From Bacteroidales bacterium (GTDB lineage: Bacteria; Bacteroidota; Bacteroidia; Bacteroidales; UBA932): a stretch of DNA of 64,000 bases. The stretch's first letter is position 1. Every line of letters starts with the position of its first letter. Both the position numbers and the translations under genes were made by a program. The DNA is taken from assembly GCA_017619655.1 (NCBI GenBank), contig JAFZRV010000003.1:1-64000 (forward strand). The letters are read 5' to 3'. The notes beneath the pieces were generated by a model. The model saw only the letters and a program-made list of their open reading frames with translations. It did no database searches and was not told where the DNA came from. Shown piece by piece: positions 1 to 64,000 of this stretch.

Positions 1-994
1 AGAGCAGCCAGTATATCTTCACCGAGTTGGCCAGCTGATTGTCATTGCTGATCGCCTCCATGGTTTCATCCCTGTGCTCATCGGTGCGCCAGTAATCAAT
101 CACGAGATCGATGAGAGAGAGGGTATATTTTTCACCCATCGTTCTCCAGGCCTCGTTCCAATACTCGACAGGCTGATGCAGGATGGTCTGCCAGGGGGTC
201 TGCCCCTCCACGAATACTTTGTCCGCAAGGATATCATAGTAATCCTTGGCATACTGATAAGATTCCTCCATGCGCAGCTGGGCTTCCCGGTAATGGGTGC
301 TGTCCGCCATCACCTGCTCCCGCGTCTGGGCATACTGTTTCAGCAGTTCGGAAGCATATAGCATGCAGGAGTCGCGGTTTGCCTGGCCGGCTTCGCTCAG
401 GATAAAGGCCGGGACGTGCTCCTCTTCCGCAACGGTATCCTGCGCCGCGTTCATGGCCAGGACGGCTTCCACCTGTTCCTGCAGTTCCTGCTCCAGCAGG
501 CTCTCGTTCTGCAGCAGGTGCACGTCCAGCGAATCGTTATGGTACGCCAGGCTGTCCGGCACCACCTCCACCTCCCGGAGCTCGGGAGGGAGACGGCGGA
601 GCGACTCGATCAGACGCGCATAGCGGTTGATCTCCACGTCCAGGGACGAAACGATGCGGTCGTAGGGCGTGCGGTTCTTGTTGAAGTCGTTGTATTCCTG
701 GCTCACCTTCTCCAGGGCGTAACTGATGTCGAAGGTGTAGTCCTGTTTCTGGGAATACAGCATCAGGGACAGGTCGTTGCACTTCTTGACGATGTCCACC
801 ATCCTCCGGTGCTGCACGGCATACTTGCTTTCCATTTGCTCCCGCGTCTTGTCGATCTGCAGATAGTCGTGATACAGTTCCCGGCGCAGGTTGGCAAGCG
901 TCGCGTCCAAGCCCAATCCTGTAAATACAGCCATGGCCGGCAGCGCCAGGGCAAGCAGCGCTACCAGGAGGCCTATGTGTCTATGCTTTTTCAT
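1..994 (-). CDS. Partial envelope protein with signal peptide and coiled coil (C-terminus off the left edge)
   Basis: An open frame runs from an ATG at 994 to the window edge without a stop, giving 331 codons; the C-terminus is missing. The N-terminus (KKHRHIGLLVALLALALPAMA) is a signal peptide or membrane anchor. The following region is rich in Glu, Gln, Arg and Leu and looks helical or coiled-coil. A stretch near residue 95 (NDFNKNRTPYDRIV) and another near residue 120 (IESLRRLPPELREVE) look conserved but I cannot name the family with certainty. A membrane channel of the MscS type with a long extracytoplasmic N-terminus is one possibility I can only suggest. It lies downstream of the AraC-type regulator gene, with a 131-base gap that carries a tandem direct repeat, so it may be a target of that regulator. 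Confidence 0.6.
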   Translation of the reverse strand, partial: MKKHRHIGLLVALLALALPAMAVFTGLGLDATLANLRRELYHDYLQIDKTREQMESKYAVQHRRMVDIVKKCNDLSLMLYSQKQDYTFDISYALEKVSQEYNDFNKNRTPYDRIVSSLDVEINRYARLIESLRRLPPELREVEVVPDSLAYHNDSLDVHLLQNESLLEQELQEQVEAVLAMNAAQDTVAEEEHVPAFILSEAGQANRDSCMLYASELLKQYAQTREQVMADSTHYREAQLRMEESYQYAKDYYDILADKVFVEGQTPWQTILHQPVEYWNEAWRTMGEKYTLSLIDLVIDYWRTDEHRDETMEAISNDNQLANSVKIYWLL

Positions 995-1069
995 TCCGTC
1001 TTCTTTGAAAAATTTAAGTTAGCCATTTTCACCCGAAGACACAATATGGCCAGGGCTCCGGCTTGCAGG

Positions 1070-1106
1070 TTTTGCAAATTCCGAAACCTTTTTGCAAATT
1101 CTGAAA
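1070..1106. promoter_or_regulatory. Tandem 17-bp direct repeat, candidate operator
   Basis: Two copies of TTTTGCAAATTCYGAAA lie at 1070-1086 and 1090-1106, differing at one position. Their period is 20 bp, close to two helical turns, and each contains the palindrome TTTGCAAA. They lie 76-112 bp upstream of the partial gene starting at 994 and just past the 3' end of the AraC-type regulator gene. Two same-face direct repeats are typical of AraC-family binding sites, so an operator for the neighbouring regulator is inferred, not shown. Confidence 0.45.
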
Positions 1107-1125
1107 GTGAAAAGGGCAGGAACCG

Positions 1126-2217
1126 CTACTCCGTCGCGCTGTGCATCCACGCCGTCACGGTCGTTCCCATGTTCTGTTTGAACGCGGCGCTGAAGGTGCT
1201 GTAGCTGTGGAAACCGCTCTCGAAGGCCAGTTGCTGGGCGGTGACGATGCGCTGGGAGGCCACGGCCTCATGATACAGCCGGATGAAATGGCGGATGCGC
1301 AGGCCGTTGATGTAGGCGTTGTACGTGATGCCCTGCTGGGCGAAGTGCTGGCTCAGGTAGTAGCGGTTGGTGCCGATGACCTGGGCGAGATGCGCCAGGG
1401 TGAGGTCGTGCTGAAGGTAAAGCTGGCCATCCTCGCACTGCTTTTTCAGCAGGGGGCCGATGCTGGCGGGAATGGCTGGCGGTACGGATGCCTTCTCATC
1501 GTCTGTCGGCTCTTCCACCGATGCGGTGTTCTCGCAGAGCTGCTGCAAGGTTTCCACGCGCCAAAGCAGCAGGCACGCAATGAGGATGCAGTCTATTTGA
1601 AGAAGAAACACAAGAACACGGTTTTGTTCCGTGGTACTGCTGTACATGATGAAAAACAGCAGGAACACAGCCAGGATCAGAAAGCTCTGCCAGATCTCCT
1701 TGTGCTCCAGGTCGGAGTAGTTGTCCCGCAGCCAGCGGCCGTAGCGCCGGACAGCGAAAAACATATACAGCAAAAACAGCGCATACAAAACATAGACATA
1801 GATGCTCAGCGGAACAAACAGCTCGTCGCCTCCCCGGATGATACACAAGACCGACAGGACAACGGCCGGGACCAGCGCCACCAACACGGGCCAGACAGGC
1901 CGATGCCGGTCCTGCAGCATGGAGAGCAGAACCCCTGCAATCGTGGGAAGGAACAGCAGTAGATCCAGACCGCAGACGATGAGGTAAGCGGTCTGCGAAG
2001 GATGACAGGCATAGAGCAGCCAGAACACATGGCTCAACGCACAAGCCATCAGAAAGGCCCCTGCCCATCGGCGCAGGCGGACCGGAGACGTTACCTCCGG
2101 CACGATGGCGTTACCCCGCCGCCGCAGCAGATAGAGGGCCAGCACCAAGTTCAGCATGGTCACGCCACCGTAGAAGGTGACAAAGAATACGTCTTTCAGG
2201 ATTGCCTGCTCTTCCAT
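1126..2217 (-). CDS. Membrane-bound AraC-family transcriptional regulator
   Basis: The 363-residue product has a hydrophobic N-terminal half (about residues 10-220) with roughly six or seven membrane segments and a soluble C-terminal AraC/XylS helix-turn-helix domain (about 265-363). The DNA-binding part shows both helix-turn-helix units: LAHLAQVIGTNRYYLSQHF and the second unit with AFESGFHSYSTFSAAFK. The protein therefore probably senses something at or in the membrane and binds DNA directly from there. It starts 12 bases after the end of the Sua5/YrdC gene and is the last gene of the mutL run. The tandem repeat just downstream may be its site. The inducing signal cannot be read from sequence. 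Confidence 0.85.
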   Translation of the reverse strand: MEEQAILKDVFFVTFYGGVTMLNLVLALYLLRRRGNAIVPEVTSPVRLRRWAGAFLMACALSHVFWLLYACHPSQTAYLIVCGLDLLLFLPTIAGVLLSMLQDRHRPVWPVLVALVPAVVLSVLCIIRGGDELFVPLSIYVYVLYALFLLYMFFAVRRYGRWLRDNYSDLEHKEIWQSFLILAVFLLFFIMYSSTTEQNRVLVFLLQIDCILIACLLLWRVETLQQLCENTASVEEPTDDEKASVPPAIPASIGPLLKKQCEDGQLYLQHDLTLAHLAQVIGTNRYYLSQHFAQQGITYNAYINGLRIRHFIRLYHEAVASQRIVTAQQLAFESGFHSYSTFSAAFKQNMGTTVTAWMHSATE

Positions 2218-2229
2218 TTCACGTAGCTA

Positions 2230-2808
2230 TTACTCCCGAATCACCTTGATTTCCCCGTGCAGGCCCACCTGGATAATCTGGGAGGGCTCGCCGGTGGCGC
2301 CTTCTTCCAGGTACGGGTCGGCGACCCAGTCGGCGGCGTCGATGATCTCCATCGGAATGTCTTCGTAGAAGGCCGGGGCCGGCTGGCCCGAGATGTTGGC
2401 CGAGGTCGAGACGATGGGCTTGTGGAAACGGCGGATCACCTCCACGCAGAAATCGTTCATCGGGATGCGGATGCCGGCCGTACCGTCTTCGGCCACGACA
2501 TTGGGCGCGAGGCCCATGGCGTCGGGATAGATGATGGTCATCGGCTTGTCGTTGACTTCCAGCAGGTTGATGGCCACCTCGGGGATGACTTTCACGTATT
2601 TGCCCAGCATGTCGGCATTGGCCACCAGCGTGATGAGGCTCTTGCTGTCGGCGCGCTGCTTGATGGCATAGATCCGGGCGACCGCCGCTTCATTGGTCGC
2701 GTCGCAGCCGAGGCCCCAGACCGTGTCGGTCGGATAGAGGATGACGCCGCCGGCCTTGAGGGTTTCCACCGCCGCCTTGACTTCTTCGAGATCGATTTCT
2801 TTTTCCAT
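2230..2808 (-). CDS. Sua5/YciO/YrdC-family L-threonylcarbamoyladenylate synthase
   Basis: The 192-residue protein belongs to the Sua5/YrdC family, which makes threonylcarbamoyl-AMP from threonine, bicarbonate and ATP for the t6A37 modification of ANN-reading tRNAs. Visible motifs are LYPTDTVWGLGCDATN near the N-terminus, the ATP-site segment KSLITLVAN and STSANISGQPAP near residue 145. It is the short, YrdC-only form without the C-terminal Sua5 domain. The start at 2808 is preferred over an in-frame upstream codon at 2862 because it lies one base after the upstream stop codon and gives the normal family N-terminus. tsaE, which acts later in the same pathway, is at 24786-25199. A YciO-type paralogue role cannot be excluded. 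Confidence 0.85.
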   Translation of the reverse strand: MEKEIDLEEVKAAVETLKAGGVILYPTDTVWGLGCDATNEAAVARIYAIKQRADSKSLITLVANADMLGKYVKVIPEVAINLLEVNDKPMTIIYPDAMGLAPNVVAEDGTAGIRIPMNDFCVEVIRRFHKPIVSTSANISGQPAPAFYEDIPMEIIDAADWVADPYLEEGATGEPSQIIQVGLHGEIKVIRE

Positions 2809-2809
2809 A

Positions 2810-3880
2810 TCAGTTAAAATAGACGTTTGTGACAACGGGATAATGGTCGGACCAGGGAACACGGAGCGTTTCGTGCTGCCCGGCCGTGAACTCCTGCGGA
2901 AGCAGGATGTAGTCGATGCGCAGCATCGGCCAGAGCGCCGAATAGCTGCTGCCCATGCCGTGGCCCGCCTCCACGAAACTGTCTTTCTGGTAGCGGGTCA
3001 GCTGGTGATAGGTATAGGAGACCGGCGAGTCGTTGAAGTCGCCGCAGAGGAAGGTCAGCCAGGGACTCTGCGCCTCGTTGTCCAGCAGCGCCGACACCTG
3101 CTCGGAGCGGCGGCGCGTGGCTTCGCGCACCCTGCCGTGGACCTGCGCCACCTCGTCGGTGAAATTTTCGCGGTGCGAGAGCCGCTTGACCAGCGACGTG
3201 AAGGAGATGCTGTTGCTCTCCAGGTGGCAGTTGTAGACGCGGAAGGTCCGGTCGTCCAGCGCGATGTCCGTCACCACGCACAGGTTGCGGCTCTGGGGAA
3301 AGGTGAGCGCGCTTTCCGACACGATGGGATACTTGCTGAGGGTGACATTGCCGAACCAGCGGTTTCCCTTGAAGAGGTGCAGGGCATGGTAGGGATAGTC
3401 GGGCAGGCAGCCGTTCAGCCGGCCGGTGTCCTGGATGGCGAATTCCTGCAGGCACACGATGTCGGCGTCCTGCTCGGCGAGCAGCTGCCGGATGCCCTGG
3501 ACAGACGCCTCGGGCGTGGTCTTGCGCGCACCCGCGTCGTAGCGCCCCAGGTTGTAGGTCAGGATCTTGACGGAGGGGCCTTCCGGAACTTCTTCCTCGC
3601 GGCCGAATTTCACGAAGCGCTCGGCCAGCAGCAGGGTCGGCAGCAGGGCGATGACGGAGATCAGGATGGCGCGAGGATGCCGGAAGACGGCGATCAGCAG
3701 GAACAGGATGTTGAGCAGGAACAGCGGGATGTAGTAGAGTCCGAAGAACATCACGACCGGATGCTTCGTCGGATGGACGTACGGGGCCAGGCAGGAAAGC
3801 AGGAGCGCGCAGGCCGCAACGGCGGCCAGCAGGGCGAAGACAACGCCCCCGAAGGTCCGTCTCCGCTGCGCTATTGCCAT
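2810..3880 (-). CDS. Endonuclease/exonuclease/phosphatase (EEP) family protein, membrane anchored
   Basis: This 356-residue protein has three hydrophobic segments in the first about 100 residues followed by a complete EEP fold. Motifs seen in order are LTYNLGRYD, CLQEFAIQD, a CHLESNS segment, FLCGDFNDSPVSY and the terminal WSDHYPVV, which together supply the metal-binding and catalytic Asn, Glu, Asp and His of the family. The substrate (nucleic acid, phosphoinositide-like lipid or other phosphodiester) cannot be deduced. Its start overlaps the end of the rhomboid gene by 10 bases, and its stop is one base from the Sua5/YrdC start, so it is translationally coupled in the mutL run. Confidence 0.85.
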   Translation of the reverse strand: MAIAQRRRTFGGVVFALLAAVAACALLLSCLAPYVHPTKHPVVMFFGLYYIPLFLLNILFLLIAVFRHPRAILISVIALLPTLLLAERFVKFGREEEVPEGPSVKILTYNLGRYDAGARKTTPEASVQGIRQLLAEQDADIVCLQEFAIQDTGRLNGCLPDYPYHALHLFKGNRWFGNVTLSKYPIVSESALTFPQSRNLCVVTDIALDDRTFRVYNCHLESNSISFTSLVKRLSHRENFTDEVAQVHGRVREATRRRSEQVSALLDNEAQSPWLTFLCGDFNDSPVSYTYHQLTRYQKDSFVEAGHGMGSSYSALWPMLRIDYILLPQEFTAGQHETLRVPWSDHYPVVTNVYFN

Positions 3881-4479
3881 TCCGTGTACAGTTGCCCTTT
3901 CTTTTTCCAGATGAGGATCAGGATCAGGCCGAAGAGCATGCCGCCCAGGTGGGCGAAGTGGGCCACGCCGTCGTGGGTGCCGAGCACGCCGGTCACCAGT
4001 TCAATGACGGCGAAGATCACCACGAACCATTTGGCTTTCAGCGAAATGGGCGGAAATACCAGCGTCAGCGTGATATTGGGATAGAGCATGCCGAAACCCA
4101 GCAGCAGGCCGTAGATGGCGCCGGAGGCACCGACCGTCGGCACGTTGAGCATCCCCGGCTCGAAATAGTAGAGCACCAGTTCGTGGCAGGCGGCGGCGCC
4201 CAGGCCGCAGACGAAGTAGTACAGCAGGAACTTCTTCGGTCCCCACATCCGCTCGAGGGTCGGTCCGAACACGATCAGCGACCACATGTTGAAGAAGATG
4301 TGGCCGAAGCCGCCATGCATGAACATGTGGGTGACGAACTGCCACCAGTGGAAAAAGGGCGATCCAATGGGGAAAAGGGCGAACCACTCGTACATCGGAT
4401 TGCCGATGAACTCGGTTCCGAGAAATACGATGATATTGATGATCAGCAGGTTCTTGACTGCGGTAGGAAGGTTTCTCAT
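3871..4479 (-). CDS. Rhomboid-family intramembrane serine protease
   Basis: The 202-residue product is a six-segment rhomboid. The catalytic serine is S119 in GASGAIYG and the catalytic histidine is H177 in HFAHLGGMLFG. The conserved segment HMFMHGGFGHIFFNMW (about residues 51-66) in the second membrane helix is also present. Rhomboids cut single-pass membrane proteins within the bilayer. No extra cytosolic domain is present. Its ATG overlaps the mutL stop as ATGA, so the two are translationally coupled, though no functional link to mismatch repair follows from that. Confidence 0.93.
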   Translation of the reverse strand: MRNLPTAVKNLLIINIIVFLGTEFIGNPMYEWFALFPIGSPFFHWWQFVTHMFMHGGFGHIFFNMWSLIVFGPTLERMWGPKKFLLYYFVCGLGAAACHELVLYYFEPGMLNVPTVGASGAIYGLLLGFGMLYPNITLTLVFPPISLKAKWFVVIFAVIELVTGVLGTHDGVAHFAHLGGMLFGLILILIWKKKGQLYTEWQ

Positions 4480-6233
4480 AACTTTTTCTCCAAATCTTCA
4501 AGGGTGAGGATGGCCAGGCACTTGCGGCCGTCGGGCGTCAGTTTGGGCTCGCGGCAGGCAAAGAGCTGGTCTACCAATAATTGTGCCTGTTCGGGATGCA
4601 GGCTGCCGGGGTCGCAGGCGGCGGCCGATGCGGCCATCCGTTTCGCCAGCAGCTGCTTCTGGTCTTCGAGGGAGGTATCGTCCTTCAGGGCGGCGATCAG
4701 GTCGTCGACGCCGCGCCGGACGCTTTCTTCGCCGCTGCCGAAACCTTCGGGCAGGGCGTTGACGACGATGGTGTTCGATCCGAAATCCTGGATGTCGAAA
4801 CCCAGCGAGGCGGTCAGGTCGGGCTGCTCGAGCACGGCCAGGTAGTCTTCCGCGCTGAGGGTCACGGTCACCGGGAAGAGCGACTGCTGCCGCACGGGCT
4901 GCTGCTCCGCGATCTTTTCGAGGTAGCGCTCGTAGAAGATCCGTTCGCGCGCCCGGCGGATGTCGACCACCATCAGGCCCGATTTGACCGGGGTGGCGAT
5001 GTAGCGGCGCTGCAGCACCAGCAGGCCGCTGGCGGAGGCATGCTCCTCTTCTTCGAAGAGCCGTCCGTAGCCGGGGACGGGATCCAGCACCGGAATGTCC
5101 TCGGGCGGCGCGGGCACCTCGTCGAAAGGATTGAAGAGCGGCGAATAGTCGATGCGCGGCGCATGGTCGAAACGCGGTGCACGGTCCGAACCGGTGAAAA
5201 CCGGGATGTCGGGTGCGCCCTTCATGTCGAAGTCGATGCTCGGGGTGAAATTGTTCTTGCCCAGCGCCTCGCGGACCGCCGCCGTCAGGATCTCGAAGAC
5301 CAGGCCCTCATCTTCGAATTTGACCTCGGTCTTGGCGGGGTGGATGTTGACATCCACGCGCTCGGGTTCCGTTTCCAAAAACAGGAAGTACGCCGGCGTG
5401 CAGTCTTCCGGCACCAGCTTTTCATAGGGCTTGCAGACCGCCTTGTGGAAGAACGGCGAGCGGAAATAGCGCCCGTTGACGAAGAAGAACTGGTTGCCGC
5501 TGCTCTTGCGGGCGTCCTCCGGGTTGCCGATGTAGCCGCTGATGCGCACGAGCGACGTGTCGACGTTCACTTCGACCAGCTCCCGGGCCAGGTTCATCCC
5601 GTAGATGTCGAGGATGCGCTTCTTGCGGGACGAGGCGGGACGCAGGTTGTGGATCTCTTTTCCGTTGGAGATCAGCTTGAAGGCCACTTCCGGACGGATG
5701 AGGGCGATGCGCAGGAACTCCTGGATGACGGCCCGCAGTTCCGCGTTGTCCGATTTGAGGAACTTGCGGCGGGCCGGGACATTATAGAACAGGTTGCGGA
5801 TGGCGAAATTGCTGCCGGCCGGTGCGGCGACCGGCTGGCTTCTGGGCGGCTTCGACTCGCTGATCTCGACCTGGGTGCCGATCTCGTCCTGGGGACGGCG
5901 GGTGCGGAGCGTCACTTCGGCCACGGCGGCGATCGAGGCGAGCGCCTCGCCGCGGAAGCCGTAGGTCAGGATGCGCTGCAGGTCTTCGGCGGTGGCGATC
6001 TTGCTGGTGGCGTGCCGCTCGAAGCAGAGCACGGCTTCTTCCGGCGTCATGCCGCAGCCGTCGTCGATGACCTGGATCAGGGTCTTGCCGGCGTCGAGCA
6101 CCGTGACGCTGACGCTGCGGGCGCCCGCGTCGACAGCATTCTCCACCAACTCCTTGACGACCGAAGCGGGACGCGACACCACCTCTCCGGCGGCGATCAG
6201 GTTGGATATGTTTTGCGGAAGGACCTGAAGCAT
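4476..6233 (-). CDS. mutL: DNA mismatch repair protein MutL
   Basis: MutL couples mismatch recognition by MutS to downstream repair through ATP-driven conformational change. The N-terminal GHKL ATPase is intact: ELVENAVDAGA (residues 28-38, with the magnesium-binding Asn32), DDGCGM (57-62) and GFRGEAL (92-98). Length is 585 residues, slightly short for the family. The C-terminal dimerisation domain lacks the usual endonuclease signatures: where DQHA-x2-E-x4-E is expected there is DIRRARERIFYE, and near the C-terminus TPDGRK replaces CPHGRP. This suggests a MutL without its own nicking activity, or a Bacteroidota variant of the site. It is the second gene of a minus-strand run and overlaps rhomboid by four bases. 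Confidence 0.95.
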   Translation of the reverse strand: MLQVLPQNISNLIAAGEVVSRPASVVKELVENAVDAGARSVSVTVLDAGKTLIQVIDDGCGMTPEEAVLCFERHATSKIATAEDLQRILTYGFRGEALASIAAVAEVTLRTRRPQDEIGTQVEISESKPPRSQPVAAPAGSNFAIRNLFYNVPARRKFLKSDNAELRAVIQEFLRIALIRPEVAFKLISNGKEIHNLRPASSRKKRILDIYGMNLARELVEVNVDTSLVRISGYIGNPEDARKSSGNQFFFVNGRYFRSPFFHKAVCKPYEKLVPEDCTPAYFLFLETEPERVDVNIHPAKTEVKFEDEGLVFEILTAAVREALGKNNFTPSIDFDMKGAPDIPVFTGSDRAPRFDHAPRIDYSPLFNPFDEVPAPPEDIPVLDPVPGYGRLFEEEEHASASGLLVLQRRYIATPVKSGLMVVDIRRARERIFYERYLEKIAEQQPVRQQSLFPVTVTLSAEDYLAVLEQPDLTASLGFDIQDFGSNTIVVNALPEGFGSGEESVRRGVDDLIAALKDDTSLEDQKQLLAKRMAASAAACDPGSLHPEQAQLLVDQLFACREPKLTPDGRKCLAILTLEDLEKKL

Positions 6234-6602
6234 CTATTGCACCAAAAGAAGGACGAAGCCTTTCGACAGATAATAGGCGGCGGCCGCGAGGGCGATCATC
6301 GTCAGAGCCAGGATCAACTTCTTGACCAGACTCATCGGCGAATTCTCCTTCTCCTTGGAGAGACGTTTCGCCTCGTAGGTCTCGCGGAACGACCCCCGGA
6401 TGTGCATGCCCGGGATATAGCGCTTCTCCTCTTCGATCAGGCCCTCTTTCCGGGCCATCTCGTCGATCTGCTCGCTCGGCATCGTCTTGCCGTATTTCTT
6501 GTACATCTCTTCCAGACGCTCCTTGCGTTCGTCATAGTAGAGCGGTTCGTAATGGAACACCCGGTGCTCGGGGATATGCCAGAATTTAAATCCAAAAGCC
6601 AT
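6234..6602 (-). CDS. Conserved small protein with C-terminal membrane helices
   Basis: The 122-residue product begins MAFGFKFWHIPEHRVFHYEPLYYDERKE..., has a charged central region and ends in one or two hydrophobic helices (about residues 92-122). A gene of this type sits directly before mutL in other Bacteroidales as far as I recall, but its function is not known to me. It lies head to tail with mutL with no gap. Its ATG is only four bases after a TATCTTTG promoter box at 6607-6614, so its mRNA may be leaderless. Confidence 0.8.
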   Translation of the reverse strand: MAFGFKFWHIPEHRVFHYEPLYYDERKERLEEMYKKYGKTMPSEQIDEMARKEGLIEEEKRYIPGMHIRGSFRETYEAKRLSKEKENSPMSLVKKLILALTMIALAAAAYYLSKGFVLLLVQ

Positions 6603-6606
6603 GGTA

Positions 6607-6614
6607 CAAAGATA
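6607..6614 (-). promoter_or_regulatory. Promoter -7 box TATCTTTG, leaderless type
   Basis: A perfect match to the Bacteroidota TAnnTTTG box on the minus strand is followed after TACC by the ATG of the mutL-run first gene at 6602. With the start of transcription expected about four bases after the box, the start codon would be at or next to the mRNA 5' end. Confidence 0.7.
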
Positions 6615-6623
6615 ATGATTTTT

Positions 6624-6631
6624 TATCTTTG
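6624..6631 (+). promoter_or_regulatory. Promoter -7 box TATCTTTG for ispF
   Basis: A perfect TAnnTTTG box on the plus strand lies 22 bases before the ispF ATG. It is back to back with the minus-strand box at 6607-6614, so the two divergent promoters share about 25 bp. Confidence 0.7.
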
Positions 6632-6653
6632 CGAAAACAACACTGATTCAGCT

Positions 6654-7139
6654 ATGGATTTCCGGGTAGGCAATGGATACGACGTGCATCAGTTGGCCGA
6701 AGGCCTTCCGCTGGTGCTGGGCGGCGTGAAGATTCCCCATACGAAAGGCTGCGTGGCCCATTCCGACGGCGACGTGCTCATCCACGCCATCTGCGACGCC
6801 CTCCTGGGCGCCCTGGCGCTGGGCGACATCGGGCAGCATTTCCCCGACACGTCCGACGATTTCAAGGGCATCGACAGCAAGATCCTGCTGGCGCGCGTGG
6901 CGGAGATGGTCCGCGCCGCGGGCTGGGAGATCGCCAATGTCGACGGCACGCTGCTGGCGCAGAAGCCGAAGATCGCGCCCTATGTCCCGTCCATGCGCCA
7001 GACCCTCGCGGACGTCCTCGGGCTTCCGCTCGGCGCCGTCTCCGTCAAGGCGACGACCACCGAGCGTCTGGGCTTCGTGGGACGGGAAGAAGGCATCGCC
7101 GCCGAGGCGGTCAGTCTGCTATACAAGGCCGACCGGTAA
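6654..7139 (+). CDS. ispF: 2-C-methyl-D-erythritol 2,4-cyclodiphosphate synthase IspF
   Basis: The 161-residue protein closes the MEP cyclodiphosphate in the non-mevalonate isoprenoid pathway, releasing CMP. The zinc ligands are in GNGYDVHQL near the N-terminus and in the HSDGDVLIHAICDALLGA segment. GDIGQHFPDT and the C-terminal KATTTERLGFVGR signature are also present, and length is normal for the trimeric enzyme. The start at 6654 is chosen because it gives the family N-terminus and follows the promoter box; an open frame continuing far upstream is opposite mutL and is not real. It is monocistronic, followed by a strong palindromic terminator. Confidence 0.96.
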   Translation: MDFRVGNGYDVHQLAEGLPLVLGGVKIPHTKGCVAHSDGDVLIHAICDALLGALALGDIGQHFPDTSDDFKGIDSKILLARVAEMVRAAGWEIANVDGTLLAQKPKIAPYVPSMRQTLADVLGLPLGAVSVKATTTERLGFVGREEGIAAEAVSLLYKADR

Positions 7140-7180
7140 GCGCCGTTCTTCGCAACAACCTTATATACAGTCGATTAACG

Positions 7181-7214
7181 AAAATAACCTGTGCGATATC
7201 GCACAGGTTATTTT
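7181..7214. terminator. Perfect 34-bp palindrome, bidirectional terminator
   Basis: The two halves 7181-7197 and 7198-7214 are exact reverse complements. The stem has outer A/T tracts (AAAATAACC ... GGTTATTTT) around a GC-rich core, so it ends in T-runs on both strands. It lies between the convergent ispF and NCS1 permease genes and is well placed to stop transcription from both sides. Confidence 0.85.
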
Positions 7215-7239
7215 GCATTATGTATTGATTTTCAGTAAC

Positions 7240-8487
7240 TTATTTTGCACTGACCTTCTGGCCGATCAGGAAGCAGACGGTAGCGACAGCCATGCCGTTG
7301 ATGGCCGGGAAGCCCCACTTCACGAGGTTGGCGACCACGGCGCCGAAAACAACACCGGCGATGGCGAACCAGTCGACCTTCTTCTCGGGTACGGTGCCTT
7401 CCTTGTAGGCCTTGCGGTTCATGAAGTAGTGGAGGACCAGGATGATGCCCACCGGCGGCAGCGTGCAGTTGAGGACGTTGAGCCAGCCGCAGAAGTTCCA
7501 GTAGAGCCAGACGGCCGCCACGGTGCCGATGATGCCCGAGATGATGACCATCGTCTTCTTCGACAGGCCGGTGATGTTCGACAGGCCGAGACCGCCCGTG
7601 TAGAGGGCGTTGTCATTGGTGGTCCAGATGTTGAGGCCGAGCACCAGCAGTGCGAAGTAGAACAGGCCCAGGTTGATCATCACGTCGAAGATGTCGTTGC
7701 CGCCCACGTAGATGCTGGAGACTGCACCGAAGAGGAACATCAGCGAGTTGCCGATGAAGAAGGCCACGACCGTGGTCCAGAGGCCGACTTTCGCGTTCTT
7801 GGCGAAGCGCGTGAAGTTCGGCGTAGCGGTACCGCCCGAGACGAAGCTGCCCACCACGAGGCCGGCGCCTGCGATGATGCCCAGGTTCTTCGTGCCTTCC
7901 GCGAACTGCTCGATGAGGCCCTTGTCGCCCTGCTTGACCGCCATGATCATGGCCGTGGTGCCCAGGATGGCCACCAGCGGGACGGCGATGTAGCTGATGA
8001 TGGTAAGGCTCTTGATGCCCCAGTATGCGCTGGCGGTCATCAGGATGCCGGCGACAGCCACCAGCAGGTAGCCCTGCCAGGGCATGTGGTCGGGCGTCAC
8101 TTCGAGGCCCATGATCTGCTTGGCCACCGGGATGGCGAACATGGCCAGGCCCACGCCGAACCAGCCGATCTGCGTGAAGCTGATCATCGCGCTCGGAAGC
8201 CAGCTGCCTTTCGTGCCGAAGCTGCGGCGGGCGAGCATGTCGAGCGAGAGGCCGCTCTCAGCGCCGATGAATCCCAGCGATCCCGTGTAAGCAGCCAGAA
8301 TCAGGCCGCCCAGCACAAGGGCCCAGATGAAGCCCCACCAGTCGAGGCCGGCAGCCAGTTGCTGGCCGACCCACATGCTGGCCGAGAAAAAGGTGAAGCC
8401 CAGCATCACCATGAACATACTCAGGTTCGATTTCCGTCCGGCGCGGTCCACCGCGCGATCGGTGTAGTCAACATCAGTCTTTTTCAT
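7240..8487 (-). CDS. NCS1-family nucleobase permease (cytosine permease-like)
   Basis: The 415-residue inner-membrane protein has about twelve hydrophobic segments and the NCS1 pattern, including SMFMVMLGFTFFSASMWVGQ near the N-terminus, GIKSLTIISYIAVPL in the middle and NIWTTNDNALYTGGLGLSNI near residue 300. It most resembles CodB-type cytosine or purine importers driven by a cation gradient. The start at 8487 (MKKTDVDY) is preferred to an in-frame ATG at 8517 because the latter adds an unusual tail and more overlap. It overlaps the phosphoribosyltransferase gene by 14 bases, which suggests that the imported base is salvaged by that enzyme. Confidence 0.88.
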   Translation of the reverse strand: MKKTDVDYTDRAVDRAGRKSNLSMFMVMLGFTFFSASMWVGQQLAAGLDWWGFIWALVLGGLILAAYTGSLGFIGAESGLSLDMLARRSFGTKGSWLPSAMISFTQIGWFGVGLAMFAIPVAKQIMGLEVTPDHMPWQGYLLVAVAGILMTASAYWGIKSLTIISYIAVPLVAILGTTAMIMAVKQGDKGLIEQFAEGTKNLGIIAGAGLVVGSFVSGGTATPNFTRFAKNAKVGLWTTVVAFFIGNSLMFLFGAVSSIYVGGNDIFDVMINLGLFYFALLVLGLNIWTTNDNALYTGGLGLSNITGLSKKTMVIISGIIGTVAAVWLYWNFCGWLNVLNCTLPPVGIILVLHYFMNRKAYKEGTVPEKKVDWFAIAGVVFGAVVANLVKWGFPAINGMAVATVCFLIGQKVSAK

Positions 8488-9556
8488 ATTGTTGTTTGAG
8501 GTTATTGATCGATGCAATACGGCGGGCGGCTACGGCGCGCAGGTCGATGTCGCGCTGCAGCAGCGTCTGTTCGTCGGCCCAGAGGGAGCCGAGGTCTTCC
8601 AGGCCGCGCAGATGGGTGACGTCCAGCCAGTCTTCGAATTCGATGGGGCCGGCATAGCCGAGTTTCTCTTCCAGCAGCGCGCGGATGTCGATGAGATGGG
8701 CCCGGTCGCGGATACCTTCCCAGTATTCCAGCACCTCCTCGAAGTGGACGGGGAGCTGATAGCGGCGGGCGCCGCCGTCGTAGATGATGCATTTCTCCAG
8801 CAAGGCGTCGGGCCGGTCGACGATGTAGCGCCGGAATTCGGGCGTGACCACGCCGCCCTTCCAGCCGAAATCGATGTCCGGGTGGTTGATGCCGCTCACG
8901 CCTTTGTCTTCATAGACGGTGAAGGCGCCTTCGAAGAAGAAGCAGTCGATCCCTTCGAAACCGGCGAAGATGGCGCTGAGTTTCGTGGAGAGTTCCTCCA
9001 TGATCTGGAAGGCCCGCGTCCCGCCGATGGTGAAGAAGATCAGGCGGCGGATGCTGCCTCCCTTCTGCAGGAACTTCTGCATCAGGTGCTCGAAGCAGTG
9101 GCGGAGCGTGTCGCCCGTGGCCAGGATGTCGCCGATGGCCAGCACGCGGTCGCGCGTGGGGTGGATCTTGTCGTATTTGATCTCCAGTCCCTTGATCACG
9201 TGGTTCTCGGCAATTCGCTCGCAAGAGACGAAATGCATGTCGCGCACGCGCATCCCGCAGCGGAACGCCGCTTCTTCCAGCGGGTAGTTGAGGCCGCCGC
9301 GCAGGATGGTGAATATATCGAGATCGCCGCCCAGGCCATTGTCAGTCAAATGGCGGAGGGCGGCGACAGTTTCCTCAAGGAGAGCGGTGTAGCAAGGAAA
9401 GCCGACTATTTCAGGTGCGGAGAGCAGCTCACGGCTTCCAGGCCCGCTTAAAAGATAATATCGATTGTGCAACTGGGATCCCCGCAGTTCGTATACGCTC
9501 GTGTCTCCCATCAGGCCTGCATGATGCAAGCTTGTGCCATCCATCAGTGTGATCAT
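8474..9556 (-). CDS. Phosphoribosyltransferase-domain protein
   Basis: The 360-residue protein carries a type I phosphoribosyltransferase core with the PRPP loop VLAIGDILATGDTLRHC (about residue 155) and a preceding hood/flexible region. It is much longer than ordinary hypoxanthine or adenine enzymes (about 180 residues) and has a C-terminal half I do not recognise. Nucleobase transfer to PRPP is the likely reaction; the base is unknown. The gene is co-transcribed with and overlaps an NCS1 permease, which supports salvage of an imported base. The start at 9556 is preferred to 9598, because the promoter box at 9586-9593 lies inside the longer frame. Confidence 0.75.
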   Translation of the reverse strand: MITLMDGTSLHHAGLMGDTSVYELRGSQLHNRYYLLSGPGSRELLSAPEIVGFPCYTALLEETVAALRHLTDNGLGGDLDIFTILRGGLNYPLEEAAFRCGMRVRDMHFVSCERIAENHVIKGLEIKYDKIHPTRDRVLAIGDILATGDTLRHCFEHLMQKFLQKGGSIRRLIFFTIGGTRAFQIMEELSTKLSAIFAGFEGIDCFFFEGAFTVYEDKGVSGINHPDIDFGWKGGVVTPEFRRYIVDRPDALLEKCIIYDGGARRYQLPVHFEEVLEYWEGIRDRAHLIDIRALLEEKLGYAGPIEFEDWLDVTHLRGLEDLGSLWADEQTLLQRDIDLRAVAARRIASINNLKQQYEKD

Positions 9557-9585
9557 TGAAATCCCGATTAGATTAAACCGGGGTA

Positions 9586-9616
9586 CAAAGGTATGCATTT
9601 TTTGCCTGACCGCAAA
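9586..9616 (-). promoter_or_regulatory. Promoter with both -33 TTTG and -7 TACCTTTG
   Basis: On the minus strand TTTG (9613-9616) and TACCTTTG (9586-9593) are separated by 19 bp, matching the full Bacteroidota promoter pattern. The box ends 29 bases before the phosphoribosyltransferase ATG at 9556 and fixes that start choice. Confidence 0.8.
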
Positions 9617-9630
9617 AAAAGACGAAGGGT

Positions 9631-9661
9631 TTTCAAAAAAAATTTCTTCTTCCTATCTTTG
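9631..9661 (+). promoter_or_regulatory. Promoter for the M3 peptidase operon
   Basis: TATCTTTG at 9654-9661 is preceded, with 19 bp spacing, by TTTC (one mismatch to TTTG) at 9631-9634. It lies 29 bases before the ATG at 9691 and is divergent from the phosphoribosyltransferase promoter. Confidence 0.75.
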
Positions 9662-9690
9662 TAGGAAAGACAATTCAAACTGACATCCAT

Positions 9691-11787
9691 ATGAAAAAAC
9701 TGATCCTGATCGTAGCGTTCATCGCGGCCGTTTGGAGCCCCGCTGATGCGCAGAACCCCTTCTTGCAGAAGCGCTACAAGACCCCGTACGAGATTCCCCC
9801 GTTCGAGATCCTGACCATCGACAACTACCGCGAAGGCATGCTCAAGGGCATGGAGGCCGAAAAGGCCGAGATCCAGGCCATCGTGGACAACCCCGAAGAG
9901 CCCAGCTTCGACAACGTGATCGCCGCCCTCGACAAGAGCGGCAAGCTGCTCGGCAAGGTCCGCGCCGTGTGGGGCTCGCTCAACAGCGCCAGTTCCACGC
10001 CCGAACTCCAGGCCTTCGCCCGCGAGATGAACCCCGTCACCGCCGCCCACAGCAACGAGATCCGCATGAACAAGAAGCTGTTCGAGAAGGTGAAATATGT
10101 CTATGACCACCGGGAGAAATACAACCTGAACAAAGAGCAGATGCGCCTCCTCCAGAAGACCTACGACGGCTACGTCAACGGCGGCGCCCTGCTCGACGAT
10201 GAAAAGCGCGCCGAGATCGCCAAGATCAACCTCGAGCTCTCCGACCTGCAGCTGAAATTCAGCCAGAACCTGCTGCACGACACCAACAACACGTATGTGA
10301 CGGTCGACAACGTGAAGGAGCTCGAAGGCCTGCCGCAGGACAACATCGACCGCGCCGCCGCCCTGGCAGAGCGTATCGGGCAGAAAGGCAAGTACAGTTT
10401 CAACATGCAGCGCCCCAGCTGCAACCCCGTGCTGCAGTACTGCAAGAACCGCAACCTGCGCAAACAGGTCTACGAGATGTACAACAACCGTTGCAACCAC
10501 AACGACGAATACGACAACAAGGCCATCGCCGCCCGCATCATCGAGCTGCGCCTGAAACGCGCCCGGATCATGGGCTATACCGACTACGCCGCCATGTCGC
10601 TCAAGGACCGCATGGCCGAGAACGCCGCCAACGTCTACGCGCTGCTCGACCAGATCTGGGTCCCGGCCGTGAAGAAGGCCAATGAAGAGATCGCCGACAT
10701 CAAGGCCATGATGAAGAAAGACAAGGTGAAGGGCGAGCCCCAGCCGTGGGACTACATGTATTACCTCGACAAGGCCAAGAAGGCCAAGTTCGACATCGAC
10801 GAGGAGCAGGTGTCCGAATACCTGGAAATCAACCAGGTGCAGCAGGGCATCTTCTACGTGGCGGGCAAGCTCTACGGCCTGTCGTTCAACGAACGCACCG
10901 AAGACTATCCGCAGTACGAGCCCACCGCCAAGTCCTGGGACGTCATTGACCGCGACGGCAACGTGATCGCCATCTTCTACAGCGACTACTTCCCGCGCGA
11001 CGGCAAAGGCGCCGGCGCCTGGTGCGGTGCCTTCCGCGGCCAGACCTACGACGGCGCGCAGCGCGTCCAGCCCATCGTGACGAACGTGTGCAACATGACC
11101 CTGCCTTCCGGCGACAAGCCCGCCCTCCAGACCCTCGACAACGTGGAGACCATGTTCCACGAGTTCGGCCACGCGCTGCACTCCTTCTTCCGCAACGTCC
11201 ACTACAGCGGCGTCTCGGGCACCGAGCGCGACTTCGTGGAGCTGCCTTCCCAGATCAACGAGCACTGGGCCTTCGAGCCCGAGGTGCTGCGCGTCTATGC
11301 GAAACACTACAAGACGGGCGAAGTGATGCCGCAGGAACTTATCGACAAGATCCAGGCAAGCGACAAGTACGGCCAGGGCTTCGCCACGGTCGAATACCTC
11401 GCCGCTTCCTATGTGGACATGGACCTGCACGTGCTGCAGGAAGTGCCCGCCGACCTGAACGTGATGGACTTCCAGACGAAGAAGCTGGCGGAGCGCGGCA
11501 TCCCCAAGCAGATCCTGCCGCGCTACAGCGTGACGAATTTCAGCCACTCGATCGGCGGCGGCTACAGTGCCGGTTACTACAGCTACATCTGGGCCGAGGT
11601 GCTTGACTGCGACGCCTTCCAAGCCTTCAAGGAGACGGGCGACATCTTCAACCAGGAGGTGGCGCAGCGCTTCCGCCAGTACGTGCTGACCCCGGGCGGC
11701 ATCGACAAGGGCATGGTGATGTACCAGAACTTCCGCGGCCGCCAGCCCAGCGTCGACGGCCTGCTGGAGAACCGCGGCCTGAAATAA
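9691..11787 (+). CDS. Secreted M3-family metallopeptidase (peptidyl-dipeptidase/oligopeptidase)
   Basis: The 698-residue protein has a signal peptide (MKKLILIVAFIAAVWSPADAQ) and the M3 zinc motif FHEFGHALHSFF with H-E-x-x-H at about residues 489-494, plus the downstream Glu region ELPSQINEHW. The overall layout matches Dcp/oligopeptidase A-type enzymes, which cut short peptides; export to the periplasm suggests a role in peptide nutrition. Substrate size and dipeptide release cannot be told apart from sequence. It is the first gene of an operon with GH125 and a small secreted protein. Confidence 0.92.
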   Translation: MKKLILIVAFIAAVWSPADAQNPFLQKRYKTPYEIPPFEILTIDNYREGMLKGMEAEKAEIQAIVDNPEEPSFDNVIAALDKSGKLLGKVRAVWGSLNSASSTPELQAFAREMNPVTAAHSNEIRMNKKLFEKVKYVYDHREKYNLNKEQMRLLQKTYDGYVNGGALLDDEKRAEIAKINLELSDLQLKFSQNLLHDTNNTYVTVDNVKELEGLPQDNIDRAAALAERIGQKGKYSFNMQRPSCNPVLQYCKNRNLRKQVYEMYNNRCNHNDEYDNKAIAARIIELRLKRARIMGYTDYAAMSLKDRMAENAANVYALLDQIWVPAVKKANEEIADIKAMMKKDKVKGEPQPWDYMYYLDKAKKAKFDIDEEQVSEYLEINQVQQGIFYVAGKLYGLSFNERTEDYPQYEPTAKSWDVIDRDGNVIAIFYSDYFPRDGKGAGAWCGAFRGQTYDGAQRVQPIVTNVCNMTLPSGDKPALQTLDNVETMFHEFGHALHSFFRNVHYSGVSGTERDFVELPSQINEHWAFEPEVLRVYAKHYKTGEVMPQELIDKIQASDKYGQGFATVEYLAASYVDMDLHVLQEVPADLNVMDFQTKKLAERGIPKQILPRYSVTNFSHSIGGGYSAGYYSYIWAEVLDCDAFQAFKETGDIFNQEVAQRFRQYVLTPGGIDKGMVMYQNFRGRQPSVDGLLENRGLK

Positions 11788-13187
11788 TGAAAAAGCTCCT
11801 GATCGCTGCGGCATTCCTCGTACTGGCCGGTACGGGGAATGCCCAGCCTTTTGTTTCGCAGCGCCCCGCTCCGGCGGACCGGCTGTTCGTGAGCCGGGCG
11901 GTCGAGGAAAAGATCGTCGCGGTGCAGCGGCAGCTGACGAACCCGCGCCTGGCCTGGATGTTCGCCAACTGCTTTCCCAACACCCTCGACACGACCGTCC
12001 AGTTCGGCAAGGACGAAGCGGGCCGCTGGCGGACCTTCGTCTATACGGGCGACATCCACGCCATGTGGCTGCGCGATTCCGGCGCCCAGGTCTGGCCCTA
12101 TGTGCAGCTGGCGCCGCAAGACCGGCACCTGCAGAGCCTGATCGCGGGCGTGATCAACTGCCAGTTCAGCCTGCTCTGCATCGACCCTTATGCCAACGCC
12201 TTCAACGACGGGCCCACCGGCACCGGCTGGCAGAGCGACCTGACGAAGATGGATCCCAACCTGCACGAGCGCAAGTGGGAGATCGACTCGCCCTGCTACC
12301 CCATCCGGCTGGCTTACCACTACTGGAAGACGACCGGCGACACGTCGGTCTTCGGCGAGGTCTGGCTGGAAGCTGTCCGGAAAGTCCTGGCCGTGTTCCG
12401 GGAACAGCAGCGCAAGGAAGGGCGCGGCAGCTACCGCTTCCAGCGCGAATCCACCGTCCCGACCGACACCCAGGCCGGCTATGGCTGGGGCAATCCGGCC
12501 CGCCCCGTGGGCCTCATCGCATCCGCATTCCGTCCTTCCGACGATGCGACCACCTTCCTCTTCCTCGTGCCGTCCAACTTCTTCGCGGTGAGCTCGCTGC
12601 GCAAGGCGGCCGAGATCCTGGAGACGGTCAACCGGCAGGAGGCCCTGGCCCGCGAGTGCCGCGCGCTGGCCGACGAAGTGGAAACGGCCCTGCACCGCTA
12701 TGCCACGTATGAGCATCCGACCTACGGAACCATCTACGCCTACGAGGTCGACGGTTTCGGCAACAAGCTGCTGATGGACGACGCCAACGTGCCCAGCCTG
12801 CTGGGCATGGCCTATCTGGGCGACGTCGACCGCAACGATCCGGTCTACCGGAACACGCGCCGCTTCGTGCTGAGCCCGGACAATCCTTACTTCTTCCGGG
12901 GAACGGCGGCCGAGGGCATCGGCGGCCCCCATGTGGGCATGGACATGATCTGGCCCATGAGCCTCCTCATGCGCGCGTTCACTTCCGACGATGACGCCGA
13001 AATCAAAACCTGCATCGAGACGCTCCTGCGCACCGACGCCGGCACCGGCTTCATGCACGAGTCCTTCCACAAGGACGACCCCCAGCGCTACACCCGCGCC
13101 TGGTTCGCCTGGGCCAACACCCTCTTCGGCGAACTCATCCTTCAGCTGATCGACGACGGGAAACTGGATTTGCTGAATTCGATTTAA
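11787..13187 (+). CDS. GH125-family exo-alpha-1,6-mannosidase, secreted
   Basis: The 466-residue protein has a signal peptide (KKLLIAAAFLVLAGTGNAQ) and the GH125 (formerly DUF1237) signature YTGDIHAMWLRDSGAQVWPY near residue 85, followed by the conserved QADLTKMDP-like segment (here QSDLTKMDPN), ERKWEIDSPCYP and the C-terminal MHESFHKDDP. GH125 enzymes remove alpha-1,6-linked mannose from N-glycans and mannans by inversion. Its ATG overlaps the M3 stop by one base, so the two are coupled. A pairing of a peptidase and a mannosidase fits breakdown of host or yeast glycoproteins. Confidence 0.92.
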   Translation: MKKLLIAAAFLVLAGTGNAQPFVSQRPAPADRLFVSRAVEEKIVAVQRQLTNPRLAWMFANCFPNTLDTTVQFGKDEAGRWRTFVYTGDIHAMWLRDSGAQVWPYVQLAPQDRHLQSLIAGVINCQFSLLCIDPYANAFNDGPTGTGWQSDLTKMDPNLHERKWEIDSPCYPIRLAYHYWKTTGDTSVFGEVWLEAVRKVLAVFREQQRKEGRGSYRFQRESTVPTDTQAGYGWGNPARPVGLIASAFRPSDDATTFLFLVPSNFFAVSSLRKAAEILETVNRQEALARECRALADEVETALHRYATYEHPTYGTIYAYEVDGFGNKLLMDDANVPSLLGMAYLGDVDRNDPVYRNTRRFVLSPDNPYFFRGTAAEGIGGPHVGMDMIWPMSLLMRAFTSDDDAEIKTCIETLLRTDAGTGFMHESFHKDDPQRYTRAWFAWANTLFGELILQLIDDGKLDLLNSI

Positions 13188-13203
13188 GATACGTACCTAT
13201 ATT

Positions 13204-13875
13204 ATGATGAAACGACTGCTCCTTCTATTCGCCGGCCTGGTTTTCTGCCTCCCGCTCTTCGCCCAGTATGACTTCGCGACGGAATTCGAGCGGCAGACGG
13301 TGGTTTCCACCGCCAGCCCGAAATTCCACAACTACTACATCAGCCTCCAGAACGCACCCAAGCCGGGCGGCGGCTCGGTCTTCTACATCTATTCCCAGAC
13401 CTCCAGCCACGCCGACGCGACCCGCTTCCAGTTCCACCTGGGATCGAGCGTGGAGGAATCCCTGCAGACCCTCGACAAACTGCAGGAAATCCTGACGTCG
13501 CGGCCGGTCGAAGCGACGGACACCCTGCAGAACTACAACAGCCGGAGCGAAGTCAAGGTGGTCGCGTCCAAGCGCAAGCGGCAGGGCAATGTCCTGCGCA
13601 TCCGGAACAACGGGCAGACGGGCGTCGTCTACCTCACCCGGCAGACGCTCGACATCATGGAAGACGCCCTGCGCCACTGGAATCCGGAAACCGGATCGTC
13701 CTTCGACAAACTGCAGCTGTCCGACAGGGCCGCCATCCAGGCGGAGATCAACCGCTACGCCAACCGTCTGAGCAGCACCAAATCCACCCCCACCGACTAC
13801 GCGCCTTCGTTCAAGAAGCTCTTCAAGCAGCGCATCCGGGAGTACAAGAAAGACCTGCAGGCTGTCCAACCGTAG
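13204..13875 (+). CDS. Secreted protein of unknown function
   Basis: The 223-residue product begins with a signal peptide (MKRLLLLFAGLVFCLPLFAQ) and has no further membrane segment. The mature part has beta-rich and then charged helical stretches, ending in a basic tail (FKKLFKQRIREYKKD). I do not recognise the family. It follows GH125 by 16 bases and may be part of that operon. ATG codons at 13204 and 13207 are both possible starts. Confidence 0.7.
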   Translation: MMKRLLLLFAGLVFCLPLFAQYDFATEFERQTVVSTASPKFHNYYISLQNAPKPGGGSVFYIYSQTSSHADATRFQFHLGSSVEESLQTLDKLQEILTSRPVEATDTLQNYNSRSEVKVVASKRKRQGNVLRIRNNGQTGVVYLTRQTLDIMEDALRHWNPETGSSFDKLQLSDRAAIQAEINRYANRLSSTKSTPTDYAPSFKKLFKQRIREYKKDLQAVQP

Positions 13876-13886
13876 AATAAGATTCG

Positions 13887-13894
13887 TAAATTTG
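13887..13894 (+). promoter_or_regulatory. Promoter -7 box TAAATTTG for yqeY
   Basis: A perfect TAnnTTTG match lies 22 bases before the yqeY ATG and 11 bases after the stop of the preceding gene. Confidence 0.6.
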
Positions 13895-13916
13895 CTAATC
13901 AAACCCGATTCAGACA

Positions 13917-14366
13917 ATGGCACTCGAACAACAGATCCAGGAAGACATCAAGGCCGCGATGAAGGCCCACGATGCCGTGGCGATGGCCGCCGTGCGCGCC
14001 GTCAAGAACGAAATCCTTCTCTTCAAGACCGCCGAGGGCGGCTCGAAGGACGTCACCGACGGTGACATCCTGAAGATGATCCAGAAGCTCGTCAAACAGC
14101 GCAAGGAGACCGCGCAGGTCTACGTCGACAACGGCCGCCAGGAACTGGCCGACAATGAATTGGCGGAGGCCGCCGTCATGGAGCGCTACCTCCCCAAGCA
14201 GTTGTCGCCCGAAGAACTGGAGGTCAGGATCAAGGAGATCATCGCGGAAACCGGCGCCACTTCCATCAAGGATATGGGCAAGGTGATGGGCGTTGCTTCC
14301 AAACGCCTGGCCGGTCTGGCCGACGGCCGCGCCATTTCCACCGCCGTCAAGGCACAGCTGGGATAA
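13917..14366 (+). CDS. GatB/YqeY-domain protein
   Basis: The 149-residue protein matches the YqeY family, a stand-alone version of the tRNA-binding C-terminal domain of the amidotransferase subunit GatB. Typical features are the N-terminal IQEDIKAAMKAHDAVAMAAVR segment (split here by the reader as two parts), KQRKETAQVY and the C-terminal KDMGKVMGVASKRLAG with GRAIS. The exact cellular role of free YqeY proteins is not established. It has its own promoter and converges on rsmE with a 12-base gap. Confidence 0.9.
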   Translation: MALEQQIQEDIKAAMKAHDAVAMAAVRAVKNEILLFKTAEGGSKDVTDGDILKMIQKLVKQRKETAQVYVDNGRQELADNELAEAAVMERYLPKQLSPEELEVRIKEIIAETGATSIKDMGKVMGVASKRLAGLADGRAISTAVKAQLG

Positions 14367-14378
14367 TAATCGGCTGCG

Positions 14379-15098
14379 TTATTTGCTGAACGTCAGATAG
14401 ACCGCCGCTGTCGCTACGATGGCGGCGGTTTCTATGCGCAGCCGCGAGTCGCCGAGCGACACCGGCTGCCAGCCACGCTCGAGGGCGAGGGCCACTTCGG
14501 CGCGGGAGAAATCCCCTTCGGGGCCGATCAATATCGTGATGGCCGGCTTGCTTTGCGGGCAAGCCGCAAGTGCCTCCTTGATGTCGACCTTGCCGGTGGC
14601 TTCGTCGCAGTAGCAGATGAGCTTGAGGCCTTCGTGGGGCTGGCGGAGGAAGTCGGAGACGGTCGTGAATTCGTCGAGTTGCGGGATGGCGCCCTTGTGC
14701 GACTGCTTGGCGGCGCTGACCAGCAGGCGTTCGATGCGCTCGGGCTTGAAAACCTTACGCTCGGAGTAGTCGCCGAAGACGGGCGAGATGACATCGACGC
14801 CGATCTCCGTGGCCTTCTCGGCAAACCATTCGAAACGGTCGATGTTTTTCGGCGGGCAGACGGCCATGCGGAGCCAGTAGTCGTGGCTGCCGTAGTTCTC
14901 CACCCACTCGTCCACGTCGAAGAGGACGGCGCGCGGGTCGTCGTCCACGATCGTGCAGCGGTAGAGCATGCCGTGACCGTCGACCACGTGGATGGTGTCG
15001 CCGCGGCGGTGGCGCAGCACCCGCACGCAGTGGCCCGACTCGTCGGCGTCGAGCGTCCGGCCGCCGTCGGAAATCGTTTTTGAATAGAAGAGCTCCAT
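14379..15098 (-). CDS. rsmE: 16S rRNA (uracil1498-N3)-methyltransferase RsmE
   Basis: RsmE methylates U1498 of 16S rRNA using S-adenosylmethionine; it is a SPOUT (knotted) enzyme. The 239-residue product has the N-terminal PUA-like part and the SPOUT signatures ATEIGVDVISPVFGDYSE, ILIGPEGDFSRAEV and SLGDSRLRIETAAI. The start at 15098 (MELFYSK) is the family N-terminus; an upstream extension to 15149 reads through a promoter and a palindromic repeat and is rejected. The ATG lies seven bases after a TATCTTTG box, so the mRNA probably has almost no leader. Confidence 0.95.
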   Translation of the reverse strand: MELFYSKTISDGGRTLDADESGHCVRVLRHRRGDTIHVVDGHGMLYRCTIVDDDPRAVLFDVDEWVENYGSHDYWLRMAVCPPKNIDRFEWFAEKATEIGVDVISPVFGDYSERKVFKPERIERLLVSAAKQSHKGAIPQLDEFTTVSDFLRQPHEGLKLICYCDEATGKVDIKEALAACPQSKPAITILIGPEGDFSRAEVALALERGWQPVSLGDSRLRIETAAIVATAAVYLTFSK

Positions 15099-15105
15099 CG
15101 GAAGA

Positions 15106-15113
15106 CAAAGATA
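15106..15113 (-). promoter_or_regulatory. Promoter -7 box TATCTTTG for rsmE, near-leaderless
   Basis: A perfect TAnnTTTG box on the minus strand is followed by seven bases (TCTTCCG) and the rsmE ATG at 15098. Confidence 0.7.
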
Positions 15114-15120
15114 CAAAAGA

Positions 15121-15139
15121 TTCCGGGTCAGGCCCGGAA
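15121..15139. repeat. Short palindromic repeat-like element
   Basis: TTCCGGG (15121-15127) and CCCGGAA (15133-15139) form a 7-bp hairpin with a 5-base centre, embedded in a sequence resembling the widespread GTCATTCCGGGYCTGACCCGGAAT class of small dispersed palindromes. It lies between the divergent rsmE and DUF5009 promoters. Only one copy is visible here. Confidence 0.45.
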
Positions 15140-15155
15140 TGACATGCATTTTTTA

Positions 15156-15163
15156 TATCTTTG
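15156..15163 (+). promoter_or_regulatory. Promoter -7 box TATCTTTG for the DUF5009 gene, near-leaderless
   Basis: A perfect TAnnTTTG box is followed by TGTGTT and the ATG at 15170, leaving room for only a few untranslated bases. Confidence 0.7.
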
Positions 15164-15169
15164 TGTGTT

Positions 15170-16342
15170 ATGGCACAAACGAAAACCCAACGATATGTCG
15201 CCCTCGACGTCCTGCGGGGCATGACCGTGGCCGGGATGATCCTGGTCAACAATCCGGGCTCCTGGGCCCACATCTTCCCGCCCCTCAAGCATGCGCCCTG
15301 GACCGGCTGCACGCCCACCGACCTCGTGTTTCCCTTCTTCCTGTTCTGCGTCGGCGTGGCCATGGCCTTCTCCTTCGCCAAGTACGGCGACGCCCTCAAC
15401 AAGCAGAGCGCCTGGAAACTGGTCAAGCGCGGCATCCTCATCTTCCTGGTGGGCACGGGCCTGAACCTCTTCCCCTTCTACCCCACCTCGCCCCACGACG
15501 CCAGCTGGACCTTCGGCCAGAACTGGGTGTACTGGATCCAGCACTACCGCGTGTTCGGCGTGCTGCAGCGCATCGCCATGTGCTACGTGCTGGGCGGCTT
15601 CCTGGCCCTCCTCCTCAAGACCCCCAAGAAGATCCTCTGGGGCATTGCCGGCGTGACCTGCCTCCACTGGCTCATCCTCTATGTGTTCGGCACGGAGCCG
15701 GGCTGGGCCACGCTCGAAGGAAACATCTCGGGCAAGATCGACATCGCGCTCGTGGGTGAAAACCACGTGTACCACGGCTACGGCATCCCCTTCGACCCGG
15801 AAGGAGTGCTGGGTGCGCTTTCCGGTGCAGGCACGGTGCTGCTGGGCTATTTCATCGGCCAGACCATCCGGCATACCGACGACCAGATCGAAGTCGTCGC
15901 CAAGCTCTATACCATTTCGGCCATCTGCCTGGCGCTGGGCTGCGTCTGGAGCATCTGGCTGCCCATCTGCAAGGCGCTCTGGACAGGCTCCTACGTGCTC
16001 TACGCCGGCGGCTGGGCCATCTTTTGCCTGGCTTTCTTCATCTGGTTCATCGACGTCAAGGGCATCGAAAAACCGTTCGTCCCGTTCAAGGCCCTGGGCA
16101 TGAACCCGCTCTTCTGCTTCGTGATGGCGGGCTTGACCGTGAAGATCCTGGGCCGCATGATCCACTGGACCACGCCCGACGGAAAGTCCACCAACTGCCT
16201 GAACTGGTTCTACCGGACCTGCTGCGTCAGCATCTTCGGTGACAACGAATATGCATCGCTGATGTACGCCCTCTGCTACGTCGCCCTCTTCATCGGCATG
16301 GCGATGTGGCTCTACCGCAAGAAGATAGTAATAAAGATATAA
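15170..16342 (+). CDS. DUF5009/NagX-like membrane acyltransferase
   Basis: The 390-residue integral membrane protein has about ten hydrophobic segments and the N-terminal signature RYVALDVLRGMTVAGMILV followed by NNPGSWAHIFPPLKHA and TDLVFPFFLF. These mark the family related to heparan-alpha-glucosaminide N-acetyltransferase (HGSNAT), whose bacterial members (NagX) act near amino-sugar use. Acetyl transfer to an amino sugar at the membrane is possible but not demonstrated. The start at 15170 is set by the ATG and the conserved N-terminus. It is followed by an inverted-repeat element. Confidence 0.88.
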   Translation: MAQTKTQRYVALDVLRGMTVAGMILVNNPGSWAHIFPPLKHAPWTGCTPTDLVFPFFLFCVGVAMAFSFAKYGDALNKQSAWKLVKRGILIFLVGTGLNLFPFYPTSPHDASWTFGQNWVYWIQHYRVFGVLQRIAMCYVLGGFLALLLKTPKKILWGIAGVTCLHWLILYVFGTEPGWATLEGNISGKIDIALVGENHVYHGYGIPFDPEGVLGALSGAGTVLLGYFIGQTIRHTDDQIEVVAKLYTISAICLALGCVWSIWLPICKALWTGSYVLYAGGWAIFCLAFFIWFIDVKGIEKPFVPFKALGMNPLFCFVMAGLTVKILGRMIHWTTPDGKSTNCLNWFYRTCCVSIFGDNEYASLMYALCYVALFIGMAMWLYRKKIVIKI

Positions 16343-16357
16343 ATAAGCGTAGCGGAG

Positions 16358-16445
16358 GCAGTATATGCCTTTGAAAACATTGGCGCCCACGCCTCAGGGG
16401 GAGGGGCCCATTTATGGGAGGGTGGTTTTCAAAGGCATATACTGC
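16358..16445. repeat. 88-bp element with perfect 21-bp terminal inverted repeats
   Basis: Bases 16358-16378 and 16425-16445 are exact reverse complements (each contains ATATGCCTTTGAAAAC or its complement), enclosing a 46-base G/C-rich centre. The element fills most of the gap between the DUF5009 gene and the phosphodiesterase gene, which run in the same direction. It is too long and GC-rich in the centre to be an ordinary terminator, though it could work as one in RNA. A non-autonomous mobile or REP-like element is a fair alternative. Confidence 0.7.
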
Positions 16446-16467
16446 GGAGCGAAGCCGACACGATAAT

Positions 16468-16968
16468 ATGGCATATATCGGACTGATATCAGATACCCAC
16501 GGCTACTTCGACAGGAAGCTGGAAGACTTCCTGGCGCCGGTCGACGTGGTCTGGCACGCCGGAGATTTCGGCAACGAAGCCACCTACTCGGAGATCGCCA
16601 CGTTCAAGCCTTTGGTAGGCGTATTCGGCAACTGCGACGGCTACGACGTGCGCGACTTCACGAAAGTGATGCGCTACTTCGAGCAGGACGGGATGAGCGT
16701 GCTGATGACCCACATCGGCGGCTACCCTGGACACTACGACTACCGCGCCCTGCGCCTGATCGAAGCCTACCGGCCCAAGATCTTCGTCTGCGGGCACTCC
16801 CACATCCTGAAAGTGGTCCACGACAAACACTACGACATGATGGTCCTCAACCCCGGCGCCGCCGGCATCCAGGGCTTCCACCTCGTCCGCACCGCCCTCC
16901 GCTTCCGCATCGAGAACGGCCAGCTCAAAGACATGGAAGTCGGCGAATGGCCTCGCAACACCCAGTAA
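16468..16968 (+). CDS. YfcE/MJ0936-type metallophosphodiesterase
   Basis: The 166-residue protein is a small calcineurin-like phosphoesterase. It shows all metal-binding motifs: GLISDTHGYFD (start), VWHAGDFG, VFGNCDGYD, MTHIGGYPGHYD and CGHSHILK. The family hydrolyses phosphodiesters in vitro, with physiological substrate unknown. The start at 16468 (MAYIGLIS) gives the normal N-terminus; an earlier ATG at 16414 lies inside the inverted repeat element. It is 19 bases before the S9 peptidase gene. Confidence 0.92.
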   Translation: MAYIGLISDTHGYFDRKLEDFLAPVDVVWHAGDFGNEATYSEIATFKPLVGVFGNCDGYDVRDFTKVMRYFEQDGMSVLMTHIGGYPGHYDYRALRLIEAYRPKIFVCGHSHILKVVHDKHYDMMVLNPGAAGIQGFHLVRTALRFRIENGQLKDMEVGEWPRNTQ

Positions 16969-16987
16969 ATCAATCCAATCAAATAGT

Positions 16988-19447
16988 ATGAAACGACTGC
17001 TTACCCTCTGCTTCGCCGCACTGCTGTGCTGCGTCGTCGCATCGGCCCAGGAGCCGAACTACGCCCTGGCGGACCAGTTCTCCGCCAAGAAGGTGAACGC
17101 CATGGTGTTCAGCACCTCCATCCGTCCCAACTGGTTCAAGAATTCCGACAAATTCTGGTATTCCTGGAAGGACTCTCAGGGAACGAAGTACTACATCGTG
17201 GACCCGGTGGCCAAGACCCGGGTCGAAGCCTTCGACATGGAACGCCTCGCGATGGAGATTTCCGCCATCGTCAAGGACCCGTTCGACGCCCAGCACCTCC
17301 CGCTCCGCAAGCTGGAGCTGAAGGACGACAGCAAGTTCACCTTCGAGGTCCAGAGCACCGAGATGGTGGAAAAGAAAGAGAAGAAGAAAGCTGACGCCGA
17401 CACGTCGAAAGCCAAGCCCAAGGGCAAGCCCCAGAAAGAAAAGAAGGTCTACCGCTTCGAATACATCATCGCCACCGGCAAGCTGGTGGACGTGACCGAG
17501 AACGAAGAGGAGAAGGACTACCCGCGCTGGGCCTGCATCTCGCCCGACGGGACCAAGGCCGTCTATTCCAAAGGCTATGACCTCTATTGGATGACGATGG
17601 AGGATGTGAAGAAACTGATGGAAGACGAGAAGGACTCCACCGTCGTGGACCACCGGCTGACCTTCGACGGCACCAAGGAATTCTACTGGGGCGGCGGCAA
17701 CTACCGCGCCGAGGAAGTGAAGGACACCGCGGAACGCCGGCGCAACTTCGTGATGTGGTCGCCGGACTCCAAGCACTTCGCCATCGAGAAATACGACATG
17801 AGCCAGGTCAAGGAGCTCTGGGTCATCAACTCCGTGGCCCAGCCGCGTCCGACCCTCCAGACCTACAAGTACCAGATGCCCGGCGAACCCGGTCCGGTCA
17901 ACCACCTCTATGTGTTCGATGCCGGCGACGGCAGTTTCAAGGAAATCGACTACGCCGCCTATAAAGACCAGGACACCGAACTCCACGTGAAGGACCGCAA
18001 GAATGCGGACCAGTATGACGAGTGGTACAAGAATGTCTGGATGGGCGACAACGACGGCTTCTACCTGGTCCGCCGCAGCCGCGACCTCAAACGCTACGAC
18101 CTGCTCCGCGTCAACGTGGCGGAAGACAGCGCCCGCACCGTCGTCCACGAGACCCTCAACACCTATGTGGAGGTTCGCGACCCCCGCTTCATCAACGGCG
18201 GCAAGGAATTCATCTGGTGGAGCGAACGCAACGGCTGGGCCCATCTCTATCTCTACGGTGCCGACGGCACGCTCAAGCGCCAGATCACCAACGGCGCCTT
18301 CCACGTGGAAGACGTGCTGGCCGTGGATGAGGCCACCCGTACCATCTTCTTCCTGGCCATGGGCGTGAACAAGGATGAGAATCCGTACAACGGCCATGTC
18401 TACCGCATCGGCTTCGACGGCAGCGGCATGAAGCAGCTGGACGTCGCGGACTACAACGCCTACTCCAACAGCTTCAGCGACGACGGCAAGTTCTTCGTGA
18501 GCAACTACTCCCGCGTCGACGCCACGCCGGAAGTGGCCCTCTTCGACGGCACGGGCCGCCAGGTGATGCACCTCCACAAAGCCGACCTCTCGCAGCTGCT
18601 GGCCGCAGGCTACCAGTTCCCCACCCCGTTCAAGGTGAAAGCCGCCGACGGCGTGACCGACCTCTACGGCTACATGTACAAACCGTACGACTTCGACTCC
18701 ACCCGGGTCTATCCGATCATCGACTACGTGTACCCCGGTCCGCAGACGGAAGGCAACAACGAGGCCTGGTCGAAAGGCTTCACCCGCACCGACCGCCTCG
18801 CCCAGATCGGCTTCATCGTGATCACCGTGGGCCAGCGCGGCGGCCACCCGAACCGCTCGAAGTGGTACCACAACTTCGGCTACGGCAACATGCGCGACTA
18901 TCCGCTTGAAGACCACAAGTACGCCGTCCAGCAGCTGGCGGCCCGCCATAAGTTCATCGACATCAACCGCGTGGGCATGCACGGCCACAGCGGCGGCGGC
19001 TTCATGTCCACCGCGGCCATCCTTAAGTATCCTGATTTCTACAAGGCAGCCGTCTCCTGCGCCGGCAACCACGACAACAGCATCTACAACCGCTGGTGGA
19101 GCGAGCAGCACCACGGCGTCCTCGAAGAGATCTCGGCTTCCGGCGACACCACCTTCAAGTACAGCGTCGACAAGAACCAGGACATCGCGGGCAACCTCAA
19201 GGGTCACCTGCTGCTCGTGACGGGCGACATCGACGACAACGTGAGCCCGAGCAACACCATCCGCGTGGTCAACGCGCTGATCCGCGCCAACAAGCGTTTC
19301 GAGATGCTCGTGCTGCCGGGCCAGCGCCACGGCTTCGGCGACATGAACGAATACTTCTTCTGGCGCATGGCCGACTGGTACAGCGAGTGGCTCCTCGGCA
19401 CTTCGCACCGCGACCAGGTCGACATTCGCGAACTGAATAACGACTAG
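16988..19447 (+). CDS. Secreted S9-family dipeptidyl peptidase (DPP IV-like)
   Basis: The 819-residue protein has a signal peptide (KRLLTLCFAALLCCVVASAQ), an N-terminal beta-propeller region and a C-terminal alpha/beta-hydrolase domain. The nucleophile is the Ser in GHSGGGFMS (about residue 668); the Asp in GDIDDNV (about 750) and the His in GQRHGF (about 780) complete the triad. This is the prolyl oligopeptidase/DPP IV class that trims dipeptides, often after proline or alanine. A Lys-rich insert (about residues 130-155) is odd for the family and may be a surface loop. It ends just before hairpins that separate it from the SIS gene. Confidence 0.92.
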   Translation: MKRLLTLCFAALLCCVVASAQEPNYALADQFSAKKVNAMVFSTSIRPNWFKNSDKFWYSWKDSQGTKYYIVDPVAKTRVEAFDMERLAMEISAIVKDPFDAQHLPLRKLELKDDSKFTFEVQSTEMVEKKEKKKADADTSKAKPKGKPQKEKKVYRFEYIIATGKLVDVTENEEEKDYPRWACISPDGTKAVYSKGYDLYWMTMEDVKKLMEDEKDSTVVDHRLTFDGTKEFYWGGGNYRAEEVKDTAERRRNFVMWSPDSKHFAIEKYDMSQVKELWVINSVAQPRPTLQTYKYQMPGEPGPVNHLYVFDAGDGSFKEIDYAAYKDQDTELHVKDRKNADQYDEWYKNVWMGDNDGFYLVRRSRDLKRYDLLRVNVAEDSARTVVHETLNTYVEVRDPRFINGGKEFIWWSERNGWAHLYLYGADGTLKRQITNGAFHVEDVLAVDEATRTIFFLAMGVNKDENPYNGHVYRIGFDGSGMKQLDVADYNAYSNSFSDDGKFFVSNYSRVDATPEVALFDGTGRQVMHLHKADLSQLLAAGYQFPTPFKVKAADGVTDLYGYMYKPYDFDSTRVYPIIDYVYPGPQTEGNNEAWSKGFTRTDRLAQIGFIVITVGQRGGHPNRSKWYHNFGYGNMRDYPLEDHKYAVQQLAARHKFIDINRVGMHGHSGGGFMSTAAILKYPDFYKAAVSCAGNHDNSIYNRWWSEQHHGVLEEISASGDTTFKYSVDKNQDIAGNLKGHLLLVTGDIDDNVSPSNTIRVVNALIRANKRFEMLVLPGQRHGFGDMNEYFFWRMADWYSEWLLGTSHRDQVDIRELNND

Positions 19448-19463
19448 CGGTCCGAACGGACCG
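19448..19463. repeat. Short palindrome after the S9 peptidase stop
   Basis: CGGTCCG (19448-19454) and CGGACCG (19457-19463) flank two bases directly after the TAG stop. It could add to termination together with the longer hairpin at 19484-19528. Confidence 0.4.
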
Positions 19464-19483
19464 ACCGGGAACAAAACCGGCCG

Positions 19484-19528
19484 AAAATGTGCCCGCCACC
19501 CCGAAAAATGGGATGGCGGGCACATTTT
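19484..19528. terminator. Bidirectional hairpin terminator
   Basis: AAAATGTGCCCGCCA (19484-19498) and TGGCGGGCACATTTT (19514-19528) form a 15-bp stem; the inner CCC and GGG can extend it. The stem ends in T-rich tracts on both strands and lies between the convergent S9 peptidase and SIS genes. Confidence 0.85.
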
Positions 19529-19548
19529 GGCTGGAATTTGTTCCCCGA

Positions 19549-20322
19549 TTATACACCGGCGACACGACGCCTGTATTCCTTGATGCAGGCGTCGAGGCGC
19601 TCGTGGGCCGTCGTATCGCCCGGCACATTGTGCGAGGGATGGATGTAGAGCTTCACGCCGCGCTGCTCGAGGATCTCGGCCACGGTGCCGAGCGTCATCC
19701 AGACCGTGGTCACGAAGGCGACGGTCGAGAGCGGGCCGATCTTGTCGAATTCCTTCTCCATCTTCACGGAAGCGTCCTGCAGCGGGCAGCACGAATCCAC
19801 CACGTAGTCGGCGATCTGGAAGAGGTTCTTGCCGCAGGAGTGGCGGGGCACCTTGTCGCCCGTCTCGCCGGCCGAGCCGAAGACGATGACCTTCATGCCC
19901 AGGCGCTTCGCTTCGAGGGCCACGTCGATGTTGACGGCGTTGATGCCGGTGTGCGAGAAGATCCAGACGCAGTCGCGCTTGTCAAAATTCCAGCTGCTCA
20001 TGATGGTCTTGCCGTAGCCTTCCGTACGCTCGAGGAAGAGGAACTGGTTGATGCCCATCTCGCCCACGATGTGGGTGAAGAAGGTGAGCGGAATCTCGCA
20101 GAGCGGATGGAAACCGACGAAGCCGCCGATGCGGGGATACATTTCCTCGATGGGCAGGTTGGCGTGGCCGCAGCCGAAGGTATGCACCCAGCGGCCGGCT
20201 TCGATGGTGTCGGCCATCACCTCGGCCACCTTGCGGATGTTTTCCATCTGCGTTGCTTCGATCTTGTCCATCACGGCGAAAGCGTTGCGCTTCCATTCTT
20301 TGGCGTAATTCTGTGTAATCAT
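19549..20322 (-). CDS. SIS-domain phosphosugar-binding protein
   Basis: The 257-residue protein has a single SIS fold: VHTFGCGHANLPIEEM (phosphosugar loop with GCGHA), CVWIFSHTGINAVNID and KVIVFGSAGETGD. SIS proteins isomerise, deaminate or bind phosphosugars. It lacks the TEQRNP start of MurQ etherases and is closer to the uncharacterised sugar-isomerase-domain (UPF0309-like) group. It is the last gene of the tsaE-namZ-GH18-ROK-MFS run, two bases after the MFS stop, so a phosphorylated amino sugar made by the ROK kinase is a natural candidate substrate. Confidence 0.85.
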   Translation of the reverse strand: MITQNYAKEWKRNAFAVMDKIEATQMENIRKVAEVMADTIEAGRWVHTFGCGHANLPIEEMYPRIGGFVGFHPLCEIPLTFFTHIVGEMGINQFLFLERTEGYGKTIMSSWNFDKRDCVWIFSHTGINAVNIDVALEAKRLGMKVIVFGSAGETGDKVPRHSCGKNLFQIADYVVDSCCPLQDASVKMEKEFDKIGPLSTVAFVTTVWMTLGTVAEILEQRGVKLYIHPSHNVPGDTTAHERLDACIKEYRRRVAGV

Positions 20323-20324
20323 GT

Positions 20325-21479
20325 CTATTTCGATTGTTTGTTGACTTGTTGGAGGGCGATGGGGACGATGACCATCATGGCGACAACGGCCGTGAACAGC
20401 AAGGCCGGCAGCGTGGCGTAGCGGCCTTGCATGAAGGCGTTGCCGGTCAGGCGGTTGAAGGTGAACTGTCCCAGCAGCCCGATGAAAATGGCGATCGACA
20501 TGGCCGTTCCCGAATTGTTGCGGAAGGCCCCGCCGATGTAGTTGAGCACCACGGGATAGGTGGCGCCCACCCCGAAACCGATGAGTCCCATGGAAACATA
20601 GGCCCCGACGGCGCCGTTGCAGAGCGTGAAGACCACGACGCCCGCCAGGGCCACGCTCAGATAGAGATAGAGCGTGCCGAGGGCTTTGAGCCGGCGCGTG
20701 ATCGCACCCAGCGGGAAGCGGCCCGCCATCATGCCGATGGTGAAGACTGTCATGGCCAGGGTCGCCGTCCGGGTATCCAGGGGCGTGGTCCGGTTGAAGA
20801 ATTCCACGGTGAAACTGCCGCTGCAGCCCTCAAAGCCGCTTTCGAAGAACAGCACCACGGAGAAGAGCAGCAGCGCCGGGTATTTCAGCAGCCCCAGCGA
20901 CTGGTTCAGCGACACGTTCGCCGAAGGCTTGGCGGCAGGGAAAGCCGTGAAGCAGTAAAACACGATGAACAGCCCCATCACCGCGGAAATCGCGTTCAGG
21001 GGGATGTTGTAGTTCGGGATGAAATAGTTGAGCAGGGTCCAGAGCAGCGCGCCGATGCAGTAGAAGGCACCCAGCACGCCCAGGCGCCCGCCGCGCCGGT
21101 CATCCTCGTAAATATCGGAAACCACGGCGTTGGTCAGGCCGTTGAGGATGCCGCCGCCCAGGCCGAGGAAGAACATGGCGCCGTGCAGCATCGGCAGCTG
21201 TGTGAAACGGGCCAGCCCCTGCAGGCCGGCCAGCGCCAGCACCGACGCCGCGATCAGCAGGCCCTTGTAGCCGAACTTGTCGACCACCGGTCCGAACACC
21301 ACCGTACCCAGGATGATGCCGATCGACAGGGTGGAAGGCAGGGCGTTCGCGCCATCCCCCACCAGCATGCCCAGTTTACCGAGAATCGGGCCCAGCGACA
21401 GCATCGCCACCCCGAAGAAGGCCATCCCTGCACAGGCAGCGGCAAAGACAGCCGTGGTGTTGTATTTCTTCGCAGCCAT
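20325..21479 (-). CDS. Major facilitator superfamily transporter
   Basis: The 384-residue protein has about twelve membrane helices. The MFS A-motif region appears as VVFGPVVDKFGYKG after helix 2, and helix 4-5 contain FFLGLGGGILNGLTNAVVSD. An unusual D/R-rich loop EDDRRGGRLGVLGAFYCIGA matches sugar-type MFS carriers such as FucP relatives. It sits between the ROK kinase (three bases) and the SIS gene (two bases), so uptake across the inner membrane of the sugar released by NamZ and GH18 is likely. Confidence 0.88.
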   Translation of the reverse strand: MAAKKYNTTAVFAAACAGMAFFGVAMLSLGPILGKLGMLVGDGANALPSTLSIGIILGTVVFGPVVDKFGYKGLLIAASVLALAGLQGLARFTQLPMLHGAMFFLGLGGGILNGLTNAVVSDIYEDDRRGGRLGVLGAFYCIGALLWTLLNYFIPNYNIPLNAISAVMGLFIVFYCFTAFPAAKPSANVSLNQSLGLLKYPALLLFSVVLFFESGFEGCSGSFTVEFFNRTTPLDTRTATLAMTVFTIGMMAGRFPLGAITRRLKALGTLYLYLSVALAGVVVFTLCNGAVGAYVSMGLIGFGVGATYPVVLNYIGGAFRNNSGTAMSIAIFIGLLGQFTFNRLTGNAFMQGRYATLPALLFTAVVAMMVIVPIALQQVNKQSK

Positions 21480-21482
21480 ACG

Positions 21483-22394
21483 CTATTGATTCATTTCCCA
21501 GAGACAGAGGTAAGCGGCGCCCAGCAGGGCGGCATCGCCCTCCAGCGCCGAAGGACAGAACTTCACGTCGCGCATCGCGATGGGCTGTCCCCACTTGCGC
21601 GCCTCGCCGTAGATACGGTCGATGTAGCGGACGGCCGGCCCGAAGACCCCGCCGCCGAAAATCACCTTCTGCGGATTGAAGAGGCTCACCAGGTTGGCGG
21701 CGCCCATGCCCCAGAGTTGGATGGCCTTGTCGAGGATCTGCGTCGCGACGGGATCCTTGCCGTACTGGGCAAACACGTCGTAGCTGGTCTTGCTCTCGTC
21801 GCCGTATAACTTTTTGGCCTGCAGCCCGATGCCGTTGCCGGAGGCATAGTACTCGAAGCAGCCCATCGGGATGAATTCATCCTGGTAGGGAGTTTCCAGC
21901 GCCATCCAGCCCGTGGCGCCCACGATGTCGTTCGCGCCGTGGATGATGCGCCCGTCGAGCAGGATGCCCGCACCGATGCCCGTGCCCACGGCCAGGTAGA
22001 TGGCATCGGCACAGCCCTGCGCAGCCCCTTTCCACACCTCGCCCAGAATGTAGCAGGTGCGGTCGCTGGCGATGGAAATCTTGATGGAGCGGTCGCCCAG
22101 GACGGCCTGCAGGTCGTTCTTCAGCGGGTAGTTGTCCCATCCCGGAATGTTGGGCGCCCAGACGGTTTCGCGCTTGGAGTACACGATGCCCGGCACGCAG
22201 ATGCCCACGGCTTCCACGGGCAGGTCGGGGCGCTGGGTCCGGAGCGAGGCGATCATCTCGGCGATGAGTACGCCGACTGCCGTGCCGGAGGCTCCTTCGA
22301 GCAGGCGGTATTCTTTCTTGAGCAGATGTCCTTTGTCGGAGAACAGGGCGGCGGACACTTTCGTTCCGCCCAGGTCTACACCGATGACAGCCAT
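21483..22394 (-). CDS. ROK-family sugar kinase
   Basis: The 303-residue protein starts with the ATP-binding motif IGVDLGGTKVSAALF and has the second phosphate loop YLAVGTGIGAGI. ROK kinases phosphorylate glucose, N-acetylglucosamine, N-acetylmannosamine and similar sugars at the 6-position. The family zinc motif CxCGxxGCxE is mostly missing; only GCFE (about residue 176) remains, so zinc binding may be lost. Its place between a GH18/NamZ pair and an MFS transporter suggests it phosphorylates an imported amino sugar. The exact sugar is not known. Confidence 0.88.
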   Translation of the reverse strand: MAVIGVDLGGTKVSAALFSDKGHLLKKEYRLLEGASGTAVGVLIAEMIASLRTQRPDLPVEAVGICVPGIVYSKRETVWAPNIPGWDNYPLKNDLQAVLGDRSIKISIASDRTCYILGEVWKGAAQGCADAIYLAVGTGIGAGILLDGRIIHGANDIVGATGWMALETPYQDEFIPMGCFEYYASGNGIGLQAKKLYGDESKTSYDVFAQYGKDPVATQILDKAIQLWGMGAANLVSLFNPQKVIFGGGVFGPAVRYIDRIYGEARKWGQPIAMRDVKFCPSALEGDAALLGAAYLCLWEMNQ

Positions 22395-22403
22395 GGCCTT
22401 GTA

Positions 22404-23594
22404 TTATTGGGTCATAACGGCATTCCAGACGGCATGGCGAAGCGTGCCCTTGGCATCATCCTGGTCGTACTCCCAGAACATCAGGCCCAGCAGGCCCTTC
22501 TGGCGAGCCCAGACGCCCTTGGCGGCAATGCTGCGGGGATTGTCGTAGCCGCAGAAAAACTCTCCGCCCATCGTTTCCACGTAGGGGCAGTTAGCCGTGG
22601 CGTCCCACTTGTTGCGGCGATACTTGTACGGGTCCATCGTCAGGATACTCTTATAGGTGACGGTGGTCGGCGACTGGCTCCAGGAATGGCGGCCGTAGAA
22701 AGGGATGCCGAGCACGAGCTTGTTGGGCGCGACGCCGGCGTTGAGATAAGCCTGGACGGAACGCGCACAGTCCTTGTAGGCCCTGGTATCACTGAGCGCC
22801 GAATGATGGTGCGGTGCCTCGTCCAGGTCGTAGGTCATGATGTTGACGTAGTCCACGTACTTGTCCATGCCTTTGATGTCGACATAGCGGTAGCCGCCCG
22901 TGACGGCCGCCTTGTCAGTGCAGTAGCCTGCGTAGGAGATGGTATACTTGTCCCCGAACGTCTCGCGCAGCTGCTTGACCAGCAGGACATAATTGTCCAC
23001 GTCGCAGGATACGTCGCAAGCCGCGTTGCTCCACGACAGGCCCGGAAACTCCCAGTCGAGGTCGACGCCGTCGATCCCGTATTTTTCCAGGAAAGCCTTG
23101 CAGTCCTCCGCAAAGGCCTTGCGCCCGCTCTCGCTCTTGCAGAGGGCGGAAAAACTGCCGCCCTGCTTGTTGTCGGAGTTGGCGACGCCGTGCGTAAAGC
23201 TTATGCAGATCTTCAACATAGGGTACATCTTCTTGAGCGCCACGATGCTTTCAAAGCGGGAGAGCGAGCCCTGCGGCTTGAAGCCCTGGTAGACGCCGTC
23301 CACCATATACAACTCTGCGAACGCATAGTTGATATGGGTCAGCGACGTGGCTTCGGGCACCTGCGATCCGTAATACGTGACATAGGCCGTGACCTGGCGA
23401 CCGTCGTCAATGCGGGCATTCAACGTGACGGCAGGCTCTTCGATGGGCGGATCCACTTCCGCCACCGGTGTCGGATTGGGCCCGGGTACGGGTTCGGGCA
23501 CGGGCTGGTCGCCCGGGTCGAGACGCTCGCATGCCACCAGCCCCAGGGCCAGCGGCAGGACAAGCGATGCGATCAGGAAAAGCTTATTCTTCAT
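22404..23594 (-). CDS. GH18-family glycoside hydrolase, lipoprotein
   Basis: The 396-residue protein carries a lipoprotein signal (ASLVLPLALGLVAC) and the GH18 active-site motif DGVDLDWEFPG (about residues 172-182), with the catalytic Glu last in DxxDxDxE. Other chitinase-fold segments are THINYAFAELYM, LKICISFTHGVAN and the C-terminal GLMFWEYDQDD. GH18 enzymes cut beta-1,4 bonds next to N-acetylglucosamine (chitin, N-glycans, peptidoglycan-like chains). A Pro/Val/Glu-rich linker follows the lipidation Cys. It overlaps the namZ stop by 11 bases. Confidence 0.92.
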   Translation of the reverse strand: MKNKLFLIASLVLPLALGLVACERLDPGDQPVPEPVPGPNPTPVAEVDPPIEEPAVTLNARIDDGRQVTAYVTYYGSQVPEATSLTHINYAFAELYMVDGVYQGFKPQGSLSRFESIVALKKMYPMLKICISFTHGVANSDNKQGGSFSALCKSESGRKAFAEDCKAFLEKYGIDGVDLDWEFPGLSWSNAACDVSCDVDNYVLLVKQLRETFGDKYTISYAGYCTDKAAVTGGYRYVDIKGMDKYVDYVNIMTYDLDEAPHHHSALSDTRAYKDCARSVQAYLNAGVAPNKLVLGIPFYGRHSWSQSPTTVTYKSILTMDPYKYRRNKWDATANCPYVETMGGEFFCGYDNPRSIAAKGVWARQKGLLGLMFWEYDQDDAKGTLRHAVWNAVMTQ

Positions 23595-24780
23595 ACAACA
23601 GATACGGTTTGCGCTGCTCCTTGAAGAAAATGATGTCGTTGGCCCACATGGCGCGGATCTCGTCGGAGGTAGCCCCTTCCATGATCATGCGGCGCACGTA
23701 GTCGCGGCCGATGAGCAGTTCGAAGAACGAACGGAAAAAATGGCTGCCCAGGTGCAGGTTGTTGTAGGCATCGATGACGTAGTCGAGGTTGATGCCGGCC
23801 GCGAGGACCTCGTCATCGGAAGGCCGCTCGCGAAGGTCCACGCCGTAGCAGAGCTGGTCGAGCTGCGGCGGCTCCTTGGCGCCGTCCATGCTGCGGGGCG
23901 TGAACGAATAGCTGTAGCCCTTCATGTTGGGATGCCCGTACATCTGGAAGGGGAATTCGGTGCCGCGGCCCAGGCTCACGGGCGTCGCCTCGAAATAGCA
24001 GATCGAGGGATAGAGGTAGATCGAACGCATGTTGGGCAGGTTCGGAGACGGCTTGACCGGCAGCACGTAACGCGACTGATGGGTGTAATTCCGGCACTTG
24101 ACCACGGTCAGGTCGCACTTCACGTGCTCGGGAAGCCAGCCTTCCCCGTTGATCATCAGCGCCAGCTCGCCCAGCGTCATGCCGTGGCAGACCGGAATGG
24201 GATACCAGCCCACGCCGGACTTGTATTTCAGGTCGAGGATCGGACCGTCCACCAGGAAACCGATGGGATTGGGGCGGTCGAGCACGATCATCTTCTTGTT
24301 ATTCTTGGCGCAGACATACATCATCTTGCCCATCGTCACGTTGTAGGTGTAGAAACGGACGCCGACATCCTGCAGGTCGAAGATCAGCACGTCGAACTCG
24401 GAAATGGCCTCGTCGGAGGGATAGCCGCCCTTGCCGTCGTACAGAGAACTGATCGGCACGCCGGTCGGACCGTCGACGGAGTTGCCCACCAGCTCGCCGG
24501 CATCGGCCGTGCCGCGGAAGCCGTGTTCAGGCGAAAAGATCGAGACCACGTTGACATTAAGCGCAAGCAGGGTGTCGAGCACATGGCGGTTGCCGCTGAC
24601 CATGCCTGACTGGTTGGAGAGGATGGCTACCCTTTTGCCTTCCAGGAGGGGAAGATAGGCCTCGATATCCATGGCGCCGGGCAGGATTTCAGGCGTGGGC
24701 GGATATACCTTCAGCGTGGGCTGGGAGGCGCAGGAAGCCAGGGATAGCACGAGGGCCGTCAACAGGAGAATGCGTTTCAT
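23584..24780 (-). CDS. namZ: Exo-beta-N-acetylmuramidase NamZ-like (DUF1343), lipoprotein
   Basis: The 398-residue protein has a lipoprotein signal (LTALVLSLASC) and the DUF1343 pattern: VAILSNQSGMVSG, IFSPEHGFRGTADAGE, DVGVRFYTYNVTMGKMM, LDRPNPIGF and VCHGMTLGELALM. NamZ enzymes release N-acetylmuramic acid from the non-reducing end of peptidoglycan fragments. The start at 24780 gives the signal peptide; a longer open frame to 25209 runs antiparallel in meaning to the overlapping tsaE and is rejected. It is five bases after tsaE and overlaps the GH18 start, so the group is co-transcribed. Confidence 0.9.
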   Translation of the reverse strand: MKRILLLTALVLSLASCASQPTLKVYPPTPEILPGAMDIEAYLPLLEGKRVAILSNQSGMVSGNRHVLDTLLALNVNVVSIFSPEHGFRGTADAGELVGNSVDGPTGVPISSLYDGKGGYPSDEAISEFDVLIFDLQDVGVRFYTYNVTMGKMMYVCAKNNKKMIVLDRPNPIGFLVDGPILDLKYKSGVGWYPIPVCHGMTLGELALMINGEGWLPEHVKCDLTVVKCRNYTHQSRYVLPVKPSPNLPNMRSIYLYPSICYFEATPVSLGRGTEFPFQMYGHPNMKGYSYSFTPRSMDGAKEPPQLDQLCYGVDLRERPSDDEVLAAGINLDYVIDAYNNLHLGSHFFRSFFELLIGRDYVRRMIMEGATSDEIRAMWANDIIFFKEQRKPYLLYEE

Positions 24781-24785
24781 ATCGG

Positions 24786-25199
24786 TCAGAATAACAGAGT
24801 TCGGGTCTGGGCGTCTTCCACCTGGATCTGCACCTTGAGGGTGTCGTCGGGCAGCAGTTCCTCGATCATCTCGGGCCACTCGACCAGGCACAGGTAGCCG
24901 GAGTCGAAATACTCGTACAGGCCGATGTCGAGGGCCTCGGAAAGGCGGTTGATACGGTAAAAGTCGAAATGATAGACCGGCTCGTCGTGGCGGTCCCGGT
25001 ACTCGTTGACGATGGTGAACGTCGGGCTGTTGACGACGTCCCGCACGCCGAGGGCCTCGCAGACCGCCGTGATGAAGGTCGTCTTGCCGGCCCCCATCGC
25101 GCCGTAGAAAGCCAGGATGCGCGCATCCCCGATGTGCTCCAGGAACACCTTCGCCGCCCGCGGCAGGTCGGCCGTACCGTTGATGACAATCTCGGTCAT
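24786..25199 (-). CDS. tsaE: tRNA threonylcarbamoyladenosine biosynthesis protein TsaE
   Basis: TsaE is the small P-loop ATPase that works with TsaB and TsaD to attach threonylcarbamoyl to A37 of tRNAs. The 137-residue product has the Walker A motif FYGAMGAGKTTFI (about residues 30-42), the signature VVNSPTFTIVNEY and HFDFYRI. The start at 25199 (MTEIVING) lies seven bases after a promoter box; an upstream extension to 25331 is rejected because it includes the promoter. It leads an operon of secreted glycan enzymes, so its co-transcription is a matter of position, not function. Confidence 0.95.
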   Translation of the reverse strand: MTEIVINGTADLPRAAKVFLEHIGDARILAFYGAMGAGKTTFITAVCEALGVRDVVNSPTFTIVNEYRDRHDEPVYHFDFYRINRLSEALDIGLYEYFDSGYLCLVEWPEMIEELLPDDTLKVQIQVEDAQTRTLLF

Positions 25200-25206
25200 A
25201 TCTTTG

Positions 25207-25214
25207 CAAAGATA
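25207..25214 (-). promoter_or_regulatory. Promoter -7 box TATCTTTG for the tsaE operon, near-leaderless
   Basis: A perfect TAnnTTTG box on the minus strand is followed by seven bases (CAAAGAT) and the tsaE ATG. It should drive the whole tsaE to SIS run. Confidence 0.7.
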
Positions 25215-25260
25215 ATAATAATCACTATTTGTTGGTATTGTCTCTTCCGTAAAAAGCAGT

Positions 25261-25268
25261 GATCTTTG
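25261..25268 (+). promoter_or_regulatory. Imperfect -7 box GATCTTTG for feoB-like gene, leaderless type
   Basis: GATCTTTG differs from TAnnTTTG at one defining base and is followed by CACC and the ATG at 25273. No Fur-like or other operator was recognised in the 73-base divergent gap. Confidence 0.45.
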
Positions 25269-25272
25269 CACC

Positions 25273-27264
25273 ATGAATTGTGATTTCAATTGTAGCAGAT
25301 GTGAACTGGCCGCGAAGGGAAGCAAGCGCATCGTGGTCGATGTCGTCGGCCACGAGCCCGAGGGCGGGATGTTGTCCTTTTCAGGTCGGCGGCAATTGAC
25401 GGTCGAGTTCGGGGACTATCTGATCTGCTTCGTGAACTTTTGCGGAGAAAATGTCCACATCGGCAGGAAGATCCTCCTCAACAAACCTTCCGTGGTATTG
25501 GACATCATCGATTCGATGTCCCTGGAGAACAGCCTCCGGCTCACTTCCCGACTGATCGACATGGATTGCAGGGCCGTGCTCGCCTTCAGCGCTTACGACC
25601 GCCTTCTGGCTACCGGACATTCCCTGGATTACGAGACCCTCGGCGAGATGATGGGCTTTTCGGCAACGGTCCTGGACTCGACCGAGGAAAGTTTCAGCAG
25701 GCTGCTTTCCCTGATCGTCGAGACCTACTCCCAGCCGGTCAAGAAACACGTGCACGTGCCCTATGGCCAGGATGTGGACAAGGCCATCAACAAGATTACC
25801 GGCCTTATCGCCGATTCGCCCGGACTTTCAGACAGTTACCACGACCGCTACCTGGCCGTCCGCCTGTTGGAGGACCCGCAGTACATTTCCCCGGTCCTGG
25901 AAGGCTATCCGATGGCCTCCCGCATCGTGGAAACCGCCCGCGCGGAATCCGAAACCCTTTCCCGGCAGCTCGGCGAAAGCCCGGAATCGCTGATCCGGAA
26001 AGCGCGTCACGGTTATGTCCACGGCGCCCTGGTCGAAACCCTCCGCCACAGTTCTGACAATTCGGACCATACGCTCCTGCAAAAGATAGACGCCGTCCTG
26101 ACCAACCGCGTGATCGGCCTTCCGATGCTGCTCGTGGTCCTTTTCCTGGTCTTCGAAGCCACCTTTACCCTCGGCGCCTGGCCGCAGCGCTGGATCGAAG
26201 AGGGCGTGGAACTCCTGTGCGCCTGGCTGACGGGCGTGCTGCCTTCCGGCTGGCTGACCAGCCTGCTGGTCGACGGTGTCGTGCAAGGCTGCGGAGCCGT
26301 CATTTCCTTCCTTCCGAACATCTTCATCCTCTTCGTCTTGCTTTCCTTGCTGGAAGACACCGGCTACATGGCCCGAGCGGCCTTCCTGATGGACAAGATC
26401 ATGCACCGGATCGGCCTTCACGGCAAGTCGTTCGTGCCGATGCTGCTCGGTTTCGGATGCAACGTGCCGGCCATCATGGCCGCCAAATCCATAGACAATC
26501 CGAAGGACAGGACGCTGACGATGCTGATGATCCCGTTCATGTCATGTTCTGCCAGAATACCCGTATATCTGCTGATCATCGGCGCCTTCTTCCCCGGCAG
26601 CAAGGCCCTGGTGATGATGGGGATCTATCTGGCCGGCGTGCTGTTGTCGATCCTCTTCGCCATCGTGATGAAGCGGACGAAGTGGTTCCGGAAAGAAGCG
26701 GACGATTACGTGTCGGAACTTCCGGCCTTCCGTAAACCCGCGCTGAGGAGTACCTGGAACCATGTCTGGGAAAGGACCTCGGACTATCTCCACAAGATTA
26801 CGACGGTCATCCTGGCGGCATCGGTCATCATCTGGGCGCTGGAATTCTTCCCGAGGGAACGGACGATGGACGGGAAATACAAGGAAGAATCCTATCTGTG
26901 CGACATCGGCAAGGGTTTGGAACCTGTGATGAAGCCGCTGGGTTTTGACTGGAAACTGAACGTCTGCCTCCTTACGGGACTCCCAGCCAAGGAAGCCATC
27001 GTCAGCACGATGGGCATTCTTTACCATACGGAAGACGACGAGTCGCTCGCCAAGGCGATGATCGAAGGAGAGGATATGAACCAGGCCGTGGCCCTGGCGT
27101 TCGTCCTGTTCGTGCTGCTCTATTTCCCCTGTGTCGCCACGGTTTCGACGCTCCGGAAAGAAGCGGGCTGGAAATGGGCGGCATTCACGGTGGTCCATTC
27201 GCTTGTCCTGGCCTGGGTGGTCGCTTTCCTGGTCTTCCGGATAGGCAGCCTGTTCATCGGATAA
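25273..27264 (+). CDS. FeoB-like transporter with degenerate GTPase domain and N-terminal cysteine motif
   Basis: The C-terminal membrane part (about residues 275-663) is clearly FeoB: LGFGCNVPAIMA, PFMSCSARIPVY and GLPAKEAIVSTMGILY carry the conserved Cys and Lys/Glu residues of the iron pathway. The N-terminal part aligns with the FeoB G domain (KPSVVLDIIDSMSLENSLRL and the YETLGEMMGFSATVLDSTEE stretch) but has no P-loop GxxxxGK(S/T), no DxxG, and SAYD where NKxD/NMMD is expected. It is also about 40 residues short before that point. Residues 3, 7 and 10 are cysteines (C-x3-C-x2-C). No FeoA is fused or adjacent. It may move a divalent metal without GTP control. Confidence 0.85.
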   Translation: MNCDFNCSRCELAAKGSKRIVVDVVGHEPEGGMLSFSGRRQLTVEFGDYLICFVNFCGENVHIGRKILLNKPSVVLDIIDSMSLENSLRLTSRLIDMDCRAVLAFSAYDRLLATGHSLDYETLGEMMGFSATVLDSTEESFSRLLSLIVETYSQPVKKHVHVPYGQDVDKAINKITGLIADSPGLSDSYHDRYLAVRLLEDPQYISPVLEGYPMASRIVETARAESETLSRQLGESPESLIRKARHGYVHGALVETLRHSSDNSDHTLLQKIDAVLTNRVIGLPMLLVVLFLVFEATFTLGAWPQRWIEEGVELLCAWLTGVLPSGWLTSLLVDGVVQGCGAVISFLPNIFILFVLLSLLEDTGYMARAAFLMDKIMHRIGLHGKSFVPMLLGFGCNVPAIMAAKSIDNPKDRTLTMLMIPFMSCSARIPVYLLIIGAFFPGSKALVMMGIYLAGVLLSILFAIVMKRTKWFRKEADDYVSELPAFRKPALRSTWNHVWERTSDYLHKITTVILAASVIIWALEFFPRERTMDGKYKEESYLCDIGKGLEPVMKPLGFDWKLNVCLLTGLPAKEAIVSTMGILYHTEDDESLAKAMIEGEDMNQAVALAFVLFVLLYFPCVATVSTLRKEAGWKWAAFTVVHSLVLAWVVAFLVFRIGSLFIG

Positions 27265-27267
27265 GGA

Positions 27268-28437
27268 TCATTTCGTCAGCCATTTTTCCGGATCCTGCTT
27301 GTCCGTGCCCTTCCAGAGTTGGAAGTGGAGGGTGGAGCTGTTGCCGTCGGCCTCGAGCGTGCCCAGCCTGGCGCCGGTCTCGATCTTCTGGCCGCTCTTG
27401 ACGCTCACCTTGCCCAGTTTGCAGTACAAAGTGAAATACTCGCCGTGCTGCACCAGGACGCACTGGTTGTAGCCCGGCATGACGATGATCTTGCGGACTT
27501 CGCCCGAGAAGACGCTGTACACGTCGGCGCCCTTGGTGGTGGAGAAGGTGATGCCCGGGTTGTCGGGCAGTTTCAGGTTGGTATAGACGGGGTGGTTGTG
27601 GACGCCGAATCGCTCCACGATGACGCCCTGCTTCAGCGGCCAGGGCAGTTTCCCCTTGTTCTTGGCGAACTCGTCCGACAGGGCCGTATCGATCCGGGTC
27701 TTGTCTTTCTTCTGCTCGGCCACGGTACTCTGGAGCAGTTTCTGGATCTCCTTGTTGAGGCGGTCCACCTCCTTTTTCTTGGCCGCCAGGTCGGCACGGT
27801 ACTGCTTCTCGCTCTTGGCCAGGCGCTTCATGTCGTCTTTCGACTTCTTCTCCTCGGCCACCAGCTTGCGGTACTCGTCCTCGCGTTCGGCGCGGGTCGC
27901 CTTGGCCTCCGCACGCATCTCGGCCAGTTTGGCCCGCTCTTCCTCCAGCTCCGCCTGCTTGGCGCGCATCTTCTCGGCCTGGCTGCTGACTTCGCCCGCC
28001 AGGCTCTTGAGGAAGGCGAAGCGGCGGTAACCCTGCCCGATGTTCTCGCTCGACAGGATATAGAGGAACCACACGCGGGAGTCGCGGTTCTTGTAGGTGT
28101 TGTAGATCAGCTTGCTGTAGTAGATTTCCAGCGTGTCGAGCTCCTTCTGCAGCCGGTTGATCTCGCGCTGTTTCTGCGTCATGGCGTCGTCGATGACGGC
28201 AATCCGCTTGTCGAGGTCGTTGATGATCGACTTGCGGTTGGTGACCCGCCGGCGGATGAGGGAAAGCTGCTCGGTGGTGGCTTTCTGCTTGCTGGTGATC
28301 GTCTTGAGCTGGCGGTCGATGAAGTTGATCTCCTCTTCGATCTGGCGCTTGCGCTCCTTCTGCTTCGAGACGTCCTGCTGCCCGAAGGCGGCCGTCGCGG
28401 CGAAGAGCACAAGGAGGAAGAGGAGCCAGCGTTTCAT
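27268..28437 (-). CDS. EnvC-like murein hydrolase activator (coiled coil plus degenerate LytM domain)
   Basis: The 389-residue protein has a signal peptide (WLLFLLVLFAATAAFGQ), a long coiled coil of Lys/Glu/Arg/Gln (about residues 22-255) and a C-terminal M23/LytM fold. The zinc site is broken: YCKLGKVSVKSGQ has Lys where YAHL has His, and TLHFQLW has Thr where the HxH first His is expected. This fits EnvC-type proteins, which do not cut peptidoglycan but activate amidases during cell division. It converges on the feoB-like gene with three bases between the stops, and it follows the TPR gene by nine bases. Confidence 0.88.
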   Translation of the reverse strand: MKRWLLFLLVLFAATAAFGQQDVSKQKERKRQIEEEINFIDRQLKTITSKQKATTEQLSLIRRRVTNRKSIINDLDKRIAVIDDAMTQKQREINRLQKELDTLEIYYSKLIYNTYKNRDSRVWFLYILSSENIGQGYRRFAFLKSLAGEVSSQAEKMRAKQAELEEERAKLAEMRAEAKATRAEREDEYRKLVAEEKKSKDDMKRLAKSEKQYRADLAAKKKEVDRLNKEIQKLLQSTVAEQKKDKTRIDTALSDEFAKNKGKLPWPLKQGVIVERFGVHNHPVYTNLKLPDNPGITFSTTKGADVYSVFSGEVRKIIVMPGYNQCVLVQHGEYFTLYCKLGKVSVKSGQKIETGARLGTLEADGNSSTLHFQLWKGTDKQDPEKWLTK

Positions 28438-28446
28438 GGTCGTTCT

Positions 28447-30093
28447 TTATTCGTCGGACGTCATGGCGGCGGCCTGCTTGTAGTAGATGTTGGCGAGGTC
28501 CTTCTCGCCCAGGGTCTCCAGGACAATGGCGTAGTGCTCGAGGATGGTGCGGCTGTCCTTGCCGCCGTAGAGCATGGCGTGCTTGAAGAGGGCCTTGGCC
28601 TCGATGTCCTGTCCCAGCAGGTGCAGGATCCAGGCGTAGGTGTCGAGATAGGTGGGGTTGTCCGGTTCGGCGGTGATGGTCTTGCGGCTCATCTCCTTGG
28701 CCTTCTTGAGGTTCTTTCCTTCGAGGGAGAGATAGTAGGCGTAGTTGTTGAGCACGGGATTGTAGTCCGGATCGATCTTGAGCGCCTTCTCGTAGTTCTT
28801 GTAGGCATTCTTGCTGTCGCCCATCTGGTGGTACACGTCCCCCATCGAGGAATAGGTGACCTTCATCACCGTCGTGTCTTTCGGATGCAGGCGCAGGATG
28901 GCTTCATAGTCCTGGAGCGCTTCCGGGTAGGCCTTCATCTGCGACAGCGCGATGGCCCGAAGCTGGTACAGGTCCGGGCTGTCGGGGAAACGCTGGATGG
29001 CCACCGAGGCGTTGTCGGCGAGGCTGGTCCAGTACTGCTGGTAGTAGAGCAGGAACAGGAACTGCATGGCGGCGTCGAAGCTCTCCGGGTGCTGTTCCAT
29101 GTTCTGGCGCATGATCTCGACGGCCAGTTCAGGACGCCCGGTCCGGTACCAGAAGCCGCCGATCAGGGCGTTGATGGTGCTGTCGGTGGGGTGCGCGGTG
29201 CGCAGGTCGACCATCATCTGGTCGAATTCCTCCGAGAAAGTCCGGACGAACTGCGGATTGGAGGTCATCTGCTCCACCTGGGCGGCCTTGACTTCCGGCT
29301 GCACGTAGGGATCGCGCATCACGTGCGACAGGCTCGAGAAGAAATTGCCGTACTGGCGCAGCATCTGGTAGACGCCCGCCTTGCCGAACCAGGCCGGGGT
29401 GTAGTCGGGCTCCATGGCCAGGGCCTCGTCGTAGTAGCGCAGGGCCAGGGAGTCGCGGTAGGTGCCGGCGTAATAGTCGCCCAGCACGCTGGCCAGCCGC
29501 GGCGTGCGGCAGTCCGCATAATAGTCCGCCAGCGTCTGGTAGACGGTATCGGGGTGGGCGTCGGGTTTCTTGAGCAGCAGCTCGGTGCGGGTCAGGCCCA
29601 CGATCTCGCTCCTGCCCCGGATGGCGTCGATCTTGTCGAGGGTGGCCAGGGCTTTTTCTATCTCGCTGTCGGACAGATAGACATTGATCAGGTCGAAATA
29701 CAGGTCGGTCTTCTTCGGGAAGTCGGCCGTCAGCTGCTCGAGCATCGGGACGGCCAGTTCGGAACGGTCGGTATGCAGGTAGCAGAGGGCGAGGTTGTAG
29801 CGGTACCAGAAATTGTCGGGTGCCAGCTCGATGGCCCGCTTGAGCCAGGTTTCGGTTTCGGCTTTCCGGCTCTCGTCGTTGGAACAGATGGCGGCGATGT
29901 AGTAGCAGGCGGCGTCGTTGTCCGGATTCTCCTGCACTTCTTCCTGGAGCAGGCGCAGGGCTTCGGCCTTCTCGCCCGCCTGGTAGTATTTCAGGGCTTC
30001 GATATATTTGACAGACTGTGCCTGCAGGCCGGCGGCCATGCAAAGGAGCGCGATCGCGCAGACAATCTTGCGCAAAAATCTTGGACTCTCCAT
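28447..30093 (-). CDS. Secreted TPR-repeat protein
   Basis: The 548-residue product has a signal peptide (IVCAIALLCMAAGLQA) and many tetratricopeptide repeats, for example ALKYYQAGEKAEALRLLQEE, AYPEALQDYEAILRLHPKD and KNAYKNYEKALKIDPDYNPVL. Such proteins act as scaffolds in the periplasm; it is encoded just before the EnvC-like gene, so a role in envelope or division assembly is plausible. The start at 30093 is preferred to 30198 since a promoter box lies between them. Confidence 0.88.
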   Translation of the reverse strand: MESPRFLRKIVCAIALLCMAAGLQAQSVKYIEALKYYQAGEKAEALRLLQEEVQENPDNDAACYYIAAICSNDESRKAETETWLKRAIELAPDNFWYRYNLALCYLHTDRSELAVPMLEQLTADFPKKTDLYFDLINVYLSDSEIEKALATLDKIDAIRGRSEIVGLTRTELLLKKPDAHPDTVYQTLADYYADCRTPRLASVLGDYYAGTYRDSLALRYYDEALAMEPDYTPAWFGKAGVYQMLRQYGNFFSSLSHVMRDPYVQPEVKAAQVEQMTSNPQFVRTFSEEFDQMMVDLRTAHPTDSTINALIGGFWYRTGRPELAVEIMRQNMEQHPESFDAAMQFLFLLYYQQYWTSLADNASVAIQRFPDSPDLYQLRAIALSQMKAYPEALQDYEAILRLHPKDTTVMKVTYSSMGDVYHQMGDSKNAYKNYEKALKIDPDYNPVLNNYAYYLSLEGKNLKKAKEMSRKTITAEPDNPTYLDTYAWILHLLGQDIEAKALFKHAMLYGGKDSRTILEHYAIVLETLGEKDLANIYYKQAAAMTSDE

Positions 30094-30113
30094 CTTTTTT
30101 TCTAAATTCGTTA

Positions 30114-30121
30114 CAAAAATA
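30114..30121 (-). promoter_or_regulatory. Promoter -7 box TATTTTTG for the TPR-EnvC pair
   Basis: A TAnnTTTG match on the minus strand lies 20 bases before the ATG at 30093, inside an A/T-rich divergent gap (30094-30213). No clear box was found for the sigma factor on the plus strand in the same gap. Confidence 0.55.
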
Positions 30122-30213
30122 GTGGTAAAAACCCTAACAAAAAACAAACCAGAATTTTTTTGCGCGACAAGACGCAACATTCCTTCCCCTTTTTGCATCT
30201 ATAGTGAGCAGCG

Positions 30214-30771
30214 ATGCGTGAGACCTCGACATATACCGAAGCAGAACTGATTTCCGGCTGCGCGCATGGAGACAGGGAAGCCCAGCGGATGTTGTACGAC
30301 CGGTACGCGTCGGTGATGTATCCGGTGTGTGTGCGGTACCTGGGCCGGGAGGATGCAAAAGACGTACTGCAGGAGGGTTTCCTGACAGTTTTTGACAAGA
30401 TTGGCACCTACAAGGGTGAAGGCTCCTTCGAGGGATGGATGCGGAAGATTTTCGTCAATGCCTCGCTGATGCACCTCCGCAAGACGGACGTGCTGCGGCG
30501 GACCGAAGACATCGACGAAGTGCCGGAAGCGGGCGGCGTGCTGGAGCACGGGGTGTTGGAGCAGATCAGTTCGCGGGAGATCCTCGACCTGGTCGCCGGA
30601 CTGCCCGCCGGACTGCGGAGCGTCTTCAACTTGTTCGTGATGGAAGGCTACTCGCACGCGGAAGTAGGCGCCCTGCTCGGCATTACCGAACAGTCCTCCC
30701 GCTCCCAGTTGAGCCGTGCCCGGAGCCTGTTGCAAGAAAAGATAAAAGAGTTATATCATGGTAAGAGATGA
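30214..30771 (+). CDS. ECF-type RNA polymerase sigma factor
   Basis: The 185-residue protein has sigma region 2 (RYLGREDAKDVLQEGFLTVF, then GSFEGWMRKIFVNASL) and region 4 (SVFNLFVMEGYSHAEVGALL, ITEQSSRSQLSRARSLLQEK). It is the extracytoplasmic-function type that recruits RNA polymerase to a small regulon when released from its partner. The next gene overlaps it by 14 bases and encodes a membrane protein with a cytosolic N-terminus, the expected partner. It diverges from the TPR gene. Confidence 0.93.
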   Translation: MRETSTYTEAELISGCAHGDREAQRMLYDRYASVMYPVCVRYLGREDAKDVLQEGFLTVFDKIGTYKGEGSFEGWMRKIFVNASLMHLRKTDVLRRTEDIDEVPEAGGVLEHGVLEQISSREILDLVAGLPAGLRSVFNLFVMEGYSHAEVGALLGITEQSSRSQLSRARSLLQEKIKELYHGKR

Positions 30772-31954
30772 TTTTGACCAGCGGCTGCGCGATCGCCTCG
30801 AAGGGGTGACCGAACCGGCGCCTGATGTCTGGGAAGGCATCAGCAAAGGGCTCGAGCGCCGCCGTCGCAAGGTCGTGTTCCGTCGCATCACGGTGGCTGC
30901 CGCCGCCGCGGCCGCGGTGCTGGCCCTTGCGCTGCTCGTCTTCCGGGGTTCCCGGAACGACGGCCAGGTCGAAGCTCCGGTCCGGATCGCCGGTACCATC
31001 GAGTCCGTCGAGGCCCCTGTCGTGGCGCCTGCCGAAGCTCCCGTGCCTGACATCGCTCCCATCGAGGAGCAGCTAGCCGCCCTGCCGCGCCAGGCCGTGG
31101 CGGCCGCCCGTATCGACAAGCCCGCGCCGAAAGCCGCCGAGGCCGTGCCGCCGGTGGAAGAATCCGTCGTGGCGGAGCCTGCCGCAGCGCCTGTTGAAGA
31201 GCCTGCAGAAGAACCCGCTGCTGCACCCCAGGCCGACGAGCCGCAGCACCTGCTCACCGAAAACGATCTTCCGGCCGACTACTGGACGCGCGAAGAGCGC
31301 GCCGAAGCTTCCCGTTCCCGCACACACACATCACAAATCTCCATATTATCCAATCTGACCACGGTCGCATCCGACGGTGACCTGCTCTACATTCCGAACG
31401 CCTCGCACGCGTCTTCCCAGACCGGGAAAGCCCAGGCCGTCTCGGACATCGAGCCGATCTCCGCTTCCAATGCACCGAAATTCTACTCTCCGCTGACCGT
31501 CGGTCTGCAAGTGGCGTTGCCGCTTACCGACCGCCTTTCGGTCGCGACGGGCGTGAACTACTCCTACCTGGTGTCGCAATACGACATCCTCTACAAGAAA
31601 GTACTGTATCAGGGTGCGTACAACCAGCTGCACTATGTGGGCGTCCCTCTCGCGCTGTCGTATCATTTCGTCCAGACGCCCCACCTCGGCGTATATGCCA
31701 CGGTGGCCGGCGCCGCGGAGAAATGCGTAGCCCAGCGCTACGTGTTCGGCAGCAATGTCGCATCGGAAAAAGTGAAGGGGCTGCAGTGGTCGGCCAAGGC
31801 CGGTATCGGCGTGGAGTACTGGTTCATCCCGCACATGGGCGTCTACTTCGATCCGAGTCTGGTCTATTTCTTCGACAATCAGCAGCCGCTGAGCATTCGG
31901 ACGCAGCAGCCGCTGCAGGCGAATTTCGAGGTTGGTCTTCGTTTCAAGATCTGA
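30758..31954 (+). CDS. Sigma-linked inner-membrane protein with C-terminal beta-barrel domain
   Basis: The 398-residue product has a cytosolic N-terminus (DDFDQRLRDRLEGVTEPAPD) of the kind that binds ECF sigma factors, one membrane helix (about residues 45-65), a 100-residue Ala/Pro/Glu/Val-rich linker, and a C-terminal region (about 235-398) of alternating strands that resembles a small outer-membrane beta-barrel (TVGLQVALPLTDRLSVATGV, then GIGVEYWFIPHMGVYFDPSL). The protein could therefore span the periplasm. It overlaps the sigma gene by 14 bases. Anti-sigma activity is inferred from context. Confidence 0.75.
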   Translation: MVRDDFDQRLRDRLEGVTEPAPDVWEGISKGLERRRRKVVFRRITVAAAAAAAVLALALLVFRGSRNDGQVEAPVRIAGTIESVEAPVVAPAEAPVPDIAPIEEQLAALPRQAVAAARIDKPAPKAAEAVPPVEESVVAEPAAAPVEEPAEEPAAAPQADEPQHLLTENDLPADYWTREERAEASRSRTHTSQISILSNLTTVASDGDLLYIPNASHASSQTGKAQAVSDIEPISASNAPKFYSPLTVGLQVALPLTDRLSVATGVNYSYLVSQYDILYKKVLYQGAYNQLHYVGVPLALSYHFVQTPHLGVYATVAGAAEKCVAQRYVFGSNVASEKVKGLQWSAKAGIGVEYWFIPHMGVYFDPSLVYFFDNQQPLSIRTQQPLQANFEVGLRFKI

Positions 31955-31981
31955 CAATCAGTTAGTTCTGGAGATTTATCT

Positions 31982-32000
31982 TTCTCGGCTTTTTCGAGAA
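31982..32000 (+). terminator. Small hairpin TTCTCG...CGAGAA
   Basis: Six-base arms at 31982-31987 and 31995-32000 enclose a seven-base T-rich loop just after the sigma-linked membrane gene. It is part of a double hairpin with the next element. Confidence 0.5.
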
Positions 32001-32040
32001 AATAAAAAAAACGGTTAATCTTTCAGCCGTTTTTTTTATT
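32001..32040 (+). terminator. Strong hairpin terminator with T-tract
   Basis: AATAAAAAAAACGG (32001-32014) and CCGTTTTTTTTATT (32027-32040) pair over 14 bp around a 12-base loop, ending in a T run on the plus strand. It closes the sigma factor operon, 16 bases before the comM promoter box. Confidence 0.8.
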
Positions 32041-32055
32041 GCATGCCGGGCGTCC

Positions 32056-32063
32056 TATCTTTG
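32056..32063 (+). promoter_or_regulatory. Promoter -7 box TATCTTTG for comM
   Basis: A perfect TAnnTTTG box lies 26 bases before the comM ATG at 32090. A purine-rich AAAGGA precedes the ATG by about eight bases. Confidence 0.7.
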
Positions 32064-32089
32064 CGGTACAACCCTAGAAAGGACGAACG

Positions 32090-33643
32090 ATGTTGAACAA
32101 GTGTTATTGTGCGACCTGCATCGGTGTCGAGGCGGTCGTGGTGACGGTGGAAGTCGATCTCTCCCTCGGGATCGGAATCCATCTGGTGGGCCTGCCCGAC
32201 AGCGCCGTGCGGGAGAGCCTGTTGCGCGTGATCACGGCGCTGACTTCCTATGGCTTTCGCATTCCGGGGCGGAAACTCGTCGTCAACCTGGCGCCGGCCG
32301 ATATCCGGAAGGAGGGCTCGGCCTATGACCTGGCCATCGCCCTGGGCGTGCTGGCCGCTTCCGAACAGGTTTCCCTGGTCGACGGCGACAAATTCCTGAT
32401 CATGGGCGAGTTGGCCCTGGACGGACGCATCCGGGCCGTGAACGGGGTGCTTCCCGTGGCCTTGAAAGCACGGGAAGAGGGCTTCGGCGGCTGTATTTTC
32501 CCGGCCGAGTCGGCCCGGGAGGCGGCGGATGTCGACGGCCTGGCCGTCTATGGCGTCTCGTCGCTGGCTGAAGCCATCGAAGTGCTGACGCGGCGCGAGC
32601 AGTGCGAGCACCTGCGGGTGCGCAGGCAGGCGGTTCAAACCGTGTTCAAGCCCTCCGGCAACGATTTCCGGCAGGTCCGGGGCCAGGCGCTGGCCAAGCG
32701 CGGCATGGAGATCGCCGCCGCTGCTGGACACAATATCATCCTGGTCGGCGCGCCCGGAAGCGGCAAGAGCCTCATGGCTTCCTGCCTGCCTTCCATCCTG
32801 CCGCCGATGACCCGCGAAGAAGCCATCGAGACGGGCAAGGTCTACTCCGTGGCGGGCCGGGGCGCCCGCGTCAGCGACGGCCTGATGCAGGAGCGTCCGT
32901 TCCGCGCCCCGCACCATAGCGCCAGCCTCGTCTCCCTCATCGGCGGCGGCCAGAACGCCGCTCCGGGCGAAATCAGCCTGGCCAACAACGGAGTGCTATA
33001 CATGGACGAGATCGCGCAGTTCAGCCGCAGTTTGCTCGACGCCCTGCGCCAGCCGCTCGAAGACGGGCGGGTGACCATTTCCCGGGCCAAATACAAGGTG
33101 GACTATCCGGCGCATTTCATGCTGGTCGCCTCCATGAACCCCTGTCCCTGCGGATACTACGGGGACGACACGGGGCGCTGCACTTGCACCCGCGGTGCCG
33201 TGGAGGGCTATCTCTCGCGCATTTCCGGGCCCATGATGGACCGGATCGACCTGCAGATCTGGGTCAAGAGCCTCTCTGCCGTGGAGCTGCTGGGCCTGGC
33301 GGGCGGCGGGCCCTTGCCGCAGGAAGAGAGCAGTGCCGCCATCGCGGCGCGGGTCGCCCGGGCCCGGGCCGTGCAGGAAGCCCGCTTCGAAGGCACCGGC
33401 ATCCACACCAATGCCGCGATGAGCGCCCGGCAGATCGAACAGTACTGCCGCCTCTCCGAGGAATGCCGCCGCACGCTCGAAAAGATCCTGGACCGCATGG
33501 GCCTCTCGGCCCGCGCCTATACCCGTATCCTGAAGGTGGCCCGTACCATCGCCGACCTGGCCGGCGAGCCGGACATCCTGCCCGCGCATCTCCTGGAAGC
33601 CGCCGGCTTCCGCTTCCTCGACCGAAGGAAGTTGTTCGATTGA
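32090..33643 (+). CDS. comM: YifB/ComM-family Mg-chelatase-like AAA+ ATPase
   Basis: The 517-residue protein has the N-terminal ChlI-like domain (VEVDLSLGIGIHLVGLPDSA), an AAA+ core with Walker A VGAPGSGKSLMAS and Walker B-like GVLYMDEIAQFSRSLLDALR, the conserved MNPCPCGYYGD segment and a C-terminal Mg-chelatase-type domain (RAYTRILKVARTIADLAG). ComM-type helicases promote branch migration during natural transformation in competent bacteria; many non-competent species also carry one. It converges on an acyltransferase gene with seven bases between the stops. Confidence 0.93.
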   Translation: MLNKCYCATCIGVEAVVVTVEVDLSLGIGIHLVGLPDSAVRESLLRVITALTSYGFRIPGRKLVVNLAPADIRKEGSAYDLAIALGVLAASEQVSLVDGDKFLIMGELALDGRIRAVNGVLPVALKAREEGFGGCIFPAESAREAADVDGLAVYGVSSLAEAIEVLTRREQCEHLRVRRQAVQTVFKPSGNDFRQVRGQALAKRGMEIAAAAGHNIILVGAPGSGKSLMASCLPSILPPMTREEAIETGKVYSVAGRGARVSDGLMQERPFRAPHHSASLVSLIGGGQNAAPGEISLANNGVLYMDEIAQFSRSLLDALRQPLEDGRVTISRAKYKVDYPAHFMLVASMNPCPCGYYGDDTGRCTCTRGAVEGYLSRISGPMMDRIDLQIWVKSLSAVELLGLAGGGPLPQEESSAAIAARVARARAVQEARFEGTGIHTNAAMSARQIEQYCRLSEECRRTLEKILDRMGLSARAYTRILKVARTIADLAGEPDILPAHLLEAAGFRFLDRRKLFD

Positions 33644-33650
33644 CGGGCGC

Positions 33651-34784
33651 TTATTTCAATGCCTCGGGATTGTCGTAGACCGGGCCGGCGTAGATTTTCA
33701 GGAAGAGTTCACGCAACTTGCCGGCATCGAGCGAAGGATACGCGGCGATCTCGTGTTCCATCTTGTCGACAAACTGGTCCCTGACCGCCGGATCGTAGCA
33801 GCCCGAGAAGCGCTTCGTGCCGTTCAGCAGGTCGTAGGCCACGTAGTTCGTGTCCCACAGGCGGTATCCGCGCCACACCTGCGCATCGATCTGCGTGGCG
33901 ATGGCCGCGATGTCCTCCCGCCGGAGCGGATCGTCGAAGCCCGACACGTCGATCGGGGTGCCGAAGGCCAGGTGCACATGGCCTTTCTGCTGCGTGATGC
34001 CCGTGATGATGCTCTGCAGGTCCTCTCCATGCGCCTTGACATAAGGCTGCCCGTCGAGGGTCCGGTAGCGCTCCACGGCCTTGAGGATGTCGCAGGGTTC
34101 CCACTGGTAGGAGATGGACAGCGGCGTGATGTGCAGGGCTTCCACCTGGGCTTTCTCGTTGCCGTTCATCAGCAGCATCCGCACCAGGCCCGTTTCGGTC
34201 CGGTCACGGCCGTCTTTCGTCCGGCCGTTGCGCTGGGCGATCCAGAGCGAATCGCCATGGGACACCACGTAGTTGATATAGGCCGACAGGTGCATCGAGG
34301 AACGCAGGAAACTGCGCACGTTGCTCGTCTTGCGGTCGGTGCGGAACATCTTGTTCGACATGCCGAAATCGACCACGAACTGCGGATCCATCAGGTTGCT
34401 GCCGAAGGTGATGTGGCAGGTCGGGATGCGGTACTGGTCGAGCACGATCTGATGGAGATAGGCATCCATCACGATGTCGCGGTGGTTGGAGATGTAGAGC
34501 GTGCCGATCGACGGATCGATCCGTTCCGCACCCGACGACGTGAAGCTCGTCATGGTCTTGGCCACGATGGCCGAACAGATCGGCACCATCATCTCGTGCT
34601 GGAACTGGTCGGAGCTGCGGATCTGGCGGAGCTTCGCCCGGAAGGCGTCCACATCGATATTTTCATCGAGGAATCGGAGCGCAGGGGTCAGGATGGGATC
34701 GGAGGCCATCCGCTCCATGGCGGCGGGAATTTCCGAATCGTAATAGGGACGGATATCGTCGAATTCAGGCGGAAGTTGGATCAT
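33651..34784 (-). CDS. Glycerolipid-type acyltransferase (PlsC-like), large form
   Basis: The 377-residue protein has a PlsC-like acyltransferase domain with the active segment LYISNHRDIVMDAYLHQ (His and Asp of the catalytic pair, about residue 105), FGSNLMDPQFV and the distal PLSISYQWEPCD region. This long Bacteroidota form is usually annotated as a 1-acylglycerol-3-phosphate acyltransferase, but acceptor and acyl donor are unknown. The start at 34784 follows a TATCTTTG box by seven bases. It diverges from the first ketosynthase of the polyene-like cluster, so it may or may not belong to that cluster. Confidence 0.8.
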   Translation of the reverse strand: MIQLPPEFDDIRPYYDSEIPAAMERMASDPILTPALRFLDENIDVDAFRAKLRQIRSSDQFQHEMMVPICSAIVAKTMTSFTSSGAERIDPSIGTLYISNHRDIVMDAYLHQIVLDQYRIPTCHITFGSNLMDPQFVVDFGMSNKMFRTDRKTSNVRSFLRSSMHLSAYINYVVSHGDSLWIAQRNGRTKDGRDRTETGLVRMLLMNGNEKAQVEALHITPLSISYQWEPCDILKAVERYRTLDGQPYVKAHGEDLQSIITGITQQKGHVHLAFGTPIDVSGFDDPLRREDIAAIATQIDAQVWRGYRLWDTNYVAYDLLNGTKRFSGCYDPAVRDQFVDKMEHEIAAYPSLDAGKLRELFLKIYAGPVYDNPEALK

Positions 34785-34791
34785 AACGCTG

Positions 34792-34799
34792 CAAAGATA
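34792..34799 (-). promoter_or_regulatory. Promoter -7 box TATCTTTG, near-leaderless
   Basis: A perfect TAnnTTTG box on the minus strand is seven bases (CAGCGTT) from the acyltransferase ATG at 34784. Confidence 0.65.
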
Positions 34800-34842
34800 A
34801 GCATTCACAAGGGGAAACTTTCAATATTTCGCGCAAAAAAGT

Positions 34843-34850
34843 TAAATTTG
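34843..34850 (+). promoter_or_regulatory. Promoter -7 box TAAATTTG for the first cluster block, near-leaderless
   Basis: A TAnnTTTG match on the plus strand lies seven bases (TGCTTTT) before the ATG of the first ketosynthase. It should drive the block 34858-43342. Confidence 0.65.
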
Positions 34851-34857
34851 TGCTTTT

Positions 34858-36555
34858 ATGACAAGGATTCTTTCAACCAATATCACTTCTCCCCTTGGCC
34901 TGACGACCGAGGAAAACTATGCGGCTGTCCGGCGCGGCGAATCGAGCCTGAAGCAAATGGATGGCTGCCTGGGTGTTCCGGGGCATTTTTGCGTCGGTAT
35001 TTTCTCCGATGCGCAGAGAGCCGCCCTTCAGCAGGAGGGTTTCAGCTGGTTCGAGTCGCTGGTGCTCCATTCCGTGAAGGATGCGATGGCCCGCGGCGCC
35101 GTGGATCCCTCATCCCCGAGGACCCTGCTGGTCCTGGGCACCTCCACCGCCGGCATCGAAGAACTGGGAGACGTTCCCGAGAAAGACCGGAACTATCTCG
35201 CGCCCGGCGTTGCCGCGAAAAAAGTCGCGGACGCACTGGGTTTTGCCAACGATCCGCTGACGGTCAGCAACGCCTGCATTTCCGGAGGTACTGCCCAGAT
35301 GCTGGCAGACCGGCTGATCGCTTCCGGCGAGTACGATACGGCCGTCGTCTGCGGCGTCGATGCCCTCTCGGCCTTCGTCCTGGCCGGCTTCGACTCCTTC
35401 AAGGCCTTGTCTCCCGTCCCCTGCAAGCCTTTCGACATCGAGCGCCTGGGCCTCAACATCGGAGAATGTGCCGCCACCGTGGTGCTGTCCGACAAAGCTG
35501 GAAAAGACACGGATGCCTGGTATATCATCGACGGCTGCCTCAACAACGACGCCTACCATGTCAGCGCACCCATCCCCAGCGGAGACGGCGTGTGCCGGGC
35601 CATCAAAAAGATCCTGACCCCGGAGCGGAAAGCCACCCTCGCCTGCGTCGCGGCGCACGGTACGGCGACCATGTTCAACGACCAGATGGAATCCAAGGCC
35701 ATCGAGAACGCGGGGCTGGGCGACATCCTCACGACCACGGTCAAGCCGCACTACGGACACAGTTTCGGGGCGTCCGGCATCGTCGAGTCCATCATCATGA
35801 TGTGCGCCCTCGACGACGGCGTCATTCCCCCGACGCCGGGATTCGAAGAAATCGGCGTCAGCGGGAAGATCAAGGTCTGCAGCCAGCCCGAACCTACCGA
35901 TAAAAAAGCCTTCATCAAGTTGCAGTCCGGCTTCGGCGGCTGCAACGGCGCGATGATCTACGCCAAAACACCCGCCCCCGCCCCCGCTCCGGAAAAAGTC
36001 CCTTACGAAGTGGCCAGGCGCCTCCGCCTTACACCGGAAGCCCTTTGGCTGGACGACCAGGCGGTTCCGCTGGAAGCCCGCGGCGCGGCCCTCGTCACGG
36101 AAATCTTCAAGAAGTTCCTGGCGGACGGTTCCCGCTTCTTCAAGATGGATCTCTACAGCCGGCTCGCCTATGTCGGCACAAGCCTCCTGGCGAAAGACGC
36201 CCTGGAGGCCTGCGATCCGGAAGACCGGGCCATGGTCATCTTTACTGAAAACGGCTCTGTCCTGGCGGACCGGAAGCATCTTTCCACCTTCTCCAATCCC
36301 GAAGAATTCTTCCCCAGCCCCGCCGTCTTCATCAACACGCTTCCCAACGTCGTCCTGGGAGAAATCGCCGTCAAGAACGACATCAAGGGCGAGACCACGC
36401 TGGTGCTGCTGCCCCGGCGGGACGAAGCGGCCATGCATCGGATCGTCGAAGCGACCACGGCCGCCACAAAGCCTTCCGCCCTGCTGTGCGGCTGGGTGGA
36501 CTGCGCAGGCGAAGATTCTTTTGTTGCCGACCTTAAACTCATGAAAATCCTATGA
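34858..36555 (+). CDS. Beta-ketoacyl-ACP synthase fused to a pseudo-ketosynthase half domain (KS1)
   Basis: Residues 1-375 form a full FabF-like ketosynthase with Cys140 (NACISGG), His267 (AAHGTATM), Lys296 and His301 (KPHYGHSFGASG). A Pro/Ala linker (TPAPAPAPEKVP) leads to a second region (about 380-565) that matches only the N-terminal half of a thiolase fold (SPAVFINTLPNVVLGEIAVK) and lacks an active-site Cys. Ketosynthases extend the acyl chain on ACP with malonyl units; the pseudo-domain may act as a chain-length factor. It opens the cluster block, and its ATG is seven bases after a promoter box. Its stop overlaps KS2 as ATGA. Confidence 0.88.
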   Translation: MTRILSTNITSPLGLTTEENYAAVRRGESSLKQMDGCLGVPGHFCVGIFSDAQRAALQQEGFSWFESLVLHSVKDAMARGAVDPSSPRTLLVLGTSTAGIEELGDVPEKDRNYLAPGVAAKKVADALGFANDPLTVSNACISGGTAQMLADRLIASGEYDTAVVCGVDALSAFVLAGFDSFKALSPVPCKPFDIERLGLNIGECAATVVLSDKAGKDTDAWYIIDGCLNNDAYHVSAPIPSGDGVCRAIKKILTPERKATLACVAAHGTATMFNDQMESKAIENAGLGDILTTTVKPHYGHSFGASGIVESIIMMCALDDGVIPPTPGFEEIGVSGKIKVCSQPEPTDKKAFIKLQSGFGGCNGAMIYAKTPAPAPAPEKVPYEVARRLRLTPEALWLDDQAVPLEARGAALVTEIFKKFLADGSRFFKMDLYSRLAYVGTSLLAKDALEACDPEDRAMVIFTENGSVLADRKHLSTFSNPEEFFPSPAVFINTLPNVVLGEIAVKNDIKGETTLVLLPRRDEAAMHRIVEATTAATKPSALLCGWVDCAGEDSFVADLKLMKIL

Positions 36556-38270
36556 AAAAGATGGGAGGAACCATATCTGTGACCGGCATGGGCATTCTCT
36601 GCGCCATCGGTAACGACCAGCAAGCCGTCCTCGACGCGCTCAGAAACAGGCAATCGGGCATCGGCCCGATGAAATATCTCCCGTCGGTACATACGGACAT
36701 CCCGGTCGGCGAAATCAAACTGTCTACCGAAGCGATGAAGCAGATGCTGGGCATCGCCAGCGACGAGACGGTCAGCAGGACATCGGTGATCGGCGCGCTG
36801 GCCGTGCGGGAAGCCCTGGCACAGGCCGGGATTCAAGATGTCGCCGGCAAACGGGTAGCCCTCATTTCGGGGACCACCGTGGGGGTGATGGACGTGACGG
36901 AGCAGCAGTTCATCCAGGCCAAGGCAGCATCCGGGCTTTCCCTCAACGGCAACGAATGCGGTAAAAGCACACAGGAAATCGCCCGGTACGCGGGCCTGGC
37001 CGACGCCAAGTGCTGCACGATCTGCACGGCGTGCTCCTCCGCCCTGAATGCCATCATGCTGGGCTCCGACATGTTGAAGAACGATGAGGTCGACCTGGTC
37101 GTCGCCGGCGGCTCGGAGCCGCTGAGCATTTTCCATCTGAACGGATTCAACACCCTGATGATTCTCGACCGGGAGCGCTGCCGCCCCTTTGACGATACGC
37201 GCGCCGGCCTCAACCTGGGAGAGGGCGCGGCATTCGTCGTGCTGCAAAAAGACGTGCCGGGCGGCCTGGCCTATATCCACGGCTATGCGAACCGCTGCGA
37301 CGCCTTCCACCAGACGGCGACCTCCAAGAACGGCGAAGGCGCCTTCCAGGCGATGACCGGAGCCCTCCGGATGGCCGGATTGCAGCCGGAAGACATCAAG
37401 TATATCAACGCCCACGGCACCGGCACGCCCGACAACGACGCCTCGGAAACCGCCGCGTTCAGGCGGGTGTTCGGAGAGAAACTGCCCGAAATGTCCAGCA
37501 CCAAGTCCTATACCGGGCACACCACGTCCGCCGCCGGCTCCGTCGAGACGGTCATCTGCATCCTGGCTATGCAGCACAGCTTCGTGCCGGCGTCCCTCGG
37601 ATGGAGCCACCGCATGCCGGACGGTTATATCCCCTCCATGGGGCGGACCGGCATCGACCTGGACTATGTCATGTGCAATTCCTTCGGCTTCGGCGGCAAC
37701 GATTCGTCCCTGATCCTCGGCAAAGGCAAGCCGAAGGAGGGGGCTGCGCCCCTGCCGGAAGCGTCCCGGATCGGCATTGCCGCCCGAAGGGTCGTCTCCC
37801 ATGACGAAGAACTCGTCGAATTGAAGGAATATATGTCTCCCATGGAGTCCCGGCGCATGGGAAAAATCATGAAAGCCAGCCTGCTGTCGGCCTTTTCCGT
37901 ATTGAAGGACGCCGGCCTGGAGCGACCCGATGCGATCATCGCCGCGACCTCCCAGGGAATGCTGGAACTGAGCGCCATCTTTTTGGAAGACATCGTCGCG
38001 AACCGCGAAGAGCAGCTGAAGCCGACCGTTTTCATGCAGTGCACGCACAACACCATCGCCTCGGCCATCGCCATCCGGACGGGCTGCCACGGATACAACA
38101 TCACCTATTCCCAGGGCGACGACTCCGCCGCCTGGGCCGTCCGGGATGCGAAAATGCTGCTGCGGAAAGGCGAAGCGAAGACGGTGCTCGTCTGCGCGTT
38201 CGACGAGGAGCTGTCCGACGGAAGGACGAGCCGTTTCAAAGCCGAAAGTACCCTCTATACGATTGCCTAG
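36552..38270 (+). CDS. Beta-ketoacyl-ACP synthase fused to a pseudo-ketosynthase half domain (KS2)
   Basis: The 572-residue protein has a full ketosynthase (about residues 1-390) with Cys161 (CTACSSAL), His288 (NAHGTGTPDND), Lys318 and His323 (TKSYTGHTTSAAG). A second part (about 400-572) resembles the N-terminal half of a ketosynthase (QCTHNTIASAIAIRTGCHG) but has SQGDDSAAW where the Cys site should be. Thus it looks like KS plus chain-length-factor-like half in one chain. It starts in the KS1 stop (ATGA) and is followed directly by the PlsC-like gene (TAG then ATG). Confidence 0.88.
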   Translation: MKKMGGTISVTGMGILCAIGNDQQAVLDALRNRQSGIGPMKYLPSVHTDIPVGEIKLSTEAMKQMLGIASDETVSRTSVIGALAVREALAQAGIQDVAGKRVALISGTTVGVMDVTEQQFIQAKAASGLSLNGNECGKSTQEIARYAGLADAKCCTICTACSSALNAIMLGSDMLKNDEVDLVVAGGSEPLSIFHLNGFNTLMILDRERCRPFDDTRAGLNLGEGAAFVVLQKDVPGGLAYIHGYANRCDAFHQTATSKNGEGAFQAMTGALRMAGLQPEDIKYINAHGTGTPDNDASETAAFRRVFGEKLPEMSSTKSYTGHTTSAAGSVETVICILAMQHSFVPASLGWSHRMPDGYIPSMGRTGIDLDYVMCNSFGFGGNDSSLILGKGKPKEGAAPLPEASRIGIAARRVVSHDEELVELKEYMSPMESRRMGKIMKASLLSAFSVLKDAGLERPDAIIAATSQGMLELSAIFLEDIVANREEQLKPTVFMQCTHNTIASAIAIRTGCHGYNITYSQGDDSAAWAVRDAKMLLRKGEAKTVLVCAFDEELSDGRTSRFKAESTLYTIA

Positions 38271-39035
38271 ATGTCCCGTATCCTCCAGCTGCCGATGACG
38301 ATTCTCCGTTTTCTCAAGACGGTGTTCATCCTGCTGTTGTATGTCGTCGTCATGCTGGTCTTCGTGACGCCCGGCGCCTTCCTCTACCTAAAATGCGGGA
38401 AACACACCGAGAAGAAGAAGGAGAATCTCCACAAGTTCATCCGCTGGTCGGCCCGGTGCGGCATCGCCCTTCTGGGCTTTTTCGGGAACAAATTCACGTT
38501 GGCGGGCCGTACCGACGAGGATTTCTCCCGCCCGGCCATCATTACCTGCAACCACCAGTCGCACCTCGACCTGCTGCCGATGCTGGCCCTGACCCCCAAA
38601 CTGGTCATCCTGACGGCGGACTGGGTGTGGCACAATCCCCTGTACGGCTTTATCATCCGGGAAGCCGATTTTCTCCCGGCCTCGAAAGGCCTCGAGGTCA
38701 TCGCCCCTCGCCTCCGCGAACTGGTCGACAAAGGGTACAGCATCGCCGTCTATCCCGAGAGCACACGCTCCCTGGACGGCAGCATCGGCCGCTTCCACCA
38801 GGGCGCCTTCTATCTGGCGGACCAGCTGCAGGTGGACATCCTCCCCGTCGTCCTGTTCGGCGCGGGGAAAGCGCTTCCCAAGCATGGCCGCCTGCTCCGT
38901 CGCGGGCCCATCCGCCTGGAGATAGACGAGCGGATTTCGCCGGAGGAAATGAAAACCCATGGAGACACGTATAAGGCCCAGGCCTCTTACCTGAGAAGTT
39001 ATTATATCTCCCGGTGCGGGGAAAGCGAGTCATGA
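38271..39035 (+). CDS. PlsC-family 1-acyl-glycerophosphate-type acyltransferase
   Basis: The 254-residue protein has an N-terminal hydrophobic stretch (about residues 15-35) and the PlsC motifs ITCNHQSHLDLLPM (NHX4D, about residue 85) and AVYPESTRSLDGSIGRFHQG, with EST in place of the common EGT. PlsC enzymes move an acyl chain from ACP or CoA to a hydroxyl of a glycerol lipid. Within the cluster it may join the polyene acyl chain to a lipid carrier. It is one base from KS2 and overlaps the exporter gene (ATGA). Confidence 0.87.
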   Translation: MSRILQLPMTILRFLKTVFILLLYVVVMLVFVTPGAFLYLKCGKHTEKKKENLHKFIRWSARCGIALLGFFGNKFTLAGRTDEDFSRPAIITCNHQSHLDLLPMLALTPKLVILTADWVWHNPLYGFIIREADFLPASKGLEVIAPRLRELVDKGYSIAVYPESTRSLDGSIGRFHQGAFYLADQLQVDILPVVLFGAGKALPKHGRLLRRGPIRLEIDERISPEEMKTHGDTYKAQASYLRSYYISRCGESES

Positions 39036-41797
39036 AGATAACGGACGTATTTGATTTCTTCTCCAGGAACCGGGGTATCCGGAGCGTCAGCCTGATCGCG
39101 CTCTCCGTCATCCTGGCCGTCCTGCTGTCCAGATTGGATTTCAGCGAGGACATCAGTGATTTCCTGCCGCTCGGAACGCGGGAGCGGGAACAGATGTCCG
39201 TCTATCAGACTATCTCCGGCGCCGACAAGTTGCTGATCCTGTTCTCCAACCCCGGGGACGCGGACGAGACGGTCGAGGCGATCGACTGCTTCGTCGACGC
39301 CGCGCTGGAAAACGACACCAAAGGCTGGTGCGAAAAAATCAGCGCCCAGTTCGACATGGACGCCCTGGCCGGTGTTTCCAACTTTGTCTATGACAACATC
39401 CCGTACTTCCTGACGGAGAGCGATATAGCGAGAATGGACAGCCTCCTGGCCGAGCCCGCCTGTATCCCGTCGGCGCTGGCGAGGGACAAGCAGGTGCTGA
39501 TGTTCCCCAATCCCTCCCTCGTCGTGAAAGGCATCTCGCACGATCCCCTGGGACTCTTCAGCCCGGTCATGGAACGGCTCCAGGCTTCCTCCGGCCAGCA
39601 GGGCTTTGAACTGTACGACGGCTATATCTTCACACCGGACATGAGCCGGGCCGTCGTGATGCTGGATTCTCCTTTCGGAAACAGCGAGACCAGCAACAAC
39701 GCGAAACTGCTCCACTACCTGGAGGAGACCTCCCTGCAGATGCAGGAGCGCTATCCTGACGTCAGCGTCGACATCATCGGAGGCCCCGCCATCGCGGTGG
39801 GGAACTCATCCCGGATCAAGAAGGACAGCGTCCTTGCGATCGCCCTGTCCGTCATCCTGATGGTCCTGCTGCTGGCGTATTCGTTCAATTCCGTCAAGAA
39901 CATCTTCCTCATCTTCCTGACCGTCGGCTGGGGCCTGCTCTTCGCCCTGGGAAGCCTGGCGCTGTTCCGCGACAACGTGTCCATCATCGTCATCGGCATT
40001 TCCAGCGTCATCATCGGCCTGGCCATCAATTATCCCCTGCACCTGGTCGCCCATACGGCCTATCAGCCGGACCGGCGGCTGGCGATCAGCGAGATCGCCT
40101 CTCCCCTGGTCGTCGGAAACATCACGACGGTCGGCGCCTTCCTGGCGCTGGTCCCGCTGAAATCGACGGCCCTGCGCGACCTGGGCCTCTTCGCGTCCCT
40201 GCTGCTGGTCGGAACCATCCTGTTCGTGCTGATTTACCTGCCGCATTATGTGGCGACGGCCCACGGAAAAAAGCGGGCGAACGGCCGTCTCATCGAGCGC
40301 CTTTCCGCCTTTTCGCCGGAAAAGATCAAGGGCATGGTCGCCGGTACGGCCATCATCACCCTCGTCCTGCTGTATTTCAGTCTCCAGACGGAATTCGATT
40401 CCGACATGTCCCACATGAACTACATGACGGCGAACCAGCAGCGGGAGATGCAGTATTTCGAGGACCTGCTGACCAAAGACGATACCCATACCGCCCGGAG
40501 CCTGTATGTCTACGGCAGCGGCAGCACGTTCGACGAGGCCCTGGAAGCCATCGCCCCCGGCGGCGCCCGCATCGACAGCCTGTCCGCGAACGGCGTCCTG
40601 ACGAAGCAGAACGAGGCACTGGCGTTCATCACGACCCGGGCGGAACAGCAGCAGCGGCTTCAGCGCTGGAACCGTTTTGTCGACCGCCATCGCGACCGGC
40701 TGACGGATGAGCTCCGGGAAGAGGCCGTGAAGGCCGGTTTCGCGCCCGGCGCCTTCGCGTCCTTCAACCAGCTGATCGCGAACGCGCCTTCCCTCACCGC
40801 GCAGGACATCGATTATTTCGAGCCCCTCGTCCAGACTGTCTTCAACCAGAATTTCACCCGTTCCGACGACAACGGAACCGTCTACGTGGTGTGTCCGGTC
40901 AACGTGCAGCCGGACCGGCTGGAGACCGCCAAAACGGCCTTGGGAGACGACTGCTTCGAAATCAGCGAAATCAACCGGTCCATGACCCGTAGCCTTTCCG
41001 ACAATTTCAACTATATCGGATGGGCTTGCTCCCTGATTGTGTTCTTCTTCCTCTGGTTCTCCTTCGGGCGCATCGAACTGGCCGTCATCTCCTTCCTGCC
41101 GATGGCCGTCAGCTGGGTCTGGATCCTCGGCATCATGGCCCTGCTCGGCATCAAGTTCAACATCGTCAATATCATTCTGGCGACCTTCATCTTCGGCCAG
41201 GGCGACGATTACACGATCTTCATGACCGAAGGGTGCCAGTATGAGTATTCCCGGCGACGGCCCATCCTCAAGGCCTACAAGAGCAGCATCATCCAGTCGG
41301 CCGCCATCATGTTCGTCGGCATCGGCACCCTGATCGTCGCGAAACATCCCGCCATGCATTCCCTGGCGGAAGTGACGATCATCGGCATGTTCTCCGTCGT
41401 GCTGATGGCCTACCTGATCCCTCCCTTCCTGTTCAATTTCCTGACGACGAAGAAGGGACAGGCCCGCCCCTATCCCATCACCCTGAAAACGCTCTTGCTG
41501 GGACGGCCCAAAGACCTGGCAGCCCGGGTGGAAGGGCGCTATGCCTACAAGGGAAAGGAGATCGAGCGCTGCGTACGGCGCAACCTGAAAGAAAAATCCC
41601 GTGCGATCCTGGCCATGAAGGTGGAAGGGCCGCAGTCCGTCGACTATCGCGACGACGGCTATGGCGAACTGTCCTTCCTGCTGGCCCTTTCGCATCCTGA
41701 CATAACCGTCGTTTCGCATATTTCCGACGAGGAACGGCGGCAGATCGCCCTGGTGGCGACACAAGGTATGGTTGACAATATCATTATTCAAAGTTAG
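39032..41797 (+). CDS. RND/MMPL-family lipid exporter
   Basis: The 921-residue inner-membrane protein shows two RND-type halves: an N-terminal helix (SLIALSVILAVLL), a large periplasmic loop, a helix bundle (about residues 265-410), a second loop and a second bundle (about 660-800) with SFLPMAVSWVWILGIMALLG and FIFGQGDDYTIFM. The GDD acidic motif in the second bundle and the loop sizes fit MMPL proteins that move lipids or polyketides to the periplasm. In aryl polyene clusters the MMPL protein works with a LolA-like carrier, which is at 46152-46757. The start at 39032 overlaps the previous stop as ATGA. Confidence 0.9.
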   Translation: MKITDVFDFFSRNRGIRSVSLIALSVILAVLLSRLDFSEDISDFLPLGTREREQMSVYQTISGADKLLILFSNPGDADETVEAIDCFVDAALENDTKGWCEKISAQFDMDALAGVSNFVYDNIPYFLTESDIARMDSLLAEPACIPSALARDKQVLMFPNPSLVVKGISHDPLGLFSPVMERLQASSGQQGFELYDGYIFTPDMSRAVVMLDSPFGNSETSNNAKLLHYLEETSLQMQERYPDVSVDIIGGPAIAVGNSSRIKKDSVLAIALSVILMVLLLAYSFNSVKNIFLIFLTVGWGLLFALGSLALFRDNVSIIVIGISSVIIGLAINYPLHLVAHTAYQPDRRLAISEIASPLVVGNITTVGAFLALVPLKSTALRDLGLFASLLLVGTILFVLIYLPHYVATAHGKKRANGRLIERLSAFSPEKIKGMVAGTAIITLVLLYFSLQTEFDSDMSHMNYMTANQQREMQYFEDLLTKDDTHTARSLYVYGSGSTFDEALEAIAPGGARIDSLSANGVLTKQNEALAFITTRAEQQQRLQRWNRFVDRHRDRLTDELREEAVKAGFAPGAFASFNQLIANAPSLTAQDIDYFEPLVQTVFNQNFTRSDDNGTVYVVCPVNVQPDRLETAKTALGDDCFEISEINRSMTRSLSDNFNYIGWACSLIVFFFLWFSFGRIELAVISFLPMAVSWVWILGIMALLGIKFNIVNIILATFIFGQGDDYTIFMTEGCQYEYSRRRPILKAYKSSIIQSAAIMFVGIGTLIVAKHPAMHSLAEVTIIGMFSVVLMAYLIPPFLFNFLTTKKGQARPYPITLKTLLLGRPKDLAARVEGRYAYKGKEIERCVRRNLKEKSRAILAMKVEGPQSVDYRDDGYGELSFLLALSHPDITVVSHISDEERRQIALVATQGMVDNIIIQS

Positions 41798-41803
41798 TAT
41801 ATC

Positions 41804-43342
41804 ATGAAAACTGAAGAAATCAGAAGCTTGCTTAGAGACGTCCTCCCGGCCGTAGATCTTGATGCTGACTTCCTGTTCACCGAACTCGACTCCTTAGGCG
41901 TCGCGACCATTCTATTCGTATTGACCCAGAAATATCATATCCAGCTTGGCGCGGAAGACGTGACGCCCAAGAATTTCAAGAACCTCGAGGCCATCGCGAA
42001 CATGGCCCGCGCGAAGATGTCGCTGGAAAACAAGATCCGGCAGCATGCCTTCTCGAAGCCGGACAAGGTCGCCGTCGTCTGCGGCGACGACAGCATGACG
42101 TATGCGCAGCTGTGGGAGGCCATCACCCGCAAGGCGGAAGCCCTGAAAGCCGAGGGCCTCAAGCCGAACCATCCGTACGTGTACCGGACCAACCAGAATA
42201 TCGATTTCCTGGTCACCTACTGCGCGGTCCACACCCTCAAAGCCATCGCCGTCCCCATCGTCCACGATGCGTCCGAAGAGTTCTTGCAGTCCGTCAAGCA
42301 GGAAGTCGATGCCTTCACCTTCCCGGCCGGCATCGCCGACGCGCTGTTTACCACCGGAACCACCGGCAAGTCGAAGGGCGCCATGCTTTCCGAACTGAGC
42401 CTCAGCTCCAGCTCCGAGAATTTCACCGACCGTTTCCCGTTCAGCGAAGATCTCTGCTTCCTCGTCAGCGGGCCGCTGAACCATATCGCCACCCTGTTCA
42501 AGGTCCATCCGACACTCAGCGCCGGCGGCACCGTATGCATCCTGGACGGTCTCAAGGACATGAATGCCTTCTTCAAGGCCTTCGACCTGCCGTTCAAGGA
42601 GTTCGCCGCTTTCCTGGTCCCGGCCAGCCTGCGGATCATCATGCAGTATTCTTATGAGAAGCTCTGCTCCCTCGCCCCGAAGATCTCCTTCATCGAGACC
42701 GGCGCCGCCCCCATCTCCAGGGACGACATGGAGAAGCTGAGCAAGGCCCTCCCGAATTCGCGCCTGTACAACGGCTACGGTTCCACCGAATTCGGAAGCG
42801 CCGCGGCCTACGACTTCAACGACGGGAAATACATGGAAGGCTGTGTCGGCCGCCCCTACAAGAACGTCACCATCGAAATCGCGCCCGATTCGACCGTCGT
42901 GGTTTCCGGCCTGGGCGTCATGAGCGGCTACGTCAATGACGAAGAAACCACGAAAGCCGTCCTCGGCGACGGAAAGATCCATACGTCGGACCTCGGCTAT
43001 TTCGACGAGGACGGCCTGCTTCACCTCACCGGCCGTGCCGGCGACGTGATCAACGTGGGCGGTTACAAGATCAATCCCATCGAGGTCGAGGGCGTCGCCT
43101 CTTCCTTCCCTGGCGTCAAGGACACCATCTGTATCGCCGCGAAGCATCCGGTCATCGGCCCGGTCCTGAAGCTGCTGGTCGTGACCGACGATCCGGCCGC
43201 CTTCGACAAGCATGACATGGCCGTATTCATCAAATCCAAACTGGAGGGATACAAGGTGCCGACGATGTATGAGGTCGTCGATTCGATCCAATACACCTAT
43301 AACGGCAAGAAAGACAGAAAGGCCTATAAGCAGGAAGGATAG
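41804..43342 (+). CDS. Acyl carrier protein fused to AMP-dependent acyl ligase
   Basis: The 512-residue protein begins with an acyl carrier domain (about residues 1-72) with Ser30 in TELDSLGVA as the phosphopantetheine site, then an ANL-family adenylating domain with the phosphate loop FTTGTTGKSKGA (about 186-197), YNGYGSTEFG, SDLGYFDEDG, LTGRAGDVINVGGYKINP and a C-terminal Lys (NGKKDRK). It would activate a carboxylic acid as acyl-AMP and load it on its own carrier domain or another ACP, i.e. starter loading. It ends the plus block and overlaps the convergent esterase gene by 19 bases. Confidence 0.88.
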   Translation: MKTEEIRSLLRDVLPAVDLDADFLFTELDSLGVATILFVLTQKYHIQLGAEDVTPKNFKNLEAIANMARAKMSLENKIRQHAFSKPDKVAVVCGDDSMTYAQLWEAITRKAEALKAEGLKPNHPYVYRTNQNIDFLVTYCAVHTLKAIAVPIVHDASEEFLQSVKQEVDAFTFPAGIADALFTTGTTGKSKGAMLSELSLSSSSENFTDRFPFSEDLCFLVSGPLNHIATLFKVHPTLSAGGTVCILDGLKDMNAFFKAFDLPFKEFAAFLVPASLRIIMQYSYEKLCSLAPKISFIETGAAPISRDDMEKLSKALPNSRLYNGYGSTEFGSAAAYDFNDGKYMEGCVGRPYKNVTIEIAPDSTVVVSGLGVMSGYVNDEETTKAVLGDGKIHTSDLGYFDEDGLLHLTGRAGDVINVGGYKINPIEVEGVASSFPGVKDTICIAAKHPVIGPVLKLLVVTDDPAAFDKHDMAVFIKSKLEGYKVPTMYEVVDSIQYTYNGKKDRKAYKQEG

Positions 43343-44247
43343 AGCGAATCCAGCCAGCTGAGGAATTCGGATTTCCAGGCACGGCTTTCAGGGCTGCCCT
43401 TTTCATCATTGGCCCCGAAGCCGTGTCCGCCTTTTTGATACTGGATGTATCGATGGGGAACGCCCTTTTCCGTCAGGGCCCGATCCAGCAAGATCGAGTT
43501 CTGGTACTGGACGATGGGATCGTCCACACAGTTGACCAGAAAGACGGGCGGGCAGTTGTCCGGGATGTGCTTCTCCAGGGAAAGCGAATCGCGCATGGCC
43601 TGGTTCCCGGCCCGGTCATTGCCCAGGAGCCCCCGCCGGGAGCGCTTGTGGACATACGGCGGATTCATCGTAACTACGGGGTAAACCGGCGCGACAAAGG
43701 CGGGGCGCAGGTTCACGTCCGTCTCGATGCCGGCCAGCGCCAGGAAATCCGTCGCGCTGAAGCAGGCCGCGGACATGACCAGGTGGCCGCCGGCGGAAAA
43801 GCCCATCATCCCGATCTTGTCAGGGTCAATCCCGTACCGGGCGGCATGTTCTCCCACATATTGCAGCGCCCGCTGGGCGTCCATGATCATGTCGGGATGC
43901 CGCTTCCCGCGGAAAACCAGGCGGAGGGGCATGGCGACCTCCACTTTGCCAGCAGCCCTGTATATCAACACGAAAGCGGTGATTCCGTTCGCACTCAGCC
44001 ATTCTCCGACCTTGAATCCTTCATCCTCCTGGTCGTGCCAGTGATAGCTGCCGCCCGGACAGACGATGACGCTGATTCCGTTCGGCTTCTCAGGCCGGAA
44101 CGCATACAGCTGCACGTCCTTGCCGTGGGGCATTTTGACGCCTTCCCACAAAGCGACCGTATCGGCGGGCCGGGACGCTGACGAGGCTGATGCCTGAAAA
44201 ACCAGGAAGAAGAATACAAACCCAAAAATCGCGAGCCTTGCCTTCAT
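43324..44247 (-). CDS. Secreted alpha/beta hydrolase (BD-FAE/acetylxylan-esterase-like)
   Basis: The 307-residue protein has a signal peptide (MKARLAIFGFVFFFLVFQASA) and an alpha/beta-hydrolase fold with VIVCPGGSYHWHDQEDE (oxyanion region), MGFSAGGHLVMSA (nucleophile Ser in GxSxG) and the C-terminal GGHGFG histidine. The BD-FAE subgroup includes carbohydrate and feruloyl esterases. It ends the minus block of the cluster and may trim an ester on the exported product. Its ATG overlaps the stop of the next hydrolase by one base. A role outside the pathway is possible. Confidence 0.8.
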   Translation of the reverse strand: MKARLAIFGFVFFFLVFQASASSASRPADTVALWEGVKMPHGKDVQLYAFRPEKPNGISVIVCPGGSYHWHDQEDEGFKVGEWLSANGITAFVLIYRAAGKVEVAMPLRLVFRGKRHPDMIMDAQRALQYVGEHAARYGIDPDKIGMMGFSAGGHLVMSAACFSATDFLALAGIETDVNLRPAFVAPVYPVVTMNPPYVHKRSRRGLLGNDRAGNQAMRDSLSLEKHIPDNCPPVFLVNCVDDPIVQYQNSILLDRALTEKGVPHRYIQYQKGGHGFGANDEKGSPESRAWKSEFLSWLDSLYPSCL

Positions 44248-45041
44248 TACGCCAGGTTATCTTTCAGGAAACGGACAACCGTGTCGAGGAGGCGGGCCTT
44301 ATTGCCGTTCAGAAAATGGTTGTCGTCTTCGAAAATCGTCAGTTCGCTGTTCTTGTAGGACTGATGATAGCGCTCGGCGTACGAGACCGGCACAATTTTG
44401 TCTTTTCTCCCCTGGATGATGCACACCTTCCCGGTATACTGGCAGGAAGTCTCATAGAGCGGCAGTTTCTGGGCTTCCAGGATAAAGCGGCGGCCCAGCT
44501 TGTGGAAGAACACGCTGACATACTCCGGGGGATTGGAGGCATCATACCTGGAGCGCATGCACTGGCCGGCGATGGCGTCGTCCTTGAGGACGGCAGCCGG
44601 CGCCAGCAGGACGACGCACTTGGGGCGCTCCGGCTGGTCTTCCAGCTCTCCGGCCAGCATGCCGGCGACAACACCGCCCTGCGAATGGCCCACCAGCGCG
44701 ACCTCCGACACGAAAGGCAGCTTGCGGGCATAGTCCAGCACCGCCCTGGCATCGGCTATCTCGCTCGAAATCGTCATGTCGATGAACTTGCCTTCGCTCT
44801 TGCCGTGGGCGTCAAAGTCGAAACGGATCGAGGCGATGCCGGCCTTGGCAAGGGCCCTGGCGATGGCCGGAAGCGGATACATTTCCTTTTTCGACATGAA
44901 GCCATGCATCAGGACGGCCAAAGGGCACTTGTCCTTCTCCTTGTCAAAACCATCCGGAAGTACCAGCGTAGTGGCGATTCCGCCATAGGGGCCGAATACT
45001 TCATAAGCAGGGCGACCCGAAAAGATAGAAAAAAAGGCCAT
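44247..45041 (-). CDS. Alpha/beta hydrolase (serine aminopeptidase-like)
   Basis: The 264-residue protein has VLMHGFMSKKEMYPLPA (HG oxyanion motif), FDFDAHGKSEG, the nucleophile elbow VALVGHSQGGVVAG (Ser about residue 115) and the acid/His regions GRKDKIVP and EDDNHFLN. No signal peptide is visible, so it is probably cytosolic. In type II polyketide pathways such thioesterase-like hydrolases release or edit acyl chains. It lies one base after the glycosyltransferase gene and one base of overlap before the secreted esterase. Confidence 0.82.
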   Translation of the reverse strand: MAFFSIFSGRPAYEVFGPYGGIATTLVLPDGFDKEKDKCPLAVLMHGFMSKKEMYPLPAIARALAKAGIASIRFDFDAHGKSEGKFIDMTISSEIADARAVLDYARKLPFVSEVALVGHSQGGVVAGMLAGELEDQPERPKCVVLLAPAAVLKDDAIAGQCMRSRYDASNPPEYVSVFFHKLGRRFILEAQKLPLYETSCQYTGKVCIIQGRKDKIVPVSYAERYHQSYKNSELTIFEDDNHFLNGNKARLLDTVVRFLKDNLA

Positions 45042-45042
45042 A

Positions 45043-45789
45043 TCAATGTCTTGTATGATTCAGAAGTTTATGGATCAGCATGCGGGGATAGCCATAGACG
45101 AGCGCCAGCACGCAAAGCAGCGTGTTCAGGAAGCTGATGCGGGCGAAATCGCGGAAGGGGCGGAAGCTCGACACGCGGTCTTCCGGATAGCAGACCCGGA
45201 TGGCCACGGGCACCAGCTCGATTCCTTTCCAGGCCGAAAAGACCAGCAGCGCCAGTTCCGCTTCATAGCGGGAAGTCAGGATCCGGAGGCTCGGCAGCCG
45301 GTCCAGCGGGTAGGCCCGGTAGCCTGTCTGGGTGTCGGGCAGGGAGCGGGCGGTCTGCACCCGGAACCAGAAATTGGAGAAGCGGTTGGCGAAGCTGTTG
45401 CCCCCCGGCATGTTCTCGGCCTGCAGATTGCGGCTGCCCACGACCAGGGCGCCGGGGTGCTGTGCGATCGCCTCCACCAGCACCGGAATGTCTTCCGGAT
45501 AGTGCTGGCCGTCGGCATCGAGGGTGATGGCGTAGCGGAAACCCTGCTCTCGCGCATGCGAAAAGGCCGTACGCAGGGCCACGCCCTTGCCGCGGTTGCG
45601 GGGATGCGTCAGCACGGTCAGCGGCAGCCCGGACTGCGCCAGGCGCGCGGCCGTGTCGTCGGTGCTGCCGTCGTTGACGACGATGACCGGATAGCCCTGG
45701 GCGACGGCACGAGCGGCCACGTCGCACACCGTCCCGGCGTTGTTGTAGGTCGGGATGATGACGCAGCTATTCGCGGTCGCACGGTTCAT
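45043..45789 (-). CDS. Family 2 glycosyltransferase
   Basis: The 248-residue protein has the GT2 fold: CVIIPTYNNAGTVCDVAARA, VIVVNDGSTDDTAARL, the DxD-type ITLDADGQHYPED and a C-terminal hydrophobic stretch (about residues 215-240) that can anchor it. Aryl polyene clusters often include a GT2 or GT2-acyltransferase fusion that builds the lipid or sugar anchor. It overlaps the dehydratase stop by one base (TGATG) and continues the minus block. Confidence 0.87.
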   Translation of the reverse strand: MNRATANSCVIIPTYNNAGTVCDVAARAVAQGYPVIVVNDGSTDDTAARLAQSGLPLTVLTHPRNRGKGVALRTAFSHAREQGFRYAITLDADGQHYPEDIPVLVEAIAQHPGALVVGSRNLQAENMPGGNSFANRFSNFWFRVQTARSLPDTQTGYRAYPLDRLPSLRILTSRYEAELALLVFSAWKGIELVPVAIRVCYPEDRVSSFRPFRDFARISFLNTLLCVLALVYGYPRMLIHKLLNHTRH

Positions 45790-46142
45790 CAGGGCTTCAG
45801 GGTGAGTTTCATCCGCGCGCAGAGGGTGTCGCCGGAGACGACGTGCACCGACCAGACGTCGGGCTGGTCGACCGGCAGCGGGCGGGAATACTGAAACTCC
45901 AGTTCGCTGATCTCGCCGGGCAGCACGGGGTGGACGAAACGGATGTCGGAGGCCTCTTCCACATCGAGGTCCTTGCCGACGCTGGCCCCGACCAGCTCAC
46001 AGGCCATCTGGATGATGCAGGCGCCGGGCGTCACGGGCATTCCCTTGAAATGGGCCGCATAGATGGGACTGTCGGGAAGGAGCCGGATCCGGGCCGACGT
46101 GGCCGAGATGAGCTGCGGGGTATAGAGATAATCTTTTAACAT
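45789..46142 (-). CDS. Hot-dog dehydratase subunit with catalytic His only (ApeI/FabZ-like)
   Basis: The 117-residue protein is a single hot-dog fold with the FabZ segment AAHFKGMPVTPGACIIQM. His31 matches the catalytic His of FabZ, but the acidic partner expected 14 residues later is Gln45. It follows the LolA-like gene and precedes the GT2. In FabZ-type enzymes the His and Glu come from the two chains of a dimer, so this chain may pair with the cluster's other hot-dog protein, which has the Glu (47411-47851). The reaction would be removal of water from 3-hydroxyacyl-ACP to make the polyene double bonds. Confidence 0.85.
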   Translation of the reverse strand: MLKDYLYTPQLISATSARIRLLPDSPIYAAHFKGMPVTPGACIIQMACELVGASVGKDLDVEEASDIRFVHPVLPGEISELEFQYSRPLPVDQPDVWSVHVVSGDTLCARMKLTLKP

Positions 46143-46151
46143 AGTCGAAGC

Positions 46152-46757
46152 TTAAGGTTTCTGGAAAAGAGTGGGATCGAGTTTTTCTCCCCGCACCACG
46201 GAGCTGAGTTCAAGTTGCGTGGTATCGCCTTCCTGCCCGGTCAGCACGATGGAGCGCAGCGCACCCGTCCCGGCGTCGGTCAGCAGGGAGATGCGGGTGA
46301 AGAGCTGGCTCAGGTCGCGCCGCAGGGGCACGAGGTCCACTTGCCAGACCCGGGGCGAGGCATAGACCGTGACGATGAAGTCGGTCTCGTTGATGAGGCC
46401 TTTCTCGCCGAGTTTCGCAACGTTGCGCATCAGGCTCTGCTGCCGCCGGTCGCCCGGGTTGATGCCGTCCATCACGAACAGGCTGGGACGGGGCTGCTCC
46501 ACTTCCCAGCGCACCTTGTCGGGATAGACGTAGGCGGCCCGGCCGCGGCTCACCAGGTCTTCGGCGAGCATGGCGTTGTGGCGGGTCATGACGAAGCGGA
46601 ACTGGAGCGTGGTCTGCAGGTCGTTGGCCTGCAGGATCGTGGCGATGGCTTTCTCGCGGGCGGCTCCTTCGAGCTGCTGCGCGGCACCCGGGGCCGTCTG
46701 CGCGAAAAGCGGCAGGCAGCACAGGCTCAGGAGCAGGATCAGGCTGATTCTTTTCAT
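46152..46757 (-). CDS. LolA-like outer-membrane lipoprotein carrier
   Basis: The 201-residue protein has a signal peptide (KRISLILLLSLCCLPLFAQ) and a LolA-type fold pattern: FRFVMTRHNAMLAEDLVSRG, AYVYPDKVRWEVEQPRPSLF and SLLTDAGTGALRSIVLTGQE. LolA proteins ferry lipids through the periplasm. In this cluster it is a natural carrier for a lipid-linked product handed over by the MMPL exporter at 39032-41797. It lies six bases after the SMR-like gene and nine before the hot-dog gene. Confidence 0.85.
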   Translation of the reverse strand: MKRISLILLLSLCCLPLFAQTAPGAAQQLEGAAREKAIATILQANDLQTTLQFRFVMTRHNAMLAEDLVSRGRAAYVYPDKVRWEVEQPRPSLFVMDGINPGDRRQQSLMRNVAKLGEKGLINETDFIVTVYASPRVWQVDLVPLRRDLSQLFTRISLLTDAGTGALRSIVLTGQEGDTTQLELSSVVRGEKLDPTLFQKP

Positions 46758-46763
46758 GATGCG

Positions 46764-47117
46764 TTATCGGACCATCAGCGCCGAACCGGCCATGATGAGC
46801 AGGACGCCCACCCACTGGCTGACGCTGACGTGTTCATGAAAGATCATGATGGCAGCAATCGTGCCGAAAATGTAGCTGATGCTCGTCAGCGGATAGACGA
46901 TGCTGAACGGGAAATGCTTCAGCATATACATCCACAGGACGGTAGCCACGCCGAAAGAAATGCCGCAGCCCAGGAACCACCAGTTGGTGAGCTGCGCCTT
47001 GAAAAAGGCCCATGTCCAACTGAACGGGCCGGAAGCTTCCATGCCCAGTTTCAGCAGCACCTGGCCGCCGCACAGGAACAGACTCTGAAAAAGCGAGAAT
47101 AACAGGATTCTCAGCAT
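46764..47117 (-). CDS. Small four-helix transporter of the EamA/DMT-SMR type
   Basis: The 117-residue protein has four membrane helices: an N-terminal helix, one with FLGCGISFGVATVLWMYML, one with IVYPLTSISYIFGTIAAIMI and one with WVGVLLIMAGSALMV. This is the small-drug-resistance/EamA half-transporter pattern; such proteins can flip lipid-linked or polyisoprenyl-linked sugars (ArnE/F type). It lies between an ACP gene and the LolA-like gene, three bases from the ACP stop, so a lipid-flipping role in the pathway is a fair guess. Confidence 0.8.
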   Translation of the reverse strand: MLRILLFSLFQSLFLCGGQVLLKLGMEASGPFSWTWAFFKAQLTNWWFLGCGISFGVATVLWMYMLKHFPFSIVYPLTSISYIFGTIAAIMIFHEHVSVSQWVGVLLIMAGSALMVR

Positions 47118-47120
47118 ACG

Positions 47121-47381
47121 CTATTTCTTGCGGTTTTTCGACACGTAGTCGGCCATCACGGCCACGGACTGGAAAACGGCCTTGCCTTCAGCGGGGCTGG
47201 AGAGCTTGATGCCATAGTTCTTTTCCATCAGCACGATGAGCTCGAGCACATCGATCGAATCCAGGCCGAGGCCCTCGTCGCCGAAGAGCGGGGCGTTGTC
47301 GTCGATGTCGGCCGGGGTCATTTCCTCCAGATTCAGCGCGTTGATGATCTGGACTTTAATCTCTTCAATCAGTTCTTTCAT
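47121..47381 (-). CDS. Acyl carrier protein (ACP-B)
   Basis: The 86-residue protein has the ACP signature GLGLDSIDVLELIVL with the phosphopantetheine attachment Ser42. The surrounding acidic helix II is typical of type II FAS carriers. It is one of three carrier domains in the cluster (with 48745-48978 and the fused domain at 41804). It follows the second hot-dog gene by 29 bases. Confidence 0.93.
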   Translation of the reverse strand: MKELIEEIKVQIINALNLEEMTPADIDDNAPLFGDEGLGLDSIDVLELIVLMEKNYGIKLSSPAEGKAVFQSVAVMADYVSKNRKK

Positions 47382-47410
47382 ATCTGAAAATTGTTAATTC
47401 ATACGGATCA

Positions 47411-47851
47411 TTACTCGTCGATCTCCTTGTCGCTGCCGGCTGTCTTGATGGCGGCCGTGGCGATGAGTTCGCCCTGGCAGCGGACCTCCACGTCGGTCAG
47501 CGTGATGCCGAAGATATTCTCCCGGAAGGTCACCGTGGTCTCGAGCAGCTCGCCGCAGCGCGGATGGCGGTAGACCTTGAGCTTGCGGACGCTGCCGATG
47601 TAGCCGATGGTCACGGGGATGTGCAGGACATAGCGGGCGATGTACCCGACCCGGGCCGCGCTCGACTGGGCCATGTGCTCCACCAGGCCGCCCGTGGCAA
47701 AACGGCCGTTCTCCACGAAGATGCCCTGCTCGGGAATCCGGAAGGAAGTGCGGGTGCACTCTTCCTCATGGTGCAGGAGATGGTCCACGAACACGAAGGG
47801 CGGACGCTGCGGAAGCAGGTATTCGATCGGAATCTGGTCAAAGGGTGTCAT
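47411..47851 (-). CDS. Hot-dog dehydratase subunit with catalytic Glu only (ApeP-like)
   Basis: The 146-residue protein is a hot-dog fold of the ApeP/3-hydroxyacyl-ACP dehydratase-like group: LPQRPPFVFVDHLLHH, VENGRFATGGLVEHMAQ. Aligned on MAQ, Glu58 matches the catalytic Glu of FabZ, while the position of the FabZ His is Ile44. It thus lacks the His that the other cluster hot-dog protein has. The start at 47851 (MTPFDQ) overlaps the acyltransferase stop as ATGA; an upstream TTG is less likely. A heterodimeric dehydratase with 45789-46142 is inferred. Confidence 0.85.
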   Translation of the reverse strand: MTPFDQIPIEYLLPQRPPFVFVDHLLHHEEECTRTSFRIPEQGIFVENGRFATGGLVEHMAQSSAARVGYIARYVLHIPVTIGYIGSVRKLKVYRHPRCGELLETTVTFRENIFGITLTDVEVRCQGELIATAAIKTAGSDKEIDE

Positions 47852-48738
47852 TTCCAAAAATCGTAAAAATTAAACCATTGGGTGGGATATTGCCGGACCA
47901 CTCCTTCCAGGCAGGCGGCGAATTCCCGGGCCATTGCCTCGGCGCGCACGCGCGAAGGCAGGGCCGGGTCGATCTTCTCTCCGATCTGCCGGACGAAAAT
48001 GCGGTAGCGCCGCACCGCCTCCTTCATCACGAAAACCGCGACGATGGGAACGGAGCGCTGGGCCGCCAGCATATAGGGCCCGGCCGGGAAAGGGGCGGGT
48101 TCGCCGAAAAAAGGACAGGCGAAGGTCTTCTGGGAGCCGAACACCCGGTCGCCGGGCATGCTCACGATGCCGCCGTCCCGCAGGATCTCGTTGAGCCGGA
48201 ACAGGTGCGACATGTCGTCGGAGACGGGCACCATCTCGACGTTGGTCCGGGCAAACATGGCGGCGCGCTGCTGCATCACCGTCTCGGTCTCGCCGGAATA
48301 CACCAGGGTTCCCATCTTTTTGATCGAACGGAGCATATAGCCCACCAGCTCGAAGTTGCCCGTATGGGAGCCCAGCTGCACGAAGCCCGGCTCCGCTTCC
48401 GACAGGCGGGTGAACACCGGCATCTCTTCGTTGTCCAGCTCGAAAGAGCGGCCCGCATACTGGGCGAAGCGGTCCACTACGACCTGTCCCAGGCGGAATT
48501 CATTGGCATAGACGCTGCAGAACGCATGCAACGGGTTTCTCCCGATCCGTTTGCGGAAAAACCGGTAGGAAGCCAGATAGCCCCGCCGGTCAAAGAGCAT
48601 GAAGAACGGGATGACGGGGACCATGCAGGCGTAGGCCAGCGGGATGGGGATGAAGCGGAAAAGCTTCACCATCGCCCGCTGCATCCACGACGTGCCGACG
48701 GTCGAACCCTGCCAGTCGCTATGGTCGTACTGCGCCAA
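47848..48738 (-). CDS. LpxL/HtrB-family acyltransferase
   Basis: The 296-residue protein has an N-terminal WQG segment (DWQGSTVGTS), a hydrophobic anchor (about residues 25-50) and the LpxL catalytic motif FVQLGSHTGNFELVGYML (His and acidic residue, H-x4-E, about residue 120), followed by VSMPGDRVFGS and FPAGPYMLAAQ. This family transfers acyl chains from ACP to lipid A-type hydroxyls; in aryl polyene clusters a member is thought to join the polyene to its lipid anchor. The start is probably a TTG at 48738, since the conserved WQG stretch precedes the first ATG. Confidence 0.85.
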   Translation of the reverse strand: MAQYDHSDWQGSTVGTSWMQRAMVKLFRFIPIPLAYACMVPVIPFFMLFDRRGYLASYRFFRKRIGRNPLHAFCSVYANEFRLGQVVVDRFAQYAGRSFELDNEEMPVFTRLSEAEPGFVQLGSHTGNFELVGYMLRSIKKMGTLVYSGETETVMQQRAAMFARTNVEMVPVSDDMSHLFRLNEILRDGGIVSMPGDRVFGSQKTFACPFFGEPAPFPAGPYMLAAQRSVPIVAVFVMKEAVRRYRIFVRQIGEKIDPALPSRVRAEAMAREFAACLEGVVRQYPTQWFNFYDFWK

Positions 48739-48744
48739 AGTCTT

Positions 48745-48978
48745 TTAACCGACTCTTTCCGTGATATAGTCTACGAACTGTCCGAAGGTCTTGATGTCCT
48801 TGAACTCCTCGGATTTCATCTTGAAGCCGAATTCGCGTTCCACGAACACCACGGTATCCACGACTTCCAGGCTGTCGATGCCCATGTCTTCTTTCAGGCG
48901 TGCGTCAGGGTTGATTTTCGCCGGATTGATTTCCATTTCATCCACCAGGAAGTTCTTGATTCTTTCTTCTATAGTCAT
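48745..48978 (-). CDS. Acyl carrier protein (ACP-A)
   Basis: The 77-residue protein has EDMGIDSLEVVDTVVF with phosphopantetheine Ser36, normal for a stand-alone carrier. It is the first gene of the minus block, downstream of a TATCTTTG box, and lies six bases before the LpxL-like gene. Confidence 0.93.
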   Translation of the reverse strand: MTIEERIKNFLVDEMEINPAKINPDARLKEDMGIDSLEVVDTVVFVEREFGFKMKSEEFKDIKTFGQFVDYITERVG

Positions 48979-49024
48979 TGCTTAAAGGTTTTAGTTTAGT
49001 ATTATTCCGTTCAGTATAAGGCGA

Positions 49025-49032
49025 CAAAGATA
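49025..49032 (-). promoter_or_regulatory. Promoter -7 box TATCTTTG for the minus cluster block
   Basis: A perfect TAnnTTTG box on the minus strand lies 46 bases before the ACP-A ATG. TTTC at about 20 bp upstream may be its -33 element. Confidence 0.7.
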
Positions 49033-49062
49033 CTCATTATTCTTTTAAATCCGAAAATTGCG

Positions 49063-49070
49063 TATCTTTG
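49063..49070 (+). promoter_or_regulatory. Promoter -7 box TATCTTTG for the KS3 block
   Basis: A perfect TAnnTTTG box on the plus strand lies 28 bases before the KS3 ATG. It is divergent from the ACP-A promoter within one 120-base gap, so both blocks could share a regulator. Confidence 0.75.
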
Positions 49071-49098
49071 CGCGACTAAAACCTTAGATACCGAACAC

Positions 49099-50322
49099 AT
49101 GGACAAACGTGTCGTCATAACTGGAATGGGCATCTGGTCGTGCCTGGGAACCACCTTGGACGAGGTGCGCGATTCCCTGTACACCGGCAAATCCGGCATC
49201 GTCCTCGACCCCGCCCGCAAAGAAATGGGCTTCCGGTCCGGCCTCACCGGCCTCGTGCCCATGCCCGAACTGAAAGGAGAACTCCCCCGCTCGCAGCGGG
49301 TCTATATGCCCGAACCGGCCCAATACGCCTATTGCGCCACCCGTGACGCCCTGCAGCAGGCCCGCATCGATGCGGACTTCCTCGCCGCCAACGAGATCGG
49401 CATCCTTTACGGCAACGACAGCACCGCCGACGCCGTGTACAAGTCGGTCGCGACCATCCACGAGAAAAAAGATACGATGCTCTGCGGCTCGGGTGCCATC
49501 TTCCAGTCGATGAACTCCACCGTGACGATGAACCTGAGCGTGATCTTCAAGCTCAAGGGCATCAACCTCACCGTGTCGGGTGCCTGCGCCAGCGGTTCCC
49601 ACGCCATCGGCCTCGGCGCCCTGCTCATCCGCAACGGCCTGCAGGACATCGTGGTCTGCGGCGGCGCCCAGGAAGTCAACGCAGCCGCCACCGGCTCGTT
49701 CGACGGCATCTCCGCCTTCTCCGTCCGCGAAGACGCGCCGGAGAAAGCCAGCCGTCCCTTCGACCGCGACCGCGACGGCCTCGTCCCGGGCGGCGGTGCC
49801 GCGACGGTCATCCTCGAAAGCTATGAATCGGCCGTGCGCCGCGGCGTACCCATCATCGCCGAGGTGCTGGGCTACGGCTTCTCGAGCAATGGCGAGCACA
49901 TCTCCAACCCCAATGTCGACGGACCCCGCCGGGCGCTGGAACGTTCCATCCGCCAGGCCGGCCTGAACATCGACCAGATCGGCTACATCAACGCACACGC
50001 CACCTCCACGCACGTGGGCGACACCAACGAGGCCAAGGCCATCTACGCCGTCATCGGCGACCACCGCATCCCCGTGACCAGCACCAAGAGCCAGACCGGC
50101 CACGAGATGTGGATGGCAGGCGCCAGCGAGATCGTCTATTCGATCCTGATGATGAAGAACGAATTCATCGGCGCCAACATCAACTTTGAGAACCCGGACG
50201 AAGACTCGGCGAAACTGTTCATCCTTCCCGAGCGCATGTCCTGCCATTTCGATACCTTCCTGTCGAACTCCTTCGGATTCGGCGGCACCAACTCCTCCCT
50301 GGTCATCCGCGACATCCGCTAG
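49099..50322 (+). CDS. Beta-ketoacyl-ACP synthase (KS3, FabF-like)
   Basis: The 407-residue protein is a stand-alone ketosynthase with Cys163 (GACASGSHAIG), His300 (NAHATSTHVGDTNE), Lys330 and His335 (TKSQTGHEMWMAG). The C-terminal SNSFGFGGTNSSLV is typical. It has no pseudo-domain, unlike KS1 and KS2. It opens the third block, one base before the FAD oxidoreductase ATG. Confidence 0.92.
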   Translation: MDKRVVITGMGIWSCLGTTLDEVRDSLYTGKSGIVLDPARKEMGFRSGLTGLVPMPELKGELPRSQRVYMPEPAQYAYCATRDALQQARIDADFLAANEIGILYGNDSTADAVYKSVATIHEKKDTMLCGSGAIFQSMNSTVTMNLSVIFKLKGINLTVSGACASGSHAIGLGALLIRNGLQDIVVCGGAQEVNAAATGSFDGISAFSVREDAPEKASRPFDRDRDGLVPGGGAATVILESYESAVRRGVPIIAEVLGYGFSSNGEHISNPNVDGPRRALERSIRQAGLNIDQIGYINAHATSTHVGDTNEAKAIYAVIGDHRIPVTSTKSQTGHEMWMAGASEIVYSILMMKNEFIGANINFENPDEDSAKLFILPERMSCHFDTFLSNSFGFGGTNSSLVIRDIR

Positions 50323-50323
50323 C

Positions 50324-51370
50324 ATGGCAGCGCGGCAGGTCATCATCATCGGTGCCGGACTGGGCGGCCTGGTGTGCGGCAGGATCCTCTCCCGCCAGGG
50401 CTGCGACGTCACCCTCCTGGAACAGGGCACGCAAGCCGGCGGCGCCCTGCAGACCTTTGTCCGCGACGGCATCCGCTTCGACACCGGCTTCCACTCCGTG
50501 GGCGGCCTGGAGCCCGGCGAGCCGCTCGACCTGATCTTCCGCCAGCTCGACCTGCGCGACCTGCCATGGTTCCCCATGGAACCCGATGAATGCATAGGCT
50601 GCAACGAGCCCTTCCTCCGCCTGTCCACCGGCTGGGAAGAGGAACGCAAGCACGTGCTGAAGCCTTATCAGCATGGCATCTGGCGTCTGAAAGGTGGAGG
50701 CAAGACCCTCGTCGACGCACTGGCGAAAGACCAGCGGGTCCTGCTCCGCAAGAAAGTCACGGCCATCGAAGACCGGAGCGTCTTCTGCGCCGACGGCAGC
50801 AGCTACCGCGGCGACATCGTCATCTCCGACATCCATCCGGCGGTGACCATGCGCCTGGTCCGCGACCACATCCGGCCCTCCTATCTGCAGCGCCTGGACG
50901 TCCTGTCCAACGGCCCCGGCGCCTTTACCGTCTACGCCAAGTTGAAGCCCGGCACGATACGCCACCTGCGGCACAGCATCTTCGTCGACAACGATTTCAT
51001 GATCCATTTCGGCGATGAAGCCATCAACGGCTACGCCCTTTCCCTCGATATCGTCACCTTCGTGGCCGGCACGCCGGCCGAGCGGAAAGCCTTCGCCGAA
51101 GAACTCATCCGGAAAGCCGCCAGGCGGCTGCCGGAACTGCCCGAAGCCATCGAGAAATACTGGACCAGCACCCCGCAGACCTGGGAACGCTACACCGGTA
51201 CGCCCGGCGGCTCCGCCTATGGCATCCGAAAGAACAGCCGCGCCGACTTCCTGGCGCCGCAGACCCCCCTGCCCTGGCTCTACCTGACCGGACAGAACCT
51301 GGGCCTGCACGGCATCCTGGGAACCTCGGTTTCGGCCCTCAATACCTGTAATTCCATCTCCCTCCTATGA
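50324..51370 (+). CDS. FAD-dependent oxidoreductase (phytoene desaturase-like, short)
   Basis: The 348-residue protein has the N-terminal Rossmann motif VIIIGAGLGGLVCGRIL (GxGxxG) and LLEQGTQAGGALQTF, and the C-terminal TGQNLGLHGILGTSVSA, like carotenoid-desaturase relatives, but it is about 130-150 residues shorter than phytoene desaturases. It may oxidise or desaturate the acyl chain or aromatic head. The start at 50324 is one base after the KS3 stop. It overlaps the ketoreductase as ATGA, so KS3, this and the ketoreductase form one unit. Confidence 0.82.
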   Translation: MAARQVIIIGAGLGGLVCGRILSRQGCDVTLLEQGTQAGGALQTFVRDGIRFDTGFHSVGGLEPGEPLDLIFRQLDLRDLPWFPMEPDECIGCNEPFLRLSTGWEEERKHVLKPYQHGIWRLKGGGKTLVDALAKDQRVLLRKKVTAIEDRSVFCADGSSYRGDIVISDIHPAVTMRLVRDHIRPSYLQRLDVLSNGPGAFTVYAKLKPGTIRHLRHSIFVDNDFMIHFGDEAINGYALSLDIVTFVAGTPAERKAFAEELIRKAARRLPELPEAIEKYWTSTPQTWERYTGTPGGSAYGIRKNSRADFLAPQTPLPWLYLTGQNLGLHGILGTSVSALNTCNSISLL

Positions 51371-52092
51371 ACTACGCACTCGTTACCGGCGGCAGCCGGG
51401 GCATCGGCCGCGCGGCCTGCATCCGTCTCGCAGCACAGGGCTTCGCCATCCTGATCAACTATGTGTCCAACGAACAGAAGGCCCGCGAAACCGCGGAGCT
51501 GGTCGAACAGGCCGGCGGACAGGCCACGCTCCTGAAGTTCGACGTGGCCGACGCCGATGAAACGAACACCGTGCTCGGCGGCTGGATGCAGTCGCATCCC
51601 GACGATTTCATCGAAGTGCTGGTCAACAATGCGGGCATCCGCCGCGACGGCCTGCTCATCTGGACCGAGCCGGAAGACTGGCACCGCGTGCTCGACACGA
51701 CCCTCAACGGCTTCTACAACGTAACCCGTCCCCTGCTGCAGCCCATGCTGCTGAAGAAACGCGGCCGCATCATCAACGTGGCTTCGCTGACGGGCCTGAA
51801 AGGCATGCCCGGCCAGACGAACTACGCCGCCGCCAAAGGCGGCCTGATCGCCGCCACGAAGTCGCTCGCACAGGAAGTCGGCCGCAAGAAAGTGACGGTC
51901 AACGCCATCGCGCCCGGTTTTGTCAAAACGGACATGGTGGACGGCCTCGACGAGGCGACCCTCAAGAAAGACATTCCGCTGCAGCGCTTCGGCGAACCGG
52001 AAGAAGTGGCCGCCCTCATCGGCTTCCTCGCTTCTCCCGAAGCCGCCTACATCACCGGCGAATGCATCTCCATCAACGGAGGACTCTATTAA
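51367..52092 (+). CDS. 3-oxoacyl-ACP reductase (FabG-like ketoreductase)
   Basis: The 241-residue protein is a short-chain dehydrogenase with the NADP motif GGSRGIGRAACIRLA, VNNAGIRRDGL, Ser in VASLTGL and the catalytic YAAAKGG (Tyr-x3-Lys), plus the C-terminal YITGECISINGG. It would reduce the 3-ketoacyl-ACP made by the ketosynthases before dehydration. It is the last gene of the KS3 block. Confidence 0.93.
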   Translation: MNYALVTGGSRGIGRAACIRLAAQGFAILINYVSNEQKARETAELVEQAGGQATLLKFDVADADETNTVLGGWMQSHPDDFIEVLVNNAGIRRDGLLIWTEPEDWHRVLDTTLNGFYNVTRPLLQPMLLKKRGRIINVASLTGLKGMPGQTNYAAAKGGLIAATKSLAQEVGRKKVTVNAIAPGFVKTDMVDGLDEATLKKDIPLQRFGEPEEVAALIGFLASPEAAYITGECISINGGLY

Positions 52093-52095
52093 TAA

Positions 52096-52151
52096 GTCCG
52101 CATCAGCGGACCGCCGGAGGCCGGGAGGCGCGGGGGTTGGGGCAGCGCCCC
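52096..52151 (+). terminator. Hairpins after the ketoreductase gene
   Basis: GTCCGC/GCGGAC (52096-52101 and 52106-52111) and GGGGC/GCCCC (52139-52143 and 52147-52151) are two small GC-rich hairpins in the convergent gap between the ketoreductase and nucleoside kinase genes. No clear T-tract follows, so termination strength is uncertain. Confidence 0.4.
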
Positions 52152-52154
52152 AGT

Positions 52155-53128
52155 TTAGTAATGGAAACTTGAGCCGCCGATGAACTCCCGGATGATGGAG
52201 GTCGGCGGAATGTGCCGGACATCGGCCGGCGTCATGGCGATGACGCCGCGGATCAGTCCGAGCAGCCGGTGTGCCTCCGCATAGGCGGACGATGACTTCG
52301 GAATCACCTGCAGCAGCGGCTCGGCATAGCACTTCAGCATCGGAATCTCATAGAGCAGGCCCGAGTTGAACTCGGCGTCCGCCAGCCTCTTGAAAGGCTG
52401 GATGTATTTCTCTTCGCCGGAACGGACGCTCGGCCAGCGCAGGATGGTCTCCTCGGCCGTCATGCCGCGGAACTGGTTGTCGCGCACCATGCGGCGGAGC
52501 AGGCGGTAGTCCGCCGCCGACATCCGCGTCTTCTCATCGATGGAGATCGGCGTCAGCACGGAGACATAGAGCTGGAACTTCTCCTCCTCGGGAATCTGCG
52601 GCGTGAGCGCCGGATTCAGGCCGTGGATGCCTTCCATGATCAGCACGTCGTTCTCGGTCAGTTGCAGGAACTGCCCGATGAACTTGCGGGAGCCCGAGGC
52701 GAAGTCGTATTTCGGGATCTCCACCCGCTTGCCGTCCAGCAGCTCCTCCAGCTGCAGGTTGAGGAAGGGCACGTCGAGCGCCTCCAGGCATTCGAAATCG
52801 TAGTCGCCGTTCTCGTCGCGCGGCGTGTCGACGCGGTTGCGGAAATAGTCGTCCAGCGAGATGATGATGGGGTTCAGCCCGTTGACGCGCATGTGCATGG
52901 CCAGGCGCTTCGAAGACGTGGTCTTGCCGCTGCTCGACGGTCCGGCGATCAGCACGAGCTTCACGCCCGGCCGCGCTGCGATCTCATTGGCGATCTCCGC
53001 GTAGCGGTGGTCGTGGAGCGTCTCCGACAGGTTGACCACGTAACGGATCTTGCCGCCGGCAGATGCCTCGTTGAGGGTACTAACGTTGTTTTCGCGGAAC
53101 AGGTTCCGCCACATCGACATTTCTTTGA

Positions 53129-53132
<4 letters not shown>
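52155..53132 (-). CDS. Short uridine/nucleoside kinase-like protein
   Basis: The 325-residue protein has the P-loop LVLIAGPSSSGKTTSSKRLA, PIIISLDDYFRNR, VLIMEGIHGLNPALTPQIPE and a C-terminal PPTSIIREFIGGSSFHY. These are features of the Bacteroidota nucleoside-kinase (Udk-related) proteins that normally have about 550 residues with an N-terminal TGS/threonyl-tRNA-synthetase-like region. That N-terminal region is missing here. Its ATG overlaps the uvrA stop as ATGA, so it is coupled to uvrA. Substrate is likely a nucleoside but is not shown. Confidence 0.85.
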
Positions 53133-55948
<2,816 letters not shown>

Positions 55949-55949
55949 G

Positions 55950-56591
55950 CTAAGCGTCGTGCAGGAAAGGATTGGTCGACCGTTCATAGCCGACGGAACT
56001 GGCGGGCCCGTGGCCGGGCAGGACCATCACGTCGCCGTCGAGCGGCAGGATCTTGCGGTCGATGCTTTCCATCAGCTGGTCGTAATCGCCGCCGTCATGG
56101 TCGGTGCGGCCGATGCTGCCGGCGAACAAGGTGTCGCCGGTAAAGAGGACAGCGTCTTTTTCGCTGTAATAACAGACGCCGCCGCGGGTGTGGCCAGGCG
56201 TGGCCAGCACGGTCAGCTCCGTATGGCCGAAGGTCACCGCATCCCCGTCCGCCACGTCATGGAACAGGCCGGTGAAGGGACGGAAATCAAGCCCCAGCTG
56301 TACGCACCAGGCACCCGATTGCGCCAGCAGCGCGTGGTCGGCGGGATGCAGCCAGGCATCCAGCGCCCAGGTCCGGGACACGGCCTCCAGGCCGAGTATA
56401 TGGTCGAAATGACCATGCGTCAGCAGGATCTTCACCGGCTTGAGCTGGCGGGACGACACGAAGTCCTTGAGGCGTTCCAGTTCGTAATCGGTGTAATTGC
56501 CCGGGTCCACGATCACGCATTCCCGGGTCTCGTCCCAGGCGATATAACAGCATTCGCGGAGCGGGTTGAAGTAGAAAGTCTTGATCTCCAT
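55950..56591 (-). CDS. Metallo-beta-lactamase-fold hydrolase (glyoxalase II-like)
   Basis: The 213-residue protein has the metal motif [12 protein letters not shown] (HxHxDH), then [29 protein letters not shown] and [10 protein letters not shown], the usual set of this group of thioester hydrolases. It probably hydrolyses S-lactoylglutathione-like or other thioesters; no more can be told. The start at 56591 (MEIKTF) is preferred over 56609, since a TATTTTTG promoter box lies at 56611-56618 and the longer start would begin one base after it. It is one base from uvrA. Confidence 0.9.
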
Positions 56592-56610
56592 ATTTTTTCC
56601 TTCGAACATA

Positions 56611-56618
56611 CAAAAATA
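56611..56618 (-). promoter_or_regulatory. Promoter -7 box TATTTTTG for the MBL-uvrA-kinase operon
   Basis: A TAnnTTTG match on the minus strand lies 19 bases before the ATG at 56591 and fixes that start. Confidence 0.6.
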
Positions 56619-56631
56619 CGAAAAGAAGTTG

Positions 56632-56639
56632 TAATTTTG
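56632..56639 (+). promoter_or_regulatory. Promoter -7 box TAATTTTG for the deoxynucleoside kinase
   Basis: A TAnnTTTG match on the plus strand lies 27 bases before the ATG at 56667, divergent from the MBL promoter. Confidence 0.6.
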
Positions 56640-56666
56640 TAAGGAAACCCGAAACGCACAGAGATT

Positions 56667-57281
56667 ATGCATATCGCGATTGCAGGCAACATCGGCAGCG
56701 GCAAGACCACCCTCACCCGGATGCTGGCCAGCCATTTCCACTGGACCCCGAAATTCGAATCCGTGGAGTTCAATCCATATCTTGCTGACTTCTACAACGA
56801 TATGGAGCGCTGGTCGTTCAATATCCAGATCTACTTCCTCAACAAGCGTTTCCTCGACGTGGTGGAGATCAACAAGCACGAGGAAGTCATCGTTCAGGAC
56901 CGCAGCATCTACGAGGATGCCTGCATCTTCGCCCCCAACCTGCACAACATGGGCCTGATGTCGACCCGCGACTACGAGAACTACGCCTCGCTCTTCTCGC
57001 TGATGGTGTCGCTGGTCAAGGCGCCCGACCTGCTGATTTATCTGCGCAGTTCCATTCCCCACCTGGTGGGCAACATCCAGAAGCGCGGCCGCGAATACGA
57101 GAGCAGCATCCGCCTCGACTACCTCAAGGGCCTCAACGCCCTCTACGAAGACTGGGTCGAGCACTACAAGGACGGCAAACTGCTCATCCTCGACGTCGAC
57201 AAGCTCAACTTCGAAGAAAGACCGGAAGATTTCAGCACGATCTGCGACCGCATCGAGGCGCAGCTGAACGGCCTGTTCTAA
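56667..57281 (+). CDS. Deoxynucleoside kinase (deoxyadenosine/deoxyguanosine kinase-like)
   Basis: The 204-residue protein has the P-loop IAGNIGSGKTTLTRML at the N-terminus, the DRS motif VQDRSIYEDACIFA (about residue 75) and the LID-like RGREYESSIRLDYL. These are the features of the dNK/dGK family that phosphorylates deoxynucleosides in salvage. It has its own promoter and overlaps the convergent PfkB gene end by four bases. Confidence 0.92.
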   Translation: MHIAIAGNIGSGKTTLTRMLASHFHWTPKFESVEFNPYLADFYNDMERWSFNIQIYFLNKRFLDVVEINKHEEVIVQDRSIYEDACIFAPNLHNMGLMSTRDYENYASLFSLMVSLVKAPDLLIYLRSSIPHLVGNIQKRGREYESSIRLDYLKGLNALYEDWVEHYKDGKLLILDVDKLNFEERPEDFSTICDRIEAQLNGLF

Positions 57282-58270
57282 AAATTGATACCCATGAGTT
57301 CCCGGATCTCCTGCTTGGCGACGCGCCAGCGGGGGATGTCGATCTTCGTGCCGATAACCTCGACCACCTTGGCGGCCAGGGCAGAGCCCACTTCACCGCA
57401 GGTCTTGAGCGGCATGCCGTTGGCATGCGCGAAGAGGAAGCCGGCCGCATAGGTGTCGCCGGCGCCGGTGGCGTCCACGGCTTCGCCCGGCCAGGGATCG
57501 ACGAAGTGGAACTCGTCGCCGTGCTGGATCATCGAACCGTCCTTGCCGATCTTCACCACCGCGATGTCGGCCATTTCCGACATGGCCTGCAGCGCCTCGC
57601 GCGGCGGACGATGCACGAAGGCCGCCGCCTCCGTCTCGTTGGCGAAGACGATGTCGACGTAGTTCTTCACGATGTCCTGCAGGAACACGTTGTTCGATTC
57701 CACCACGTTGTAGGAAGCCATGTCGAGCGAGATGATCATGCCGCGCTCCTTGCCCATCTCCACGGCCCGGCGTACCAGGTACTGGTTCTGCACCAGGTAA
57801 CCCTCGATGTGCAGGTAGTCGTAACCCTCGAAATACTCCGGCTTCAGGTCGTCGGGCTCCAGCTGCAGCGCCGCGCCCAGGTAGGTGGCGAAGGTGCGGT
57901 CGGCGTTGGGCGCCGTGATGAAGACCATGGCGCGGCCCGAGGCCACCGTACCCACCAGCAGGTTCGACTTGATGCCGTTCTGGAGCTGGGACTGGCGGAA
58001 AAGCGAGCCGAGCTCGTCGTCGCCCACCTTGCCGATGTAGCCCGAAGGCATGCCGAGTATGGCGGTCGCCGACACGGTGTTGGCGGCCGAGCCGCCGGCC
58101 ACGTACTGCACGCCGATTTCCTTGAGATCAGTCCAGATGGTGTTGCCCGTCTTGGCGTCCACGTGCTGCATGCTGCCCAGCGGCAGGTTGTATTTCTTGA
58201 GGAGGGTGTCGTCGGGAAGGACGGCCAGGATGTCGGTCAAGGCGTTTCCGATGCCGAGGATTGCTTTCAT
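57278..58270 (-). CDS. PfkB-family carbohydrate/nucleoside kinase (adenosine kinase-like)
   Basis: The 330-residue protein has the ribokinase fold with GNALTDILAVLPDD at the N-terminus, VAGGSAANTVSATAILG (about residue 57) and the C-terminal PfkB signature VDATGAGDTYAAGFLFA with its catalytic Asp. Bacterial adenosine kinase-like members share this layout; sugar substrates are also possible. Its ATG overlaps the flippase-like stop as ATGA and it ends the right-hand minus run. Confidence 0.9.
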   Translation of the reverse strand: MKAILGIGNALTDILAVLPDDTLLKKYNLPLGSMQHVDAKTGNTIWTDLKEIGVQYVAGGSAANTVSATAILGMPSGYIGKVGDDELGSLFRQSQLQNGIKSNLLVGTVASGRAMVFITAPNADRTFATYLGAALQLEPDDLKPEYFEGYDYLHIEGYLVQNQYLVRRAVEMGKERGMIISLDMASYNVVESNNVFLQDIVKNYVDIVFANETEAAAFVHRPPREALQAMSEMADIAVVKIGKDGSMIQHGDEFHFVDPWPGEAVDATGAGDTYAAGFLFAHANGMPLKTCGEVGSALAAKVVEVIGTKIDIPRWRVAKQEIRELMGINF

Positions 58271-59289
58271 TGGAGGGTGTTTTCTTTCTTCATTTGTCTA
58301 CGATATATGGCCCAGCTGACGAGCGAGACAAGGCCGCAGAGAAGCATCTGCACGATCTGCGTTTCGTGCGAGACCGTGGCGAAGAGCAGGCCGGTCTGGC
58401 GGTCGACGCCATAGACCGGCATGAGGGTCATCGCGACGATGAAATGATAGGCGCCGAAGCCGCCCTGCACCGGAACGATCCAGCCGAGCGAGCCCACCAC
58501 CATCAGGAAGAGGGCGTCCCAGCCGTCCAGCGCATCGAAGGCAGGCAGGGCCCGCATCGTCCAGAGGCTGCAGAGCCAGTAGCCGATCCAGATGATCAGC
58601 GTATAGGCGAAGAAGCCCCATTTGTTCTGCATGCGGAACGCGGCCGTGATGCCTTCGCCCAGGCCGCGGAAGAACTTCAGGAAGGCGGCGCCCACCTTGC
58701 TCCGGCCGATCGGCTCCCGGAAGGCCCGGACCAGATACACCAGGCCCACGATGACGGCGATGGCGATCAGCACGATCCAGAACCAGCCCAGGTGCATGGA
58801 GCTGGCCGCCGGGCGGAACATCTTCTCCACGATGAAATCGCGGAAACGGCCGAAAAAGAGCAGCGGCACGCCCGCCAGGAACATGCAGAGCATATCCCAG
58901 GTCCGCTCGATCACCACGGTGCCGAGCGCTCCCTGGAAAGTCGTCTTGCGCGTCTCCCCCATCAAGCCGCAGCGCACCACCTCGCCCGAGCGCGGGAAGG
59001 CGATGTTGGAGAGGTAGCAGATGGCGTAGGCATCGTAGGTCTCGCGCTGCGTGATGGGCTTCGTCCCTTCGTTGCGGATGGGCTGCAGCATGATGCGCCA
59101 GCGGTTGCCCCGGAGCCAGGTGATGATCCACTGCACGGCGATGATGGCCACGACCCAACCCCAGCGGCACTGCTTCATGTCGGCCAGGAAGGCGTTCCAG
59201 TCCATGCCGCGGAACGAGAAAAAGAGAAGCACTGCCACCAGGACGAGCAGCAGTGCATATTTCAGGGCTTTCTTCAGCTTTTCGCTCAT
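58267..59289 (-). CDS. Flippase-like membrane protein (UPF0104/LPG synthase TM family)
   Basis: The 340-residue protein has about eight membrane helices and the family pattern: N-terminal LLVLVAVLLFFSFRGMDW, AYAICYLSNIAFPRSGEVVRC, GTVVIERTWDMLCMFL and a later GFFAYTLIIWIGYWL. The family includes the flippase part of MprF and other lipid-translocating proteins of unknown cargo. It sits between a sugar nucleotidyltransferase (three bases) and the PfkB kinase (ATGA overlap). Confidence 0.88.
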   Translation of the reverse strand: MSEKLKKALKYALLLVLVAVLLFFSFRGMDWNAFLADMKQCRWGWVVAIIAVQWIITWLRGNRWRIMLQPIRNEGTKPITQRETYDAYAICYLSNIAFPRSGEVVRCGLMGETRKTTFQGALGTVVIERTWDMLCMFLAGVPLLFFGRFRDFIVEKMFRPAASSMHLGWFWIVLIAIAVIVGLVYLVRAFREPIGRSKVGAAFLKFFRGLGEGITAAFRMQNKWGFFAYTLIIWIGYWLCSLWTMRALPAFDALDGWDALFLMVVGSLGWIVPVQGGFGAYHFIVAMTLMPVYGVDRQTGLLFATVSHETQIVQMLLCGLVSLVSWAIYRRQMKKENTLQ

Positions 59290-59292
59290 GGC

Positions 59293-60207
59293 TTATCCCC
59301 AGAGGCTGCGCGGATAAACGCCCTGCTCGATGAGTTCGCCGATCTTGGCCACCACGTAAGGACGGTCTTCCTTGTACGTGACGCCGAACCACTTCGCGTC
59401 GCAGTTCAGCACCTTGAAGCTGGCGTCGTTGCGCTTGATGAGCACGTCGGCCACATAGGGGATGAAGAATTCCGCCTTCGGATTGGTCTTCACGTCGTCG
59501 GAGTTCAGGAAGGTCTTGAAGAGATCCTCGGACCAGCCGAAATAGTCGGGCGTGAATCCCCAGAAGTTCATTGAGACGACACTGTCTTCCGACACTTCGT
59601 GATCGACGCCTTTCTCGGAATAACAGACTTTTCCGTCCGCCTTGCGCTGGATGGACGTCCGCTCGGTCACCGTCGAGAGGCAGCCGTTGTCGTCGATGCC
59701 GCACACGCCGCGGGAGACGCTGCCGAATTCGGAGAGGGTGTTCTTCAGGAAATAGCCCACCAGGGCATAGCGGCCCCGCATGCCCTCGACGCCGCGGAGG
59801 AAGTCCGCGATGGCGACGAAGCCTTCGCGACCGTAGAAGTCGTCGGAGTTGATCACCGCGAAGGGCTCATGGATCACGTCTTTGGCCATCATCACGGCAT
59901 GGTTCGTTCCCCAGGGTTTCTCCCGGCCTTCCGGCACGGTATAGCCCGCCGGCAGGCAGTCCAGTTCCTGATAGACGAATTCCACGTCGATCCTGCCGCC
60001 GAAGCGCTCTTTCGAATAGATCTTCTGGAAAGCCTCGGCAAAGGAGTGACGGATGACAAAGACCACCTTGCCGAAACCGGCCTGGATGGCGTCGTAGATC
60101 GAGTAATCGATGATGGCCTCGCCGCACGGGCCGAGACCGTCCATCTGTTTGAGGGAGCCGTAGCGGGAACCCATCCCGGCAGCCAGAACTAAAAGCGTAG
60201 GTTTCAC
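59293..60207 (-). CDS. Sugar-phosphate nucleotidyltransferase
   Basis: The 304-residue protein has the NTP-transferase loop LVLAAGMGSRYGSLKQMDGL at the N-terminus, followed by NSDDFYGREGFVAIADFL (metal-binding Asp region) and CDAKWFGVTYKEDRPYV near the end. It would join a sugar 1-phosphate to a nucleotide. Which sugar is not clear. It lies 11 bases after the SusA-like gene and three before the flippase-like gene, hinting at nucleotide-sugar or storage glucan use. Confidence 0.88.
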   Translation of the reverse strand: MKPTLLVLAAGMGSRYGSLKQMDGLGPCGEAIIDYSIYDAIQAGFGKVVFVIRHSFAEAFQKIYSKERFGGRIDVEFVYQELDCLPAGYTVPEGREKPWGTNHAVMMAKDVIHEPFAVINSDDFYGREGFVAIADFLRGVEGMRGRYALVGYFLKNTLSEFGSVSRGVCGIDDNGCLSTVTERTSIQRKADGKVCYSEKGVDHEVSEDSVVSMNFWGFTPDYFGWSEDLFKTFLNSDDVKTNPKAEFFIPYVADVLIKRNDASFKVLNCDAKWFGVTYKEDRPYVVAKIGELIEQGVYPRSLWG

Positions 60208-60218
60208 TATCTTCTGTT

Positions 60219-62060
60219 TTATTTGAATTCAAGGACCGCGGCTTCGCCAGGGGCGACGACCATCTTATCGCCGATCCGGAAGCGTTCGCCGGTCATGACG
60301 TTTTTGCCTTTCTGCGCAAAGTTAGCGGTTATTTCCGAGAAATGGGGCCAGTCGACCACATAATCTTTCTTCCCGCCGTTGAGAATGGTCATCACGCACT
60401 CCCCTTTCACGGTCCGGAAATACACGTACACGTTGGCGGCGTCGGGGCGGAAGTGGATGAAATTGCCCTGCGCCACGGCCTTGGACGTCTTGCGCCAGGT
60501 GAACAGGTCGGCGACATACTTGCGCAGCACGATCTGCTCGCGGGTGAACTTGCCCCAGGGCATGTCGACGCGCTCCTGTGAGTGGCCCACCGTGCCGTCG
60601 GCGCTCTGCAGGCCGTACTCGTCGCCATAATAGAGCTGCGGCACGCCGCGCATGGTGGCCAGCAGCGTGTAGGCCATCTTGATCTTGGCGGGACTGCCGC
60701 CCAGCTCGTGGGCCAGGCGCGCCGTGTCGTGGTTGCCGATGAAGATCAGGATGTCGGACGGATCTTCATAGAGGCGGTCCAGCGCCAGCGAATTGTAGAT
60801 GCGAAGCATGCTCGGCTCCCAGGACGTGCCTTCGTCGTTGAGGGCGCTCAGGGTGGCGAACATCAGCGGGAAGTCCATCACGGAAGGCAGCTGGGAGTTG
60901 TAGCCGTCCTTCTGCTTGACGCCCTCCCAGTAGGCGCAGGAGGCCACGTCGCCGAACCACACTTCGCCCACGATGTTGAGCCGCTTGTACTCGTTGCGGA
61001 TGGCCTTCGTCCAGGCGGCGATGCCGGCCTTGTCGGAATACGGGTAGGTGTCGACGCGCAGGCCGTCCAGGTCGGCGTACTCCACCCACCAGACAGCCAT
61101 CTGCTCGAGGTAGTGCCGCACGAGCGGATCACTCAGGTTCATGTCGGGCATCGTGGTGTCGAACCAGCCCTTCACGCAGCTTTCCTTGTCCACCTCCGCG
61201 GCATGCGGGTCGCTGTGGGTCGTCATGGCGGCGTTGGTGCGGATCAGCTTGTCGCCGCCGCGCTCCAGGTTCTCGGGATAGTTGATCCAGGTGGCGGAAG
61301 GCAGGTCCTTCATCCACCAGTGCGCCGTGCCGCAGTGGTTCGGCACCATGTCCATGATGACCTTCAGGCCCTTGTCGTGGGCCCGCTCCACGAAGTAGCG
61401 GTAGAGCTCGTTGCTGCCGTAGCGGGGATCGATGCGGTAGTAGTCGGCGCAGGCATAGCCATGGTAGGAGTAGGACTTTTCGTTGTCCAGGGTCAGCGGA
61501 GTGGGCCAGATGGTGGTCACGCCCAGGCTCACCAGGTCGTCGAGGTGGTCGATGATGCCCTGGATGTCACCGCCGTGGCGGCCGCCCAGGTTCTTCGGGT
61601 TGGCTTTCTCGGCGGTCTCGGACATCGTATCGTTGTGCTTGTCGCCGTTGGCGAAACGGTCGGGCATCAGCAGGTACACGGCGTCGGAAGGACCGAACGA
61701 CTCGCGCTTGGCCGAACCCTCGCGGCGCTTGTAGAAGGCATAGTCGAAGTCGAACTGGCGGCCGTCGGGGGTCACCAGGTTGAAGGTGTAGGTCCCCGGT
61801 TCCAGCCGGTTGCCGACCTTCACTTCCACGAACAGATAGTTCGGGTTGTCGGTCGCGACGACCTTGCCGACCGAGAGGCCCTTGACCGTAGCGTCGACCG
61901 TCACCGTCGAACCGGCGATCCGGTCGCCATGGATCATCAACTGGAGATCCGTCTCCATGCCGATCCACCAGCAGGGCGGTTCCACCCTGTCGATCTTTTC
62001 CGCGCGGAGCGTCGTCATACACAGCAGGGCTGCCATCAGCAGCAGGATCTTAGTCTTCAT
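60219..62060 (-). CDS. SusA-like GH13 neopullulanase/alpha-amylase, secreted
   Basis: The 613-residue protein has a signal peptide (LLLMAALLCMTTLRA), an N-terminal Ig-like cyclomaltodextrinase domain (about residues 25-110) and a GH13 barrel. Catalytic residues are in DLDGLRVDTYPYSD (nucleophile Asp), IVGEVWFGD (acid/base Glu) and LIFIGNHDTARLA (third Asp). This layout is that of the periplasmic neopullulanase SusA of starch utilisation. It overlaps the start of the next gene region: its ATG is 11 bases inside the end of the other GH13 gene. Confidence 0.93.
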   Translation of the reverse strand: MKTKILLLMAALLCMTTLRAEKIDRVEPPCWWIGMETDLQLMIHGDRIAGSTVTVDATVKGLSVGKVVATDNPNYLFVEVKVGNRLEPGTYTFNLVTPDGRQFDFDYAFYKRREGSAKRESFGPSDAVYLLMPDRFANGDKHNDTMSETAEKANPKNLGGRHGGDIQGIIDHLDDLVSLGVTTIWPTPLTLDNEKSYSYHGYACADYYRIDPRYGSNELYRYFVERAHDKGLKVIMDMVPNHCGTAHWWMKDLPSATWINYPENLERGGDKLIRTNAAMTTHSDPHAAEVDKESCVKGWFDTTMPDMNLSDPLVRHYLEQMAVWWVEYADLDGLRVDTYPYSDKAGIAAWTKAIRNEYKRLNIVGEVWFGDVASCAYWEGVKQKDGYNSQLPSVMDFPLMFATLSALNDEGTSWEPSMLRIYNSLALDRLYEDPSDILIFIGNHDTARLAHELGGSPAKIKMAYTLLATMRGVPQLYYGDEYGLQSADGTVGHSQERVDMPWGKFTREQIVLRKYVADLFTWRKTSKAVAQGNFIHFRPDAANVYVYFRTVKGECVMTILNGGKKDYVVDWPHFSEITANFAQKGKNVMTGERFRIGDKMVVAPGEAAVLEFK

Positions 62061-63420
62061 TTTCCAATTCGCTTTCGTCGCAGTCGCCGAAGCAGTCGCC
62101 GACGCTGAAGATGATATGATAGCCGTGTGCCGGCAGGGTAAACTCGCAGTCTGTCGTCACCAGGTGGTTCTCCACCTTGTAGGTCACCACCTCGTCGGAG
62201 AAGTTGAACATGGCCAGGCACATGTCACCCTCCTCTTCGCGCTCGAAAGCGAAGACCTGTTCCGGGTGGTCGGTCGGCAGGACCGCCATCGTACCGCCCC
62301 AGGGAGCGGCCCAGAGGCAGGCGTGCAGGTCGCGCAGGGCGATCAGTTCCTTGTAGAGCTTGGTCATCTCGAACGGGTCGCGGCTCCAGTCGATCGGGTC
62401 TTTCTCAAAGAACTCCAGGCGCTTGGGCAGGCAGATCTCGTCACCGTTGTAGAGCATCGGGATTCCCGGAAGCAGGAAGGTCAGGACCGTGAACTGCTTG
62501 AGAGTGGGACCGAACATCTCCAGGTTCGTGCCCGACCAGGAGTTCTGGTCGTGGTTGGAGACGAAGTTCATGGCCCAGGTGCCGGCCGGCATGCCGACGC
62601 TGTCGGAATAGCTCACGTAGAAATCGGCCAGGTCGTTGGCGTTCTTCTTGCCGGCGGCCAGGTCGTACCAGAGGTGCATCTGGCGCCAGGCGTAATAGGC
62701 GTCGAAGGCGTCGACCTGGAGCTCGGGCTTCTCAGCCTCGGCCAGGAAGAAGAGGCCGTCGGGGCGCTGGGCGCGGAAATCGGCGAAGGCCTGGTCCCAG
62801 AAGTCGGTCGGCACCTCGCTCGCCACGTCGCAGCGGAAGCCATCCACGCCGCGGTCCACCCAGAACTGCATCTGCGCCTCCATCGCATCGTAGATTTCAT
62901 GATGGTTCACGTAGTCCAGATGGGCGATGTCGGTCCAGTCGTACTGCGTGGCCAGGGTACCGTCTTCCTCGAGATGGTACCAGTCGCGGTGGTCGCGCGT
63001 CCAGGCATGGTCGCGGCCCGTGTGGTTGGCCACCCAGTCGAGGATCACCTTGAAGCCCTTTTCATGGGCGGCGGCCAGGAAGTGGTCGAAGTCTTCCAGC
63101 GTGCCGAACTCCGGGTTCACGGCACAATAGTCCTGCACGGCATAGTAGCTGCCGAGCGTGCCCTTGCGGCCTTCCACGCCGATGGGATGGATGGGCATCA
63201 GCCAAAGAATGTCGACGCCCAGTTCGGCGAGGCGGTCGAGCTGCGGCTCGACGGCGGCAAAAGTGCCTTCGGGCGAGAACTGGCGCACGTTCACCTGATA
63301 GATGACGGCGTTCTTCGCCCATTCGGGATGCATCACATGGGTCACATTTCCCTCCGGGACAGCCTTCTTGCAGGCCACCAGGCAGAAGAGAATGAGCAGG
63401 AAACTCAGGATCTTTTTCAT
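62050..63420 (-). CDS. GH13 alpha-amylase-type lipoprotein
   Basis: The 456-residue protein has a lipoprotein signal (FLLILFCLVAC) and a GH13 barrel: VDILWLMPIHPIGVEG, ILDWVANHTGRDHAW, the nucleophile segment GVDGFRCDVASEV, LFFLAEAEKPEL (Glu) and NFVSNHDQNSW (Asp). Its compact C-terminal beta domain is present. It probably cuts alpha-1,4-glucan at the cell surface or in the periplasm. The third GH13 gene is 13 bases upstream, so a starch or glycogen operon is likely. Confidence 0.92.
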   Translation of the reverse strand: MKKILSFLLILFCLVACKKAVPEGNVTHVMHPEWAKNAVIYQVNVRQFSPEGTFAAVEPQLDRLAELGVDILWLMPIHPIGVEGRKGTLGSYYAVQDYCAVNPEFGTLEDFDHFLAAAHEKGFKVILDWVANHTGRDHAWTRDHRDWYHLEEDGTLATQYDWTDIAHLDYVNHHEIYDAMEAQMQFWVDRGVDGFRCDVASEVPTDFWDQAFADFRAQRPDGLFFLAEAEKPELQVDAFDAYYAWRQMHLWYDLAAGKKNANDLADFYVSYSDSVGMPAGTWAMNFVSNHDQNSWSGTNLEMFGPTLKQFTVLTFLLPGIPMLYNGDEICLPKRLEFFEKDPIDWSRDPFEMTKLYKELIALRDLHACLWAAPWGGTMAVLPTDHPEQVFAFEREEEGDMCLAMFNFSDEVVTYKVENHLVTTDCEFTLPAHGYHIIFSVGDCFGDCDESELENED

Positions 63421-63433
63421 ATCTCGGTATTAT

Positions 63434-64000
63434 TTATTTGATGATGGCAAAGGAAATGGGTGCCAGCTCCACGGTGAGGGCCGACGAGCCGTCGATGGTC
63501 AGGCCGCAGGGCAGCGTGAGCTCCACGGTACGGGGCTCCTTGCTCTTGTTGAGCACGGTCACCACGGTCTCGCCCATGTAGCTGCGGCTGTATGCCAGCA
63601 CATCCTCGTCTACCTGGAGCAGTTTGTAGTCGCCATAGATGAGCGGCATCGAGGCGTTGTGCATCCGGGCCAGGGATTCCGTCTCCGCGAGGGTCGCCTG
63701 TTCGTCGTCCGTCAGGCCGTCGAACTGCATCCAGCGGCGGTTGTCCGGGTCGTTGGCGCCGGGCTGGCCGTATTCGTCGCCGTAGTAGATGCAGGGCACG
63801 CCCGGAATCGTGAAATTCAGCGCGTGGAGCATCTTCAGGTATTCGTATCCCACGGGGTCGGTCACGCGGATATCGCGGTGCCAGCCCGCAGCCTTGTTGT
63901 CTTCGTCCCGGCGGAGGTCGCCGCTGGCCAGGCAGATGTAGCGCGGGCGGTCATGGTTGCCCGTGATGTTGCCCATCAGGTGGTGCGAGCCGTAGACCGC
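63434..64000 (-). CDS. Partial GH13-family enzyme (C-terminal part, N-terminus off the right edge)
   Basis: The frame is open from the right edge (64000) to a stop at 63434, giving 188 codons. It contains the third catalytic-acid region GNITGNHDRPRYICLASGD, IPGVPCIYYGDEYGQPGAND and NRRWMQFDGLTDDEQATLAE of the GH13 catalytic barrel, followed by the C-terminal beta domain (VLAYSRSYMGETVVTVLNKS). It is the most upstream gene seen of the right-hand GH13 operon. The start and full domain order are not in the window. Confidence 0.9.
   Translation of the reverse strand, partial: AVYGSHHLMGNITGNHDRPRYICLASGDLRRDEDNKAAGWHRDIRVTDPVGYEYLKMLHALNFTIPGVPCIYYGDEYGQPGANDPDNRRWMQFDGLTDDEQATLAETESLARMHNASMPLIYGDYKLLQVDEDVLAYSRSYMGETVVTVLNKSKEPRTVELTLPCGLTIDGSSALTVELAPISFAIIK

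Follow-up and report, generated by a model that had tools for sequence, protein, structure and literature searches.

The gene set at positions 34858-52092 of the window (the whole 64,000-nucleotide stretch of DNA that was analysed) forms, on firm homology evidence, a cluster of the aryl polyene (APE) lipid type, carried by a Bacteroidales bacterium of the gut. The cluster appears to encode activation of its own starter, by an AMP-forming ligase fused to a carrier domain, and a relative of the cinnamoyl and feruloyl esterases lies close by. We favour, with slightly less than even confidence, an APE cluster whose starter is a hydroxycinnamate that is freed from plant esters and loaded by the carrier-ligase fusion onto itself.

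Pfam, NCBIfam and BLAST identify 18 genes in this range, to which the acyltransferase AT0 (33651-34808) is additional. The parts listed in a preliminary description of this DNA (three ketosynthases, three carrier domains, two hot-dog proteins, a ketoreductase, an FAD oxidoreductase, PlsC- and LpxL-type acyltransferases, a GT2 glycosyltransferase, two α/β hydrolases, an MMPL exporter, a LolA-like carrier and a small transporter) are all recovered with these tools, as is the layout in three blocks; the count, given there as about 17 genes, is revised. That description overlooked the ligase behind the third carrier, the chain-length-factor (CLF)-like halves on two of the ketosynthases, and the membership of AT0. 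It stated that the window has no methyltransferase, and there is none among the 18 genes (Pfam, BLAST).

Its label of APE/flexirubin-like, and with it a predicted product of the pigment-lipid type, is borne out by comparison with the APE cluster of E. coli CFT073 (c1186-c1204, ApeA-R). Ten of the 18 E. coli proteins are matched by 11 window proteins (BLAST, E ≤1e-3), each matching ApeC, D, E, F, H, J, M, O, Q or R. The two systems thus share a ketosynthase/CLF, an ApeR-type ketosynthase, a ketoreductase, ApeE/ApeF carriers, an ApeH-type ligase, an ApeJ-type glycosyltransferase and acyltransferase, a PlsC and an MMPL protein. Hot-dog and LolA-like proteins are also common to both, with weak matches (ApeI, E 0.008; ApeL, E 0.067), and no convincing match to ApeA, ApeB, ApeG, ApeK, ApeN or ApeP was found among the cluster proteins. 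In contrast to E. coli, ApeJ is here split in two, the ketosynthase and CLF are fused, twice, and the third carrier is fused to the ligase; the hydrolases, a CrtD-like FAD enzyme, an EamA transporter and AT0 are extra. The flexirubin cluster of Chitinophaga pinensis (flxA-flxY), as described in PMC3992019, is likewise a Bacteroidota type II system with an acyl ligase, LolA, a glycosyltransferase, an acyltransferase and an exporter, but the tyrosine ammonia-lyase that is a feature of the flexirubin cluster was found here neither in the cluster nor in the recovered genome.

The first two ketosynthases are both ApeO-like, and both probably carry an additional C-terminal CLF-like half, identified in KS2 by Pfam and in KS1 by its fold. 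KS2 (36552-38270, + strand; PF00109, PF02801) has a Ketoacyl-synt_2 domain (PF13723) at residues 426-556 (E 1.4e-12), and matches ApeO (30% identity, E 7e-49) and, weakly, ApeC (24%, E 2.5e-4). KS1 (34858-36555, + strand) matches ApeO at 32% (E 3e-39), and its Cys140, His267 and His301 are invariant in an alignment of 12 sequences. Its AlphaFold model (pLDDT 82.9) is predicted to resemble the ketosynthase-CLF of PfaC (6riw; query TM-score 0.74, rmsd 7.9, identity 14%), which has the highest query TM-score among the 50 matches listed, the others being at 0.53-0.57. A second structural alignment of KS1 spanned residues 1-373 only, and the assignment of the C-terminal half therefore rests on PF13723 in KS2, the alignment of KS1, and the match to 6riw. 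PfaC likewise has a ketosynthase and a CLF on one chain, although the CLF part of KS1 and KS2 is much shorter, at approximately 180-190 residues. KS3 (49099-50322, + strand) stands alone and is by BLAST the counterpart of ApeR (35%, E 3e-71). Pfam domains, the fold of KS1 and BLAST against the APE cluster of CFT073 (a comparison suggested in the preliminary description) together identify both the ketosynthase/CLF pair and the ApeR-type ketosynthase of such clusters, the ApeC match being weak. That description took a phylogeny placing all three with housekeeping fatty acid synthases as its own refutation. The tree does not refute it: KS1 and KS2 fall into clades separate from those of FabF and FabB, whereas KS3 is grouped with the latter, with ApeR nearby on a long branch. 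The two ketosynthases (PF00109) found in the same genome outside the window both group with FabF.

Of the remaining biosynthetic genes, ACP1 (47121-47381, - strand; PF00550) corresponds to ApeE (53%, E 3e-24), ACP2 (48745-48978, - strand; PF00550 E 5e-11) to ApeF (39%, E 1e-16), and the ketoreductase KR (51367-52092, + strand; PF13561) to ApeQ (44%, E 4e-64). The hot-dog dehydratase HD1 (45789-46142, - strand; PF07977 E 1.2e-5) is ApeI-like and retains the histidine of the HF motif in the alignment. HD2 (47411-47851, - strand) has no Pfam match and no BLAST match to ApeP, and matches the FabZ model NF000582 below its cut-off (E 4.7e-6; 26.6 bits against 113). It retains the Glu in the alignment and lacks the His; its AlphaFold model (pLDDT 85.8) combines several strands with one long helix. 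Its position, its predicted fold and the Glu in common make it a possible hot-dog partner, equivalent to ApeP. The FAD oxidoreductase (50324-51370, + strand; PF01593/PF13450) belongs to the CrtD/CrtI/carotenoid-isomerase superfamily, matching TIGR02733 with E 1.5e-29, below the cut-off.

The genes presumed to serve lipid attachment and export include the two halves of ApeJ, namely a GT2 glycosyltransferase (45043-45789, - strand; PF00535; ApeJ 8-230, E 1.5e-33) and an LpxL-type acyltransferase (47848-48738, - strand; PF03279 E 8.8e-19; ApeJ 245-550, E 2e-28). There are also an ApeD-like PlsC acyltransferase (38271-39035, + strand; PF01553; E 2e-12), an ApeM-like MMPL/RND exporter (39014-41797, + strand; PF03176 E 5.5e-11; ApeM E 1.4e-6), a LolA-like carrier weakly related to ApeL (46152-46757, - strand; PF03548 E 2.5e-8), and a small EamA/SMR-type membrane transporter (46764-47117, - strand; PF00892 E 1.1e-9). 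The PlsC-like AT0 (- strand; PF01553 E 4.6e-5) lies outside the range first described, and is a recurrent member of the cluster, because homologues are found in 49 of the 88 loci scanned, often directly before the MMPL gene. A search with LpxL in 395 genomes identified no donor for the foreign-looking half of the cluster: the best match outside the own genome is 49%, in G588, and the rest of the genes in G588 are hardly more similar than those of other relatives.

The preliminary description considered the cluster to be without a recognisable starter enzyme. This is contradicted by the gene at 41804-43342 (+ strand), inside the block, whose product contains an AMP-forming ligase (PF00501 E 2.4e-37; PF13193) matching ApeH (BLAST, E 1.8e-7), with a carrier domain at its N-terminus (PF00550, residues 5-66, E 5.7e-5). 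It is thus the putative starter-activating enzyme. Across 80 loci the carrier and ligase are fused in 14 and encoded in separate adjoining frames in 65, one being unresolved. The closest PDB structures to the ligase are a mixed list (oxalate, gramicidin, feruloyl, malonyl), and point to no single substrate.

Two hydrolase genes follow. Hyd1 (43324-44247, - strand) is of the BD-FAE/acetylxylan-esterase type (PF20434, E 6.3e-21), with homologues in 49 of 88 loci. Its best PDB matches are the carbohydrate-esterase-like chains 6a6o and 7dwc, its matches to models of carbohydrate and aryl esterases fall short of the cut-offs, and its N-terminus resembles a signal peptide, as judged by eye. Hyd2 (44247-45041, - strand) appears by sequence to be a relative of cinnamoyl, chlorogenate and feruloyl esterases. 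Among its best 10 PDB matches, seven are chlorogenic acid or cinnamoyl esterases, one is Est1E and two are generic, and the list for a distant cluster orthologue is likewise headed by cinnamoyl and chlorogenate esterases. A paralogue lacking Asp138 returns the same list, and it therefore names the family and not the activity. Compared with the LJ0536/Est1E family (3pf8, 2wtm), Hyd2 has the catalytic triad Ser106-Asp197-His225, the oxyanion residue Phe34, and Asp138 (alignment to LJ0536), but differs from LJ0536 in having Met for Gln145, Phe for Tyr169 and Cys for Thr144, and in being located in an APE cluster. In LJ0536 (PMC3158066), Asp138 binds the 4-hydroxyl and the mutation Gln145Ala removed most of the activity on phenolic esters; in the same account Est1E similarly lacks the Gln (Leu144). 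Asp138 is kept in all 17 ligase-near sequences that cover the site (16 loci and the window), and is not peculiar to the cluster, being also present in 10 of the 16 homologues that do not lie near the ligase. The Gln145 and Tyr169 substitutions are found in all 17. In L088 (Segatella baroniae), which was aligned and is counted neither among the 17 nor in the adjacency figures, the homologue lies approximately 6 kb from the ligase and has both Gln145 and Tyr169.

In 16 of 80 related loci, and in the window, a Hyd2 homologue is found no further than approximately 2.5 kb from the ligase. Three arrangements occur, and the proximity persists through changes of gene order and strand. It owes something to common descent among related genomes. 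The other 64 loci have no Hyd2 within this distance (some of them being contig ends), and Hyd2 is therefore not essential to the pathway. In an even sample across the order, only five of 149 genomes, including this one, have a Hyd2 homologue (E 1e-20). The orthologue is located elsewhere in the genome in the near relatives G150 and G154, G167 has a second copy elsewhere, and in L033 the gene is split over two frames.

The source of the aromatic acid is a real puzzle in these gut Bacteroidales, since none of four known routes was found. The chorismate lyase UbiC (PF04345; E. coli control positive), the Rv2949c-like lyase (PF01947) and the HGD-D dehydratase (PF06050) are each absent from all 52 genomes searched (this one and 51 ligase-bearing relatives), absences here referring to the recovered part of the source genome, which is 60.65% complete. 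There is likewise no ammonia-lyase (PF00221) in that part. Fourteen of 50 relatives have 15 PF00221 genes between them, and there are none at all in G025 (99% complete) or G111 (86%), the completeness of the relatives being mostly not given. The 15 genes were considered as tyrosine ammonia-lyases and rejected: 14 of them adjoin HutU, HutI or FchA, and the last, which is incomplete, shares 89% identity with HutH, so that they are histidine-pathway genes. The preliminary description noted the lack of an ammonia-lyase in the window, and this holds for the recovered genome. Such a lack is ordinary for APE clusters and not odd: no ammonia-lyase is annotated in that of E. coli, where 4-hydroxybenzoate is supplied by UbiC, a housekeeping gene outside the cluster (PMC8253772). 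Of the suggestion that the head group is scavenged or made elsewhere, the scavenging part has gained support, from the absent routes and from Hyd2.

On the reading that we favour, we infer a chemistry, an order of steps and an acid as follows. Hyd2 would free a plant hydroxycinnamate, p-coumarate or ferulate being the most likely acid in the clade, from its ester, perhaps helped by Hyd1, which is seemingly secreted. Hyd2 itself has no signal peptide evident by eye, and would therefore depend on entry of the ester into the cell. The ligase would adenylate the acid and load it onto its own carrier domain. Extension to a polyene would fall to KS1 and KS2 together with KR, the carriers ACP1 and ACP2, and the hot-dog proteins HD1 and HD2. 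PlsC, AT0, GT2 and LpxL would join the polyene to a lipid anchor, and outward transport would be the task of MMPL, LolA and the small transporter. The supply from plant esters, taken by itself, we hold somewhat more tentatively.

It is a real possibility, though on the doubtful side, that this is an APE cluster of the ordinary kind, its acid (4-hydroxybenzoate, p-aminobenzoate, an arylacetate or similar) being made by an enzyme that went unrecognised in another part of the genome, with Hyd2 a bystander or a detoxifying esterase. The E. coli precedent of a housekeeping gene, the incomplete genome and the 64 loci with no Hyd2 near the ligase are all consistent with this. The absence of three acid-route families from 52 genomes, the restriction of ammonia-lyases to hut genes, and the persistence of Hyd2 beside the ligase argue against it. 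A flexirubin-type cluster, which starts from 4-coumarate via FlxA and FlxY (PMC3992019), would require the 40% of the genome that was not recovered to hold the tyrosine ammonia-lyase and dialkylresorcinol genes; with PF00221 confined to hut loci in the 50 relatives, and none in G025 and G111, this is very improbable.

Hyd2 might instead act on the carrier or product, hydrolysing aryl-acyl thioesters or esters for editing or release in place of the ApeK thioesterase. This would fit the conserved residue of the 4-hydroxyphenyl pocket, and the window, L030, L031, L032 and L035 (which ends after the FAD gene) contain no ApeK-like match (phmmer, E 1e-4, frames of at least 70 residues). However, all eight upstream stretches from genomes with a ligase-near Hyd2 (L172-L179) also carry an ApeK-like thioesterase, and the L031 cluster has neither protein. 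The relatives with both weaken the proposal, and we consider it improbable.

If a dietary acid is indeed the starter, Hyd2 and the carrier-ligase fusion would replace both ammonia-lyase and chorismate lyase, and ferulate would give a methoxylated head group with no need of a methyltransferase. A pigment of the bacterial envelope would then be linked to the phenolics of plant cell walls. The whole proposal, in which Bacteroidales of the herbivore gut use phenolic acids from the plant food of their host to build aryl polyenes of the outer membrane, with this esterase and fusion as the supply, we consider fairly unlikely. In the open literature (subscription journals being outside its coverage), no paper was found that joins aryl polyenes with feruloyl esterase, the matches to aryl polyene and ferul- being unrelated by their titles and the beginnings of their abstracts, nor any on aryl polyenes with Prevotella and acyl carrier protein. 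The open literature on arylpolyene, rumen and Bacteroidales includes a gut catalogue.

The 18 genes occupying positions 34858-52092 include all the parts listed in the preliminary description, but that list omitted one, an AMP-forming ligase with an N-terminal carrier domain (41804-43342). The lack of a starter enzyme, considered odd at that stage, therefore disappears, as the ligase is encoded inside the cluster. The PlsC-like acyltransferase AT0 (33651-34808) belongs to the cluster as a further member.

An aryl polyene (APE) cluster is expected to need a KS/CLF, carriers, a ketoreductase, dehydratases and an aryl-acid ligase. As BLAST reference, the E. coli CFT073 set of 18 Ape proteins was used, lettered by gene order after a published table. 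At E 1e-3 or better, 11 window proteins match 10 Ape proteins. In the proposed comparison of the ketosynthases with a known APE cluster, KS1 and KS2 match ApeO (KS2 also ApeC) and KS3 matches ApeR. The remaining pairs are the ketoreductase KR with ApeQ, the carriers ACP1 and ACP2 with ApeE and ApeF, GT2 and LpxL with the two halves of ApeJ, PlsC with ApeD, MMPL with ApeM, and the ligase with ApeH. Weak matches link the hot-dog protein HD1 to ApeI (E 0.008) and LolA to ApeL (E 0.067). ApeA, ApeB, ApeG, ApeK, ApeN and ApeP found no convincing match among the window's cluster proteins; the second hot-dog protein, HD2, is offered as the ApeP counterpart only on fold, position and a common Glu without His. 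It had been proposed that grouping of all three ketosynthases with housekeeping enzymes would count against the assignment. In a 27-sequence tree this applies to KS3, which groups with FabB, but not to KS1 and KS2, which form separate clades of their own; the host's two ketosynthases outside the cluster group with FabF. The long branches of ApeO and ApeR make their positions uncertain. Judged from sequence, 34858-52092 is very probably an APE cluster.

Pfam identifies a Ketoacyl-synt_2 domain C-terminal to the KS in KS2. The C-terminal half of KS1 has no Pfam match; it contains a conserved block common to 12 aligned sequences. The AlphaFold model of KS1 matches the PfaC KS-CLF chain with a query TM-score of 0.74 (rmsd 7.9, 14% identity), the highest of the 50 matches listed, the other 49 scoring 0.53-0.57.

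A ligase profile search gave 393 candidate stretches and 204 confirmed relatives, the best 80 of which were taken as loci. By title 78 are Bacteroidota, the exceptions being L086 (Bacillota) and L101 ('uncultured bacterium'). When the order was sampled evenly, with 149 genomes searched, a ligase match below E 1e-100 turned up in three besides the host. By ligase, the closest named relatives (83-89% identity) come from Bacteroidales MAGs of the ruminant gut, namely L030 from goat reticulum, L031 from red deer and L032 from rumen. The carrier is fused to the ligase in 14 of the 80 loci (L030-L042 and L052), which is nearly a clade feature, and is a separate adjoining frame in 65, with one arrangement not settled; association of ligase and carrier is thus the rule across these loci. 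The cluster of E. coli CFT073 has two carriers in all. The order KR-KS3-ACP2-LpxL-HD2-thioesterase-KS1-ACP1 is found in seven of eight upstream stretches (L179 starts inside KS3), followed, with variation, by KS2, EamA, LolA, HD1, GT2, PlsC, FAD genes, AT0, MMPL, carrier and ligase. The FAD enzyme of the window (50324-51370, carotenoid desaturase/isomerase superfamily) has only 348 residues, and many relatives have two such genes; it is possibly a polyene isomerase or desaturase.

The genes do not all share one pattern of divergence. Identity to the window for KS1, KS2, PlsC, MMPL, ligase and the two hydrolases Hyd1 and Hyd2 declines steadily, from 75-89% in L030, L031, L032 and L035 to 63-74% in L039/L042 and 47-64% in L044, L045 and L050, where present. 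For AT0, GT2, HD1, LolA, EamA, ACP1, HD2, LpxL, ACP2, KS3, FAD and KR it is 74-99% in the first four loci (except ACP2, 59%, and FAD, 66%, in L032) but drops to 25-70% in L039/L042, where it hardly exceeds, if at all, the values for L044, L045 and L050. At four-fold sites KS3, KR, HD2 and GT2 (75-86%, KS3 and KR against L032 excepted) exceed KS1 and KS2 (59-66%); AT0, LpxL and the carriers are not clearly above these. About half of the cluster genes, at 45043-52092 and 33651-34808, thus look foreign to the other half, with L032 partly different again. These identities suggest that an ancestor had about half of the cluster replaced, which would explain the three gene blocks. No donor was found in an LpxL search of 395 genomes or by comparison with the genes of genome G588. 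The latter has an APE-like cluster (L188, G588:C1:1795000-1814999) encoding an ApeK-like thioesterase and an ApeB-like methyltransferase with 45% identity to the E. coli protein, with no ligase match within the 40 kb taken.

The remaining points of interest are the missing source of the acid and the hydroxycinnamoyl-esterase-like neighbour of the ligase. The absence of an ammonia-lyase, noted for the window, extends to the recovered host genome (1.4 Mb, 60.65% complete, with the window as its contig C11), which has no PF00221 match. Of 50 other genomes that carry the ligase (a set without G055), 14 contain PF00221. Of 15 such genes in relatives, 14 have HutU, HutI or FchA as neighbour, and the fifteenth is a contig-end fragment with 89% identity to HutH; a HutH query found no match in the eight upstream stretches. 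Chorismate lyase (UbiC), Rv2949c-like proteins and the dehydratase HGD-D were each found in 0 of 52 genomes, host included, these being mostly MAGs without stated completeness, with at least one control genome positive for each. It is possible that the acid is made in these genomes by an enzyme of unrecognised type. In L053, genes judged by eye to encode indolepyruvate-oxidoreductase-like subunits (19159-21338) lie about 8 kb downstream of the ligase, and each such family seen there recurs in three loci. They could supply arylacetates, or the proximity could be chance synteny.

The alpha/beta hydrolase Hyd1 (43324-44247) and Hyd2 (44247-45041) adjoin the ligase. The 10 best PDB matches to Hyd2 comprise Est1E, seven entries that bear the name chlorogenic acid esterase or cinnamoyl esterase, and two generically named entries. 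The L044 cluster orthologue, from another clade, gives the same top of the list; as a caution, so does a paralogue whose residue 138 is Ala. In the cinnamoyl esterase LJ0536 (PMC3158066), Asp138 binds the 4-hydroxyl and Tyr169 the 3-hydroxyl, and substituting Ala for either Asp138 or Gln145 removes most of the activity on caffeic esters. All 17 ligase-proximal Hyd2 sequences that span these positions (the window and 16 loci, excluding an N-terminal fragment in L033 and a homologue 6 kb from the ligase in L088) have Asp138, Met145 and Phe169. Among 16 homologues from elsewhere, the G150 and G154 orthologues have the same three residues; at position 138 the others have Asp (eight), Ala (five) or Gln (one). 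Asp138 is thus widespread in the family, consistent with a role in the cluster and not specific to one. We infer from the loss of the 3-hydroxyl contact that p-coumarate or ferulate would fit better than caffeate. The L088 homologue (3600-4343, Segatella baroniae B14) has LJ0536-type Thr144, Gln145 and Tyr169.

In the window and in 16 of the 80 loci (L030, L032, L033, L039-L050 and L064), no more than about 2.5 kb separates Hyd2 from the ligase, and three arrangements occur: ligase(+) Hyd1(-) Hyd2(-), ligase(+) Hyd2(-) and ligase(+) Hyd2(+). Among the host and 51 other genomes searched, 18 carry a close Hyd2 orthologue, at 58% identity or above, not counting G153, where the contigs stop short. 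It sits close to the ligase in 16 of these; the exceptions are G150 and G154. A homologue at E 1e-20 is present in five of 149 genomes of the order, host included. The loci are related, so the 16 adjacencies are not 16 independent events; nevertheless, the neighbour is kept despite changes of order and strand, which suggests selection. In L033 the Hyd2 gene near the ligase (2517-3219) is broken into two reading frames, reflecting either decay or an assembly error.
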